From Lytechinus variegatus (taxonomy: Eukaryota > Echinodermata > Echinoidea > Temnopleuroida > Toxopneustidae): a stretch of DNA of 64,000 nucleotides. The stretch is from positions 71,197,856 to 71,261,855 of the forward strand of contig NC_054740.1 of NCBI RefSeq assembly GCF_018143015.1, read 5' to 3'. Within the stretch, counting starts at the first letter, position 1, and every line of letters begins with the position of its first letter. The notes below the pieces were generated by a model. The model saw only the letters and a program-made list of their open reading frames with translations. It made no database searches and was not told the DNA's origin. This document shows, in pieces, positions 1-64,000 of the stretch. Made by a program: the position numbers and the translations under genes.

Positions 1-116
1 TTCGTTCTCGGACTAATGAACCTTCGGAATTACGAACCTTATTTCGTTTTCGGAACAACGAACCTTCGGAATATCCGCACATTCGGAATAACGAAGCTTC
101 GGAATTACGAATGTAT
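1..116. repeat. TTCGGAAT/AACGAA minisatellite
   Basis: Short degenerate tandem repeat of the motif TTCGGAATAACGAACC, running in from the left edge. By comparison with gene D, the stalk exon of gene A should lie close to or just left of this point, so the repeat sits in the intron ahead of the first visible exon of gene A. Confidence 0.75.
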
Positions 117-898
117 GCGAAAAAAACAACCACCGTTTGAACACTGACCCCCCAAATATTTGAACAAAAAGAGTACATTAAATGGCCCCATGTAACATAT
201 AAATACTAATTTTGATCGTAAGCTTAACCAAGCACTGTCAAGTGGATTAATTTTATGTTTATACAAAACTTCGATTAGTTTAGGAGCAACATGACCATGT
301 AACTTTGCTCTTATTTTTACAGTTAATGATTTACGCTTCTTGAGTAAAAATCATGCTGAGTATCATTGCTTTTGGAGATACGCCTTAACCCATGCGTCAT
401 GAAAATGCTCCACAGAGAACTTTTGCATAAGAATTACAATTATTAATGTTAAAGTCGCCACTTCTAATTTAAGCGATCTACCTTTTTATTTTGGATAGCT
501 GTTGAGCAACAAACCGTTTACAATAAAATGGATGGTAAAGGTTTTATTAAATCTTTCTTTGGAAATATGATATAGGGACATATTCTTTATGATAGAACAG
601 CTTGTTTACATCATATCTATTTTTCTGACCAAGAGACTCAATAACTTTCCAATATTTAATATAAATCATACAAATTTCTCCATCAAAAGAAATGACAAAA
701 AGGTTATAATCTATTTAGGACCCTTTCAAACTTTTGATAACGGTGCATCTTAAGTGAAGTTTTCGTACCGCTATTGTAAAGCATTCTTGATGAAATGATG
801 TTAGAAATATCATTGACTTGCAGTTGTTACTTTTAAAGCAACCTAATTCTATTTGAAATTATATCTGTATTCAAAATATTTTGTATTCTTATCTGCAG

Positions 899-925
899 AT
901 CGGGTGAAAAGTTTACCGCATACCA
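899..925 (+). CDS. Gene A linker exon
   Basis: A 27-nt phase 1-1 exon after a clean TCTGCAG acceptor and before GTAAGTAT. It encodes about nine residues, DRVKSLPHT. It aligns with the linker exon of gene D at 45902-45955, including similar flanking intron; B and C have no counterpart. The small size makes it the least certain exon of gene A. Confidence 0.55.
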
Positions 926-2801
926 GTAAGTATAATAAATATACATTTCTAAACAAATACTAATTACCTTTCCATATAAAATACAACTAGTTCTGTTTTT
1001 GCAATATACTATACTACCTGAACTCTATCAATATTTCCGATTCTCTTACAGTTATTGATTACATATACTTATAAATGTTACATGTATCCTCGCTATAGTA
1101 ACTGGATATTGTTAATAAAATTAAATGCTGACACCGTCTATCAAGCGACTATTCTTTGACTGCATGTGACGACTAGCGTATAGATGGGGGGGGGGGGCTT
1201 GGGGCGCTCGCCCTCCCCCTAAAAAATCACGCCCATGAAAATAAAACTAAAAAGGATAAAAGGAAAGAGAGATGGATGAAATATATTATTTTTAGAATAT
1301 TATGTAAAAAAATCTATCACAATTTGATTTTTGTGATAAGAATGTTGAAACTTTTGCTCGCTCGCGTCGCTCGCATTAAAAAAAGATTGGCCTAATCGGC
1401 CATTATCTGGGTCCCTCAAAGTTTTTGGCTCATTACGCCACTGGTTACGATACACTTATTTCCAGATTCTAAGCAACAATCGTATATTTCATATGAATTT
1501 AAATACCTGTTTTACCTGTAGAAATTGTAATTATAATCTCATCAGTTGTCAAATAATCCGTAATATATTTTCCCCCATTGGTCCACTATTAGACGCCCTT
1601 ATCTTCAAGTGGGTAGCCATTATATCATCAACCATTTTGCTCCTGGTCATTCTTACCTGCGCGGTCCTAAAATATAAACGACGGAAAGAGACAACGCGTA
1701 ATGGCACGGTAAGATACAATTTTGTTGTTGTTGTTTTTACAATAGGACAGTTGTAATTTGATTGCTTTACGATTCGTTTTTATTATTGATATTCTAGAAA
1801 GGACATGTATGGTAGAAATTAGAACGAAGATACTGTGACTGCCATACATAACGTGCGCTAATACGATTCAGAAGTTCATTCTTTAAAATCAACAGTTCTA
1901 AATATATTGATGAAGAAAATATTGATAAATCTCAGCAGTTTGGTAAGATTTATGCATATTTATATTCATATATTTAAGAAAGAAGGAAAATGAATTTGAT
2001 CAATGCTAATTAAGGAGTCCAGAAATTGAAAAGGCCGCGATTCCAGGTTTAAGGAGAATGATTCCGTTTTCATTCAACAATATTTGTCGTTAATCTTTCC
2101 TTGGTTCTGTAATGTTTGCTGGTCTCAAAATATTCTTATGCTTTCATTATCTCCGACTACAATTGAACGAGAAAGAAAAGTTACATAATTTATATTTGTT
2201 TCACGTGTTTATGCTTACATCTTTTCACAACGAAACACACTAACTATGATGACGATATTTATCGAATTTTACACGAGGATTGAGTGATTTTATCCATTTG
2301 CCCAGTACATTTGTTTTCCATAACTCTTCTCCTTAGGACACTACGGCCAAATCAGACAGACTGCACAACATGCAAGACGAAGAACCTACGGGAGAACAAG
2401 AATCTTCCACTGACCCTGATTCTCTTCCTGGTAGACCGTATGAAACTATCCCTGAATACATTCTATCTCAATCCCATAGTCCTGTGACGGGACACTCTAA
2501 TTGCCCAGTATCTGGTCCTGACATAAACGAACGAGTAGATGAGTTTGGATACATGATTCCAGACAGAGACGACGGAGGAGAACTACCTGATGAACAATCA
2601 CCAGTCAGTCGGGATGGTTATTCAGATATCAATCACACATATTTGGATACAACCCTTTCTAGTAGTCAGCAAGAATATCCCCACACCTACCATACCTACG
2701 AAAGTTCTATGATGACGATGAAAAGCTTGGGAGAAAAGGATGAACAATTGTCGAGTCATTATTATAACATTGACAGCACTGACACTTCTAAGCGCTATTA
2801 A
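899..2801 (+). CDS. Gene A (3' part): CUB-family type I membrane receptor, linker, TM and tyrosine-rich tail
   Basis: Three exons of a gene whose signal peptide, CUB domains and stalk lie outside the window: linker 899-925, transmembrane exon 1593-1708, cytoplasmic tail exon 2337-2801. Joined, they give a short linker (DRVKSLPHT), a transmembrane segment (WVAIISTILLLVIL-like) followed by basic stop-transfer residues (KYKRRK), and a 154-residue tail ending TSKRY. The tail keeps the YETIPEY, GYMIP and NHTYLDT motifs of genes B and C. The linker exon resembles that of gene D, while the TM and tail resemble B and C, so gene A is a chimera of the two types. Splice donors GTAAG are clean. The TM acceptor used here (ATTAG at 1588-1592) is the only AG common to all three copies. 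The cytoplasmic tail probably signals through phosphotyrosine; that is inference. Confidence 0.8.
1180..1470. repeat. Dispersed repeat fragment with poly-G and CGCTCGC motifs
   Basis: Starts with a run of G and the stretch GGGGCGCTCGCCCTCCCCC, and contains GCTCGCTCGCGTCGCTCGC. It is not present in the corresponding intron of B, C or D. It lies exactly where gene A changes from D-like to B/C-like sequence. Family not recognised with certainty. Confidence 0.5.
1593..1708 (+). CDS. Gene A transmembrane exon
   Basis: Phase 1-0 exon encoding DALIFKWVAIIS..., a hydrophobic stretch of about 20 residues and a basic KYKRRKE stop-transfer segment, ending TRNGT before GTAAGA. It aligns with TM exons of B (13044-13156) and C (28437-28567). 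The upstream AG seen in B at 13030-13031 is replaced by TTGG here, so the downstream AG is the likely acceptor. Confidence 0.85.
2337..2801 (+). CDS. Gene A cytoplasmic tail exon (type 1)
   Basis: Phase-0 terminal exon following CTCCTTAG. It encodes 154 residues from DTTAKSDRLHN to DTSKRY and a TAA stop. Tyrosine motifs in order: YETIPEY, GYMIPDRD, DGYSDINHTYLDT, EYPHTYHTYES, SHYYN. All are kept in B and C, while spacer residues vary, which suggests constraint on the motifs. The HYYN site fits a Grb2-type YxN pattern; no strict ITAM or ITIM is present. Confidence 0.9.
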   Translation, partial: DTTAKSDRLHNMQDEEPTGEQESSTDPDSLPGRPYETIPEYILSQSHSPVTGHSNCPVSGPDINERVDEFGYMIPDRDDGGELPDEQSPVSRDGYSDINHTYLDTTLSSSQQEYPHTYHTYESSMMTMKSLGEKDEQLSSHYYNIDSTDTSKRY

Positions 2802-2840
2802 GAATCCCTCTGTCATGTCTGTATAGGGCCTAGTAGATTT

Positions 2841-3424
2841 AGGGACAAGTCCACTTCAACAAAAAAATTAATTTGAAGAAAAAGAGTAAAATCCAACAAG
2901 AACACTAAAAATTTCATCAAAATCGGACGTAAAATAAGAAAGGTATGCCATTTTTAAAGTTTCGCTTAATTTCACAAAACAGTTATATGCACATCCTGGT
3001 TGGTATGCAAATGAGGAGAGTGGTAACGTCATCCACTCACTATTTCTTTTGTGTTTTATTATAAGAAATATGAAATATTCAAATTTTCTCCTCATTCTCA
3101 AGTGAAACAGGGATTAATTCCTCCCTGAACAAGTGGAATTAGCATTGTTTAATACTATATGACTCAGTCAAGTTGGTCCCTATGGTCAAATCTGTAAAAA
3201 GAAAATATGTAATTCAAACTATAAAAAACAAAAGAAATAGTGAGTGGTGGACATCGTCGACTGACTCATTTGCATGTCACTGTTTTGTGAATAAATAAGC
3301 GAAACTTTAAAATGCGATAACTTACTTATTTCACATCCGATTTTGATGAAATTTTCATTGTTATGCTTGTTTGATTTTTCTCTATTTATTCAAATCAACA
3401 GTTGGCTGGGGTGGACTTGACCTT
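2841..3424. mobile_element. Palindromic MITE, GGGACAAGTCCACTTC type
   Basis: Long terminal inverted repeats begin GGGACAAGTCCACTTC and end in the complement of GGTCAAGTCCACC. The arms keep pairing over more than 150 bases (for example CATCAAAATCGGA near the left end and TCCGATTTTGATG near the right). The same insertion occurs after gene B (17143-17662) but not after gene C. Confidence 0.8.
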
Positions 3425-5780
3425 TAACAGCGAGAAATGCCATCTAGATAAGAAATTCTCACCCCAAACCTGAGAGCACAAATTTACACGATGCCGCTCG
3501 GGATATGATGGGGATATTTCAGATGGCAAAATTTCATCAGTCGGGAAAGACAAATTTGGATATCTAATTTTAGTAAATTAAGTCAACATGTACAGTTATT
3601 TTGCTAGAAATATTTTCATTTTTAACCTCCCCCCAAACCCCTACGATGTCTCATAGCTTCTTAAGTTACGGAAAATTTCCCCATCATAAAAAATGGGTGG
3701 GTGTGTTTTGTGCAAAGTTTCACTTTGTGCGTGTGTATATTCAACTTATAGTAAAGTATAGGCCTTTATGAGTAATTTCCAGTTTGATTGGGCACCGCTG
3801 TGGGACTTTAATCTTAGCAGCAGTAGAAATTATATTAAAATACTTAACAGGGTTCGTAGTGTAAGAAGTATTGTAGTTCCTCGGATGCAAAATTACTTGA
3901 TGAATTCAACATATCCAGCATTAAAATAATGTCAAATACTAGTTGTGATTGAATTTTTGTCAATGTCGTGATAATTAGTAATGAGTTGAAATATTATTAA
4001 TTACTTTAATTCCACACTTTTACCAGTAGGAATAGCAATATAAAGCATAAATGTCAAAATAGTGGTAGTATACGCAGTTATATTGTGGCAGTATTAGCGG
4101 TAATACTATTAGTAGTTTAAGTAATAGGTTATAGCAGTCGTATTAGTGTTAAAATGGCAGAAGACCTAGTAGCAGTAGCAGAAGTAACATAAGTAGTAAT
4201 ATGAGTACGGGTATTGCAGTAGTATATTGCATGAATTTTTAGTACAAATGTGAATATTAGTAATGGAATTGGTATGGGAAATCAGTACATATAGAATATC
4301 TTTTCAAAACCGGGATGAAGTGTATCGGTTTTTAAATCTCAACCTGATTTCCCTGTTCAATCTTTGTAGTTTTAGTTCTTCGTGTGCTATCAGACTACAC
4401 AGTATTTTGTTCACAGTGCTGTATTACAATGAATTTACATATAAACACCCAATGAACTAATTGGATTTGTTATTTTCTGCAATACGTATTTTAAAATTGA
4501 ATGAATAAAATAAATACTTCCTAAAAATAGAAAATCATAATGGATTTTATTACTAGAGACTGATAAACTTAATATATATTCAGCTTGGACCCTTGTTGTA
4601 TCTTGACTCCTTTTATTTGCTGATTATGAGACTTGAAAAACTTTTCACAATATATTATTGCATGCCTGGATTTTCTTTATCCATAACCCCTGAAATGGCG
4701 GCGGAAATCATGTCTCTCGCTCGAAGTTATTCCCCATAAAATAGATAAAGCTCCAAAACTTCTCTTAATGCATTTCCATTCTGCTTTGAACCCCCCTATA
4801 AAAATCTACAAAAAAGCAGCTATCGACCATGCGCGTGGTTGTTGATACATCCCCCAATACTTTAGGTTGGGAAGGGTAGCCAGGTACAAAAAGTTACAAA
4901 ATGTGGTATAGATTATAATCTTTGCTTTTCCACCCATTTCAGTGCTTAATCCTTCCTTTAGTTAATGTTATTTTTATCATGATTGTTTAAAATCATTCGT
5001 ATTCATAATAAATGTAAAAAAAGAGAGCAAATATTCAAACTTTCAGCATTTCACAAATCCACTTAAAGGAGATGACGCCGGACAGCTGGCCCGTTAAAAG
5101 TGCAATAAATACTGGCTAGCCGGGCTGGCAAGTAGGAGTGTTTTTTAAGCCAAATACCCAACTTTTATACGGTGAAAATGTATTGAACTTTAGTTATTGT
5201 ATAAATTTGTTTCTAAGCCTAAGGGTTCTATTGGTTTGAAATTTTCCAATTTTCTTTAAATTTTGTTTTGCTTCGAAACGACCTTTAAAATCAACCTACT
5301 AGGTAACTGCTTATCATAAATAGACCTCCTCATATAAGTTTTATTTGTATTAAATTTTACTAGATTGTACGAGATGTTGTATTTAGTGAGGTATAATTAG
5401 GCAAATATCTTTAGGGGGCTGAATTAAGGCGGTGCATTTTATGGGGGAAATGTGCGAGCGAGCATACCATAAACGGGTGAATTTAAATTTAGTAAACATT
5501 TCTGGAGTGCAGAAGAGTCAATCGGTCATATGTTTTAGAGAATTTAACGATAATGACGATGATAAACAAGTACAACACGATTCAATAGAAAATCCGCTTG
5601 TTTAAAACTGGGGGTATATAGGGCAGCTGCTTCAAACCACGTATGGATATGCAGAAGTTACCTCTAAAGCATCACGAAAGAGGGCGTCATAGACTTACAG
5701 CAATATTCAGCGTTGAGCAATTTGATTGTCATGGTTGTCTTCGAAAGCAGTTCCATACTGTATGCCTGAATTAGCGCAAG

Positions 5781-5850
5781 GTAGATAGATAGAAAGATAG
5801 AGGGAGAGAGAGAGAGAGAGAGAGATAGAGAGGGAGAGGGGGAGAAGATG
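5781..5850. repeat. (GA)n / (GATA)n microsatellite
   Basis: Purine-rich simple repeat GATAGATAGAAAGATAGAGGGAGAG and onward. The same site carries differently sized GA tracts in the other blocks (about 20065-20120 and 32135-32300). Confidence 0.85.
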
Positions 5851-6719
5851 GCAAGGGAGTGTCATAGAAATATGATAGGAAGACGATTGAGAGATGAGAG
5901 AAAGAGAGGGAGAGAGGTTGCATAGTGGGAAAAAGCTGAAGTACCCGAGAACTGAATCTCTGATTTAATAAAAAATATAATCTACCTGCCAAATGCATGA
6001 AATATGTATATATATATTTGTAAAATTGATAAAACATAACTATCATCTATGATATGAGAGGTAAACCGTATCTCTCCGTCGTATAATTGACAATTTTACA
6101 AACCTTTTTATACGAAATTGAATTTATTATTATATCTATCTGAAAATGTTACCAATAATCGAGTCTTGTCATTCGCCATGCATAAGTGCTCCCACCGCGA
6201 CGACATGCGACACATGGAGACTTTACCTGCCGGATAAATACTCGAAATTGTATTCGGTACCAATATCATGCCATCATTGATATCTTGACGAATTACTGAC
6301 CATTTTGGCTGTTAAAGCGATTGCTATTTTAGTCTGATCTAAAGGATTGCCATTATGAATGAATTATCTGGTGAATTAGTGTTTGGATTTTGAATCCAGG
6401 AGAAAGTTACTAATTGCTTTTAACTCGAACAATATTCAACGAATCACTTCAAATGATCCCAAATGAAGGGTTTCATATGCATTTTCAAACGAAAATCATT
6501 AACGATTGTGTTCAGCTCATGAACGACCAATTCAAACACAACATAAACATTTTTTCATTAAAATTTATAAAAAAAATTCTAAATGCCAATACATTTTGAA
6601 CCCATCCATCCCGGAATTTTATCGTTGTTATTGATTGTTCAATAGCTGATTTATCTTTAGAGAGAGGGTGTCAGGGTGGTAAATTGTATCCCTGAGGTGA
6701 TGGGGCTTCCTGGCTGAAT

Positions 6720-7159
6720 GGGATGGTCGGGGCTAAAGGTATTTATATATCAAAACATAGAGATATGATGTCACATCTCCACATGTTCTTTTGTATTTTA
6801 TTATATGAAATTAGGTTTATTCAATTTTTTTCCTCCAAGAACTAGAAAAATTGGATTAACAACTGATTTAGTGCATTAGATATTTGTTGCTGCAACTTAT
6901 TGCATTATAAGGGAAACATGTTATAATGAAAAAATATGATTTTATTGAATTACATAAGAAAACGAAAAAGTGGAGATGTGACATCATCAGCCCACCTAAT
7001 GAATATTCATGACGACTGTTTTCACAAAATATTGCTAAACTTTAAACTTCAATAACTTTATCATTTGTTATACGATTTTGATGAAATTTTCGGTATTTTG
7101 CTCAGTGAATTCTACTCTATGTATTAATATATGAAAAAAAAATCAGCCTGGACCATCCC
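6720..7159. mobile_element. Palindromic MITE, GGGATGGTC type
   Basis: Starts GGGATGGTCGGGGCT and ends AGCCTGGACCATCCC, with long imperfect inverted arms. Internal landmarks include GATGTCACATCTCCAC and, inverted, GTGGAGATGTGACATCATC. It is absent from the matching position of the B-C and C-D blocks. I recognise it as a type common in sea urchin genomes. Confidence 0.85.
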
Positions 7160-7263
7160 TTCAAATGTGCCATCTTTAGACAGCGTGTTTACCCTCGCTA
7201 TCCATGATCATTGATTGTGACGGTTTTCAGAGGCGAGAAACAAACCCAGCAAACTTCTTCTTA

Positions 7264-7271
7264 TCACGTGA
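7264..7271. promoter_or_regulatory. TCACGTGA palindrome upstream of gene B
   Basis: Perfect 8-bp E-box-type palindrome in the sequence CTTATCACGTGATC, about 0.6 kb upstream of the start codon. It is kept at the same relative place in C (21021-21028) and D (33282-33289). Binding of a bHLH-zip factor is inference; the whole surrounding block is also conserved, so selection on the site is not shown. Confidence 0.3.
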
Positions 7272-7762
7272 TCTTCTTTCACTTGTTCTCCTCATCTGAC
7301 AGGGCAAAAAAGTAGTTTTTTCAATAATGGGAAATATTAAACAAAGTTCAATTATTTTGTTAAAATAATGATGGATTATATACTCCTTCATGATATAGGG
7401 AACCACGTTCATAGTTATGTCTGGTTAAGAGAGAATACACTAACCCTTCAAAAAAACTGTCGGCATAAGAAAGCTAGTTTAGTCCGTCACCGTGTATGTG
7501 CTAATATACTATAACCTTCGCCAAGGTGATAACGTTTGGATACCATGGCTATTACGAATAAAAGCTGCAACAATAATAATAATAATAATGAGAGTAATAA
7601 TGATGTTGGTGATAGTGAAAACAATATCAGTTTAAAGCAATACATTGTAGCCTACGTTACCCCTCTCCACATTACTTCAAACTAAATATAACAAAGTGTA
7701 TACTAGGTTAATTACTTGCTTAAGAATATTCTGGTATAATTACTTGGTTGACAATCATGTAT

Positions 7763-7772
7763 GAAAGCGAAA
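7763..7772 (+). promoter_or_regulatory. IRF-like GAAANNGAAA element, gene B
   Basis: GAAAGCGAAA matches the interferon-regulatory-factor consensus GAAANNGAAA and is followed by TGCGTCA, an AP-1/ATF-like half site. It lies 131 bases upstream of the ATG and is identical at the same place in C and D. Confidence 0.35.
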
Positions 7773-7893
7773 GATACTGCGTCACTCGCTTCTGTTATTC
7801 ACTAGGATATCAAGAACCAGCTTGATATTTAGTATTTAGCCACGTATTTATTGTCATTTAGGGAACATTGCTCGGCAGATCAAATTGTTAGCC

Positions 7894-7978
7894 ATGAATT
7901 CTATCTGTGGAATTAGTTTTTGTATCCATTGCTGTTTGGGCCTTCTACTTTCCACTGAATTATGTGGCGCAGAACAAT
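7894..7978 (+). CDS. Gene B signal peptide exon
   Basis: Starts at ATG in GCCATGAATTC; encodes MNSICGISFCIHCC... with hydrophobic core CLGLLL and probable cleavage after CGA. It ends in phase 1 before GTGAGTAC. Upstream sequence is conserved with C and D, whose first exons start MISVRGI, supporting this start. Confidence 0.85.
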
Positions 7979-10900
7979 GTGAGTACGATAATTATTCTAC
8001 TTCCCAATTTCTTAATAATGTTTAAACAAACTAAATGTGATTGTTAAAGATTACTTGATAGACTAGTATTTATGTTCATTTACCCTACTCATTATGTCAC
8101 GCCGAAATGTATGAATTTCATGAACGGGGTAAATATATTATTACTTGATTACTCCCTTTATGATATTTTCCGTGTCTATTTTACGGATAGAACATGGAGT
8201 AACGGGAATATTATAACCCATTCATATACGCTGATATTTTAATATCCAATATGTTCATTGTATCGATATTTTTTTTTTTTAGGTTTTTAAATGACCAGTG
8301 CTCCTCAACGCATCTGTAGTGACTCGCTCCTCTGCTTTGTTTTGTTCCATCACCGTGCCCCCTTATATTCACTTGACTTTGCCGCAATTATTATTTTTTT
8401 ATCATAATGGCCTTTTTTGTGTGTGTATTCTCATTTCAGAAAAAAAGATACAATGAAGAATATATACATAAATGAGTACTAAGATACAAAATAGAAAATT
8501 AGAAATAATATCGTATGATCACTGGAGTTGGGGGTGGGGGATAGCCGATTCAGTGATGCTGATATAATATCAATTATCTATTGGGGTCGTGAAATCAATT
8601 GTATATTATGCACCAATATGTTTGTTTCTTTTGTATTGTGTTATTCTTATAAGAGCTACCAAACTATCAAGAAAGATAACTGACAGTCCTTTTCAGGACC
8701 TCAATTCTCTCCACCATGAAAACCTTTAAAGATTTTAAAGATCATCTTGTAGTTGTTCTTATTCATCCACTAAACATCAATATCTGGGAAATATTATACA
8801 TGTATATGAATGGAAAATCAATAAACCATATACAATTGGATAGGTTTACATTAAGGGCGCAGACTCTTGAAAACTAAAAACGTTTGCATAAGCATCATAA
8901 GTTTATCAATCCTGCAGTATTCTGTATCGGTTCCGATCTGTAAAAGAGCTATAAAATTTCGGTAAAATGGAGGAAGTATTATTGTAAAAATGCGGTATTG
9001 GTTGGGATAAACAAAATATGCGGTATAAAAGACTATATATATTTATAATTTTCTTTCGACGTTAAAGGAAAATTAAAGAGTTTTCATAAGAAAGATTTCG
9101 CATTTGGCATTTCTATCAATCTGCAAAATTCATTCTTAATGTACAATGAAAGTTTTTTTTTTACATTCACAATTATTTCATTCTTCTTTCATAGCTTATG
9201 TTTGGCTTACTGGCGATGAGAATTTCAATATTTTTTCACTTGATATAAACCGGAGCAATGAACAAGAGTTCTTTTGGATATTCAACACAACTATTGGCAG
9301 GAGGATCAATGTATCCATAAAAGAGTTTGACTTCGAAAGAGGACATGTTTTCATTACAATTGGTGATGGGACTGAAATAGATGGAGGTAACGCAAATTTT
9401 GACTCCACATCAACTTACACTCAAGTAGCAAGATTCAGTGGATCAGATCCACCAAGTTTAGTGACATCAGTAAGCAATGCAGCATGGATAAGAATTACAG
9501 CCAGGCGATTCTACTTGAAAATGGATTTTAATATAACCATATCGTCTACCAAAATGTCAGGTAAATCGATTTTTAATATTTCTTTAATGTTGTTAACGTA
9601 GGTTATGGTTTGAAATAAATTTGTTATTTTAGTTTTATCAATGTACACGATTTGTTGATATTTTATTCTTCATATTACTATTCATAACAAGTTATTGCAA
9701 TCAATATATATCATTCGTTTCTTGGCAAGGACATTAAATGGATATAAGGACAAATATGCTGCACAACCGAACTGTGATGAGTTCAATAATATTTATCAAG
9801 TGCATCAACCTAAGTATTAAAAATTAATATTACGAAGTACAAATCGAAAAGAAAATTGCGTACATACATAATCAAGAAAATGGAGCTACATATACATAGA
9901 AAACTAAAAAGAGGTTTGTTTAACAAATTTTCGGCATTACTCCTATTTGTTTAAGATCAGTATGCTCGATCTGTAATGAAAATCATAAGATCAGTATGCT
10001 CGATCTGTATGAAAATCATAAATCATATGTCAGAAAAAATTGGAACCAGTGGGTTTCGAACCTGCCATCTACTGCTTTCCGGGCAGCGACTCAACCACCA
10101 GGCTATTCTGGTTCACGGCTAAGCCACGATAAACTGGAATTCAAATACCCTCGATCCTGTTCTTTCTGACTCTTAATTTATTATAAAAAGAGGTTGTATA
10201 GAATCACCATGTAGAAATAAAGGTAGAAAATGACAGACAAATGCAACATTATCTAAATTCAATTTTTCATCAGATATAATTGAATTACAAGAGGGTGATA
10301 CGATATCGCTCAGATCAATGCCTAACCCGTCAAATTACCCAAACAACGACTATTATCTATGGGATATCCGAACACACAAAGGCTACGTCATCGAAGTTAT
10401 TGTAAGATCATTCGACGTGGAAAACGGGCACGACCACGTGTACATAGGTGATGGCGTTGATAGCTTTACAAACCAAGGATTAAAATGGCGAGACTGGACA
10501 GGATTATGGGTGAATGAGGTCCTAGAATCACAAGACTTCATATCATCTACCAATTCTATCACCATGATCTTTACCACTGATTATAGCGCAACAAGATCAG
10601 GATTCTGGATCCAGCTACGAGTCGCTAAGAAACCAGGTTAATGACCTTATCACGTTTCTTGCTTATTTATATCAATTAAGATCTTTAGATATATATAACG
10701 GGTGGAATTCTAATATTTTTTTACTTAAATGATTACCTTAATGGAGTGCAGTTGTCAACTCATTCACCATTTAAAAACTATTCCAATCCTGCTTCAAGAA
10801 ACTGTACAAAGAATAATTGTGTCCCGAAATGAGAAAAAAGGAACAATTATGAAATAAATATGAATTTCCATTAGTCAATCGGTACATTCCATAAACTTGT

Positions 10901-13900
10901 AAATATCCTTATAAAGTCTATGGTTAAAGCTATAGCTTTAATTTTCAGAATGTCGGTGAAACGTTACATAATGATGAATATACACACTCTAGAAAGGTTT
11001 ACCCAATGCTGGGTAAAATGGGAACATGCATGTTGGTTGGTATATTTTTTATAAATTGTACGCAATGTTGCGTTGAAACATAGACCAATATGGGGCCAAA
11101 AATAACCCATCAAACATGCATGTTCTCTTTCTCTCCACACTCTAAAAACACTGAGTAAAATTCTACCCAATATTGAGTAAAAAGGGAACATGCATGTTTG
11201 CTGGGTATTTTTTCACCCCATATTGGGCTATTTCAACACATCTTTTTACCCAACCAGCATGCATGTTCCCAATTAACCCAATATTGTGTAAACCTTTTTT
11301 AGAGTGCAATATTGGGTAAATTCTACTCAGTTGAAGACCCGAATTCTGAAGTCAGGTTTGAATTGAAACCTGATTAAAAGGTATGGTTAAATATGGAGAG
11401 CAAATGGGGCGCAAATCCAATATATCGACACATTTGACACTCAAATATTGTTCATTGTCTGGGAATGATAACTGAAGTACTTAGAAATATAACATAATGT
11501 TTGAATTTTTGGCTCCTCATAATTTTTGCACAGGATCAGACTGTGGTCCATTTAAACCGGACTTCATAATACGGGCCATAGAGTGTAACAATGACAACTA
11601 TTACTCATCTGAATTCTCAAATAGAGGTCGTTGATCACAAAATATTTCTATAAATTCTTAAATTCAGGAATGTTATGGATTCCGTCATGATTGAAATGCA
11701 AAGACAACATACAAAGCTGAGTATAAAAAATATTTTGAATGTTAGCAGGGCTACACGGTTGACGCCATTTTCGAATTCCCACGGATGATAACCCTGGGGG
11801 GGGGGCGTTTCATCAATATTTTCGTTTGACAAGTTGTCAGATCTGACAACTTAGTTTCCTGGGTTCTGATTGGTTGAGAAGCACTGTTACTATTGTAAAT
11901 GTCGAATAAAACAGGACTTGTCGGATAAAACATCCGACAAGTCCTTTCATGAAACGCTCCCCGGTTCCTAAAATTTCAATGCAATTTAACAATCTAACAA
12001 ATTTCTTTATAGCATAAGTGGCTAACCTTTTCCGCGATGAAAGATTTATAGATTAAGTAACTAGGAACATTATGTAACTTACCGTCAGTACTTCTTTATA
12101 TCATTGATATCATCTCGAGGGTATGAATTGTACATCAATGGTTAATGGATATTAAAGTTACAGACATTTTTATTCGATGTACGGCTAGTGACACCTTTCT
12201 TTATATTACGCACGACAAAATAAATTTTCATTTGAGGTTTACTGATTATTTAAAAGAACAACAATAAAAACAAAAGTATACATAATCATTTTTCTGTTTT
12301 GGAAGGACCATCACCTGTTGTTGGCTTGAAACTATGTTTTATTCTTAAACGCAGCAGCAGCAGCAGCAATAACAACAACAACAACAACAACAACAGCATC
12401 ACCATTAGCAGCAGCACTACCACCAACAACAACATCAAATGCGAGCACAACCCACGAAGATCCCGTTTCATCATCCTCATCACTTATAATTCCAACGGGT
12501 ACGTTACACTTTCAAATGAATGCATTTTTTATATTTTATTTAATCTAATGGCACTTTATCAAACTATATAGAATCTACTTTTGACACTTCCTATCTAGAT
12601 GAAAATTGTGTAGTATTTGGAAAGAAACTCTTAATCCAAATGAAAGTCAAGATTGAGGTATATACTAGCAGGTATATACTAGCAATAATCAGACAGGTGC
12701 CTTTAGTATATTCTCTTGCTTCAAAATAGACTTACCTCCAGTGCCATTACCTACATTACAATTTCAAATTCATTTATGTGTATGATCTTCATATGAATGG
12801 ACTACCCCCTCAATTTCTCTGTCAGGATGTTGGAAGAAAATCCACCATTCTGAACTGAGATTTAGAATTTCCCTGACTATCATAGAGATGAATACAGTAG
12901 AATGGAAACACTAAACATGATAAAACAGTAAACGACCTTGATTGCGTCAGCAATTTTGTACTTTCTGATGTTTTTTGATGGTAAACAGAATTTCACCTTA
13001 TCACTAAATAATCTTTTTTCCCCCCCATTAGGTCCAATATCAGACGCCCTTATGTTCAAGTGGGTAGCCATTATATCATCCATTTTGCTCCTGGCCATTC
13101 TTACCTGCGCGGTCCTAACATATAAACGACGGAAACAGACAACACGTAATGGCACGGTAATATACAATTTTGTTGTTGTTGTTGTTTTTACAATAGGACA
13201 GCTGTAATTTGATTGCGTTACGATTTGTTTTTATTATTGATATTCTAGAAAGGACATGTAAGGTAGAAATTAGAACGAAGATACTGTGACTGCCATACAT
13301 AACGTGCGCTAATACGATTCAGAAGTTCATTCTTTAAAATCAACAGTTCTAAATATTTTGATGAAGAAAATATTGTTTGATAATATTTATGCAGATTTAT
13401 ATTTAAATACTTAAGAAAGAAAATGAATCTGATCAATGCTAATTAAGGAATCCGGAAATTGAAAAGGTCGATTCCATGTTTAAGGAGAATGATTCCGTTT
13501 TTATTCAACAATATTTGTCGTTAATCTTTCCTTGGTTCTGTAATGTTTGCTGGTCTCAAAATATTCTTATGCTTTCATTATCTCCGACTAAAATTGAACG
13601 ATTTAGAAAAGTTACATAATTAGGTGATCTGTCAATCGACAGATCAACTATTAATTTCGTACGAATTTTCTTTATTTTTTATTTTTCCGCCCTTTTCTTG
13701 TTAGCACAAAATCTCCAAATCTACATCATCAATTATCTTCAAAATATCATCAGATATGGGGACCTATCATGTGATGTGTATAAAGCAAGTTCAAGGTCAA
13801 AAGGTCATCATGACGTCATCTAGACGCCATTTTGTAAAATCACATTATCAATCATATCTTCATTATCAATTATCAAAAATTAACAATATTTACATCACAT

Positions 13901-15953
13901 AAACTTCAGGTTAAGGGTCAACTGTCCATGTGCTCAAAGTTCATGTAAAGGTCACGACGTGCGCGTACGCGCGCGCCAAAATTTTAAATTGCTCAAAATC
14001 ACTTTTTGACCAAAACAGAGTACGAATCAGGTCATTTTAAGCATTTCAAAAATTTGCGCGCGCGCACGGTTACGCGCGCGTTCTCGCGCGTAACGGCACT
14101 ATAAAACATAGGATCGCCATTTTTTTCATATCAATGCACCGGTAATATAATTCTGAACAATTTGATACCTTGATCAACCTTTTACGACAAGTAATAAAGG
14201 AATTAGCCTCCATCAAAATTTACAGCACGCGCGCGCGCGCGCACTTACCATAGACAATATATGTGCAAAAACATGCCTATACAAAATTCATTATAGCTCT
14301 TAAAGTAGTCCGTTGACCCCGATTTTATTTTCATATTCGAATAGAGTATGGATGGGAGATGTGATTTCACGTCGCATTTGACCCGAAATTTTATCATCAA
14401 AATGGCGTCGGAACTCAAAATTCCCATTTTGCTATTTATGACGTCATTATAATTATGCAAATTTGACTCTAACTTTGTAAAAAATTGTCAATTTTCGCTC
14501 AGTTTTCAATATGTTGTAGCTGAGGACATACTTTTTCTAATTTTAAGCCTTTATTCACTTTTAAAGGAATGGATCATCCTAAAAATGGCAAGTTATAGAG
14601 GCATGTCATTTTCGCTCATTTTGTGTGCAATCTCTATGGGAAATGACTTTTTCTCAAAACTGGATTTTACATTCCTCTATTTCGCGAGCCATATCTCCAT
14701 TTCTATTGGTTGGTTTTCTCTGAGCTTGAAGTATGTTGTAGCTGAGATTGTAAGCTATCGCAGGTGTGGTCTTCGTTTTCCGATCAGATGCCGGGATCAT
14801 GCCCGTATTTCACTTGCAAAATTGGATTTGAGATCCTCTTAATTTGCTTGTGTAGAAAGTCTATGGGATACAGTGCAGCTCAATTGGGAGGGTTCAAATC
14901 CAAAAGTGAACATAATTTTTTTTCTTTTTTTTTCTTTTCAACTTTTCGCAAATGTTCCTTAATCACCATTACAAGGTATATTAGTTCAAATATCGCACAA
15001 TAAAGTAGGTTAAAATCGTTTTTAATAGGCCTATAACATGTACAATGTGTATCGCCTACACCTACATGTATTTCACATATTCTCATTTCCCTCTTTTCAA
15101 GAGTATTCAACATGTTCTTTTCGTAATAAAAGTTTAGTTTTCAATATGAGCATCGTATTGATCTCAATAAACATGGTGATTGTATTCGTGATCATGAAAA
15201 TCAGAGACAGATCACCTAATTCGTCCTCATGACGAATTAAAATTCTAGTTTATATTTGTTTTACATGTTTATGCTTACATTTTTCACAACGAATCACACT
15301 CACTATGATGACAATATTTATCGAATTTTACACGAGGATTGAGTGATTTTATCCATTCGCCCAGTACATTTGTTTTCCATAACTCTTCTCCTCAGGACAC
15401 TACGGCCAAGTCAGACAGACTGCACAACATGCAAGACGAAGAACCTACGGGAGAAAGAATACAGGAATCTTCCACTGACCCTGATTCTCTTCCTGGTAGA
15501 CCGTATGAAACTATCCCTGAATACCTTCTAGCTCAATCCCATAGTCCTGTGACGGGACACTCTAATTGTTCAGTATCTGGTCCTGATGAACGAGTAGATG
15601 AGTTTGGATACATGATTCCAGACAGAGACGACGGAGGAGAACTACCTGATGAACAATCACCAGTCAGTCGGGATGGTTATACAGATATCAATCACACATA
15701 CTTGGATACTACCCTTTCTAGTAGTCAGCAAGAATATCCTCACACCTACCATAACTACGAAAGTTCTATGATGACGATGAAAAGCTTCGGAGAGAATGAT
15801 GAACAATTGTCGAGTCATTATTATAACACTCCCGACCTTTCGTTTGAGGACGCGGACGCTTATTTACAACGGTCGTTGACTTTGGAAGGGACTTTTTGGG
15901 CCCGTCATCATGGTCGTAAAACTCAGTCCTGCAATGCAAATTGTGTGACATGA
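7894..15953 (+). CDS. Gene B: two-CUB-domain type I membrane receptor with tyrosine-rich tail
   Basis: Gene model of six exons: 7894-7978 signal peptide, 9195-9560 CUB1, 10274-10636 CUB2, 12355-12498 stalk, 13044-13156 TM, 15396-15953 tail. All junctions have GT/AG and matching phases (1,1,1,1,0). The joined protein is about 542 residues: signal peptide 1-26, CUB1 29-150, CUB2 151-271, Ala/Thr-rich stalk 272-319, TM about 326-344, cytoplasmic tail 358-542. It is a cell-surface protein by topology. The CUB domains are recognisable by FDFERGHVFITIGDG and FDVENGHDHVYIGDG and by YPNN/SSTNSITMIF blocks, yet have no cysteines. The tail tyrosines suggest signalling. The final 41 or so residues come from an inserted transposon that replaced the ancestral TDSTDTSKRY end. 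Compared with C, this copy lacks one stalk exon. Function and ligand are unknown. Confidence 0.82.
9195..9560 (+). CDS. Gene B CUB1 exon
   Basis: A 366-nt phase 1-1 exon that holds one whole CUB-like domain. Landmarks are RRINVSIKEFDFERG, VFITIGDGT and RFSGSDPPSLVTSVSN, matching the CUB pattern in which FCG is usual; here Cys is Ser. It has several N-glycosylation sequons (NRS, NTT, NVS, NIT). No cysteine is present. Confidence 0.9.
9917..10184 (-). mobile_element. tRNA-derived SINE in gene B intron 2
   Basis: On the minus strand it carries a tRNA-like head at about 10045-10120 with a perfect B box (GGTTCGAAACC) and an acceptor-like pair GAACCAG/CTGGTTC. It is bracketed by an 11-bp direct repeat AAAAAGAGGTT (9906-9916 and 10185-10195). 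The intron of gene C has one copy of this target and no insertion, which confirms the borders. A duplicated 29-bp motif (GATCAGTATGCTCGATCTG) lies in its tail part. Confidence 0.7.
10274..10636 (+). CDS. Gene B CUB2 exon
   Basis: A 363-nt phase 1-1 exon with a clear CUB domain: PSNYPNNDYYLWDI, GYVIEVIVRSFDVENG, DHVYIGDG, SSTNSITMIFTTD, SGFWIQLR. The acidic residues of FDVE and DHV are placed like the calcium ligands of cbCUB domains. The usual four cysteines are missing. It ends AKKP before GTTAAT. Confidence 0.93.
10985..11306. mobile_element. MITE, CACTCTAGAAAGG type
   Basis: Inverted ends CACTCTAGAAAGGTTTACCC and the complement of GTAAACCTTTTTTAGAGTG, with internal GGGAACATGCATG arms repeated in both directions. 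A second internal copy of the CACTCTAAAAA end near 11150 suggests a nested or duplicated unit. Confidence 0.65.
11534..11626 (+). CDS. Candidate optional exon in gene B (unconfirmed)
   Basis: A stop-free phase 1-1 stretch of 31 codons between TTGCACAG and GTCGTT. It would encode GSDCGPFKPDFIIRAIEC and a YYSSEFSNR end, with two cysteines. It fits the phase rule of all other ectodomain exons of the family. No copy is seen in C or D, and the donor is weak. It may be a relic exon, an alternative exon or chance. Confidence 0.25.
11796..11962. mobile_element. Short MITE, GGGGAGCGTTTCATGAAAGG type
   Basis: Ends are GGGGGGGCGTTTCAT and ATGAAACGCTCCCC. Inside are two hairpins, GACAAGTTGTCAGATCTGAC and GGACTTGTCGGATAAAACAT with its complement. 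Length 167 bp. The terminal poly-G is variable. Confidence 0.7.
12355..12498 (+). CDS. Gene B stalk exon (Ala/Thr repeat)
   Basis: A 144-nt phase 1-1 exon after AAACGCAG. It encodes a run of six alanines, Ile, eight threonines, then ASPLAAALPPTTTSNASTTH and a Ser-rich end. The run comes from GCA and ACA triplet repeats. A mucin-like O-glycosylated stalk is expected. C has the same exon with a shorter repeat (27794-27901). Confidence 0.8.
13044..13156 (+). CDS. Gene B transmembrane exon
   Basis: Phase 1-0 exon encoding DALMFKWVAIISSILLLAIL and then TCAVLTYKRRKQTTRNGT. It has one TM helix with a basic stop-transfer. In this copy a second acceptor AG at 13030-13031 would add four residues (GPIS); A and C lack that AG. 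Confidence 0.88.
13620..15248. mobile_element. Helentron-like non-autonomous element with asymmetric inverted ends
   Basis: The last intron of gene B is about 1.6 kb longer than in A and C. The extra segment begins TTAGGTGATCTGTC and carries the complement GACAGATCACCTAA about 34 bases before its right end. The right end then has a hairpin AATTCGTC-GACGAATT followed by AAAATTCTAG. The flanks rejoin as in gene A without a target duplication (ACATAA/TTTATA). A 3' hairpin, CTAG end, asymmetric inverted repeats and no duplication are hallmarks of Helitron2/Helentron elements. No Rep/helicase gene is inside. It contains several alternating GC tracts. Confidence 0.7.
15396..15953 (+). CDS. Gene B cytoplasmic tail exon, transposon-modified C-terminus
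   Basis: Phase-0 terminal exon after CTCCTCAG, encoding 185 residues. Positions 1-144 match the type 1 tail: YETIPEY (37-43), YMIP (72), YTDINHTYLDT (95-105), EYPHTYHNYES (113-123), HYYN (141-144). From about residue 146 the reading frame enters an inserted TIR element and continues PDLSFEDADAYLQRSL to a stop at 15951-15953. This adds a new tyrosine (AYLQ) and about 30 net residues compared with A and C. Confidence 0.85.
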   Translation, partial: DTTAKSDRLHNMQDEEPTGERIQESSTDPDSLPGRPYETIPEYLLAQSHSPVTGHSNCSVSGPDERVDEFGYMIPDRDDGGELPDEQSPVSRDGYTDINHTYLDTTLSSSQQEYPHTYHNYESSMMTMKSFGENDEQLSSHYYNTPDLSFEDADAYLQRSLTLEGTFWARHHGRKTQSCNANCVT

Positions 15954-17070
15954 GATTTTTTTTTTCGTTTTGCATCTGCGACGGAAACATTCAATATGCG
16001 TTTCGTGTGCAAAATTCTGGTTGCTACTATGGTAACAGCGATTTATCCGATTGAGGACGACTTTCCAAAGCCACATTTGACTCCTCCTAGAGCTCGAGAG
16101 GCCGCCCGGGGGGCCCACTTCCATTGATTAGTGGATACCAGTAGCGACCACCCGTAAAAGGGGACAGAGTGGGCAGGTTCGTTACGTATATAGGCCTATG
16201 TAACGTTATAAGGGTGTCAAAACGATGTTTAAAATGCTGAAATAAGGGATATATATTCAATACTTGTAGGGTTTCACAAGCCAAATACTTGTTAAGAGAT
16301 GCATTTTCATAATCTGGAAAAGAATTGCTTCCCTTGTTTAGCATGTTTAGGGTACTTTTCGAAACCCCATGGTCGTGCCTGGTATCCACTCATCAATGGA
16401 AGTGGTCCCCCCGGAATTTGAATCTAATCCCCATTTCTGGGGAATGTAAAACATAATGCCCCTCACATCGTGTGCGAGAGGCATATCGTTTGTGTATAAG
16501 GAGTAAACAAAAGAAACAAAGAAACAAAAGAAACAAAAGGAAACGAGTTCAAAGGTATCGCATATGATGTGTACATATCAACGCATGCGAAATGTTCGGC
16601 TGGAGAGGTTGATCTTATCCATGAAATCAATTGCCAGTGATCCACCAATAATCCGCATTAAATGTAATATCGATTCGATGGACTGTAATGATCTATATTT
16701 AAGCCTTCATTCAGTAAGTTTTTCCTCACTCAATATGTTCTCGATTTGTTTGAAAAACCACTTTCTTCTCCATGTCATAAATCTATTTTAGGTCCTGCAT
16801 TTTGAATATCTCCAGCCATCAGTCGTAATATACATGCATGTATGCGGTACGGGTGTCGCGGAAAGGGATTTTGCACACGAAAAGCAGATTTGTAGGGCCT
16901 GTAACCCCCTGTTACACAAAACTTAGCATTGATCGTATAGCAGTTTTCTACGTTTGATTCTATTGACTGTAATGCACAATCAATCTTAAAAATCAAGTGT
17001 ATGATTAAGCGTTAACTTTTGTGTTAGGGGACCCTAATACTAGCGTCCGTGATGATTGCGAAAGGTCCCA
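15831..17070. mobile_element. TIR DNA transposon (non-autonomous) inside the last exon of gene B
   Basis: Relative to A and C, 1240 bp are inserted between TATAACACT and GACAGCACTGAC. The ends share GACCTTTCG and pair imperfectly over about 35 bp (left CCCGACCTTTCG, right complement TGGGACCTTTCG; both continue to GGACGCT). The triplet ACT is duplicated (15828-15830 and 17071-17073). No transposase is seen. Superfamily uncertain; a 3-bp target duplication fits PIF/Harbinger or CACTA-like elements. Confidence 0.75.
16106..16414. mobile_element. MITE nested in the gene B insertion
   Basis: Near-perfect inverted ends of about 35 bp: CCGGGGGGCCCACTTCC at left and the complement of GGAAGTGGTCCCCCCGG at right, continuing through ATTGAT and AGTGGATACCA. 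Length 309 bp. It lies wholly within the 15831-17070 element, so it inserted later or was carried in. Confidence 0.8.
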
Positions 17071-17073
17071 ACT

Positions 17074-17103
17074 GACAGCACTGACACTTCTAAGCGCTAT
17101 TAA
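17074..17103 (+). pseudogene. Displaced ancestral C-terminal codons of gene B
   Basis: Encodes DSTDTSKRY and a stop, identical in sense to the end of gene A and close to gene C. It is now cut off from the coding sequence by the upstream stop within the inserted element, and is probably 3' UTR. Confidence 0.8.
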
Positions 17104-17142
17104 GAATCCCTCTGTCATGTCTGTATAGGGCCTAGTAGATTT

Positions 17143-17662
17143 AGGGACAAGTCTACTTCAACAAAAAATTAATTAGAAGAAAAAGAGTAAAATCCAACAG
17201 GCATAACACTGAAAATTTCATCAAAATCGGATGTAAAATAAAAAAGGTGTATGACATTTTAAAGTTTCGCTTAATTTCACAAAACAGTTATATGCACATC
17301 CTGGTTGGTATGCAAATGAGGAGTGTGATGACGTCATCGACTCACTATTTCTTTTGTGTTTTATTATAAGAAATATGAAATATTCAAATTTTCTCCTCAT
17401 TCTCAAGTGAAACAGTGATTAATTCCTCCATGAACATGTGGAATTAGCATTGTTTAATACTATGACTCGGTCAAGTTGGTCCCTATGGTCAAATCTGTAA
17501 AAAAATATTGTATAATTCAAACTATAAAAACAAAAGAAATAGTGAGTGATGGACATCATCGACTGACTCATTTGCATGTCACTGAGTTGTGCATATCACT
17601 GTTTTGTGAATAATAAGCGAAACTTTAAAATGCCATACCTTTCTTATTTCACATCCGATTTT
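17143..17662. mobile_element. Truncated palindromic MITE (same insertion as 2841-3424)
   Basis: Starts GGGACAAGTCTACTTC and aligns along its length with the MITE after gene A, but its right end is missing: it runs from CACATCCGATTTTG directly into CCATCTAGATAAG of the host block. The shared site means the insertion predates the A/B duplication or was spread by conversion. Confidence 0.75.
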
Positions 17663-18295
17663 GCCATCTAGATAAGAAATTCTCACCCCATGCACCTGAG
17701 AGCGCAAGTTTACACGATGCGGCTCGGGATATGATGGGGATAATTCAGATGGCAACATTTCATCAATCGGGAAAGACAAATTTGGATATCTAATTTTAGT
17801 AAATTAAGTCAACATGTACAGTTATTTTGCTAGAAATATTTTCATTTTCAACCTCCCCCAAACCCGTACGACGTCCCATAGCTTCTTAGGCCTTTCATGA
17901 GTATATAGTTTGATTGGGCACTGCTGTAGGACTTAAATCTTAGCAGCAGAAGAAATCATAATCAAATACTTAACAGGATTCGTAGTGTAAGAAGTAGTGT
18001 AGTTCCTCTGATTCAAAATTACTTGAATTCAACTTGTCCAGCATTAAAATCATGTCAAATACTAGTTGTAATTGAATTTTTGTCATTGTCGTGATTAAGA
18101 GAAAATAGTAATGATTTGAAATATCATTAATTAGTTTAATTCCACACATTTACCAGTAGGAATAGCAATTTAGAGCATAAATGTCAAAATAGTGGTAATA
18201 TACGCAGTTATATTATGGTAGTATTAGCGGTAATACTATTAGAACTTTTAGTAATATTAGTTATAGCCGTTGTATAGTCGTATTAGTGGTATTAT

Positions 18296-18296
18296 G

Positions 18297-18343
<47 letters not shown>

Positions 18344-18372
18344 CGTAGTAGCAATAGTAGTAGTAGTATGAT
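18296..18372. repeat. (GTA)n microsatellite
   Basis: About 15 uninterrupted TAG/GTA triplets, then an imperfect stretch. The equivalent sites after A (near 4160-4200) and C (near 30420-30460) hold only a few triplets, so the tract expanded in this copy. Confidence 0.9.
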
Positions 18373-20064
18373 AAGTATTGGTATTGCAGTATGTATATTG
18401 CATATGTTTTTAGTAAAAATATTATTGGCATTGTTATGGGAAATATACTTAGTATCATAATTAGTATCAGCATATAGTATATGTACTTAGAATATCTTCC
18501 AAACGGAGACGAAGTGTATGGGTTTTTTAATCTTAATTTGATTTTTCTGTTCATTCTTTGCAATTATAGTTCTTTTTGTGCTACCAGATTAGAGAGTATT
18601 TTGTTCATAGTGCTGTATTACAATGAACTTAAAATAAACACCCAATGAAGTAATTGGATTTGTTATTTTCTGCAATATGTATTTTCAAATTATATGAATA
18701 AAATACATAATACTAAAAAGAAAAAAAAAATCGTAATGGATTTTATCACTAGAGACCGATAAACTTAATATAAATTCTGCTTGGACCCTTGTTGTATCTT
18801 GATTCCTTTTGTTTGCTGATTATGGCATTTTGGAGTTTAAAAAAAAATCACAATATATTATTGCATGCCTGAAATGCCGGTGGAAATTATGGCTTTCGCT
18901 CAAAATTATTCCCCATAAAATAGATAAATCTTATAAAACCTGTGCTATGCATTACCCTACTAGTGTTCTGCTTTAAAGAAACCCCTAAAATCTACAAATT
19001 CCGGAGCTATCGACCATGGGTGTCGATCACAAGTGGGAAGGGGGGGGGGGTGGTTGTTGATACATCCCCCAATATTTTAGGTTGGGGGAGGGTAGCGAGG
19101 TACACAAAAATTAAAAAAATATATGGTATAGATTATAAATTTTGCTTTTCCATCCATTTCAGAACCAAATCCCTCATTTAGATAATGTTATTTTCATCAC
19201 AATTGTTTAAAATCATTCGTATTCATAAATGTAAAAAAAGAGCAAATATTTAAACCTCATATACATATGAACAACTGTTTTCAGCCTTTCGCAATTCCAC
19301 TCAGAGGAGATGACATCTGGCCCATTAAAGGTGAAGTAAAGGCTGGCTAATAGGAGTGTTTTTGAAGCAAATTATTACTCAACTTTTGAAACGGTGAAAA
19401 TGTATCGAACTTCTGATGTTGCATGATTTTTTTTCTAAGGTTTCTACTGGTTTGTAAATCGTTAATTTTCTTTACATTTTGTTTTTGCTTCGAAAACGAC
19501 CTTAAAACTGCAACCCACTGCTGCGTAATTCGTGTGAATATGTAACTGATGAATATGTCAGAATTTTGTATTTATCATAAATTGACCCCCTCATATAGCC
19601 TTGATTTTCACTACATTTCATACCTAAATTATTATTTTTGAGAACTATGGATCATAGTGAGATATGAAAAAAGATTGTTATATTTAGTGGCGTATAATGA
19701 GGCAGATATCTACCTGGGACTGAGTTGATACGGTGCATTTTATGGGGAAAATCTGCGAGTGAGAAAAGATGAATTTTACTTTAGTAAAAATTTAAGAGTG
19801 CAGAATAATCAATCGGATATATATTCAAGGGAATTGAACAAAAATGACGATACTAAACAATACAATACGATTCAACAGAAAATTTTCTTGTTTGAAAATG
19901 GGGGTAGGGGCAGCTACCCCAAACCATGTATGGATCTGCAGAAGTTACCTCTAAAGCACCACGAAAGAGGGCGTCATAGACTTTACAACATTATTTAGCG
20001 TTGAGCAATTTTATCGTCTTGTCTTCAAAAGCAGTTCCATACTGTATGTCTGAATTAGCGCAAG

Positions 20065-20120
20065 AGAGAGAGAGGGAGGGAGGGGGAGATAGAGGGGGGG
20101 GGGGGGAGAAGACGATGAGA
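20065..20120. repeat. (GA)n tract with G-run
   Basis: GAGAGAGAGGGAGGG followed by a run of about 12 G. It is the counterpart of the GA tracts at 5781-5850 and 32135-32300. Confidence 0.8.
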
Positions 20121-21503
20121 GAGTATCATAGAAATATTATAGACGATTGAGAGATGAGAGGGAGAGAGGTTGCATAATGAAAAAAAGCTGCTCCTGCCAA
20201 TTGCATAAATTAATTTGTAAAAAATTATCAAAACATAATCATCTATATTGAGAGGTAAACCGTATCCGTCTCTCGTATAATTAACGATGTTACAAACCTT
20301 TTATACGAAACTGAATTTATTATTATATCTATCTGAAAATGCTACCAATAATCGAGTCCCGTCATTCGCCATGCATAAGTGCTCCCACTGCGACGACATG
20401 CAACACATGGAGACATTACCTGCCGGATAGATACTCGAAATTGTATTCGGTACCAATATAATGCCATCATTGATATCTTGACGAATTACTGACCATTTTG
20501 GCTGTTAAAGCGATTGATAATATAGTCTGATCTGAAGGATTGTCATTATGAATGAATTATCTGGTGAATCAGTATTTGGATTTTGAATCCAGGAGAAAGT
20601 TACTAATTGCTTTTAACTCGAACAATTCAACGAATCACTTCAAATGACCCCAAATAAAGGGTTTTATATGCATTTTCAAATAACGAAATATCATTAACGA
20701 TTGTATTCAGCTCATGACCGACCAATTTAAACACAAAATTTTGAACCCATCCATTCCGGAAGTTTATCGATGTTATTGATTGTTCAATAGCTGATTTATC
20801 TTTAGAGAGAGGGTGTCAGGGTGGTAAATCGTATCCCAGAGGTGATGGTGGCTTCCTGGCTTAAATACTACTTCGATGGAAAAACAAATGTTCAAATGGT
20901 GGTCTGTACGAAATTTAACAAGAAAGTGCGCCATCTTTAGACAGCGTGTGTATTGTCGCTACCCTTGAACATTAAACGTGACGGTTTTCGGTCGCGAGAA
21001 AAATAGCAAACTTCTTCTTATCACGTGATCTTGCTTTACTTGTTCTCCTCCTCTGACAGGGCAAAGAAGGATTTTTTTTCAATAATGGGAAATATTAAAC
21101 AAAATTCAATCGTTTTGTTAAATGATGGATTATATACTCCTTCATGATATAGGGAACCACGTTTATAGTTATGTCTGGTTAAGAGAGAATACGCTAACCC
21201 TTCAGAAAACTGTCAATAGGCATGTGAAAGCTAGTTAAGTCCGTCACTGTGTAAGTGCTAATAAACTATAACCTTCGGCAAGGTCGTAACGTTTGGATAC
21301 CACGGCTTTTACGAATAAGAGCTGCAACAATAATGATAATAATAATGAAAGTAATAATGATGTTGGTGATAGTGAAAATAATATCAGTTTAAAGCAATAA
21401 ATTGTAGCCTTCGTTCCCCCTCTCCACACTACTTCAGTGTATACTAGTATAATTACTTGCTTAAGAATATTCTGGTATGATTACTTTGTTGACAATCATG
21501 TAT

Positions 21504-21513
21504 GAAAGCGAAA
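21504..21513 (+). promoter_or_regulatory. IRF-like GAAANNGAAA element, gene C
   Basis: GAAAGCGAAA, 140 bases upstream of the ATG, followed by GATACTGCGTCAC as in B and D. Inferred site only. Confidence 0.35.
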
Positions 21514-21643
21514 GATACTGCGTCACTCGCTTCTGTCATGTCTGTTAATCACCAGGATATCAAGAACCAGCTTGATATTTAGTATTTAGCCCCGTATCTA
21601 TTGTCATATAGGGAACATTGCTCGGCAGATCAAATTGTTAGCC

Positions 21644-21728
21644 ATGATTTCTGTCCGTGGAATTAGTTTTTGTATCCATTGCTGTTTGGGCCTTCTACTT
21701 TCCACTGAATTATGTGGCGCAGAACAAT
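21644..21728 (+). CDS. Gene C signal peptide exon
   Basis: Encodes MISVRGISFCIHCC then a CLGLLL core and CGAEQ, ending phase 1 before GTGAGTAC. Differs from B mainly in the first five residues. Confidence 0.87.
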
Positions 21729-24700
21729 GTGAGTACGATAATTATTCTACTTCCCAATTTCTTAAAAAATAATAAAATAACTTTTCATGCTTAAACAAAC
21801 TAAATGTGATTGTTAAAGATTACTTATTAGACTGGTATTCATTTTGATTTACCCAACTCATTGTGTCACGCCGAAATTTAACAGGGTAAATATATTATTA
21901 CTTGATTACTCCCTTTATGATATTTTCCGTGTCTATTTTACGGATAGAACATGGAGTAACAGGAATATTATACCCCATTCATATACGCTGATATTGCAAT
22001 ATTGAATTAATATTAAATCAAATCAAATCAAGTATTATCATTGTATCGATATTGCCTCAGGTTTTTGAATGACCAGTGCTCCTTGACGCATCTGTAGTGA
22101 CTCGCTCCTCTGCTTTGTTCCATCACCGTGTCCCCTTATATTCACTTGACTTTGCCGCAATTATTATTTTTTATCATAATGGACGTTTTTTTTTATTCTC
22201 ATTTCAGAAAAAAAGATACAATGAAGAATATATACAAAAATGAGTACTAAGACACAAAATAGAAAATTAGAAATCATATCGTATGATCACTGGAGTGGGG
22301 GGGGGGGGGATAGCCGATTCAGTGATGCTGATATATTAATTTTCTATTGGGGTCGTGAAATCAATTATATATTATGCACCAATATGTTTGTTTCTTTTGT
22401 ATTGTGTTTTTCTTATAAGAGCTACCAAACTATCAAGAAAGATAACTGACAGTCTTTTTCAGGACCTCAATTCTCTCTACCATGAAAACCTTTAATAATC
22501 ATCTTGTGGTTGTTCTTATTCATCCACTAAGCATTAATATCTGGGAAATATTATACATGTACATGATGTATATGGATGGAAAATCAATAAAGCATATACA
22601 ATTGAATTGGTTTACATTAAGGGCGCAGACTCTTGAAAACTATAACCGTTTGCATAAGCATCATAAGTTCATCAACCCTGCAGTATTCTGTGTCGGTTCC
22701 GATCTGTAAAAGAGCTATGAAATTTCAGTAAAAGGGAGGAAGTATTACTGTAAAATACGGTATTGGCTGGGATAAACAAAATATACGGTATAAAAGACTA
22801 TATTATTTGTAATTTTCTTTCGACGTTAAAGGAAAATTAAAGAGTTTTCATAAGAAAGATTTCGCATTGTGCATTTCTATCAATCTACAAAATTCATTCT
22901 TAATGTACAATGAAAGTTTTTTTTTACATTCACAATTATTTCATTCTTCTTTCATAGCTTATGTTTGGCTTACTGGTGATGAGAGTTTCAATATTTTTTC
23001 ACTTGATATAAACCGGAGCGTTGAAGAAGATTTCATTTGGATATTCAACACAACTATTGGCAGGAGGATCAATGTATCCATAAAAGAGTTTGATTTCGAA
23101 AGAGGACATGTTTTAATTACAATTGGTGATGGGACTGAAAGAGATGGATATAACGCAAATTTTGAGGACACATCAACTTACACTCAAGTAGCAAGATTCA
23201 GTGGATCAGATCCACCAAGTTTTGTGACATCAGTAAGCAATGCAGCATGGATAAGAATTAGAGCAAGGCGAGTCTACTGGAAAATGGATTTTAATATAAC
23301 CGTATCGTCTACTAATATGTCAGGTAAAGCGTTTTGAAATATTACTTTGAAGCTATTAACGTAGGCTATGGTTTGAATTAATTTTGTTATTGTAGTTTTA
23401 TCAATGTACACGATGTATTGATATTTTAGTCTTCATATTACTATCTATAACGAGTTATTGCAAACCGAAAGGGACTAATATATTGGCCCCATTGCTTTGT
23501 TACAATTTTTAGATAATTATATGAATGTCACTTTTGTGGTTTCTTGTCAGCGACATAAAATAGATATACGAAAAAATGTTGCACAGTCGAGCTGTAATAA
23601 GTTCAATAATATAGTTTAAGTGCATCAAATTAAACATTCATAATTATTAGGAAGAACAAATCGAAGAGAAAATTGCGTACATACATGTATATCATAAAAA
23701 CGAAACTATATAGAAAGCTAAAAGAGGTTTTAAAATCAACATGTAGAAACTGGTTATTGCTCAAGTTGTTATCAAGATTTTTATACGCTATGTAACTACA
23801 AGAATATTTATTAGGAGGCTGCACTTTACCAGCTCCGCTTTTTAGCAGCCTCCTCCATTTCCAACCTGATATGTAATAATCTTGAATGTAATTGTTGTAC
23901 AGGGATACCGTAATATGTTTTGTTATTTGTATGTCAAATGTACAAAAAAAACTGTAATTATTGAAAATGGAAATAAACGAAAGGAAATGAAATGAAATAA
24001 AGGTAGGAAATGACAGACAAATGTAACATTATCTAAATTCAATTTTTCATCAGATATAATTGAATTACAAGAGGGTGAAACGATATCGCTCAGATCAATG
24101 AATTACCCGTCAAACTACCCAAACAACTACTATCATCTATGGGACATCCGAACCCACGAAGGCTACGTCATCGAAGTTATTGTAAGATCATTCCACGTGG
24201 AAACCGGGAACGACCACGTGTACATAGGTGATGGCGTTGATAGCTTTACAAACCAAGGATCAAAATGGCAAGACTGGACAGGATTATGGGAGAATGAGGT
24301 CCTAGAATCACGAGACTTCACATCATCTACCAATTCTATCACCATGATCTTTACCACTGATTATAGCACAACAAAGTCAGGATTCTGGATCCAGCTACGA
24401 GCTGCTAAGAAATCAGGTTAACAACGCTTTATATACAATTTATTTTCAAGATTATTATTTTCAGAATTTATTCATAACAGAGCAGTGCTTGACGATACAA
24501 AGATTTTGGAAGATAAAAATCAGCTCTCGATATTGTACTATATTTGCTGTTTTCTTGATTAGCTGGAAAATGGGTTATTTCAAGTACGATATTCGCAAGA
24601 AATTTTCGACGACGAAAGTGAAATCGGCAAGATATTGCAATAAAATCTTATCGTACCAAATACAAAGGTTAAAATCACTGCACGAATCAGTAAGCTTGAG

Positions 24701-27700
24701 GATAAAAAGATTTTAAAATTTCACTTTTTGGAAGATAAAAATCAACTCTAAATATTGTACTATATTTGCTGTTTTCTTGATTAGCTGGAAAATGGGTTAT
24801 TTCACGTATTTGGTGTTGGTGTCGAGAGCGTGAAAAGGCTGCTGAACCGAGATCCAACACCGAGCTGAGTTATTTTTTATTTTTTTTTATTTTTTTAAAC
24901 AAGTGCACACCTAGTTACCAATAATGCATATAGCATTTCCATTTATTTGAAAGCATTGGTCCGCGGCCGGGGATCGAACTCCGGACTTTCTATGTGTAGC
25001 CAGGCGCCTTAGACCACTCGGCCACGGCACTCCACTTACGTTCAGAGGAGCGATACCGATTGCGTTACCGATAGCCTATGACGTCAAGTCTCTGCACTGC
25101 GCTGCGTTGCTGATCATCTCAACTTTACGCGAGAAATTCTCGACGACGAAAGTGAAATCGGGAAGATATTGCAATAAAATCTTATCGTACAAAATACAAA
25201 GGTTAAAATCACTGCAAGAATCAGAAAGCATAAATATTATTTTTCATTAAAATGTATAAAACTCTAATGATCTTAACCGTAAAAAAAAATTTACGGGGAT
25301 GTTTCATCGTGTTGGCCGCCTGTTCGTGAGCTACAGTTCATCAACACCAACACCGAACTTCATGATTTTCCCAATCCATGGGGGTTGGTGTTGGTGAAAG
25401 GGCAAATTGCACGTAGATCGTCAACACCAGCTGTAACGCTCGGTTCAGCAGACGACATTGAATCAACACCAGCGCTCAACACGAACTGCCGGAAATGCAT
25501 CATATTTTCCGAGGTCAATCCTAACACCAGCGTGATTTCAAGCATGTTGTTGTGGCTGCCTGATGTGTTTTTGTCACAACACCAACACTAGATTTCAACA
25601 CCGTACTTGAAATCACCCAATATATACTACAGAATGTATGTATACCAAAATGGGGATCATGTTTCAGCTCATATTTTAAAAGCTTTGATACTTCAATCCT
25701 TTCATACACAAATTAAAGATACAATGTGACTTTCGGCAAAAAAAAATCACATGAACATTTTTATCTTTTAGGTTTACTGAAATCATTTGCCCCTTAATTA
25801 CAAAAAAAATGTTGTAAATTGATGTTTAAAATATAGTTATCATTCTAGTGTAAATACTATGTGTAAAAAAAAAACATTTCATCTTGGGCAAGAGACTTAC
25901 AACTATTTTGATCCTTTAGCCCTTGATTTGGTTATGTTCAATATGGCCGAGGAAATATTTAAAAGGCTTTAAATTCTCGGACGGGAGAAATATTAATTTT
26001 GTAAAATAAAGTTAATCACGTTTCATCGGCTGTGTATTAAGGTTGCTTATTCGTATGTTAGAACAAAATAAATAAAACATAAATTACCTTATACAAAATT
26101 TATGATTACTTCATTGTAATGGCAAGTCCATTAGTCAATGAAGGGTACAGTTTTCTTCATTATGTAACCCATTATCGAGTTAATTAAGGGGAAAGTTCAC
26201 CCTGAAGAAAAGCTTATTGTAAAAAAAAGACCCAAAATAATAACAACATTGGTGAATGTTTGAGGAAAATATATCAAAGATTATGAAAATTATTATAATT
26301 TTTAGTTTATTTGTTATGCCATATGAGCATTTGCTTCATGCGTAATGTAATAAAAGACTTTATTTTGTCTCAGGAGCGATGCAATTTCATTGATCTTTTT
26401 ACCATGCGATATACAGGAAAGCTGCTCGCATATGACGTCACATATCAAAACATTAAAATTCGAATAACTTTTTGTTTTATTAGTCGATGGATTTTCATCA
26501 AACCTTCACCAATATTTCTCATAATTTCTTTATCTGCTATTTTACACACAAAAAAAATGTGAGGATGCACTTCCTAACACTTTAATTGAACTTGTAAGAA
26601 GAGTTGAAATTTGATATTCTAAGGCCACCGTGGGTTCCTGTGTATCTTTTAGCTAATATTTTATTTTCTTTCGAAAACCCCTAACGTACCACACCCTAAA
26701 GATTAAAAGAAAAAAAATCTATATTTTTCAAAACCGCTTTGTGAGAACCATTACCTGGCTCTGTTGACAAGAGAAACGTGTTTCATTTTTTTACAACACA
26801 GAAAGCGGAACAGCATCATTTGCACCATCACCAGCCAGTGAAACGACAGCTAAACATTTTATTGTTTCATCAAACCTTCCACCTATATCTCCGACAGGTA
26901 TCCGTCATATTATACTTCTTTCAATGCTTTTACAAATTAATAATAAAAAAGATATATTAAACCAGTTCTATGTGTGCATCCATATTCAACCGAGATTTAG
27001 GTGGATAGAAGATATTTGAAAAGTAGTGAATTTAAATGCGAGAGCGCTTAAAATATGTTACTGAAGCCCATAGAAATTACGAACACCCTTTAATTGAGCG
27101 AAGTAATAAAGCACAAAACTGAAGTCCTACTTTGACATGCTTTATAAAAATTGTGGTACGTTTTAGGCAGTATTAAATAGATTAATTTCACGTTTACTCA
27201 AAACTTATTCAATTCGTTTAGGAGCACTCGGACGAAGTAATCTTGGTCTTATATTTCCACTTATAAGTTACGCTCATTTAAGAAAAAAAAAACATGGTCC
27301 GCCCCTGATCTTATGTTTTGAACAAAATATGTAAATATATTCCTGAATATCCGATTGCAATAAAGCACGACGAATTAGACTATTATTAAAAAATTAAGTT
27401 TGAGTTGAAATAGTTTTTGTGATGTTCCTATGTTTTTCCATGTGCGTTTTTGTCATGCAAATTTCTTTATAACATAAATGGCTGACTTTCTTACGTGATG
27501 AAAAAGTTATAGGTTAAGCAAATAAGAACATTAATTAACTTACCGTCGGTACTTCTTTACTTCACGGAACGTATATCATTCGGAGGGTAAGAAGTGTACA
27601 TCAAAGGTTGATAGAATTCGATGAAGTCTAGTGACGACTTTCATTATATACCATGCGATAAAATAATTTTAATTTGAGGTTTAATGAGTATTTGAAACAG

Positions 27701-29654
27701 CAACAATAAAATCAAGAGTATACATATTAACTTCTTTGTTTGTAAGACCATCATCTGTTGTTGGCATTAAAATATATTTATTCTAAAACGCAGCAGCAAC
27801 AACAGCATCAGCAGTGGCAACAACAACAACAACCACATCATATGCGAGTACAACCCACAAAGATCCTGCTCCATCAACCCAATCATATATAGGTCCAACA
27901 GGTATGTTACACTTTCCAATGAATGCATTTATTTTGTATTTTATGCAATCTAATGATCCTTCATCAAACTATAAAGAATCTACTTTTGACACTTCCTATC
28001 TAGATGAAAATTGTGTAGTATTTGGAAGGGAACTCTTAATCCAAATGAAAGTTAAGATTGAGGTATATACTATAGCATTGATCGGACAGGTGTCTTTAGT
28101 ACATTCTCTTGCTTCAAAATAGACTTACCTCCAGTGCCATTACCAACATTACAATTTCAAATTCATTTATGTTTATGATCTTCATTTGAATGGTCTACCC
28201 CCACAATTTCTCTGTCAGGATGTTGGAAGAAAATCCACCATTCCGAACTGAGATCTTAGAATCCCTTACTATCATAAAGATGAATACAGTAGAATGGAGA
28301 CACTAAACATGATAAAACTGTAAACGACATTGATTGCGTCAGCAATTTTTTAATTTCTGATATTTTTGTTGGTAAACAGAATTTCACCTTATCACTAATT
28401 AATCTTTGATTTTTCCCCCATTTGGTCCAATAATAGACGCCCTTATTTTCAAGTGGGGAACCATTATATCATCATCCATTATATCATCGTCCATTTTGCT
28501 CCTGGTCATTCTTACCTGCGCGGTCCTAAAATATAAACGATGGAAACAGACAACACGTAATGGCACGGTAAGACACAATTTTTTTTTAAATAGGACAGGA
28601 ATTTGATTGCTTTTCGTTTTTTTTATTTTTGATGTTTTAGCCCGGTGTTTTAGAAAGGAACATGTATGGTATAGAAATCAGAATGAAGACACTGTGACTG
28701 TCATACATACGTGCGCTAATACGATTCAGAAGTTCATTCTTTAAAATTAAAAAGTTCTACATATTTTAATGAAGAAAGTATTGATAATTCTCTGCAGTTT
28801 GGCAATGTTTATATACATTTGTATGTATCAAATCATAATTGTTCAAGAAAGATATGAAATTAATCTTATAAATGCTAATGACGGAACCCACAAATTAAAG
28901 AGATTGATTCCAGATTTAATGAGAATAATTACGTTTTCATTACACAATATTTGTCGTTAATCTTTCCTTGGTTCTGTAATGTTTATTGGTCACAAATTAT
29001 ATTTATGCTTTAATTATCTCCGACTATAATTGAACGAGAAAGAAAAGCTACATAATTCATATTTGTTTCACTTGTCTCTGTTTACATGTTTCAACAACGA
29101 AACACACTATGATGACGATATTTACCGAATATATACAGGAGGGATTAACTGATTATACTCATTTGCCCGGGACATTTGTTTTCCATAACTCTTCTCCTTA
29201 GGATACTACGACCAATGGTCCCGAGTCAGAACCTACGGGAGAAAGAATACAAGAATCTTCCACTGACCCTGATTCTCTTCCTGGTAGACCGTATGAAACT
29301 ATCCCTGAATACCTTCTAGCTCCATCCCATAGTCTTGCGACCGGACACTCTAATTGTCCAGTATCTGGTCCTGATATAAACGAACAAGTAGATGAGTTTG
29401 GATACATGATTCCAGACAGAGACGACGTAGGAGAACTACCTGATGAACAATCACCAGTCAGTCGGGATGGTTATACAGATATCAATCATACATACTTGGA
29501 TACAACCCTTTCTAGTAGTCAGCAAGAATATCCCCACACCTACCATACCTACGAAAGTTCTATGATGATGATGAAAAGCTTCGGAGAAAAGGATGAACAA
29601 TTGTCGAGTCATTATTATAACACTGACAGCACTGACACTTCTAACCGCTATTAA
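21644..29654 (+). CDS. Gene C: two-CUB-domain type I membrane receptor with tyrosine-rich tail
   Basis: Seven exons: 21644-21728 signal peptide, 22958-23323 CUB1, 24054-24416 CUB2, 26802-26897 stalk 1, 27794-27901 stalk 2, 28437-28567 TM, 29202-29654 tail. Phases match throughout, giving about 533 residues: CUB1 29-150, CUB2 151-271, stalk 272-339, TM exon 340-383, tail 384-533. It is the cleanest copy, with no insertion in an exon. Compared with B the two CUB exons carry many replacement changes but few silent ones. The TM exon is longer because ISSS is repeated. The tail ends TDTSNRY. Predicted at the cell surface; ligand and pathway unknown. Confidence 0.85.
22958..23323 (+). CDS. Gene C CUB1 exon
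   Basis: Phase 1-1, 122 codons. CUB landmarks FDFERGHVLITIGDG and RFSGSDPPSFVTSVSN. Against B there are about 23 base differences, of which about 19 change the residue, clustered in the SVEEDFIW, RDGYNANFED and RRVYWK regions. No cysteine. Confidence 0.92.
23750..23997 (+). mobile_element. 5'-truncated LINE-like 3' end in gene C intron 2
   Basis: Insertion relative to gene B between ATGTAGAAA and TAAAGGTAG. It ends with GGAAATAAACGAAAGG and short tandem GAAAT repeats, and contains TATGTCAAATGTACAAA, a layout typical of non-LTR retrotransposon tails. It has no coding part, so the exact clade is uncertain. Confidence 0.6.
24054..24416 (+). CDS. Gene C CUB2 exon
   Basis: Phase 1-1, 121 codons. 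PSNYPNNYYHLWDI, GYVIEVIVRSFHVETG, DHVYIGDG, SSTNSITMIFTTD. About 25 base differences from B, about 20 of them replacement, several changing charge (K/E, D/H, V/E). No cysteine. Confidence 0.93.
24793..25617. mobile_element. TIR element rich in AACACC/GGTGTT motifs, gene C intron
   Basis: Left end GGGTTATTTCACGTAT with GGTGTTGGTGTCGAG; right end is the complement of GGGTGATTTCAAGTACGG with GTGTTGGTGTTG. The D copy (43088 onward) keeps a left end closer to the right one (TTATTTCAAGTACGG). Many CAACACCAACACC blocks lie inside. It contains a SINE in this copy only. An 80-bp direct duplication just left (near 24508 and 24729) repeats GAAGATAAAAATCA. Confidence 0.55.
24872..25042 (-). mobile_element. 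tRNA-Leu/Ser-type SINE
   Basis: On the minus strand the head reads GTGGCCGAGTGGTCTAAGG (A box) and GGAGTTCGATCCCCGG (B box), and the A/T-rich tail is at the left (24872-24900). The D paralog has the empty site GAGCTGAGTTCAGAGG, proving an insertion after the C/D duplication; the target duplication is only about 2-3 bases. Confidence 0.8.
26186..26577. mobile_element. Palindromic MITE, AAGGGGAAAGTTCACC type (gene C)
   Basis: Left end AAGGGGAAAGTTCACCCTG; the right end is a degraded complement (GAGGATGCACTTCC). The arms pair through TTTGAGGAAAATATATC and its complement region GATGGATTTTCATC. The same insertion exists in gene D (44404-44792), so it predates that duplication. Confidence 0.7.
26802..26897 (+). 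CDS. Gene C stalk exon 1 (Ser/Pro/Thr)
   Basis: Phase 1-1, 32 codons after ACAACACAG, before GTATCCG. It encodes ESGTASFAPSPASETTAKHF and then IVSSNLPPISPT. Nearly identical to the stalk exon of D (45022-45117); not found in B. Confidence 0.75.
27794..27901 (+). CDS. Gene C stalk exon 2 (Ala/Thr repeat)
   Basis: Phase 1-1, 36 codons after AAACGCAG. AATTASAVATTTTTTSYAST followed by THKDPAPSTQSYIGPT. Homologous to the single stalk exon of B but with a shorter triplet run. Probable O-glycosylated stalk. Confidence 0.8.
28437..28567 (+). CDS. Gene C transmembrane exon
   Basis: Phase 1-0, 44 codons. DALIFKWGTIISSSIISSSI then LLLVILTCAVLKYKRWK. The TTATATCATCATCCA-like motif is repeated, giving ISSSIISSS and a longer hydrophobic run than in A or B. 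Only the AG at 28435-28436 can serve as acceptor; the upstream one reads TTGG. Confidence 0.85.
29202..29654 (+). CDS. Gene C cytoplasmic tail exon (type 1)
   Basis: Phase-0 terminal exon of 150 residues plus stop. Same motif order as A: YETIPEYLL, GYMIPDRD, DGYTDINHTYLDT, EYPHTYHTYES, SHYYN, ending TDTSNRY. The N-terminal ten residues differ (DTTTNGPESE), where A and B share DTTAKSDRLHN. Confidence 0.9.
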   Translation, partial: DTTTNGPESEPTGERIQESSTDPDSLPGRPYETIPEYLLAPSHSLATGHSNCPVSGPDINEQVDEFGYMIPDRDDVGELPDEQSPVSRDGYTDINHTYLDTTLSSSQQEYPHTYHTYESSMMMMKSFGEKDEQLSSHYYNTDSTDTSNRY

Positions 29655-32134
29655 GAATCCCTCTGCCATGTCTGTAATAGATTAACATAGACTGATACCA
29701 CCTCTAACCCCATTCATGAGAGCGCACATTTATACGATGCGGCTCGGGATATGATGGGAATAGTTCAGAGGACACAATTTGATCAATCGGGAACGTCGAA
29801 TTTGGATTTGTAATTTTAGTAAATTAAGCTAGCACGTACAGTTATTTTGCTAGGAATATTTTCATTTTGAACCTCCCCCCAAACCCCAACCATATCTATA
29901 GTTTCTTCATTATGCATATTTCACCATCATAAAGCTTGTGTGGGTGTGTTTTATGCAGTTTCACTTTGTGCGTGTGTATATACATTTCGTAACTTACACC
30001 TATAAGTATAGGCTTTTATGAGTAATTTCCAGTTTGATTGGGCACCGCTGTAGGACTTTAATCTTAGCAGCGGTAGAAATTATATTAAAATACTTAACAG
30101 TGTTCGTAGTGTAAGAAGTATTGTAGTTCCTCGGATGCAAAATTACTTGATGAATTCAACATATGTATCCAGCATTAAAATAATGTCTAATATTAGTTGT
30201 GATTGAATTTTTGTCAATGTCGTGATTAATAGAAATTAGTAATGATTTGAAATATTATTAATTAGTTTAATTCCACACTTTTACCAGTAGGAATAGCAAT
30301 ATAAAGCATAAATGTCAAAATAGCGGTAGTATACGCAGTTATATTGTGGCAGTATTAGCGGCAATACTATTAGAAGTTTTAGTAATATTAGTTATAGCAA
30401 TCGTATTAGTGGTAAAATGGTAGTAGACCTAGTAGTAGTAGCAGAAGTAACATAAGTAGTAATATAAGTACGGGTATTGCAGTAGTATATTGCAAGAATT
30501 TTTAGTACAAATATGAATATTAGTACTGGAATTGGTATGGGAAATATAGCATCATAATGAGTATCAGTATATAGTATTTGTACTTAGAATATCTTCCCAA
30601 AACCGGGATGAAGTGTATCGGTTTTTAAATCTCAACTTGATTTCCCTGTTCAATCTTTGTAGTTTTAGTTCTTCGTGTGCTATCAGACTACACAGTATTT
30701 TGTTCACAGTGCTGTATTACAATGAATTTACATATAAACACCCAATGAACTAATTGGATTTGTTATTTTCTGCAATACGTATTTTAAAATTGAATGAATA
30801 AAATAAATACTTCCTAAAAATAGAAAATCATAATGGATTTTATTACTAGAGACTGATAAACTTAATATATATTCAGCTTGGACCCTTGTTGTATCTTGAC
30901 TCCTTTTATTTGCTGATTATGAGACTTGAAAAACTTTTCACAATATATTATTGCATGCCTGGATTTTCTTTATCCTTAACCCCTGAAATGGCGGCGGAAA
31001 TCATGTCTCTCGCTCGAAGGTAATCCCCATAAAATAGATAAAGCTCCAAAACTTCTCTTAATGCATTTCCATTCTGCTTTGAACCCCCCTAAAATCTACA
31101 AAAAATCTACCACGCGTGTCGATCACAAGTGGGAAGGGGGGGGGAGTGGTTGTTGATACATCCCCAAATACTTTAGGTTGGGAAGGGTAGCCAGGTACAA
31201 ATAATACAAATAATACAAAAAGTTACAAAATGTGGTATAGATTATAATCTTTGCTTTTCCATTCATTTCAGTGCTTAATCCTTCCTTTAGATAATGTTAT
31301 TTTTATCATGATTGTTTAAAATCATTCGTATTCATAATAAATGTAAAAAAGAGAGCAAATGTTCAAACTTTCAGCCTTTCACATTTCCACTTTGAGAAGA
31401 TGACGCCGGACATCTGGCCCGTTAAAGTGCAATAAATACTGCATAGCTAGCCGGGCTGGCAAGTAGGAGTGTTTTTGAAGCCAAATACCCAACTTTTATA
31501 CGGTGAAAATGTATTGAACTTTTGTTATTGTATAAATTTGTTTCTAAGCCTAAGGTTTCTATTGGTTTGAAATTTGCCAATTTTCTTTAAATTTTGTTTT
31601 TGCTTCGAAACGAACTTTAAAAAGCAACCTACTATGTATCTGATGAAATGTATCAGAATTTGTTGCATATCATAAATAGACCTCATATTAGTTTTATTTG
31701 TACTAAATTTTACTAGATTATATGAGATGTTATATTTAGTGGGGTATAATTAGGCAAATATCTTTAGGGGGCTGAGTTAAGGCGGTGCATTTTATGGGGG
31801 AAATGTGCGAGCGAGCATACCACAAACGGGTGAATTCAGATTTAGTAAACATTTCTGGAGAGCAGAAGAGTCAATCGGTCATATGTTTAAGAGAATTTAA
31901 TGAAAATGACGATGATAAACAAATACAACACGATTCAATAGAAAATCCAGTTGTTTAAAACTGGGAGTAGGGCAGCTGCCTCAAACGGCCATGTATGGAT
32001 CTGCAGAAGTTACCTCTAAAGCACCACGAAAGAGGGCGTCATAGACTTACAGCAATATTCAGCGTTGAGCAATTTGATTGTCATGGTTGTCTTCGAAAGC
32101 AGTTCCATACTGTATGTCTGAATTAGCGCAAGGT

Positions 32135-32300
32135 AGATAGATAGATAGAGAGAGAGAGAGGGGGGGGGGGGGGGGAGAGAGGAGAGAGGGAGAGAGAGGG
32201 AGGGAGAGGGAGAGGGGGATGGCAAGGGAGTGTCATAGAAATATGATAGGAAGACGATTGAGAGAGAGAAATATAGGGAAGAGAGGGGGAGGAAGGACGG
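32135..32300. repeat. (GA)n / poly-G low-complexity tract
   Basis: GATA and GA repeats, a run of about 16 G, then purine-rich imperfect repeats with a partial internal duplication of GGCAAGGGAGTGTCATAG (near 32220 and 32308). Confidence 0.85.
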
Positions 32301-33781
32301 AGAAGATGACAAGGGAGTGTCATAGAAATATGGCAGGAAGAGGATTGAGAGATGAGAGAAAGAAAGGGAGAAAGGTTGCATAGTGGAAAAAAGCTGAAGT
32401 ACCCGAGAATTGAATCTCTGATTTAATAAAAAATATAATCTACCTGCCAAATGCATGTAATATATATATTTGTAAAATTGATAAAACATAACGATCATCT
32501 ATGATATGAGAGGTAAACCGTATCTCTCCGTCGTATAATTGACAATTTTACAAACCTTTTTATACGAAATTGAATTTATTATTATATCTACCTGAAAATG
32601 TTACCAATAATCGAGTCTTGTCATTCGCCATGCATAAGTGCTCCCACCGCGACGACATGCGACACATGGAGACATTACCTGCCGGATAAATACTCGAAAT
32701 TATATTCGGTACAAATATCATGCCATCATTGATATATTGACGAATTACTGACCATTTTGACTGATAAAGCGATTGCTATTCTAGTCTGATCTGAAGGATT
32801 GCCATTATGAATGAATTAGCTAGTGAATCAGTATTTGGATTTTGAATCCAGGAGAAAGTTACTAATAGCTTTTAACTCGAACAATTCAACGAATCACTTC
32901 AAATGACCCCCATATAAAGGGGTTTATATGCATTTTCAAACAACGAAATATCATTAACGATTGTATTCAGCTCATGATCGACCAATTTAAACACAAAATT
33001 TTGAACCCATCTATTCCGGAAGTTTATCGTTCTTATTGATTGTTCAATAGCTGATTTATCTTTAGATGGAGGGTTTCAGGGTGGTAAATCGTATCCCAAA
33101 GGTGATGGTGGCTTCCTGGCTTAAATACTACTTCGATGGAAAAACAAATGTTCAAATGGTGGTCTGTACGAAATTTAACAAGAAAGTGCGCCATCTTTAG
33201 ACAGCGTGTGTATTGTCGCTACCCTTGAACATTAAACGTGACGGTTTTCGGTCGCGAGAAAAAATAGCAAACTTCTTCTTATCACGTGATCTTGCTTAAC
33301 TTGTTCTCCTCCTCTGACAGGGCAAAGAAGGATTTTTTTTCAATAATGGGAAATATTAAACAAAGTTCAATCGTTTTGTTTAATGATGGGTTATATACTC
33401 CTTCATGATATAGGGAACCACGTTCATAGTTATGTCTGGTTAAGAGAGAATACGCTAACCCTTCAGAAAACTGTCAATAGGAATAAGAAAGCTAGTTAAG
33501 TCCGACACTGTGTATGTGCTAATATACTATAACCTTCGGCAATGTGGTAACGTTTGGATACCACGGCTTTTACGAATAAGAGCTGCAACAATAATGATAA
33601 CAATAATGAGAGTAATAATGATGTTGGTGATAGTGAAAATAATATCAGTATAAAGCAATATATTGTAGCCTACGTTCTCCCCTCTCCACATTACTTCAGA
33701 CTTAATATAACAAAGTGTATACTAGTATAATTACTTGCTGAAGAATATACTGGTATAATTACTTGGTTGACAATCACGTAT

Positions 33782-33791
33782 GAAAGCGAAA
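33782..33791 (+). promoter_or_regulatory. IRF-like GAAANNGAAA element, gene D
   Basis: GAAAGCGAAA, 131 bases upstream of the ATG, with the same downstream TGCGTCAC as B and C. Conserved even though the D gene has a different tail. Inferred site. Confidence 0.35.
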
Positions 33792-33912
33792 GATACTGCG
33801 TCACTCGCTTCTGTTATTCACCAGGATATCAAGAACCAGCTTGATATTTAGTATTTAGCCCCGTATCTATTGTCATATAGGAAAGATTGCTCGGCAGATC
33901 AAATTATTAGCC

Positions 33913-33997
33913 ATGATTTCTGTCCGTGGAATTATTTTTTGTATCCATTGCTGTTTGGGTCTTATACTTTCCACTGAATTATGTGGCGCAGAACCAC
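33913..33997 (+). CDS. Gene D signal peptide exon
   Basis: Encodes MISVRGIIFCIHCC then CLGLILS and CGAEP, ending phase 1 before GTGAGTAG. Closest to gene C. Confidence 0.87.
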
Positions 33998-36900
33998 GTG
34001 AGTAGAATGATTTGTCTACCTCCTGAATTTCTTATAACAGTAATAAAATAACCTGCCATGTTTTACATAGTCAGAAGTTTGCCTCGTGGCAAAGACATAC
34101 TATTTAATAATCTTTGCGAAGGAAGAGTAATATATACATCCACTAAATGAGCAACTCCATTTTAGACATACTAAATCTGATTATTAAAGAGTTATGAATT
34201 ATTTAATTCATTCTTAATAGATGTACTTTAAGTGTTTTTCATATCCACGATTCTTATTCTCCTTTCATAGCTTATGTTTGGCTTACTGGCGATGAACAGT
34301 ATAATATTTCATCAGTTGATATAGACCAGATCATTGAAGAGAACTTCATTTTGATTTTCAACACAACGATTCGCCATAGAATTAGATTCTCCATTTTAGA
34401 TTTTGATTTCGAATTCGGCTATATGTTCATGAGCATTGGTGATGGGACTGAAATAGATGGAGCTGATGTGCTCTTTGAGGAATCATCAACTTACACTGAG
34501 TTAGCAAGCTTCAGTGGATCAGATTCGCCAAGTGTTGTGACATCAGTAAGCAACTCAGCATGGATGAAACTCACAAACATCAAAACCTATCAAAGGAAAA
34601 TGGATTTCAATGTAACTGTCTCGTGTACCAATATATCAGGTAAATATGTTTAAATTCACTTGCTGTATTTTTTAATGAGACTAGATTGCTTTGTTTTAAT
34701 ATGATTTGAATGTCCATTGGGTTTATCGTATTAAAAATAACGGTTTATCGATTTACTTTTATATTCAATGTGACTGCTTCTTATATTCTTCCTTGTCTGG
34801 GATGATAAGAGAAATGGATCGATCGTGTTCATGGATATATGTATACATCATAGAACTATGTAGAACGCTAAAAAGAAGTTGTTTTAGAATCAACATTGAT
34901 CTAGAGAGGGAGAAAATGAGTTGACAGACAAATGACACCTGACTATACAGTGCGTATCAAAAAAAAGTTTACACTTTGAAAAAGCCCTGGGAATTAAAAA
35001 ATATACAACATGTGGGTAATTTTTTCACATATAATTATGGGTTTGGGTCTCATCTATCCAATGAAAGTAAAAGTTTTGACAGAATGTTATACTTGAGTGA
35101 GCACTGTCCATTTTTGTAAAGCTCGCAGAAATCTGTTTGCGCAGAAATGCTCGTTTTCACGCTGTGTCTAGGGGAAAGGGCGAAATCAAACTTACCCTGC
35201 AAAGCATTTCTCATAAATTTCCCTAGCACTTTTAGCCAATTGAAATAAACGGATACATTCAAGCATTTTGTAACAATTTTGCCGCCCAAATTTGAAATTT
35301 CAACACTTAGCAAGCACAACCTTTACCCTTTTTGTGCCAGCTGGATCTGAGGACATAACTGAATCTGAACAAAAGTTTATATCAGACATCTCCAGCATTT
35401 TTCACTAAGTTTTTATCATTTAAAGTTGGTTTACATTTCATTTTCATTTAATACTTGTTTCTCCACACTTTTTCTAAGCTTGGAAATGATTAACAAAATG
35501 AAAATCAAGCCTAAGCCATTTCATGTAAATCACAGCTCAGTGTAAAGCAAATATCGTCACGATGGCCTCGGTGTGTGGGGGAGTGGGATGGAGCGCAATG
35601 CACTCTTCGAAGTGTTTTGGGCAAGGAAACAAGTTTAAAAAGGTCAAAGATATCTTCAAATCAATTTTACTTGCTAATTTCCACGTGTTCTTCATGATTA
35701 AGGTCTACTTTTATTCGCATAACTATTTCAAAGTTCTGCGCAAATCATTTTTCACTAACTTTTCAAAAGTAAGTGGTGCTCACTCAAGCGGAAATATTTT
35801 TTGACATTTATATCGTCATTTGCTAAAATGGATCTGGACCAATGTTAAAATGTGAAAAAATCTTCAGGATATTACAAATGTATAATTTTATAGGATATTT
35901 TCTAAGTGTAAACTTTTTTTTGATACGCACTGTATATCCTTTATTTAGTACGAAAGTGTTGTGTGTATTGTATAAGTTGTCATCGTTTAGTATGCGCTTT
36001 GAGTGTCACATTCGATTAATATGTGCGATTATGCATTTTAAATTTCATAGTAGTAATAATAATAAAGACAATGATAATAATAACAGTAAGAATAGTACAT
36101 TCTTAAAACAAATCAGTCAAATTGACTAGACCATAGTCAGCTGGGTGCAACTGATAATCTAGTCACATTTCTGACATATATTCTAGAGAAATAACTCTGT
36201 TCTAGTAAAGTACGACTAGAAAATAGTCAAATATGATTAGAATAACATTTGAACCCAGCTGATCCTATTTACTAGTTATTTTGACTGATTTTTGACTGAC
36301 GATATACTTAGTGTATAGTAGTAGTAATAATCCTTACTATAATTTGGCTAATCTTGTGTGTCCTTCCGTTTGTTTGAAGCACGTTTTCTCCGTGGTTTTC
36401 CACTCAATGGAGCTGGAATTTTTTCTAAACATGGTTAAATTGTTCACAGATTGTCATGACGGGGGTTGTTTGTGGTATTTTGGTCGCATTATTTAAAGTT
36501 TTTTTACAATTCGTAACTTTTTGGCATTCCTTTTCGCCGCCCTGAATATAGCTTTGAAATTCCCAGTCCCTTTTACCTCTCTCGGGTCAGCGAAATACAA
36601 AGCACGGTATACGGTACGTACTTACACTCATGCGCTGGCTGCATGTATATATGCATGTGTAGCGCTGCTGAAACGTAAACAACATACCGTAATCGGCCGA
36701 TGTCCTCAGTGGTTACCGTACAAAATGTAAGCAGTTGTCACAAAGAGGTTAACCCTATTCTGACTTGGCCTTTTGAAAACAAGTGTTGACTGGGGGTTTG
36801 CTGGGGGGTGAGGGTCTACATCTAATGTTTCTGCCCAGTTTCATTAACACATCCTTTGTATTTAATCCTATATTTTAACAGATTGGGCTACCTGCTACTC

Positions 36901-39900
36901 AACGCTCCAAAATCAAACTGTGCCAGTGCTCTGTTGTACACAGTACAGTTGAACATAGTCAGGGGCCTTAGCAAAATTTTGGGGACAGGATTTACAAAAG
37001 CGCCATTTTTTGCATGTGGGTCCCTGGTATCAAAAGCATTAATTCTAGATAGGGTGCCCCGAAATCGGTGAAGGGCACCCTATTTTAAAATGCTAATTTA
37101 TGCAAATTTTATGCAAAAAACTCATAATTCACCATATCTCAATAAAAATAATTTTCAAATGCCCAATTTTTGTGTATTTGGGTCTTCTTTTGCTAAACAT
37201 TCAACTGCAGGTCGATTTTTATAAAAATTGGTGAGTATGAATCAATTTTTAAGGTTAATTTATGCAAATTATATGCAAATCACATGTAAAACACATGTAT
37301 TATCATATATCGACATATAGAATTGTCAAAATCACAATTTTTTTTCTCCACATGTGTCACTGGTACCAAAAGCATTAATTCTTGATAGGATGCCTCGATA
37401 TCAATGACTGGAATCCTTTTTCATAGGGCTAATTTATGCAAAATTATGCAAAATCACACTATTCACCGTGAATTACTGTATATGTATAGTACAGACCGAA
37501 ACTTTTCTATAGAAGCCTATTTTTTTTACGGGGGGGGGGGGTATTTGGGATTTATTTTGACGGGGCATCAAATCTAGATTGATTTCTGTACAGTTCCTGA
37601 ATAAGAATCAACTTTCAATTTTAATTAATGCAAATTTATGCAAAATTTATGCAAATATGTGTAAAACTCATCAACTATCCTATTTTGAGGTTTTAAACCG
37701 AGGGACAAGCACAACACTATGCATAGGAGACACCGTTACACAATTCATTTATTATGATGACTTTCCATGCGACCAGAGGAGAGCATCATGTTTAAAATGC
37801 AAATTTATGCAAATTATAAATCCTGTGCATACCCCTTTCACAATAAAAAAAACCCCAAAATCATATGAAAAAGATAAACAGTAATTCATCTTTCTTTTCA
37901 AAGCAATTAAAAAAACTCATAATTCACCATATCTCACTAAAAATACTTTTTAAATGCCCAAAAGAGTTTGGCCCCTTTTCCACTGTTAATACCCACTGGA
38001 ATGGGACTAATTTATGAATTTATGAATGAACTGTGTAACAGTGTCTCCTATGCATAGTGTTGTGCTTGTCCCTCGGTTTAAAACCTCAAAATAGGATGGT
38101 CGATGAGTTTTACATATATTTGCATAAATTTGCAAAAAAATTAGGTCAGATTTCTTTCCAAAGTAGAGTTTTCCCCTGTCAGAAAGAGGAGGGTATATGG
38201 ATGGTTCTCATGGCAGAAAAAGCTGTCCAAGTCTGTCCCTCTGACAACTATGTACATTTGTGTTTTTAGAACAGGGACATATCAGATTTGAGCAAAGAGA
38301 CCTGATCCTTCTTCTTTTTCTGTCGTCCCTTGATTGAAGGTGACCTGAATAATTTCAGTGATTTTTCTTTATTGGCTTATGAATTGATCTCTATCTCTAA
38401 AACAATTTTAGGCCGAATCAGAGTCGAATCTGTCTGGAATAGGTCCCGAATCAGAGCTATCGACTTCCGAAAATAATTGTCCAAATGCCTCCCCAAAATT
38501 ATTTCAACCGAATTCCATCCGAATTCATCCCAAATGTGGCTCGAAAAAATGTTTCTTGGCCACATTCTGGAGCATTTTGGAGGATATTCGGCTGGTTTTA
38601 AAATTTTCAGGACAAGCAGAATCTCTCAAAGAATGTTTCCGTTGGGAGGGAGAACAGAATAGTCCCGGATCCTTCCGAATCGATTCCGGGAGCTCCCCGA
38701 ATCCGAGAAGAATAAGTACCGAATCCAGGCCATTTTGGGCAGAATTGATCCGAATTTGTTCGGGAGAATTTGGTTTTGGTGTAACCCTTTGCTTAAAGCT
38801 AGGGTTAGAACGGAACCGAATCAGCTGCGAATCCATCCATATACACGTATTCTGGTGGTTTCAGGAATATTCTGTTTGCCTTCGTAAATACAAGAAAATT
38901 CGGGAACTTTTCGCTGAAAAATTCAGCTCATTTTGAAATGTTAAAAAGCAGCCGAATACCCTCCAGAATATTCCCGAATGTGACCACAAGAAATTCCATT
39001 CGGGCCACATTCGGGATGTATCCCGATGGAATTCGGTCGGATTTTTGGAGGCATTTTGTGAAGATTAAGACCTATTCGTATCAGTAGTAGAGTAATTAAA
39101 TGTCCGACTCTTGCCCCCCCCATATCATACGAATCATTACTCGAATACAAAGAATAATATAGACGAGTGAGACGAATTGGCCAGAAATTAGAAAAATGGC
39201 ATCAAAAAGCTGACGAATATAGATCTTTTCGAAAGAATCTGGCACATTTTCGGGAAATTCTGTGGCTGTACTTTGCAAATTCTTGCATAATCGTTCGATT
39301 CGGGTCGTTATTCAGGTCGTCATTTGGCGATAATCGGAGGATTCGGGCTAAATTCGACTCGATTCTGGCCGCTCTGGCTCGATTTTTGCCACTGTTCTGG
39401 TTGGCATACGGCTTTATGCTTTATGTAGTATATGATTAGTCAATGGTATACAGCTTCATACATGAATTATTGTTAATTTACATAATATAACACGTTTTTG
39501 CATGGAAGCGAGATTTTCAATAGCACGTTTGATAGGGAAAATTAAATCTATGGATCTGACAGAGATTTTCTTTAAGTTTGGTTTGGTTTCTTTTTATTCC
39601 TTTTACTAATTTTCATTATTCATGCATAAATTAACTGCTAATTTACATAAATTAACATATTTTTGCATGAAGATGCAATTTTCAACACCATGTCCTGTGG
39701 GAAAAATTAAAGCTATTGACCTGATAAAGACTTTCCTAAAGTTGGTATCTTTTTATTTACTTTTATTAATCAATTCCTATTGGCATATGGCTTCATGCAT
39801 AAATTACTGCTAATTTACATAAATTAGCATATTTTTGCATAAAGTTGCAATTTTCAACACCATGTTCTGTGGGAAAAATTAAAGCTATTGACCTGATAGA

Positions 39901-42900
39901 GACTTTCCTAAAGTTTGGTATCTTTTTTTATTAAATTTTATTAATTAATTCCCATTGGCATATGGCTTCATGCATAAATAACTGCTAATTTACATAAATT
40001 AGCATATTTTTGCATGAAGATGCAATTTTCAACACCATGTCCTGTGGGAAAAATTAAAGCTATTGACCTGATAAAGACTTTCCTAAAGTTTGGTATCTTT
40101 TTATTAACTTTTATTAATTAATTCCCATTGGCATATGGCTTCATGCATAAATTACTAATTTACATAAATTAGCATATTTTTGCATGAAGATGCAATTTTC
40201 AACACCATGTCCCGTGGGAAAAATTAAAGCTATTGACCTGATAGAGACTTTCCTAAAGTTTGGTATCTTTTTTTGAAAAACTTTTATTAATTAATTCCTA
40301 ATGGCATATGGCTTCATGCATAAATAATGCTAATTTGCATAAATAAGCATATTTTTGCATGAAGATGCAATTTTCAACACCATGTTCTGTGGGAAAAAAT
40401 GAAGCTATTGACCTAATAGTGACATAGGGAAAGTTTGGTGCTTTTGTAAACTCTGTCCCCAAAACTTCAAATTTAAGGCTTAAGGCCCCTGACTAACAGT
40501 GCATGGTTAGTATTTTGACGTAAAATGTAATATTTATATTGAATGATTGATGCCGCAGTAAATCTAAATTCCAACATGTGATGAAGTTGTTTGGTTGAGT
40601 CAGATAATCAACTCAGTGCTAAGTTCCAAAACCCAAAATTAAAATTGTCTTAAATAGATTTGCTATTAACCCTTTTATTTAAAGGCAAATTTGATCAGAT
40701 TTTCTTCTGCAAATTGGCAACACTGGCATTTTTTTTGCTACACATATTTTGTTTGACATGTATTCTACAAAACTCTGTTGTACATATGTAGATGTTTATT
40801 AAAAATGTAGATATGAATAATACAGTGTAAAAATGGTTTATCGCTTCAACAGCCAATACCGTGTATAACAGACATACGGGACCTTATGCATTATGCCATC
40901 TCAAATATTATGATCTTTTCATCTGTATACTGTTGTAGCATATCTTGCCTTTAATTAACATGATATTTTTATGAAAAAAGACATAATCTAACATACACGT
41001 ATCAATATTGTTATTTATTTGAATAAAATTATAATCAGTGAAGATGCCCATATAACTTTTAAAAGACACAATAATTCCATACTACATTTACAGTGAACTT
41101 TCTAAGATTTTTATCAATTATTTCAATGCATAACTATTTGATCTACCAGTAAAAAAAAAATATCTAAAACCTCTAAAAAAAATTAAAATGCCCATGTAAG
41201 CCATACAAATCTTATCTTTTTATCACAATTAACATCTAAAATCTTTTCTCTCTCTCTCTCTCTATCTCGCTCTTTTGTATTCTTTAATTTCTCTATCTCT
41301 CTCTTCATCTCTCTCTCTGATTTTCCCAATGTCTCTCTCATTTTCCCCACTATCTCTCTCTCATTCATTTTCCCCGTGTGGGTCTCTTTCATTTTCCCCT
41401 CTGTCTCTCATTTTTCCCATTCTCTGTCTCTCATTTTCCTCACTGTCTGTCTGACTCATTTTTCCCACCACTGTTTCTGTCTCACTCATTTTATCACCCC
41501 CCCCCCCTTTCTCTCACTCTCACTTCTTTTCGACATCCTGCCATACTTATATATGATTGAGCAACCTTTAATTTAAAAATTACAAACAACTGCAGTCTAA
41601 TGTGCATTGTAAGGTACATGTGCAATGTACTTACATATTTATTTCCGACCCAATACATGTAATCATAACATTTCTATATCACAATAATTGCCTCTTGACT
41701 GCTTACTGAATACACCGTGTTCTAATACATTTTTCCATTTTATAGTTAGATTTGGATTTCACTCTGTAATGATTATTGAAGTTCTTCCTCCAGTTCAACC
41801 CAAGATGCTTAACTTAATTGAACCTCCTATCTATATTGAAAGAGAAGTCTGCTATAAATCAGTTGTCTAAATATATTTCATCAATAAACTGCTCGGCTTT
41901 CAGTGTAAATAGGCAGTCTAGCTGTACATACAAGAATGTCACCCCCTCCCCTCCCCCCACACACTTTGATAACGAAAAATGACTCATACCCCCTGTGCTG
42001 CCACGGGTAATTGCTGCTAGTAATAATAATCTGCTTTTATATAGCGCTTGATACATCGGAACGACGTGTCTAAGCACTTTACAAATATATCATTACCCCT
42101 GTCATCGGATTCAATCAGTCATTCCGCACACAATGTGTGCACATCCTCCACTCCCTGGGGAGTATTCCAGTCAGTCGCCGGTGAGGCGCACACAGTACTG
42201 GACAAGCTACAATGACTTTCACATCCTACCGGGTACCCATTTAGCACCTGGTTCGAGAGTGGCAAAGTGTGGATTAACGCCTTGCCAAAGGACGCCAGAC
42301 CGTGGTGGGATTCGAACACACGACCCTCTGTTTACAAGGCGAGAGTCAGAACCACTACACCACGGCTTCTCCACGTAGTAGCAGCAGTAATGATAATGAT
42401 AATAATAACGATGATAACAATAAAAATAAATGTAAAAATGATAATGGCAATTATCATTAGCCCTATTATTAGTAATATTATTACTGCTGCTAGTACTACT
42501 ACTATCATTCTTCTTCTTCTTATTATTATTCATTATTATTGTCCATTTTCCATCAGACATTACTGAAGTAAATGAGGTTGAAACGACATTGATCAGGTCA
42601 ATGAATTACCCGTCAAATTACCCAAACAACTATTATCGTCTGTGGGTTATCCGAACACACGAAGGCTACGTCATCGAAGTTACCGTAAGATCATTTGACG
42701 TGGAAAACGGGAACGACCACGTGTACATAGGTGATGGCGTTGATAGCTTTACAAACCAAGGATCAAGATGGCGAGACTGGACAGGATTATGGGAGAATGA
42801 GGTCCTAGAATCACGAGACTTCACATCATCTACCAATTCAGTCACCATGATCTTTACCACTGATCATAGCTCAAGAAAATCAGGGTTCTGGATCCAATTG

Positions 42901-45900
42901 CGAGCTGCTAAGAAACCAGGTTAATAACGCTTTATATACAATTGTTTTCAATATTCTTATTTTCGGAGATTTTTCATAACAGAGCAGTGTTTGATAACAA
43001 AAAGTTTTGTAAAGTTTCACTTTTTTGGAAGATAAAAATCAACTCTAAATATTGTATTATATTTGCTGTTTTCATGATTAGCTGGATAATGGGTTATTTC
43101 AAGTACGGTTTTCGGTGTTGGTGTCGAGAGCGTGAAAAGGCTGCTGAACCGAGCTCCAACACCGAGCTGAGTTCAGAGGAGCGATATCGATCGCGTTTCC
43201 GATAGCCTATGACGTCAAGCCTCTGCGCTGCTGATCATCTCAATTTTACGCGAGAAATTCTCGACGACGAAAGTGAAATCGGGAAGATATTGCAATAAAA
43301 TCATATCGTACAAAATGCAAAGGTTAAAATCACTGGAAGAATGAGAAATCATAAATATCATTTTTCATAAAAATGTATAAAACTCTAATGATTTGCGCCC
43401 ATCTTAACTGCAAAAAAAAAAAAAAATACGGGGATGTTTCCATCGTATTCGCCGCCTTATCGTGAGCGACAGTTCATCAACACCAACGCCAACACCGAAC
43501 TTGAAATCACGATTTTCCCAATCCTGGGGGTTGGTGTTGCTGAAAGGGTAAATTACAGGTTGACTGTACGTCTTCATGGGACGGTCCTCTCCTGAAGACG
43601 GACAGTCAACCTGTGCGAAACGTCGAGTCTCTCTACTACTCATCTCTACTCACCGACTCAAGCCAGCATCTCCTCATCAGCTCTACTACTCTTGAAAGCT
43701 GTTCTCACTCAACATTCCTTCTGGTTTACAGTCCTTTTCAGGAATACTTTCAAGAAAGAATACTCTACTCTCAAATCTCCACTTTCTCGCTTATATCCAT
43801 TTCTTCTCTTCTTCTATCCACTGTTTCTATAACACTCCAACACTCCACATGGTGTACCGTAAACCACATCAGCAATTGTACATGCCACCATACATACCTT
43901 CAAACAACATCTTTCATACAACAGTTAAAGATACAATATGACTTTCGGCCCAAAAATCACACGAACATTTTTATCTTAATAGAAAACACGAGTGTTAGAG
44001 GCTTACTAAAATGATTTGCCCCTTAATTGCAAAAACAATGCTGTAAATTTATTTCTAAAATATAGTTATCATTCTAGTGATGAAAAAAAAAATCATCTTG
44101 GGCAAGAGACTTTGAACTATTTTGATCGTTTAGGCCTTGAATTGATTATATTATGTTCAATATGACCGAGAAATTATTTAAAAGGCTTTAAATTTTAAAA
44201 AGGGAAAAATATTGATTTTGTAAAGTAAAGCTAATTACGTTTCATCGGCTGGTATCAAGCATGTTTATTCGTATGTGAGAACAAAATAAGTGAAACATAA
44301 ATTTACCATATAAAAAATTATAATTACTTCATTGTAGTGGCAAGTACAGGAGTCAATGAAGGGTACAATATTCTTCATTATGTAACCCATTATTGAGTTA
44401 AATAAGGGGAAGTTTATCCTGACGAAAAGCTTGTTGCAAAAAAAAGACCCAAAATAATAACATTGGTGAATGTTTGAGGAAAATATATCAAAGACTATGA
44501 AAATTATTATAATTTTTAGTGTATTTGTTATGCCATAATTATGAGCATTTGCTTCATGCGTGATGTAATAAAAGACTTTATTTTGTCTCAGGAGCGATGC
44601 AATTTAATTGATCTTTTTACCATGCGATATACAGGAAACCTGCTCGCATATGACTTCACATATCAAAACATTAAAATTCGAATAACTTTTTGTTTTATTA
44701 GTCGATGGATTTTCATCAAACCTTCACCAATATTTTTCATAACTTCTTTATCTGCTATTTTACACAAAAAATGTGAGGGTGAACTTCCTAACACTTTAAT
44801 TGAACTTGTAAGAACAGTTGAAATTTGATATTCTAAGGCCACCGTGGGTTCCTGTGTATTATTTAGCTGAATATTTCATTTTTTTTCTTTCGAAAACCCC
44901 CTAATGTACCACACCCTAAAGATTAAAAGAAAAAAAATCTATATTTTTCAAAACCGCTTTGTGAGAACCATTACCTGGCTCTGTTGACAAGAGAAACGTG
45001 TTTCATTTTTTTACAACACAGCAAGCAGAACAGCATCATTTGCACCATCACCAGCCAGTGAAACGACAGCTAAACATTTTATTGTTTCATCAAACCTTTC
45101 ACCTATATCTCCGACAGGTATCCGTCATATTATACTTCTATCAATGCTTTTACAAATTAATAATAAAAAAGATATATTAAACCAGTTCTATGTGTACATC
45201 CATATTCAACCGAGATTTAGGTGGATAGAAGATATTTGAAAAGTAGTGAATTTAAATGCGAGAGCGCTTAAAATATGTTACTGAAGCCCATAGAAATTAC
45301 GAACACCCTTTTATTGAGCGAAGTAATAAAGCACAAAACTCAAGTCCTACCTTGACATGCTTGATAAAAATGGTGTAACGTTTTAGGCAGTATTGAATAG
45401 ATTAATTTCACGTTTACTCAAAACTTATTCAATTCGTTTAGGAGCACTCGGACGAAGTAATCTTGGTCTTATATTTCCAGCTAATAAGTTACGCTCATTT
45501 AAGAAAAAAAAACATATGAAGTATTGAAGCATTTGGACATGCATCTTAATGGTTGACAGATCTCTTATGCATATGCATTTGCATATTTTCTTGACATAAG
45601 ACAACATAGCTTTTCAACATTTGATATAAATTCATGCGAAAATTCTCTATCAAAGACAATGACAATAATGTCATAATTTATTTACACATTTTACAGAATG
45701 TAATTTAAGGAGTACCATCGCAAACTTTTCATATTTGGGTGCATGTTAAATGTTTAGTTTTCATGGCACTATGGTATCACTCTCGATGAATAATCTTAAA
45801 TGTTAGAAAACAACATTGAATTGTATCTGTAAATTTCAAACAACTTGATTACATTTGAAATTGTATCTGTGTTAAAAAAAGTCATGTACTTTTATCCGCA

Positions 45901-47600
45901 GATCGGGAAACAAGTCCATCGCATAATAATACACCCCATACACAAATTCCTGCAAGTAAGTAAAATAAATGTATATCAATATCACATGCAAATTACCTTT
46001 CCATATAAAATACAATTAATTATGATCTTCGGAAGACTAAATCTACCTAAACTCTAACAATATTTCTGATCTTTCTACTATTATTGATTTCATGTGTCAT
46101 TAATGCTACATGTACCCTCGCCATGATCGCTCGTTAACTGGATAATTTAATGCTGACACCGTATTACCAACAATGTTTATATTATTTCAACACATTCTAT
46201 GCATAAATTAGATATTTCAGATTGAAATAAGGTATCTTTCTATTACCTTTAGAAATAACTATAACCTCAACGGTTGTCATGGCTGCTTTGGTCATCTTGA
46301 TGATATTCTTTGGCACCAAATGGTATCATCTTCGGCGGTAAGTATATATAACCCCGTAAAAAATAAAGATTCAAATCATTTTTAACCACTCTTTTATTAT
46401 TGCAGCATAAATGCATAAAAAAGAGGAAATTGATATTTTGACATCCAACCTTGATCGCATTTATAAGATCATCATAAGGGGAAAGGTGTGTTGCAGTCTT
46501 GAATAAAGATCAATCCCATCGACGATATAACATGAAGTGAATTATATAACAACGTTGGATTAACTATCAGCAAATTAAAGGCGATTAAAATGTGGGAGCT
46601 ATTTCACAAGGCAGGATTATCTCATCGTTAAAGGGTAATTGAGTAATTTAAATTTATCCCGTCTCAAAATACATTAAAATACTAAGGTGTCACAACTGAA
46701 GGTAGGTCAATGATTAAGAATTCATGCATAAAAGTCAAATCAAATTCTGTAATTGTAACAGAATTTGTCAAAAGACTGTCCAGGTCTCGTAGATGATGAT
46801 AAATACATGAAATAGGGAACGAGGTTAGATCGAAACATGTTAGACACTATTAAACGGTTATCGATTTATGTCGTATCTTTTTTATCTTCAGAAGAAACCA
46901 GATTCTACTTAGATCTCAAGCTGTTTTCACCTCTCAAGAGTACTTTACCTTAGACCCTGACATGATCCAAGAAGAAACCGGTCCTTTCCAAGACCTGGAA
47001 CAACACACTATTCGTTATGCCGCAGATGGTCCCATTAATCATGTTTACAATTCAATTGGTGATTTGCCAACGGATGGTATTGACAGACCAACTAGACTGG
47101 GAACCTTCACCGGGGCTCGTCGTGATCTTAGTCTACCCCCTCTTCCGATAAACGCTGATCGAACCGACCTAGCGATAACTTCTAATGTTGACCGAATGAT
47201 ACCAGAGGATTGCAGTGGTTTATCTCTAGCAGAAGATATGGATGGTGCCATCCAAAGTCACGTTATAAAAGCTAATGGCGTGGCCCAAGAAACTACCAGT
47301 GGGAACAACTGCAGGAAGCCAAATCAAAAGGTTGCAATTGAAGGCCATCATTACCAAGCGTCTGATGATAATTTGTACATGGAGACGAGGACAGACGAGT
47401 GTCGGATGAGCTTCGAGCACCCTGGGCAAGAAGAAGGATGTCTGGCATCTTCATCATCACGTCACAATACAGTCTCTTCAAATGAGGAGGGGAAGCAAAG
47501 TAAAACCAATAATATATTCGTTGATGAAGATGGTGGTTCTGGAGAAATAATGGTAGATAACATTTTATATAGACCATGCACCTTCAATAGTCGTTTATGA
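33913..47600 (+). CDS. Gene D: two-CUB-domain membrane receptor with a different TM/tail module
   Basis: Seven exons: 33913-33997 signal peptide, 34271-34639 CUB1, 42557-42919 CUB2, 45022-45117 stalk, 45902-45955 linker, 46253-46337 TM, 46892-47600 tail. Phases 1,1,1,1,1,2 match at each junction and give about 586 residues. The ectodomain is homologous to B and C (CUB2 very close, CUB1 more diverged). The TM and the 236-residue tail are unrelated to those of A-C, and the TM/tail intron is phase 2 instead of 0. The tail has six tyrosines (EYFTL, RYAAD, VYNSI, HHYQ, NLYMET, ILYRPC) and an LPPLP motif of WW-ligand type. The CUB1-CUB2 intron is enlarged to 7.9 kb by transposons. This could be a signalling counterpart of the A-C receptors; no ligand is known. 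Confidence 0.82.
34271..34639 (+). CDS. Gene D CUB1 exon
   Basis: Phase 1-1, 123 codons. CUB-like landmarks FDFEFGYMFMSIGDG and SFSGSDSPSVVTSVSN. One codon longer than B and C near NIKTYQRK and clearly more diverged, mostly in the N-terminal third. One cysteine appears near the end (VSCTNIS). Confidence 0.9.
34948..35932. mobile_element. Non-autonomous Tc1/mariner-type element
   Basis: Perfect inverted ends of about 29 bp starting CAGTGCGTATC and running through an A-tract to GTTTACACTT, flanked by TA on both sides (34946-34947 and 35933-35934). Length 985 bp. I find no transposase-like reading frame, so it depends on a partner element. It lies in the CUB1-CUB2 intron of gene D. Confidence 0.85.
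36111..36290. mobile_element. Short MITE, AATCAGTCAAA type
   Basis: Ends AATCAGTCAAATTGACTAG and the complement of CTAGTTATTTTGACTGATT; both arms continue to CAGCTGGG. About 180 bp. Confidence 0.65.
37649..38125. repeat. Foldback with arms of about 97 bp
   Basis: Left arm 37649-37746 and right arm 38029-38125 are inverted copies, sharing TTTTAAACCGAGGGACAAGC and ACTATGCATAGGAGACAC. The loop is about 280 bp. It is probably a separate MITE inserted in the larger TIR element. Confidence 0.75.
38390..39100. repeat. CCGAAT-rich imperfect inverted repeat
   Basis: Dense CCGAATC and GAATTCGG motifs. Parts of 38390-38600 (AATTCCATCCGAATTC, GGCCACATTC) reappear inverted at 38940-39100. A 126-codon open frame here is a by-product of the GC-richer repeat and has no recognisable domain. 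Confidence 0.5.
39440..40450. repeat. Minisatellite, about six units of 170-178 bp
   Basis: Each unit contains CTTCATGCATAAATTACTGC, a TTTACATAAATTAGCAT block and CAACACCATGT. Units begin near 39450, 39622, 39793, 39971, 40144 and 40317. The first is the most diverged, which fits growth by slippage or unequal crossover from the right. Confidence 0.85.
41230..41530. repeat. TCTC pyrimidine-rich low-complexity tract
   Basis: CTCTCTCTCTC blocks interleaved with ATTTTCCCCACTGTCTCT-like units and a C-run. The open frames through it are compositional only. Confidence 0.85.
42005..42372 (-). mobile_element. tRNA-Thr-type SINE with GCGCTATATAAA tail
   Basis: On the minus strand: head GCCGTGGTGTAGTGGTTCTG (A box) and GTGTTCGAATCCCACC (B box) with a TGT anticodon-like loop, a body of about 250 bp, then the tail AAGCGCTATATAAAAGC followed by ATTATTATTA. 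This layout fits the widespread tRNA-derived SINEs that share a LINE tail. Complete or nearly so. Confidence 0.85.
42375..42545. repeat. Mixed AAT/AGC/TTC microsatellite
   Basis: TAGCAGCAGTAATGATAATG runs, AATAAAAATAAATG and TTCTTCTTCTTATTATTATT immediately upstream of the CUB2 acceptor of gene D. The polypyrimidine portion is close enough to influence that splice site. Confidence 0.75.
42557..42919 (+). CDS. Gene D CUB2 exon
   Basis: Phase 1-1, 121 codons. PSNYPNNYYRLWVI, GYVIEVTVRSFDVENG, DHVYIGDG, SSTNSVTMIFTTD, SGFWIQLRAAKKP. First 15 residues (DITEVNEVETTLI) differ from B and C; the rest is very close. No cysteine. Confidence 0.93.
43088..43550. mobile_element. Left part of the AACACC-rich TIR element (gene D)
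   Basis: Orthologous to 24793-25617 in gene C, with left end TTATTTCAAGTACGG kept. Lacks the SINE. Its right part is replaced from about 43551 by the palindrome-bearing segment. Confidence 0.5.
43555..43627 (+). other. 22-bp palindrome with hammerhead-like core
   Basis: Arms ACAGGTTGACTGTACG... and its complement TGAAGACGGACAGTCAACC enclose a 16-base loop (43555-43576, 43593-43614). The right arm and flank read CTGAAGA, a stem-loop closed by ACAG/CTGT, then CGAAAC and GTC, matching the order of conserved hammerhead ribozyme core blocks (CUGANGA, GAAA, UC). Stem III would be almost absent. Similar motifs are known at ends of Penelope-like elements. Activity is not established. Confidence 0.35.
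44404..44792. mobile_element. Palindromic MITE, AAGGGGAAAGTTCACC type (gene D)
   Basis: Same insertion as 26186-26577 in gene C, with better preserved right end (GAGGGTGAACTTCC) and slightly eroded left end (AAGGGGAAGTTTATCC). Confidence 0.7.
45022..45117 (+). CDS. Gene D stalk exon (Ser/Pro/Thr)
   Basis: Phase 1-1, 32 codons after ACAACACAG. ASRTASFAPSPASETTAKHF then IVSSNLSPISPT. Only a few residues differ from C stalk exon 1. The Ala/Thr repeat exon of B and C is absent here. Confidence 0.78.
45902..45955 (+). CDS. Gene D linker exon
   Basis: Phase 1-1, 18 codons between TTATCCGCAG and GTAAGTAAA. DRETSPSHNNTPHTQIPA. The homologous exon of gene A (899-925) is half as long. Strong splice signals support it. 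Confidence 0.7.
46253..46337 (+). CDS. Gene D transmembrane exon (type 2)
   Basis: Phase 1-2 exon after TATTACCTTTAG. KITITSTVVMAALVILMIFF then GTKWYHLRR: one TM helix with a short basic stop-transfer. No similarity to the TM exon of A-C apart from composition. Confidence 0.8.
46892..47600 (+). CDS. Gene D cytoplasmic tail exon (type 2)
   Basis: Terminal exon, phase 2, 236 codons including the stop. Starts RNQILLRSQAVFTSQEYFTL and ends DNILYRPCTFNSRL. Acidic and Ser-rich with six tyrosines (YFTL, YAAD, YNSI, YQAS, YMET, YRPC) and the proline motif SLPPLP. No catalytic domain recognised. It does not align with the type 1 tail. Confidence 0.85.
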
Positions 47601-49000
47601 AACGTATAGAGGGGTTCAAACCTCGTAAGCCAGAATGACAGTGCATATGGAACAAATCTGTTTTCATTGGACCCTAGGAATCTCCAAATAGTGGAGGGGT
47701 CAGCTTAGAGAGAGTGTATTAACATTGTCCAAAGTAGTAAACTTTTGTTTGACTAATTAAGAAGTATACTCAGTTTATAATCGCCACCTGAATGTTGTCG
47801 ACGAAATAGGAGTCAACTTTCTCTGAAAAGTAAAAAAAAGAAAGAAAGAAAAAGAAGCCACTTGCTGAAAAAAAAGTTTTATGAGAGTTTGAAGCGGGTT
47901 CATTTTCACCCAAGGCCTACTTCGACTATCCGAAAAATGCCTAACTTTCTGTTGGTACCTTGTACGTGTTGTGACGCTTACGAGAAAGAACACTTAAAAA
48001 CCCCCAAAAGGAATGATTTGGACCCTTTGGATTTTGCTTCTGGATTATCATCGCATAATATGCCAGGTTTCCCCTATACCACCTTTCGAGGTAGAGTGTG
48101 ATATCATTTAAGAACATCTAGCATGAGCTCGAATTTAGATTTTCTATATTTGCAGGAAGTGTATGTCACGCTCACCCAGTCTGACATGACAGGTTCCTAT
48201 AAAAACTCGCAGTTTGATGTGATGGAAATAGAAAAAAAATCTAGTTCTGATTACACTTTCATATAAACATGACCAAGAGGAAGTACGAGCGAAACAAACC
48301 TATCATCTTTGAAAAGAATAAGCATGCAAATTACAAAGAGATAAAAAGACAAGGTCAAATGACACCAGGATATACAGGAATTGAAGAAGTTTATATACAT
48401 ATATAAACGTGTAATAAATACAAACGATTGATACATAATATACAATGAAAAAAAAAGTTGTAACATGATACCAATCTTTAACAACATTGCACGATATCTT
48501 AAGCATGACAAGTATTGATTTCTTTAGTTGTGATTTGCGCGAATCAATGGTTGCATATCGAATATCTACTTCTTTATGACACAATGGTGAAATATGCCAT
48601 TCATCAATGACAGTTCTTATAGAAATGTTGAATTGTTTTTATTCAGTGTAATTAGGGGCGTAACACAGGCAGTGACAGGGTTAAGAGGGGACGAGAGTCA
48701 GCAAGTTCCCGGTCAGTGGTGTTAACATGAATCATCCTGTGATTGTGGCCGTAGCTTCTACTGCGAAGCTCTATGCCAGTAGGGTCGGGGGGGGGGGCAC
48801 ATTAGGGCTCCTTGTTGGGTGCAGGGGTAGAGCCCGTTTTAAAGATCCGGTCTCGGTACCCCCTGGAGGCTTTCGAGGTTTAGCCACTTCAATTTGAAGA
48901 CTACTATTTATATTTCATCGCAAGAGCTTATATTTTATACAGCACATTATTATTGCCTCAATGTAAAGTGTGAAATGGTATAGGATTCACACCCGTTTCC
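47601..49000. other. Region downstream of gene D, no gene seen
   Basis: Contains the 3' UTR of gene D and unique-looking AT-rich DNA. No AATAAA could be assigned to the gene with confidence. A G-run lies near 48787-48797. Short open frames on both strands show no domain and no family resemblance. Confidence 0.5.
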
Positions 49001-50467
49001 GTTTCCGTTTTACACCCTGGCGAAGGCATTTTCCGGAAAAGTAGCCAAAAAGCGACTAGTGAAGAGTCTACGTCTACGTTTGTTTACATTATCAGCTGGG
49101 CGCGCGATCCAAAGTCCGCACCGAATTTATCCGCAGAAAATACCGTACTTGCAAATGCAGCTGAATACGAATGTTTGCCTTGATCATTTGCCTTGCCGAT
49201 TTGCTGATGTCTGTCTTTCTCTCTATCTGTCTATATATCTATCTCTCAAATTCTATCTCTATCTATCTATGTAACTGCAGTATCTATCTAATAATCTTCT
49301 CTGTCTCTCTCATTCTTTATCTAACATCTATCTATCTCAAATTCTCTATCTCTCTCTATCTATCCATCCATCTGTCTTTCTCTATTTCTCTCTATCTATT
49401 TATCTATTTTTTAACTAGAGTATCTATCTATCTGTTAATTTGTTAATAATCTTCTCTGTCTCTCTCATTCTTTAATTATCTATTTAATATCTCTCTCTAT
49501 CTATCTATCCATCCGTCTGTCTTTCTCTTATTCTCTCTATCTATTTATCTATTTTTTTAACTTATCTATCTGTTAATTTGTTAATATTCTTTGTCTCTCT
49601 CCCTCTTTATCTATCTCTATCTATCCATCCGTCTGTCTTTCTCTATTTCTCTCTATCTATCTATGTATCTATCTGTTAATTTGTCTATCTTCTCTGTCTC
49701 TCTCATTCTTTGTCTTTCTATCTAACATGATCTATCTGTCTCTCAAATTCTCTATCTCTCTCCTTCTCTAGCATCTGTCTGTCTTTTTTCTCTCTTTCTC
49801 TTTGTCCGTCCATATTTCTATCTACAACATCTCTCTCTCTCTCTATCTATATCTATCTATCTATCTATCTATCCTTCTCTCTCTCTCTTTCTCTCAGTCT
49901 CTCCCCCTCTCCCTCTATATATCGACCTCTCTGTCTCTCCCCCTCTCTCTGTTTATCTATCTATCCATCCATCTCTCCCTCTTTCTCTCTCTTTCTATCT
50001 ATCTATCCACCTCTCTCTCTCTCCCTCTCTATTTATATCTATCTATCTATCTGTCTGTCTATCTTGTCTCTATCTATTCATCAGTCTTCTATATCTATCT
50101 TTCGGCAGCTATAAGTGTATCAATCCATCAAACTTCAATTTGTCTTTCCATTATAAGTATCTGTTTATTTTGATTTTGTCTGTCATTCTATTCATTTAGT
50201 TAATAATTTATTTTTAGAAAAAAAAACTATCATAAACAACGCGACTGCAAAAGCATGTTCGGATTTCACTCCTGACTGCCGCTCTCTCTGTACATGAAGT
50301 GCCGAGGAACTCTGTGCTCTGATCAGTAACTGTGCAAATTGCATGCGGTGTGGTGGACTCGCCTGTGTCGCACGCTGCATGCAGCCAGCGACGTGTGTAG
50401 ACTCTTCACTAGTCGCTTTTTGGCTACTTTTCCGGAAAATGCCTTCGCCAGGGTGTAAAACGGAAAC
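49001..50467. mobile_element. Foldback element with identical 71-bp inverted ends
   Basis: Left arm 49001-49071 (GTTTCCGTTTTACACCCTGG...) and right arm 50397-50467 are exact reverse complements by hand comparison. Most of the interior is a TCTA/TCTC microsatellite. Identity of the arms suggests recent movement or conversion. No coding region. Confidence 0.75.
49190..50120. repeat. (TCTA)n / (TCTC)n / (TCTG)n microsatellite, about 0.9 kb
   Basis: Long compound tetranucleotide tract with ATCTATCTATCTATC and CTCTCTCTC blocks. Periodic higher-order copies of about 180-200 bp are visible (the CCATCCGTCTGTCTTTCTCT motif recurs). Frames rich in Leu/Ser/Ile/Tyr through it are artefacts. Confidence 0.9.
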
Positions 50468-50472
50468 GCGCC

Positions 50473-50990
50473 ACCGGGGGGGGGGGGGGCACTCGACCAA
50501 AAAAGTGGTGGGGGTGTGCCGCGGGCGAGACAAAAATGGGGGCCTTGGAGCGGGCTTATTGTAAAAAGGAGGGTCCTCGGAACGGGCTTCGGAACGACAA
50601 ATGTTTGTGAAAACGGGGGTCCTTGGAACGGATCGCCAGCGTGTGAGCGCGTATATGCCTCCCTACGGAACGGTCATATGCGTGCATGATGCAGCTAGCG
50701 CGGCCTCCGCCGGGGAGCTCTCCGGCCGCTTTTCACCAAAATTGCAGCTCATTCAACGCGATCGGAGCGGCGTAACGGAAAATATGCGAAGCTTTGGAGC
50801 GGATTTCTCTCTTCTTTGTTCTCGATAAGAAGAAAATGCTATGCCTTGGAGCTGCTTTCTGTGTTCTTTCTGTGTTCTCAACAAGGCAAAAATGCTATGC
50901 CTTGGAACGGAAATTTGAGTGTAAAAATGGGGGTCCCCTCCGCGGCACATACCCACTATGCATTATATACTGAGTGCCCCCCCCCCCGGG
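50473..50990. mobile_element. G-run-bounded palindromic MITE
   Basis: Left end CCGGGGGG then GCACTCGACC and GTGTGCCGCGG; right end complement CCCGGGGG then GCACTCAGTATATAATG and ATGTGCCGCGG. Subterminal ATGGGGGCC/ATGGGGGTCC blocks pair too. Inside, CTATGCCTTGGA units and TTGGAACGG motifs are repeated. Confidence 0.7.
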
Positions 50991-51379
50991 AGGATTCATA
51001 CAGCAGCTCCACCATTGAGCTCCTATTGTGACCAGGCCTTATAACCTATAACCTTTCCCTTAGACTGCGCTCACTTGACACTACCTTGTATATTACCTAT
51101 TTCTTTCTGTCGCTCTTCTTTTCCCCTCCATTAATTCATTCCTTTGCGTTCCATTTAATTTGACACCGTTTAAATCACCCCCTCTCTCATCATGATGTTT
51201 TTTGTTCTTTCTCACATGTATGTCAATCAAATTATTTCCTATTCTCCCTCTTTTCCCCGTGATATTTTCTCCCTCCTGTACTACTCATTTCTATCCCTTC
51301 TCTCTACCTTCCTTTCTTCTCACCCCTCTCCCTATTTCTATTCTTGGCGGATGTGTTTGAATTTCCCGGCGAAAATCCT

Positions 51380-51519
51380 GGGGGGGGGGGGGCAGTAGCG
51401 GACCGTGACCCGGAGGAGACAAAGCATGGGGGGCACAGCATTGTTCACAGACAATGCAGTGCCCCCCCCCCCCCAATGCTTTGTCTCCTCCGGGTCACGG
51501 TCCGCTACGGGGGGGGGGG
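51380..51519. mobile_element. Near-perfect palindrome between G-runs
   Basis: Arms 51395-51446 and 51455-51508 pair: GTAGCGGACCGTGACCCGG and AGGAGACAAAGCAT with their complements, the loop being about ten bases. One arm has a longer C-run. It can form a strong hairpin. Probably a small MITE. Confidence 0.75.
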
Positions 51520-54160
51520 TATCTACCTCATGCCTCCGGGTGCGACGCCACTATTTAGCGAAGTATGTAAACTAAAGTGTGGTATAAACGTATGTTTCAG
51601 TTTTTGAAATGATGGCTATTTTGTTGTTTTAATTCTTACACGCTGAGTGTATGCTGGAAGCCTATCCACTGCACGTTATCTATTTTCATATTCGCCAAGC
51701 ACTCTCAACTGACACTCATTAGGCTAATAACGTCATTGTGTTGATGAGTATGTGAAAGCAACAATACTTTAGATTTATTCATCAAGCTCACGCTATGAAG
51801 GATGCTGTGACGTTTTATTTCTTTCCTGGTGATAATGATTAAAAATATCAATTATTAATTATGATGACAATGATCATATTGATTATAATGATAACAATGA
51901 AAATGTTAATGAATAATAATGTTGACAATGACGGTGATAATAACAACGGCGACAACAACAAACACATTAAAAAAATATTAAAAGAATAATCATGATATTG
52001 ATGATCTTAATATTAATGATCATAACGGTTACAATGATAATGAAAACAACAATAATGATAATAATAAAATAATAATAACAATAATAGTAATAGCAATGAC
52101 ACACGTTGATTTTGTTATATACAGCGTGTTTAGTTCTGATTGAAAATGAATTAGCTCCTCGATTTATTACATACAAAGGGTGCTATGAATTTAATTTTGG
52201 TCGTATAATATCTATGTCTGCTTAAAGCCTGTTTCCAATTCATTACTAGCTTATTATTATGCCCCCAAAACAGTTATGAAGTGGAGGATAATGAAAGAAA
52301 TATGATATGTGTTTTACCGCTTAATTCTGCGAATTGTGAAATCTTGATTTTATTGGTTGCCCGATCAAAATACAACATCTGCTTGTTTGGGTCATTTTTT
52401 TTTACATAAAACCTTTTCTCAAAGCATATATTCAGGATCTCTTCTTTGTCTGTATCTCTCGATCGATCACGAATTTCACAAGAATAGTCCTCAAAGACCA
52501 TTTTTTTAAGACACAAAAAACATAACCGAGAAAAGTGGCAGTCGGAAGAAAATCTAAAACGGCCTCTACACTTCTACAAGATTGGTAGGGTAGATGATTG
52601 AATAATTCACATTTTGATCCTTTACGGGTTAAAAAAAATGCACTCAAAAATGCAGATGATTCTGAATGGTATTGATTTATCGTTATCACAAAGTATACGC
52701 CGTGCATTGAAGTTCCCAAGTGTTTTCGGTCATGGAAAGCTTCTTAATACTAGGCCGATAGTTTAAGTTGCTCACCTCCTTATGTTGGAATTCTGTCACA
52801 AACCAAGGAAAGAAGAATATTTTCTTAATTCACGTAGTATATAGTTCAGTTCGTACTCTAAGAAGTAGATAGTGAAACGACCAGTTATATTTCTTGTGTA
52901 AATAAATTGCATAATGTGTTATGATTATAATGATGCGAAATTATAACTGATTGCATTATTTGCATACAATGTACGCACATTTTGTTTTATAATTTGTTGT
53001 ATGTTGTTTGTATGTTGTACTCTCATACCCCGAGAGGAGGACGATAGAAAGAATAAAATCTTATAAGCTATCTTGAACTGTTGAAATAAATGAAGTATAT
53101 ATATCCTCTCCAAATTGATTCTTTTGATTTATTTCTATTCTCTATGCCCTTGAACAATAATGTGTACATGTATGCAAATAAAACGTGTTTTCGTTACGTA
53201 ACGACCTAGAAAATTTTAGTTACGAAATAGATCCTTGATCTCTGGTTGGATGACTGTGTGGGTCACATGACATCATAAAATTTAGCTTTAGCTTGCATGC
53301 CAGCAATAGACGTCTATTGTCCCAATCAATAGATCCAAACACAATAAACTTGTGCACCGTTAAACGCAAACATGTACACAGTAAGCGCATGCGCATACCC
53401 GTTTCGACTTTCACCAGGTGCACTGCACTGTGCATTTTTATTGAGCTTTAATGGCGTCCGTTAGGCTACAACTATACCAGCACTGTCGAGAGCAGGTCTT
53501 AGGTTAATTAGGCCCATGTTTTACCAGGGTATTTTACCAGGTGCACCGGACTTCAATTGTTTGTAGTGGACGAGTTTTACCAATTTCAGAACAGAACCGG
53601 TACAGAACTGCTATTGCCAATGGCAATGGTATCACAACAACTCTCTTTCTGAGTTGGGACTACACCTACATGTACTACATGTAGCCATAGTGAAGTCGAG
53701 AATTTGCAATGTGCAAAAGCAGAGCTCGATCTTCTTCTTCTTCTTCTGTGTAGTCTGCTTCCTTCAATCCTGAAGATTCTTGCAGAACTTGGTGAGGTGT
53801 GTGTCACAAGGATAAAGTGCATGTGCCAAATATATACATGGTGCAAGTAAAAACAGGTATTGATCTAGCTGTTGTTGCCTTTCGTCAGTAGATCTAGATT
53901 ATTTGAATTGGACAGTAATTATGATTTGCACCCTTGAAAAATATAAGACTGTAGAGGCCTACATTGAAATCTACAGCTACCTGGTAATGGAACGTAGAAA
54001 ATCTATGGGAATCAGAATTTGATGTACAAAAGTCAAAAGGTAAGATTTTAGCGTAATATGAGACTAAAGATACATGTGTAGGCCTAAAAATCCTAAATAC
54101 TGGAGCTAGTCCTATTTCTAAGTAGGCCCAACGCTCTATTTCCGACAAGTGTATGGCAGT
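51520..54160. other. AT-rich region, no gene seen
   Basis: Holds an AAT/GAT-rich low-complexity tract at about 51835-52095 and otherwise unique-looking sequence. A CTT repeat sits near 53732. Short frames on either strand have no recognisable domains. Confidence 0.5.
51835..52095. repeat. AAT/GATAA low-complexity tract
   Basis: Imperfect ATAATGATAATAATAAAAT repeats interrupted by ACAATGATAATG blocks. Confidence 0.8.
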
Positions 54161-54162
54161 GA

Positions 54163-54938
54163 GTCCAAACTTCGCGCGTGTCCATACTTCGCGGATGGTC
54201 ATTATCTCAAAATTTAGCCAATATTCTTAAAATCTGACATCACTAACGTAAAAAGCGACCAAAAAGTACTCTTTGGTGTAAGTTTCTTCAGGGGCCCGTT
54301 GCAGAAAGAGTTGCAATCAAACGCAGCTCTAAAAATCATGCGCAACTGGATTTCAACCAATCAACAGCGCGCATTTTGGACTTGCGATCGACTTTTTGAT
54401 TAGCGTTTAAACGCAACTCTTTCTGCAACGATCCCCAGGATGAGTTCAGTATTCATGAAAATATTGACAAAAGATCGGCAAATTTGTCACCGTTAGCGAC
54501 CGTTTTGAAGAAATCTGATCTCAACAATTAAGCATCACGATATCACCATTTTGCAAGCAGAAATCATCAAAATGTGAGTTAAATGTGGTACTAACCGATT
54601 CTATAGCATTTTACCATCAATCTGAAATAAATATTTCACTTTTTGAGCTTGAGTTTTGTTTAAATCTCCACAAATACTTTGGTCCGCTAAGTTAGGTCAC
54701 ACTTTTTCAGAACGGTTTTCCAGCACAGCGCGCATTCGCTGATCGGAATGGAATTTTGAGATCGCGATACCGGCGAAACCCCTAGACCTACTTTACATTT
54801 TCGGCTATGATTTTATAGTTTCCGATCTTGCCGGCAATGTGGTAACTATTTCTTGATTTGGTTTTGTATAAATTACGAATATTTTGTGAACAAATTTAAG
54901 CCTGATGAATATTTTTGAAAAGTGCGCGAAGTTTGGAC
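54163..54938. mobile_element. Possible TIR element with GTCCAAACTTCGCGC ends
   Basis: GTCCAAACTTCGCGC at 54163 and its complement GCGCGAAGTTTGGAC at 54924. The match is 15 bp and no target duplication is clear, so this is tentative. It contains the 54291 MITE. Confidence 0.45.
54291..54436. mobile_element. MITE, GGGGCCCGTTGCAGAAAG type
   Basis: Ends GGGGCCCGTTGCAGAAAGAG and the complement of CTCTTTCTGCAACGATCCCC, 146 bp, with TTGCGC/GCGCAAC blocks inside. Near-palindromic. I have seen this type in several marine invertebrate genomes. Confidence 0.8.
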
Positions 54939-54945
54939 ACCCTAT

Positions 54946-56960
54946 ATAGCTGTTCATTGTAGTTTGGCGGGTATTTTCAATAGATTTCCTATGTTGTAGA
55001 ATCCGTCTTCGCTGCTTTTGCGAAAACTCGCTGCCTCCATTCTGCGACAATTCGAATATTTCATTCGGTAGGGCCTAGGCTGTAAAAGTATTTCAACTTC
55101 GCTTTCCGTTCCCGTCCTCGAATAGATCATTTCAACTTGCACGCGCTCACATTTGAACGATTGAACCCGTTCATATTGAATGAATCCTCTTATACATTAT
55201 TAATGAAGATTAAAGATGCTCTTTTCCCATAGTATACACTACAGATGTTAAAAATTCATAATGTAGGGGACTTAATATATTCTAAACTTATTGAATGTGG
55301 GTCCAATTCTACTGATTTTATAACATGATTTTTTTTAATTGATATAATTTCATTTCGAAATGTCCATGGCTTTATTCTCGTTTTACCCATGTACCCATCT
55401 TAAGCCTACTTCAATATGAACAATCAATGGTAAGGAAGCTATTATGGTGCAGATACTTGACTGTTATTTGTATACTAAACTGAACGATATCATAGGCATT
55501 GTCTTTGATTTTATACGGTACATAATATTTTGATTTTCTATTCTATTTCTGTCTCCCTTTCTCAGCTAGAAACGTTAATTGTTTATCCTTCATTTTATCA
55601 TTCTCTTCATTGTCCTTCACTCTATCGTTGTCCCTTGTTACCGAAACCACAATTTGCTAAACATTGATGTACCATTTCCGTGTAGTTCTGAAATACCGAT
55701 ACAAAGATAGAATGGATATTTGTTTTTTTTTCTTATTATGCGACATCAGTTACTTGAGAAATACCACGTTCAGACGATTTCTAATACCGTTTTCAGAAAC
55801 TCGTGATTTTTGGTCTGCATGATGCATCAGGCCCCCACTAAAAGATTTCGCATCACAAGCGTTCAGTAAAGTTCTGTAGCAGAGCCGTGCTACTTCATTT
55901 CTGCGCTAAGTTTTACGATGGCGCTGGTCTGGCGGCTTATAAAAGCAGCACCAAAATAGCCCAGCCATTCATAAACTCAAATTTTTACGACTTATATCCC
56001 GGACCTGGTATGGACCAGCGAGTTACCGAAAACGGTATTAGACTAAATAGTTTATACACTTGTGATTTTCTTTTGCCCAAGAAGTGGATTAATAACTAGA
56101 CCGATAAATAGGTCTATTTCTGTCAGGGATAGGCTCTGCTCCACGAAGACTTCGTCTGGCTCTATCAGAAACAGCGGATATATCGGTTTAATTCCCAACA
56201 TGACTTTTTGACCAAACTCAGTGTTGGATATACCGCAGTCGGTCCCGCGGACCTCGGTGCGGTATATCGATTTGGTCTTCTCGCTCATCGTTCATTATTT
56301 GGCCCTGCATGCACGCGATTACGTGAATTATTTGTATACTGTACACAGTGTTTCCTTAGTTCCAAAATAAATTTCCCGAAAACTGAATCCCAAATTTCCT
56401 GAAATTCATAAATGTTTCGTAGAATTTTCAAGTTTGATTTTAAACAAAAATCGGGCAATAATACAGCGAGCCTAATTTTGGTCCGGGTGTCCAGAATCAA
56501 GGAATTTAGATGTGATCTCCGCCCCCTAGAAATAGCGCTTTTCGCTCAGCGACTCCGAATAAATCCTACAACGCTACGAATCCAATGAAAATGCCAATAA
56601 ATCGCAATGAATTCTTTATATTTTTTTGTCCGACGTTTCAGAAGCAACAAAAAATCGCAAAATAGCATGAAGGCCGTTTGACAGTATTCGTTACAAAAAT
56701 CGTCTGCGTAGCTGTTGCCATGGTTTTGAAAACTCAATTGTTAGACAGGTCGATGCTTTTACTTTAAATTTCATTCAATCGCGCAAGGGTATACGTCTCA
56801 GTTCCTCTTGTAGGATTATGCTTTAGGTGCTGAGACTGCTGTGATTGGCGTCAGGCCATTCGCAATTATGGGACATTTGCACGTGATCATGGCAGTCAGT
56901 AGGCAGGTCCAAAAAAGGGGCTTCTTTTATTCAAGTGATATTCATGACCAGAGAGGTTTT
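54946..56960. other. No gene seen
   Basis: Unique-looking AT-rich DNA with a few short inverted motifs (for example ACCGATA and TATATCGGT near 56100-56240). A GC-richer patch near 56130-56300 gives open frames on both strands without domains. Confidence 0.4.
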
Positions 56961-57275
56961 GCATATTAAATGAGCTTGATGCGGACCAAAAACCTCTTTT
57001 AATTCGGTCATTCTTTTAGGTCATGTGTTTGAATTTATTCAAAGATTTTGTAATCATGGTAATGTAGGTGAAACTTTTGATATAAATGAGCCAAAATTAT
57101 TTTTAGATCATGAAAAACTGAATACCTCTGCTTTGAAATGGTATAGGTTATCTGTATCTACAAACTCATACATACTTAAGTGCTGCTCTGTTTAATCATG
57201 TAAATAGCTTGTTGATTCGTTTGATGTACATTGTAATTTATGATTTGATCAATAAACTTTGAAAGAAAAAAAAAA
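56960..57275 (+). mobile_element. Retroposed 3' end with poly(A)
   Basis: AATAAA at 57251-57256 is followed nine bases later by a run of 11 A (57265-57275). Upstream, a stop-free stretch of about 50 codons (GNVGETFDINEPKLFLDHEK...) ends at TAA near 57196. This looks like the 3' end of a retroposed transcript or LINE, truncated at its 5' side. Source not recognised. Confidence 0.4.
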
Positions 57276-57304
57276 GATGGTGTACATTTCAAAACAAGAA
57301 TGGG

Positions 57305-57587
57305 TGTAATCGGGTTACGATCACTTTCTTTCATTGGTCAAGTACATTAAGCAGCTTGAAAACAAGAACACTACACTCTGATTGGTCAAAGAGACCACAT
57401 AACGGTTCCAGTGCTGGAATCACGGCAAGATCACACTTCCCATGTGGTAATTTCATCAAAGTACCCGCGCTTGTTGTTTTGAAGCCTTATCCAGCCAATC
57501 AGAACTATTGATTTCATGCTAGTCCAAAATTTTGGAAATCTCATCTTGTACCTTGTTAGGAAAAGTATGATCTTGACCCGATTAAAA
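57305..57587. mobile_element. Possible short TIR element
   Basis: TGTAATCGGGTTACGATCA at left and the complement of ATGATCTTGACCCGATTAAAA at right, 283 bp. The CATTGGTCAAG/CCAATCAGAAC motifs inside also lie inverted. No target duplication defined. Confidence 0.45.
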
Positions 57588-58783
57588 GGTGACATCGTGA
57601 GAAAATACGGAAATTCAGCTTTGTGGTGATAAAGATATCTTTGAGGCTCAAAAAAAAAGAAAATAAATCATATCGCAGACAACAGTAAAAAGTAGCTTTG
57701 CATGCACGTAGTTAAAACTTGCTTGGAGCTATCATTCGCTCTTTTTGCGCTTTTGATAAAAAATCGCATTATTCATGAATATTGATATATCAGTCATTCC
57801 TATTTCTTTACGAATGTTATTCCAGGTATAATTTCAATTCATTTGGAAACGAAATAATCATCTCTAGAAATTATGAACATGCATGCTACCCAATGTTAGC
57901 ATTTTCAAAAAGATACCAGCGCCATCTCGTGTTCAGGCGTAATTCAATCTCATTTTGTCGCTAAATCCATGAAGGGCCATACCATCATGCACATTGTAAC
58001 ATGAAGTATTGAGATGCAGCTCTCAGATAGTATGAAATAGAACAGAGGCCAAGCGAATTCTCTCATGATTGTGATTCTTACAATGTATGGGGGATATTCT
58101 AGGGTGCAATAATCTGAAATTACTGCAGGCATCAAAAAACGGTTTGTCATAATTTTTTTGGGCTCGACTTTTGAATTTTTGTTCGTTGCGACTGAAGATC
58201 TTCAAAATGCAAAGGGCGTGATAAATAAGAAAAGTATGGCAACAAAATCTGAAGGTGCTCATTGTTAATAGATTTTCATCACACGTTAATTTCGCTCACC
58301 CTTTTTTTTAGAGTAAACATTATACCTGTAAGGTTGATTATTGGACCATCTTTCCCTTTAGAAACAAGTTTTATTTTAGAATTGTCAAAGGAATATCACA
58401 CTAAGATTGTCGCTGCTCAGCCAAACATAACAGAAAAAAATGTTATGTTTGCATTTTGAATAAAATTGAAAGTCCTATGGACCGAGAACAATATCATGAG
58501 TATTGGTAATATCAGAGGTCAACAAGATTAATTCGTTTCTTATCACTTTTCTATTTTCTTTCCCATTTACTCTGTTTACTCTCTCTGTTTTTATTTTTTA
58601 TTTTGCTCTTACCCTTCCTTTTCCTGTTTTTAGTTATCCCATATCTTACATTTAAATTCCCTGAATCCCCCTCTATCTATTTAATTATATCTTTATTAAT
58701 GTTTCTGATTGATAATTTTCCTTTCCTCTTCTGCTTTATTCATTTCCTTTTTTCCATCTAACCTCTTTTCCTGTTTTTCTTTT

Positions 58784-59900
58784 TGTCTCGCTTGCATAGC
58801 AGAGCGACACTATAACCATAGGCGCCGCTTTTTCAACAGCGACTGCGGCGGCGTCGTCAACATCGAAATGATGACCAAGGTTAAAGGAGAATGAAACCTT
58901 TGGAATAAGATAGCTTGTGTGAAAACAGAAAAATCAAAGAAACAGATCGACGAAAGTTTGAGAAAAATCGGACAAATAATAATGAAGTTATGAGCATTTG
59001 CATATTGTGATGACTAATGTTATGGAGATCCTCAAATTGGCAATGTGACAAAGATGTGTGATGTCACTTATGAATAACTCTCCTCATTGCTTTAGTATAT
59101 ATTTTACTAAAATTTTACTTTTATCACATCTGTCAGTAGATCATGTGTTCTTTCTATAGGAGGGCATGTAATACAGATTTTTAAAGAATACATCATGGAT
59201 AGAGAGTTTGTATCACCAACAGAAAAAGCAAAAAGGTACATTTTGAGGGTATTTTGTAGTCCATCAAAGGGAAAGTTGTTCACATGTGACATCACACATC
59301 CTTGTTGCATTGCCAATGGGAGGATCTCCATAGCATTAGCGATTGCAATATTCAAATGCTCATAACTTTCTCATTATTTGTCCGATTTTTCTCAAACTTT
59401 CTTTATTCTTATTCTTTGATTTTTCTGTTTCGACACAAACCTATACTTATTGCAAAGGTTTCATTCCCCTATAAGTTTCAAAATACCATCATAACGTAGA
59501 AAGTATATAAACTTATTTCATGTAACTTAGGCATAAGAATAATAAGCTATCACCGATTATTTTGCAAGAGTTTTAGGTTAGATTACCAAGGTCAAAGGTA
59601 ATTTAGGGTTCATGAACTTTGAACGTGTTTGGGGTATCAACATTGACCAAGTTTAAGTTCTTGAAATGTCATCATAACTTTGAAAGTTTATGGATCTATT
59701 TCATAAACAATAGACAGTGTAATCGGGTATTACTGATCGCTGCGCACGTGTCGTCGGTCACATGATTAAGGTCAACGTTTAAATCTTAACCAGGGTCAAG
59801 GTTTTTTAAACTAAGACATGATCATATTTTTTTAAAATACATGTCAATCTCCTACGATGTATACGTAACCAATTTTTTTGCACGCAATATATAGTGTATG
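58784..59900. repeat. GTCTCGC(C/T)TGCATAGCAG repeat, copy 1
   Basis: Begins GTCTCGCTTGCATAGCAGAG, then GGCGCCGC and GCGGCGGCGTCGTCAACATC, and continues with AAGGTCAAAGGT/CATGAACTTTGAAC units. A palindromic MITE interrupts it. The family occurs again at 61185 and, as units, at the right edge. Confidence 0.7.
58883..59471. mobile_element. Palindromic MITE nested in repeat copy 1
   Basis: Left AAAGGAGAATGAAACCTTTG, right complement of CAAAGGTTTCATTCCCC. Arms pair over more than 120 bp including GTTTGAGAAAAATCGGACAA. Removing it restores CAAGGTTAAGTTTC as in copy 2; the target is TA or TTA. Confidence 0.85.
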
Positions 59901-60366
59901 GATGCTTTGGCTGGGTTTCCCGGTCGCCATATAATTGAAATAGAAAAAAAATATTTGATAAACTTCATAATACCATTTGCTTGGAAGCGCTTCACAGAGT
60001 TACTATGGGAACAGATTGAACTTGGGTGTGATGGACTTGGACCGAAACAACGAATTTATATGGTAATTATCATATCGCATATTCAACGTCATATAGGAAC
60101 ATTGCCGTAAATACTACTTGTCTTAATTCTCAAAGTTTCATTTTGCTTAGTGAGAAGACTTGGCTCATAACAAACTACAAACTAGAATTGATGGTCTGTT
60201 CTTAAAAGAGAATGCTGATAGAATTTCTTTAAATCGAATAGCACTTGGCGCGTTTTAGATGTCTAAACGTTATAGTACTTATTGTATCTCCCGAAAATAT
60301 TTCGGAGGATACTGTGGATTTGGTTTCGACGCGCCGCCGCGTCCGTCGTCGCAGAGATTTTTGTTT

Positions 60367-60660
60367 GTGAGCGCTCTACCAGCTGCATTTTTTCTCCGAT
60401 CGTCTTCGAATGTGGCATGAAGGTCCATTATGCTAAAGCAAGGCCGCCTATCAATTTTGTTGTGGGCGGAGACATTGCCATGGTAACGAGTTTTTGTGGA
60501 AATAGAGATAACCTTGTGAGCGCTCTACCAGCTGCATTTCTTCTTCGAACATCTTCAACTGTGGCTTGAAGGTGCATTAAGCAAAACTGCCTATTGATTT
60601 TGGTGTGGATTGAGACATGGTTGCCTTGGTAACTATATTTTTGTCGAAAATTTGGTAAAG
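60367..60660. repeat. Direct repeat, two units of 146 bp
   Basis: GTGAGCGCTCTACCAGCTGC occurs at 60367 and 60513. Each is followed by a CTTCGAA block, a GTGGCATGAAGGT/GTGGCTTGAAGGT block and a GACAT(T/G)G block. Not coding. Confidence 0.75.
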
Positions 60661-61184
60661 CCTTTAACTTCTGTTTTTTTTTCAGTTTGTCATAACAGCA
60701 CACAAAAGCAATATTAGAAGGTAAAGCGAATAAAGTGGGTGGGGGAATCATGGTAAAAATCAAAGAGAGTGTTACCAATAACTATGACAAACCTATGAAT
60801 CATGCTTACTTCATTCCAAGGTACATGTATCATAATATCATGCTGTTCCCATATAGAAAGTGTGTCATAGCAGTTGGCACACGGAAGCAATATGTTTACA
60901 AAATATATCCAGATTACTCTATAATTGTAATCCCCAATAGCTGCTACTGGACAATAATTCTGCACCGTCACGCTGCTGCGTCATATTATTGTCATAAAAG
61001 TTGGTACCCACAGGCAAAATATGGGCAGGGTCATTGTTGTCATGTTGCTTGTATTCATTTGTCAAATTTCTGTGTGAGCTCTATATGTCGCAATGATGGA
61101 TGATGCGGTGGGTTCGGCAGATACATGTGCTCGGTCGCGCGACCCGCCGAGCATCTTTAGTTCAAAAGTATGATTTGGGGTTTT

Positions 61185-61575
61185 TGTCTCGCCTGCATAG
61201 CAGAGCGAGACTATAGGCACCGCTTTTCCGATGGCGGTGGCGTCGTCAGCATTGAAATCTTTACCAAGATTAAGTTTTTGAAATGTCATCATGACTTAAA
61301 ATGTGTTCATGAAACTTGAACATAAAAGTAATAAAATATAAGTAAACATCTTGCCCGAGTTTAAGGTCACATGACTGAGGTCAAAGGTCATTTACGGTCA
61401 ATGACCTTAGACCATGTTGTGTGAATCAATATCGGAATCATAACCAAGGTTAAGTTTTTGAAATATCATAACTTGAAAATTTAATACACATACGGGTAAA
61501 AATGTATCACTGAAGATTCTGCCTAAGTTTCAGGTCTCATGACTAAGTTCAGAGGTCACTAAAGCAAGGTTTCCA
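61185..61575. repeat. GTCTCGC(C/T)TGCATAGCAG repeat, copy 2
   Basis: GTCTCGCCTGCATAGCAGAG, GGCACCGCTTTTCCGATGG, GGTGGCGTCGTCAGCATTG, then two units with AAGGTTAAGTTTTTGAAAT and TGACTGAGGTCAAAGGTC. Uninterrupted, unlike copy 1. Confidence 0.75.
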
Positions 61576-61584
61576 CTTTAGCGA

Positions 61585-61935
61585 GTTAACATTGCGAGTT
61601 ATGGCGAGTTATTGCGAGTTGCCAAAATGAGGCACTCGCGATAACTCGCATAAAGCTCACCATGAAACTCGGGATGACTCGGGACAACTCGGCATGGCTC
61701 GGCGGAGCTCGTTCAAGCTCGGGACAACTCTCCTTGAAGTCGTGAGCAGTTTCAAAATTTTTGAACATGTTCAAAAATTTTGCTAACTCGCTGTAACTCG
61801 TGCTGAACTCACCTTAACTCGTTATATACTCGCAATTGCTTGTAAAAAACTCGAGATAAACTCGTAATAACTCGTAATAACTCGTAATAACTCGCCACAT
61901 CTGAGTATACGCGAGTGCGTTCCGAGTTCTCTAGA
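61585..61935. repeat. ACTCG/CGAGT-rich cluster
   Basis: About 35 occurrences of ACTCG or its complement in 350 bp. The left 70 bases carry only the complement form (GCGAGTTATTGCGAGTT) and the rest mostly the forward form (ATAACTCGTAATAACTCG), so the segment can fold back. Origin unknown. Confidence 0.7.
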
Positions 61936-61973
61936 GCGAGATACGAGCATTGCGATCGTGTTACGATCACTTA

Positions 61974-62275
61974 ATTCTCTTTACAATGATACCATGCTTG
62001 TTATGACCATGCCATTACGAAAAGAGTAGGATTCAAAAGTGTTAGATGAAGTCTGAATTGAAAAGCTGCAAAACGAGCAAAAAAGTTTGAAAATCTGAGT
62101 TTGGCCACTAATTTCTCCCAATTCCAAATTTTACACAGTGCATATTTGATATTTTTCAAAAGATCAGTTGATTCTCTTTACAATGATAACATGCTTGTTA
62201 TGATCATGCCATCAAAAAAGAGCAAAATTCAAAAGTGATGGATGAGGTCTGAATTGAAAAGCTGCAAAACTAGTA
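61974..62275. repeat. Direct repeat of about 100 bp, 197-bp period
   Basis: ATTCTCTTTACAATGATA at 61974 and 62171, each continuing to CTGAATTGAAAAGCTGCAAA with about 85-90% identity by eye. Confidence 0.75.
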
Positions 62276-62989
62276 GAAATAGTCATGAATGGTCAATACA
62301 GAACATGATTCTTTTGTCTGTGTCAATAGAGATGAAAATCCATTCAAATCAAGCCCCTGCTTCTTCATTTCTTGTTTTGTTGTGGTTTATGTTGGTTTAT
62401 TTGTTATGTGTTTGCTTGTGCAGAGGAGTGTTTGATTCCATTTTAATGTTGATTTTAAGGTACATGAAAGCAAAAGACTGACCGCTAGGAAATCACCATG
62501 GAAGAAAAGAACAGTGACTTTCAATATTGTGTCATTTTGCAACTTTTGAATTTTGACCTTGCCCCACATTTAAAGGCACTGCACCTCCATGTGAAGCATA
62601 ATCATATCATGTAGGGTATCAATTTTAAAAGAAATTAATGATCTATTGATATTGATTACTCATTGAAAAACCGAGGAGGGATTATCGATCAAAATCAGAT
62701 TTCCGAACTTTTTTTGAGGAGTAAAATCGAGAGCACATTTTAACTGACCCACGCATGTACACGTACTTTTAAAAAGGCTGTTGTCACTCCATTATTACAA
62801 CTACCAACAAATAAGGAGAGAAATATGCCTCGACCCAAAAGATCCACGAGTTGTGGCCATTCAGGTCGGAAAACTCCGCAAGAAGATGTCATTCAAACAA
62901 GGGTAGAAGTAGAATAAGTGGAGGAAGAGACAATTGAAACGGAAGAGGAGGCCAATGACGAGCAGAGCCAGGTAAAAGAACAAGACACA

Positions 62990-64000
62990 CTAAACATTCA
63001 TATAGTATAATGATACAATACTACGTTCATTGATAATAAATGACATTTGACCTTGATCATGTGACCTAAGACTTGTCAGTGATACTTGATTACTCTTATG
63101 TCCAAGTTTTATGAACTAGATCCATACACTTTCAGAGTTATGCCATTCAACGAATACCCCCCAACATATTGCCAAAGTCCATTGGCCATATGACCTTGGT
63201 CATGTGGCCTGAAACTCGCACATGATATTCAGTGATACTTGATTAATCTTATATCCAAGTTGATGAATCATATCCATAAACTTTAAAAGTTATGATGGTA
63301 ATTCAACAAATACCCCCAATTGGCCAAAGTTCATTGGCCTTAAATGACCTTTGACCTTAGTCATGTGACCTGAAACTCGCACAGGATGTTCAGTAATACT
63401 TAATTACTCTTATATCCAAGATTCATGAATGAGATCTATAAACATTCAAAGTTATGATGGTAATTCAACAGATCACCCGAACATCACCAAAGTTCACTGA
63501 CCTTTGATCTTGGACATGTGACCTGAAATTCGCACAGGATGTTCAGTGAGACTTGATTACTCTTATGTTCAAGTTTCATGAATCAGATTCATCAACTTTC
63601 AAAGTTATAATGGTAATTTAACAAATACCCCCAAATTGGCCAAAGTCCATTGACCCTATATGGCCTTTGACCTTAGTCATGTGACTTGAAACACAAGCAA
63701 GGTGTTTAGTAATACTTTAATAAACTTATGTTTAAGTTTCATGAACTAGGTTTATATATTTTCTAAGTTATGATGACATTTCAAAAACTCAACCGTAGGT
63801 TAAGATTTTGATGTTGATTCCCCCAACATGGTCTAAGTTCATTGACCCCAAATGACCTCTGACCTTAGTCTTGTGACCTGAAACTCAATCAGGATATTAA
63901 GTAATGCTTGATTAACCTTATGGCAAAATTTCGTGAACTAGGTCTATATATTTTCTAAGTTATGATGTCATTTCAAAAACTTAACCTTCGGTTAAGATTT
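62990..64000. repeat. Tandem array, about six units of about 165 bp, open at the right edge
   Basis: Unit landmarks: ATGACCTTTGACCTTAGTCA, TGTGACCTGAAACTCGCAC, TTGATTACTCTTAT, AAGTTTCATGAA and AAGTTATGATGG. It is related to the inner part of the GTCTCGC repeat at 61185, so it is probably the satellite portion of the same element. Continues beyond the window. Confidence 0.85.

What the first reader, a model, noticed from the sequence alone, without database searches (positions are those of the whole stretch)
899..47600. Tandem array of four CUB-domain membrane receptor genes with phosphotyrosine-type tails
Exons for signal peptide, two CUB domains, mucin-like stalk, TM and tyrosine-rich tail recur in order on the + strand in four copies. 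I do not recognise this architecture as a named family. Tandem receptor arrays with variable ectodomains and conserved tails are typical of recognition systems (inference).
Basis: partly seen in the sequence, partly recalled or inferred. Interest (0 to 1): 0.75.

Follow-up and report, generated by a model that had tools for sequence, protein, structure and literature searches.

The report
Sea urchin cysteine-free CUB receptor array
A sea urchin chromosome carries five copies in a row of a cell-surface receptor gene whose binding domains have almost no cysteines, although one of the two domains keeps the residues of a calcium-grip site, and the last copy has a different membrane anchor and tail, which makes this a plausible but untested recognition-receptor cluster.

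Summary
The array is real but differs from the description. It has five units, not four; U1 and the front of U2 lie upstream of the window. Each reads signal peptide, CUB1, CUB2, Ser/Thr-rich stalk, transmembrane (TM), tail, in phase-compatible GT-AG exons. U1, U3, U4 and U5 are open (511, 542, 533, 568 aa); U2 has a 16-base frameshift in CUB1.

U1-U4 share a tyrosine-rich tail of about 150 aa. U5 has its own TM exon and an unrelated 235-aa tail, with no other match in the genome. A repeated mobile element cuts U3's tail. U2 and U4 are mosaics: U5-like stalk segments joined to U1/U3-like TM and tail, though their CUB exons are not U5-like.

CUB1+CUB2 hold 0-1 cysteine in the four open units. 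CUB2 keeps the Glu/Asp/Asp calcium-site positions, as in all 13 sequences aligned. A related CUB gives 150 genome matches, their cysteines mostly unchecked.

No ITAM; tyrosine motif counts do not exceed shuffles. Most likely calcium-dependent type I recognition receptors; ligand, signalling and immune role are inferred. New variant of a known kind.

The parts
1593..1708 (+). U2 transmembrane exon (phase 1-0 in its homologs); U2 signal peptide, CUB1 (frameshifted), CUB2 and stalk exons lie upstream of the window
2337..2801 (+). U2 tyrosine-rich tail exon with stop (154 aa)
1456..1551 (+). stretch similar to the U5 TM exon acceptor and its first bases; similarity to U5 stops at 1551 and similarity to U1 starts at 1551: mosaic junction
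7894..7978 (+). U3 signal-peptide exon
9195..9560 (+). U3 CUB1 exon (no cysteine)
10274..10636 (+). U3 CUB2 exon (no cysteine; Glu/Asp/Asp positions kept by inspection of A2)
12355..12498 (+). U3 Thr/Ala-rich stalk exon B
13044..13156 (+). U3 transmembrane exon
15396..15953 (+). U3 tail exon; its end is read from the inserted element (about 40 new residues)
15830..17071 (+). mobile element inserted in the U3 tail exon; 46 other long matches in the genome (45 near full length, 1 partial); inverted ends GACCTTTCG / CGAAAGGTC
17074..17100 (+). stranded original end of the U3 tail (DSTDTSKRY)
21644..21728 (+). U4 signal-peptide exon
22958..23323 (+). U4 CUB1 exon (no cysteine)
24054..24416 (+). 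U4 CUB2 exon (no cysteine, Glu/Asp/Asp kept)
26802..26897 (+). U4 stalk exon A (also in U2 and U5)
27291..27332 (+). U4 mosaic junction: U5-like up to 27291, U1/U3-like from 27332/27458
27794..27901 (+). U4 stalk exon B (also in U1 and U3)
28437..28567 (+). U4 transmembrane exon
29202..29654 (+). U4 tyrosine-rich tail exon with stop (150 aa)
33913..33997 (+). U5 signal-peptide exon
34271..34639 (+). U5 CUB1 exon (the most divergent; one cysteine)
42557..42919 (+). U5 CUB2 exon (no cysteine, Glu/Asp/Asp kept)
45022..45117 (+). U5 stalk exon A
46253..46337 (+). U5-specific transmembrane exon, phase 1-2, different from the other TM exons
46892..47600 (+). U5-specific tail exon (235 aa after a split codon), one match in the genome (itself)

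Best explanation
A tandem array of five related type I membrane receptor genes in a sea urchin, four of them open and one (U2) frameshifted. SHOWN by sequence: layout signal peptide - CUB1 - CUB2 - Ser/Thr-rich stalk - one TM - cytoplasmic tail; CUB domains with 0-1 cysteine per pair; CUB2 with the Glu/Asp/Asp positions of calcium-binding CUBs, CUB1 without the last of them; two unrelated TM/tail types; U5-like stalk segments joined to U1/U3-like TM and tail in U2 and U4. INFERRED: CUB2 grips a basic side chain of an extracellular ligand through calcium, as C1s CUB1 does; CUB1 adjusts specificity or geometry; an O-glycosylated stalk holds the head off the membrane; the U1-U4 tail is tyrosine-phosphorylated and binds SH2 proteins, while U5 signals differently. 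Unequal crossing-over and gene conversion renew the copies and can move TM/tail modules between units, as in recognition-receptor families.
For: Phase-consistent gene models; hydrophobic segments only at the N-terminus and the TM in the four open models; CUB is the only Pfam family above its cut-off in joined U4 and U5; the profile of 13 CUB2-type sequences finds cubilin at E=1e-64, PCPE-1, neuropilins, MASPs and C1s in the PDB; acid triad in 13 of 13 rows; C1s CUB1 uses Glu45, Asp53 and Asp98 in calcium-dependent lysine binding (PMC4222235, passages); all tail tyrosines kept among U1-U4 apart from the last one in U3; CUB dN above tail dN at p<0.01 in 3 of 6 pairs; mosaic junctions at 1551 and 27291-27332; dispersed paralogs with a CUB pair, TM and other tails at C1 79.52 Mb and 78.94 Mb.
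Against: No expression, ligand or phosphorylation data and no structure model. No ITAM; no tyrosine motif class exceeds shuffles. Tail similarity to the 79.52 Mb paralog is not above shuffles apart from one hexamer. U2 is broken and U3 has a mobile element in its tail. dN/dS is 0.34-1.30 in the CUBs, and above 1 in many pairs of the short stalk and TM exons, compatible with weak constraint as well as diversification. In 3 of 6 pairs CUB and tail do not differ. CUB exons of U2 and U4 are closer to U1 and U3 than to U5, so an exchange of whole heads is not shown.
Confidence: 0.6

Rival explanations
1. Endocytic or developmental co-receptors (cubilin-, neuropilin- or NETO-like use of tandem CUBs) rather than signalling recognition receptors; the tyrosines mainly serve sorting (YxxPhi) or are incidental.
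For: Among the best PDB matches of the CUB2 profile are cubilin, PCPE-1 and neuropilin; 2-3 YxxPhi motifs in the U1, U3, U4 and U5 tails, not above shuffles; one dispersed paralog (78.94 Mb) has a Ser-rich tail with 6 Tyr in 337 residues.
Against: No NPxY motif in the tested tails and no extra Pfam domain above its cut-off in joined U4 and U5; copy-number growth and unit-specific tails are less usual for such co-receptors (general knowledge).
Confidence: 0.25
2. A mostly decaying tandem duplication: one functional gene plus degenerating copies, with no selected diversity.
For: U2 frameshift; mobile element in the U3 tail; dN/dS near or above 1 in several pairs.
Against: Four of five units are open over 6-7 exons; U4 versus U5 CUB1 shows dS 0.52 against dN 0.26, so constraint persisted; tail tyrosines conserved.
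Confidence: 0.12
3. Assembly artefact: uncollapsed haplotypes of fewer genes.
For: Other regions of this assembly give pairs of equal or similar hits at Mb-scale offsets (C2, C10, C16, C13).
Against: The units differ by mosaic 66-99% identity with different insertions, stalk exons and tails, not as two near-identical blocks.
Confidence: 0.05

Closest known systems
CDCP1 (CD318), vertebrate CUB receptor with tyrosine-phosphorylated tail
   Same: CUB ectodomain, one TM, tail with several tyrosines (PMC4395315, passages)
   Different: CDCP1 is 836 aa with three potential CUBs, five tail tyrosines and an ITAM-like pair; here two CUBs, 511-568 aa, no ITAM-like pair, and a tandem array. A sequence relation to CDCP1 was not tested.
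Calcium-binding CUBs of C1s/C1r/MASP and cubilin
   Same: CUB2 family keeps the Glu/Asp/Asp positions; strong profile match
   Different: Almost no cysteines here; membrane receptor instead of a complement protease or cubilin
NETO1/2 and neuropilins
   Same: Tandem CUBs at the N-terminus and one TM (recalled); neuropilins and NETO2 are among the PDB profile hits
   Different: No LDLa motif (regex in six frames of the 144-kb region, positive control in L061); no other Pfam domain above its cut-off in joined U4 and U5
ADAMTS13 CUB1-2
   Same: Precedent for a CUB domain that lacks one of the two disulfides (PMC8051872, passages)
   Different: ADAMTS13 CUBs also lack the calcium residues; here both disulfides are gone and the CUB2 site positions are kept
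Sea urchin SpTransformer (Sp185/333) and SRCR families
   Same: Multiplied sea urchin gene families (PMC8634487, abstract and outline; SRCR count in PMC5119243, passages)
   Different: Different proteins; SpTransformer proteins bind microbes (abstract), whereas this array has no functional evidence

Membership tests
CUB domain (PF00431) | Score above the curated cut-off of 21.4 bits | tested here: met
   CUB2 of U3, U4 and U5: 41.3, 49.6, 54.4 bits. CUB1: 22.4 (U3, above), 21.0 (U4, just below), no hit (U5); CUB1 is linked to the CUB2 family by profile comparison but finds PDB CUBs only weakly (best E=0.0067)
CUB domain (PF00431) | Four conserved cysteines forming two disulfides (recalled; describes both bonds in ADAMTS13 CUB1) | tested here: not met
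   0-1 cysteine over CUB1+CUB2 in U1, U3, U4 and U5
Calcium-binding CUB | Glu45/Asp53/Asp98-type acid triad | tested here: met
   CUB2 family: E or D, D, D in 13 of 13 rows chosen for A4, two of them from the window. CUB1 lacks the Asp98-type residue by inspection of A5
Calcium-binding CUB | Binds calcium | not testable with these tools
   needs protein
CDCP1 | ITAM-like YxxI/L pair and three CUBs | tested here: not met
   two CUB exons per unit; no ITAM match in the U1, U3, U4, U5 or 79.52 Mb paralog tails
NETO | LDLa module after the CUB pair (recalled) | tested here: not met
ITAM immunoreceptor | YxxL/I x6-12 YxxL/I | tested here: not met
   (U2 tail not tested)
Immune receptor family | Expression in coelomocytes and response to challenge | not testable with these tools
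   no RNA data

The most novel reading that the evidence does not exclude
Sea urchins have built a large class of disulfide-free, calcium-gripping CUB domains (many of the 150 related matches in this genome may belong to it) and use some of them in tandem recognition receptors whose stalk, membrane and tail modules are reassorted by recombination between units, so that similar ligand-binding heads are wired to different outputs.
Probability: 0.2. Interest if true: 0.75.

Novelty: new variant of a known kind. Interest (0 to 1): 0.5.

Why it matters
CUB domains are ligand-binding modules usually described as held by two disulfides. A class that dropped both yet kept the calcium-grip positions would be a natural test of what the fold needs, and might be easier to make in bacteria. 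An array in which a shared type of head is attached to different membrane anchors and tails offers a defined five-gene system to ask whether echinoderms diversify receptor output as well as specificity.

Tried and rejected
Rejected: a TM acceptor at AG|GTCC, because U2 and U4 lack that AG; AG|ACGCCC is present in all four. Rejected: the stops seen before CUB2 in U1 and U2 as pseudogene marks; in the models they lie in the intron. Rejected: homology of the U5 tail to the array tail or the 79.52 Mb tail; scores are not above shuffles. Rejected: ITAM or other SH2 motif enrichment. The 76.55 Mb CUB cluster is related in its domains, but one gene there is followed by an LDLa-like motif and an Fz domain, so it is another architecture. 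No Rfam hit at gathering threshold and no tRNA (ARAGORN, bacterial code) in the window. No Pfam hit at E<=0.01 for 10 other window ORFs of at least 100 aa.

The genome could not be searched with an alignment; one protein was used instead. No signal-peptide exon was found for the 79.52 Mb paralog. Paper searches (open-access PMC library only; I saw listings) showed no title or abstract describing this array or cysteine-free CUBs in echinoderms. One listed starfish coelomocyte paper (PMC13409769, passages) mentions CUB domains in an LDL receptor-related protein, not this family. Subscription papers are not covered. Searches were for comparison systems.
Full report
What the window is. The host genome has 869,567,369 bases in 33 contigs; the window is C1:71197856-71261855. 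Bindin (PF02084) matches at E=4e-66, so I take it for an echinoid; the species was not identified.

The array. A CUB1 probe has 10 genome matches, five of them in this region; a CUB2 probe has 54, five of them here; the tail probe has 4 matches, all here. Together they give five units on the + strand: U1 and the front of U2 upstream of the window, then the back of U2, and U3, U4 and U5 inside it. Exon models share their phases: signal peptide 0-1, CUB1 1-1, CUB2 1-1, stalk 1-1, TM 1-0, tail 0-stop, with GT-AG ends; U5 differs in TM (1-2) and tail. U1 (511 aa), U3 (542 aa), U4 (533 aa) and U5 (568 aa) are open from ATG to stop. U2 has a 16-base insertion in CUB1 that shifts the frame. Hydrophobic 19-mers occur only at the N-terminus and the TM in the four open models. 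In joined U4 and U5 only CUB passes its Pfam cut-off; a RIFIN match of 13.2 bits in U4 is far below its cut-off of 32.

Two tail types. U1-U4 share a tail of about 150 aa (12 Tyr in the 162 cytoplasmic residues of U1 and of U4). U5 uses another TM exon, 46253-46337, and another tail exon, 46892-47600, whose phases fit each other. This tail has one match in the whole genome, itself, and no similarity to the array tail or the 79.52 Mb tail above shuffles (332 of 500 and 419 of 500 shuffles reach its scores). In U3 a mobile element at 15830-17071 replaces the last nine or so residues by about 40 new ones. The element has 46 other long matches (45 near full length, one partial; 96-99% identical except one at 87%); only 40 of 3347 first-look candidates were scored, so this is a lower bound.

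Mosaics. U2 resembles U5 in stalk exon A, in the stretch 618-1137, and over 1456-1551, which includes the counterpart of the acceptor and first bases of the U5 TM exon. At 1551 the similarity to U5 stops and similarity to U1 begins and runs on through TM and tail. U4 resembles U5 in the introns behind CUB2 and through stalk A up to 27291 (90.8% over 25699-27291), and U1/U3 from 27332/27458 on; it therefore carries both stalk exons. The CUB exons do not follow this pattern: U2 and U4 CUB1 are 87-94% identical to each other, U1 and U3 but 76% to U5, and CUB2 of U2 and U4 is 91-96% against 89-90%. So modules from the stalk backwards have been joined in new ways; an exchange of whole heads is not shown, and the direction of each exchange is not determined. 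The stretch from TM exon to the next unit is 79-100% identical among U1-U4 in a patchwork that changes partner along its length (some windows had too little aligned), as expected from unequal crossing-over or gene conversion.

CUB domains. CUB2 passes the Pfam CUB cut-off in U3, U4 and U5; CUB1 is at the threshold in U3 (22.4 bits) and U4 (21.0 bits) and has no hit in U5. A CUB1 profile matches the CUB2-type profile at 98.4% probability but finds PDB chains only weakly (best E=0.0067). A profile of 13 CUB2-type sequences, two from the window, finds cubilin at E=1e-64, PCPE-1, neuropilins, MASPs, C1s and C1r. In its alignments to cubilin and PCPE-1 the cysteine next to the conserved Trp and the one before Gly are replaced here, and a short stretch holding a third cysteine is missing; the fourth, N-terminal one lies outside the alignment. 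The number of cysteines in CUB1+CUB2 is 1, 0, 0 and 1 in U1, U3, U4 and U5. The Glu, Asp and Asp positions corresponding to the calcium site are E/D, D, D in 13 of 13 rows. I chose these 13 from the fetched loci; the others were not put through this count. In C1s, Glu45 and Asp98 contact the ligand lysine and Asp53 is part of the calcium site (PMC4222235, passages). CUB1 lacks the last Asp (by inspection). ADAMTS13 CUB2 lacks one disulfide, and its CUBs lack the calcium residues (PMC8051872, passages). I know of no CUB described without any disulfide, but my literature search covered open-access papers only.

How common are such CUBs here? Outside the array, searches gave loci for 18 distinct exons (20 loci, two of them repeats of the same exon); 16 have no cysteine in the matched stretch and 2 have one. 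The other 34 matches were not read, and the probe itself is cysteine-free, so the sample is biased. Of the eight best Pfam CUB hits of the genome, six have 2-4 cysteines in their matches, several of which are partial, one has 1 and one has 0. A search with one cysteine-free CUB from C1:76.68 Mb gave 150 matches on 12 contigs, all at E<=2.3e-6, out of 331 candidates of which 150 were scored; five are the CUB2 exons of this array, and most were not checked for cysteines. One gene of the 76.55 Mb cluster is followed by an Fz domain (E=3e-13) and an LDLa-like motif, so this CUB class occurs in more than one architecture.

Paralogs. At C1 79.52 Mb (minus strand) lie CUB1, CUB2, a stalk candidate, TM and a 334-aa tail, for which exons with the same phases as in U1-U4 can be chosen among several possible donors; no signal-peptide exon was found. 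Its tail shares VDEFGY and HTYL with the array tail. A shared 6-mer arises in 79 of 20,000 shuffles, but the best local alignment is matched by 132 of 500 shuffles and the comparison was chosen after seeing the motif. At 78.94 Mb another locus has a CUB2-like exon, a CUB1-like frame, a TM frame and a Ser-rich tail frame with 6 Tyr in 337 residues; its exons were not modelled. The array thus looks like a local expansion of an older dispersed receptor type with variable tails.

Selection. Pairwise dN/dS is 0.34-1.30 in the CUBs and 0.22-0.81 in the tail; in the short stalk and TM exons many pairs exceed 1 on few changes. CUB dN exceeds tail dN at p<0.01, uncorrected, in 3 of 6 pairs (U1-U3, U1-U2, U2-U3) and not in the other 3 (U1-U4, U3-U4, U2-U4, the last with the tail higher); for pairs with U2 only CUB2 was used, and U5 was left out because its tail differs. 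Tail dS is low in some pairs (0.038 for U1-U2), so conversion may explain part of it. I do not claim positive selection.

Tail motifs. In the U1, U3, U4, U5 and 79.52 Mb tails I found no ITAM. Counts of ITIM, YxxP, YxN, YxxPhi and YxxQ matches are not above shuffled tails (lowest fraction 0.086). Tyrosine richness and conservation are real; phosphorylation is inferred.

Verdict. Most likely these are calcium-dependent type I recognition receptors whose stalk, TM and tail modules reassort; the ligand, the signalling and an immune role remain untested.

Noticed in passing
C1:76551001-76678001 (L061 and one search matches): Another tandem cluster of CUB exons, cysteine-free where read; in one gene CUB exons are followed by an LDLa-like motif and a Frizzled domain (Fz E=3e-13), and several groups of exons repeat with nearly equal scores.
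   Followed up: partly
C2 5.58-5.68 / 8.31-8.42 Mb, C10 2.1 / 2.7 Mb, C16 26.7 / 28.9 Mb, C13 18.6 / 24.9 Mb (bindin): Pairs of CUB or bindin hits with equal or similar scores at Mb-scale offsets suggest duplicated blocks or uncollapsed haplotypes in the assembly.
   Followed up: no
window 15830-17071: 1.24-kb element with inverted ends and internal inverted stretches; 46 other long matches at 96-99% identity except one at 87%, so probably recently active.
   Followed up: partly
window 39413-40444: Tandem repeat of a 175-base unit (4-6 copies) inside the long U5 intron between CUB1 and CUB2.
   Followed up: no
window 63076-64000: Tandem repeat with 153-192-base units running to the end of the window.
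   Followed up: no
C1:78.943-78.948 Mb (L055/L056, minus strand): Receptor-like locus with CUB1-like and CUB2-like frames, TM and a Ser-rich tail frame; a further tail type on the same chromosome.
   Followed up: partly
C17:19.24-19.39 Mb: Dense cluster of related CUB matches (34 of the 150 rows); the one exon read there (L008) has no cysteine.
   Followed up: no
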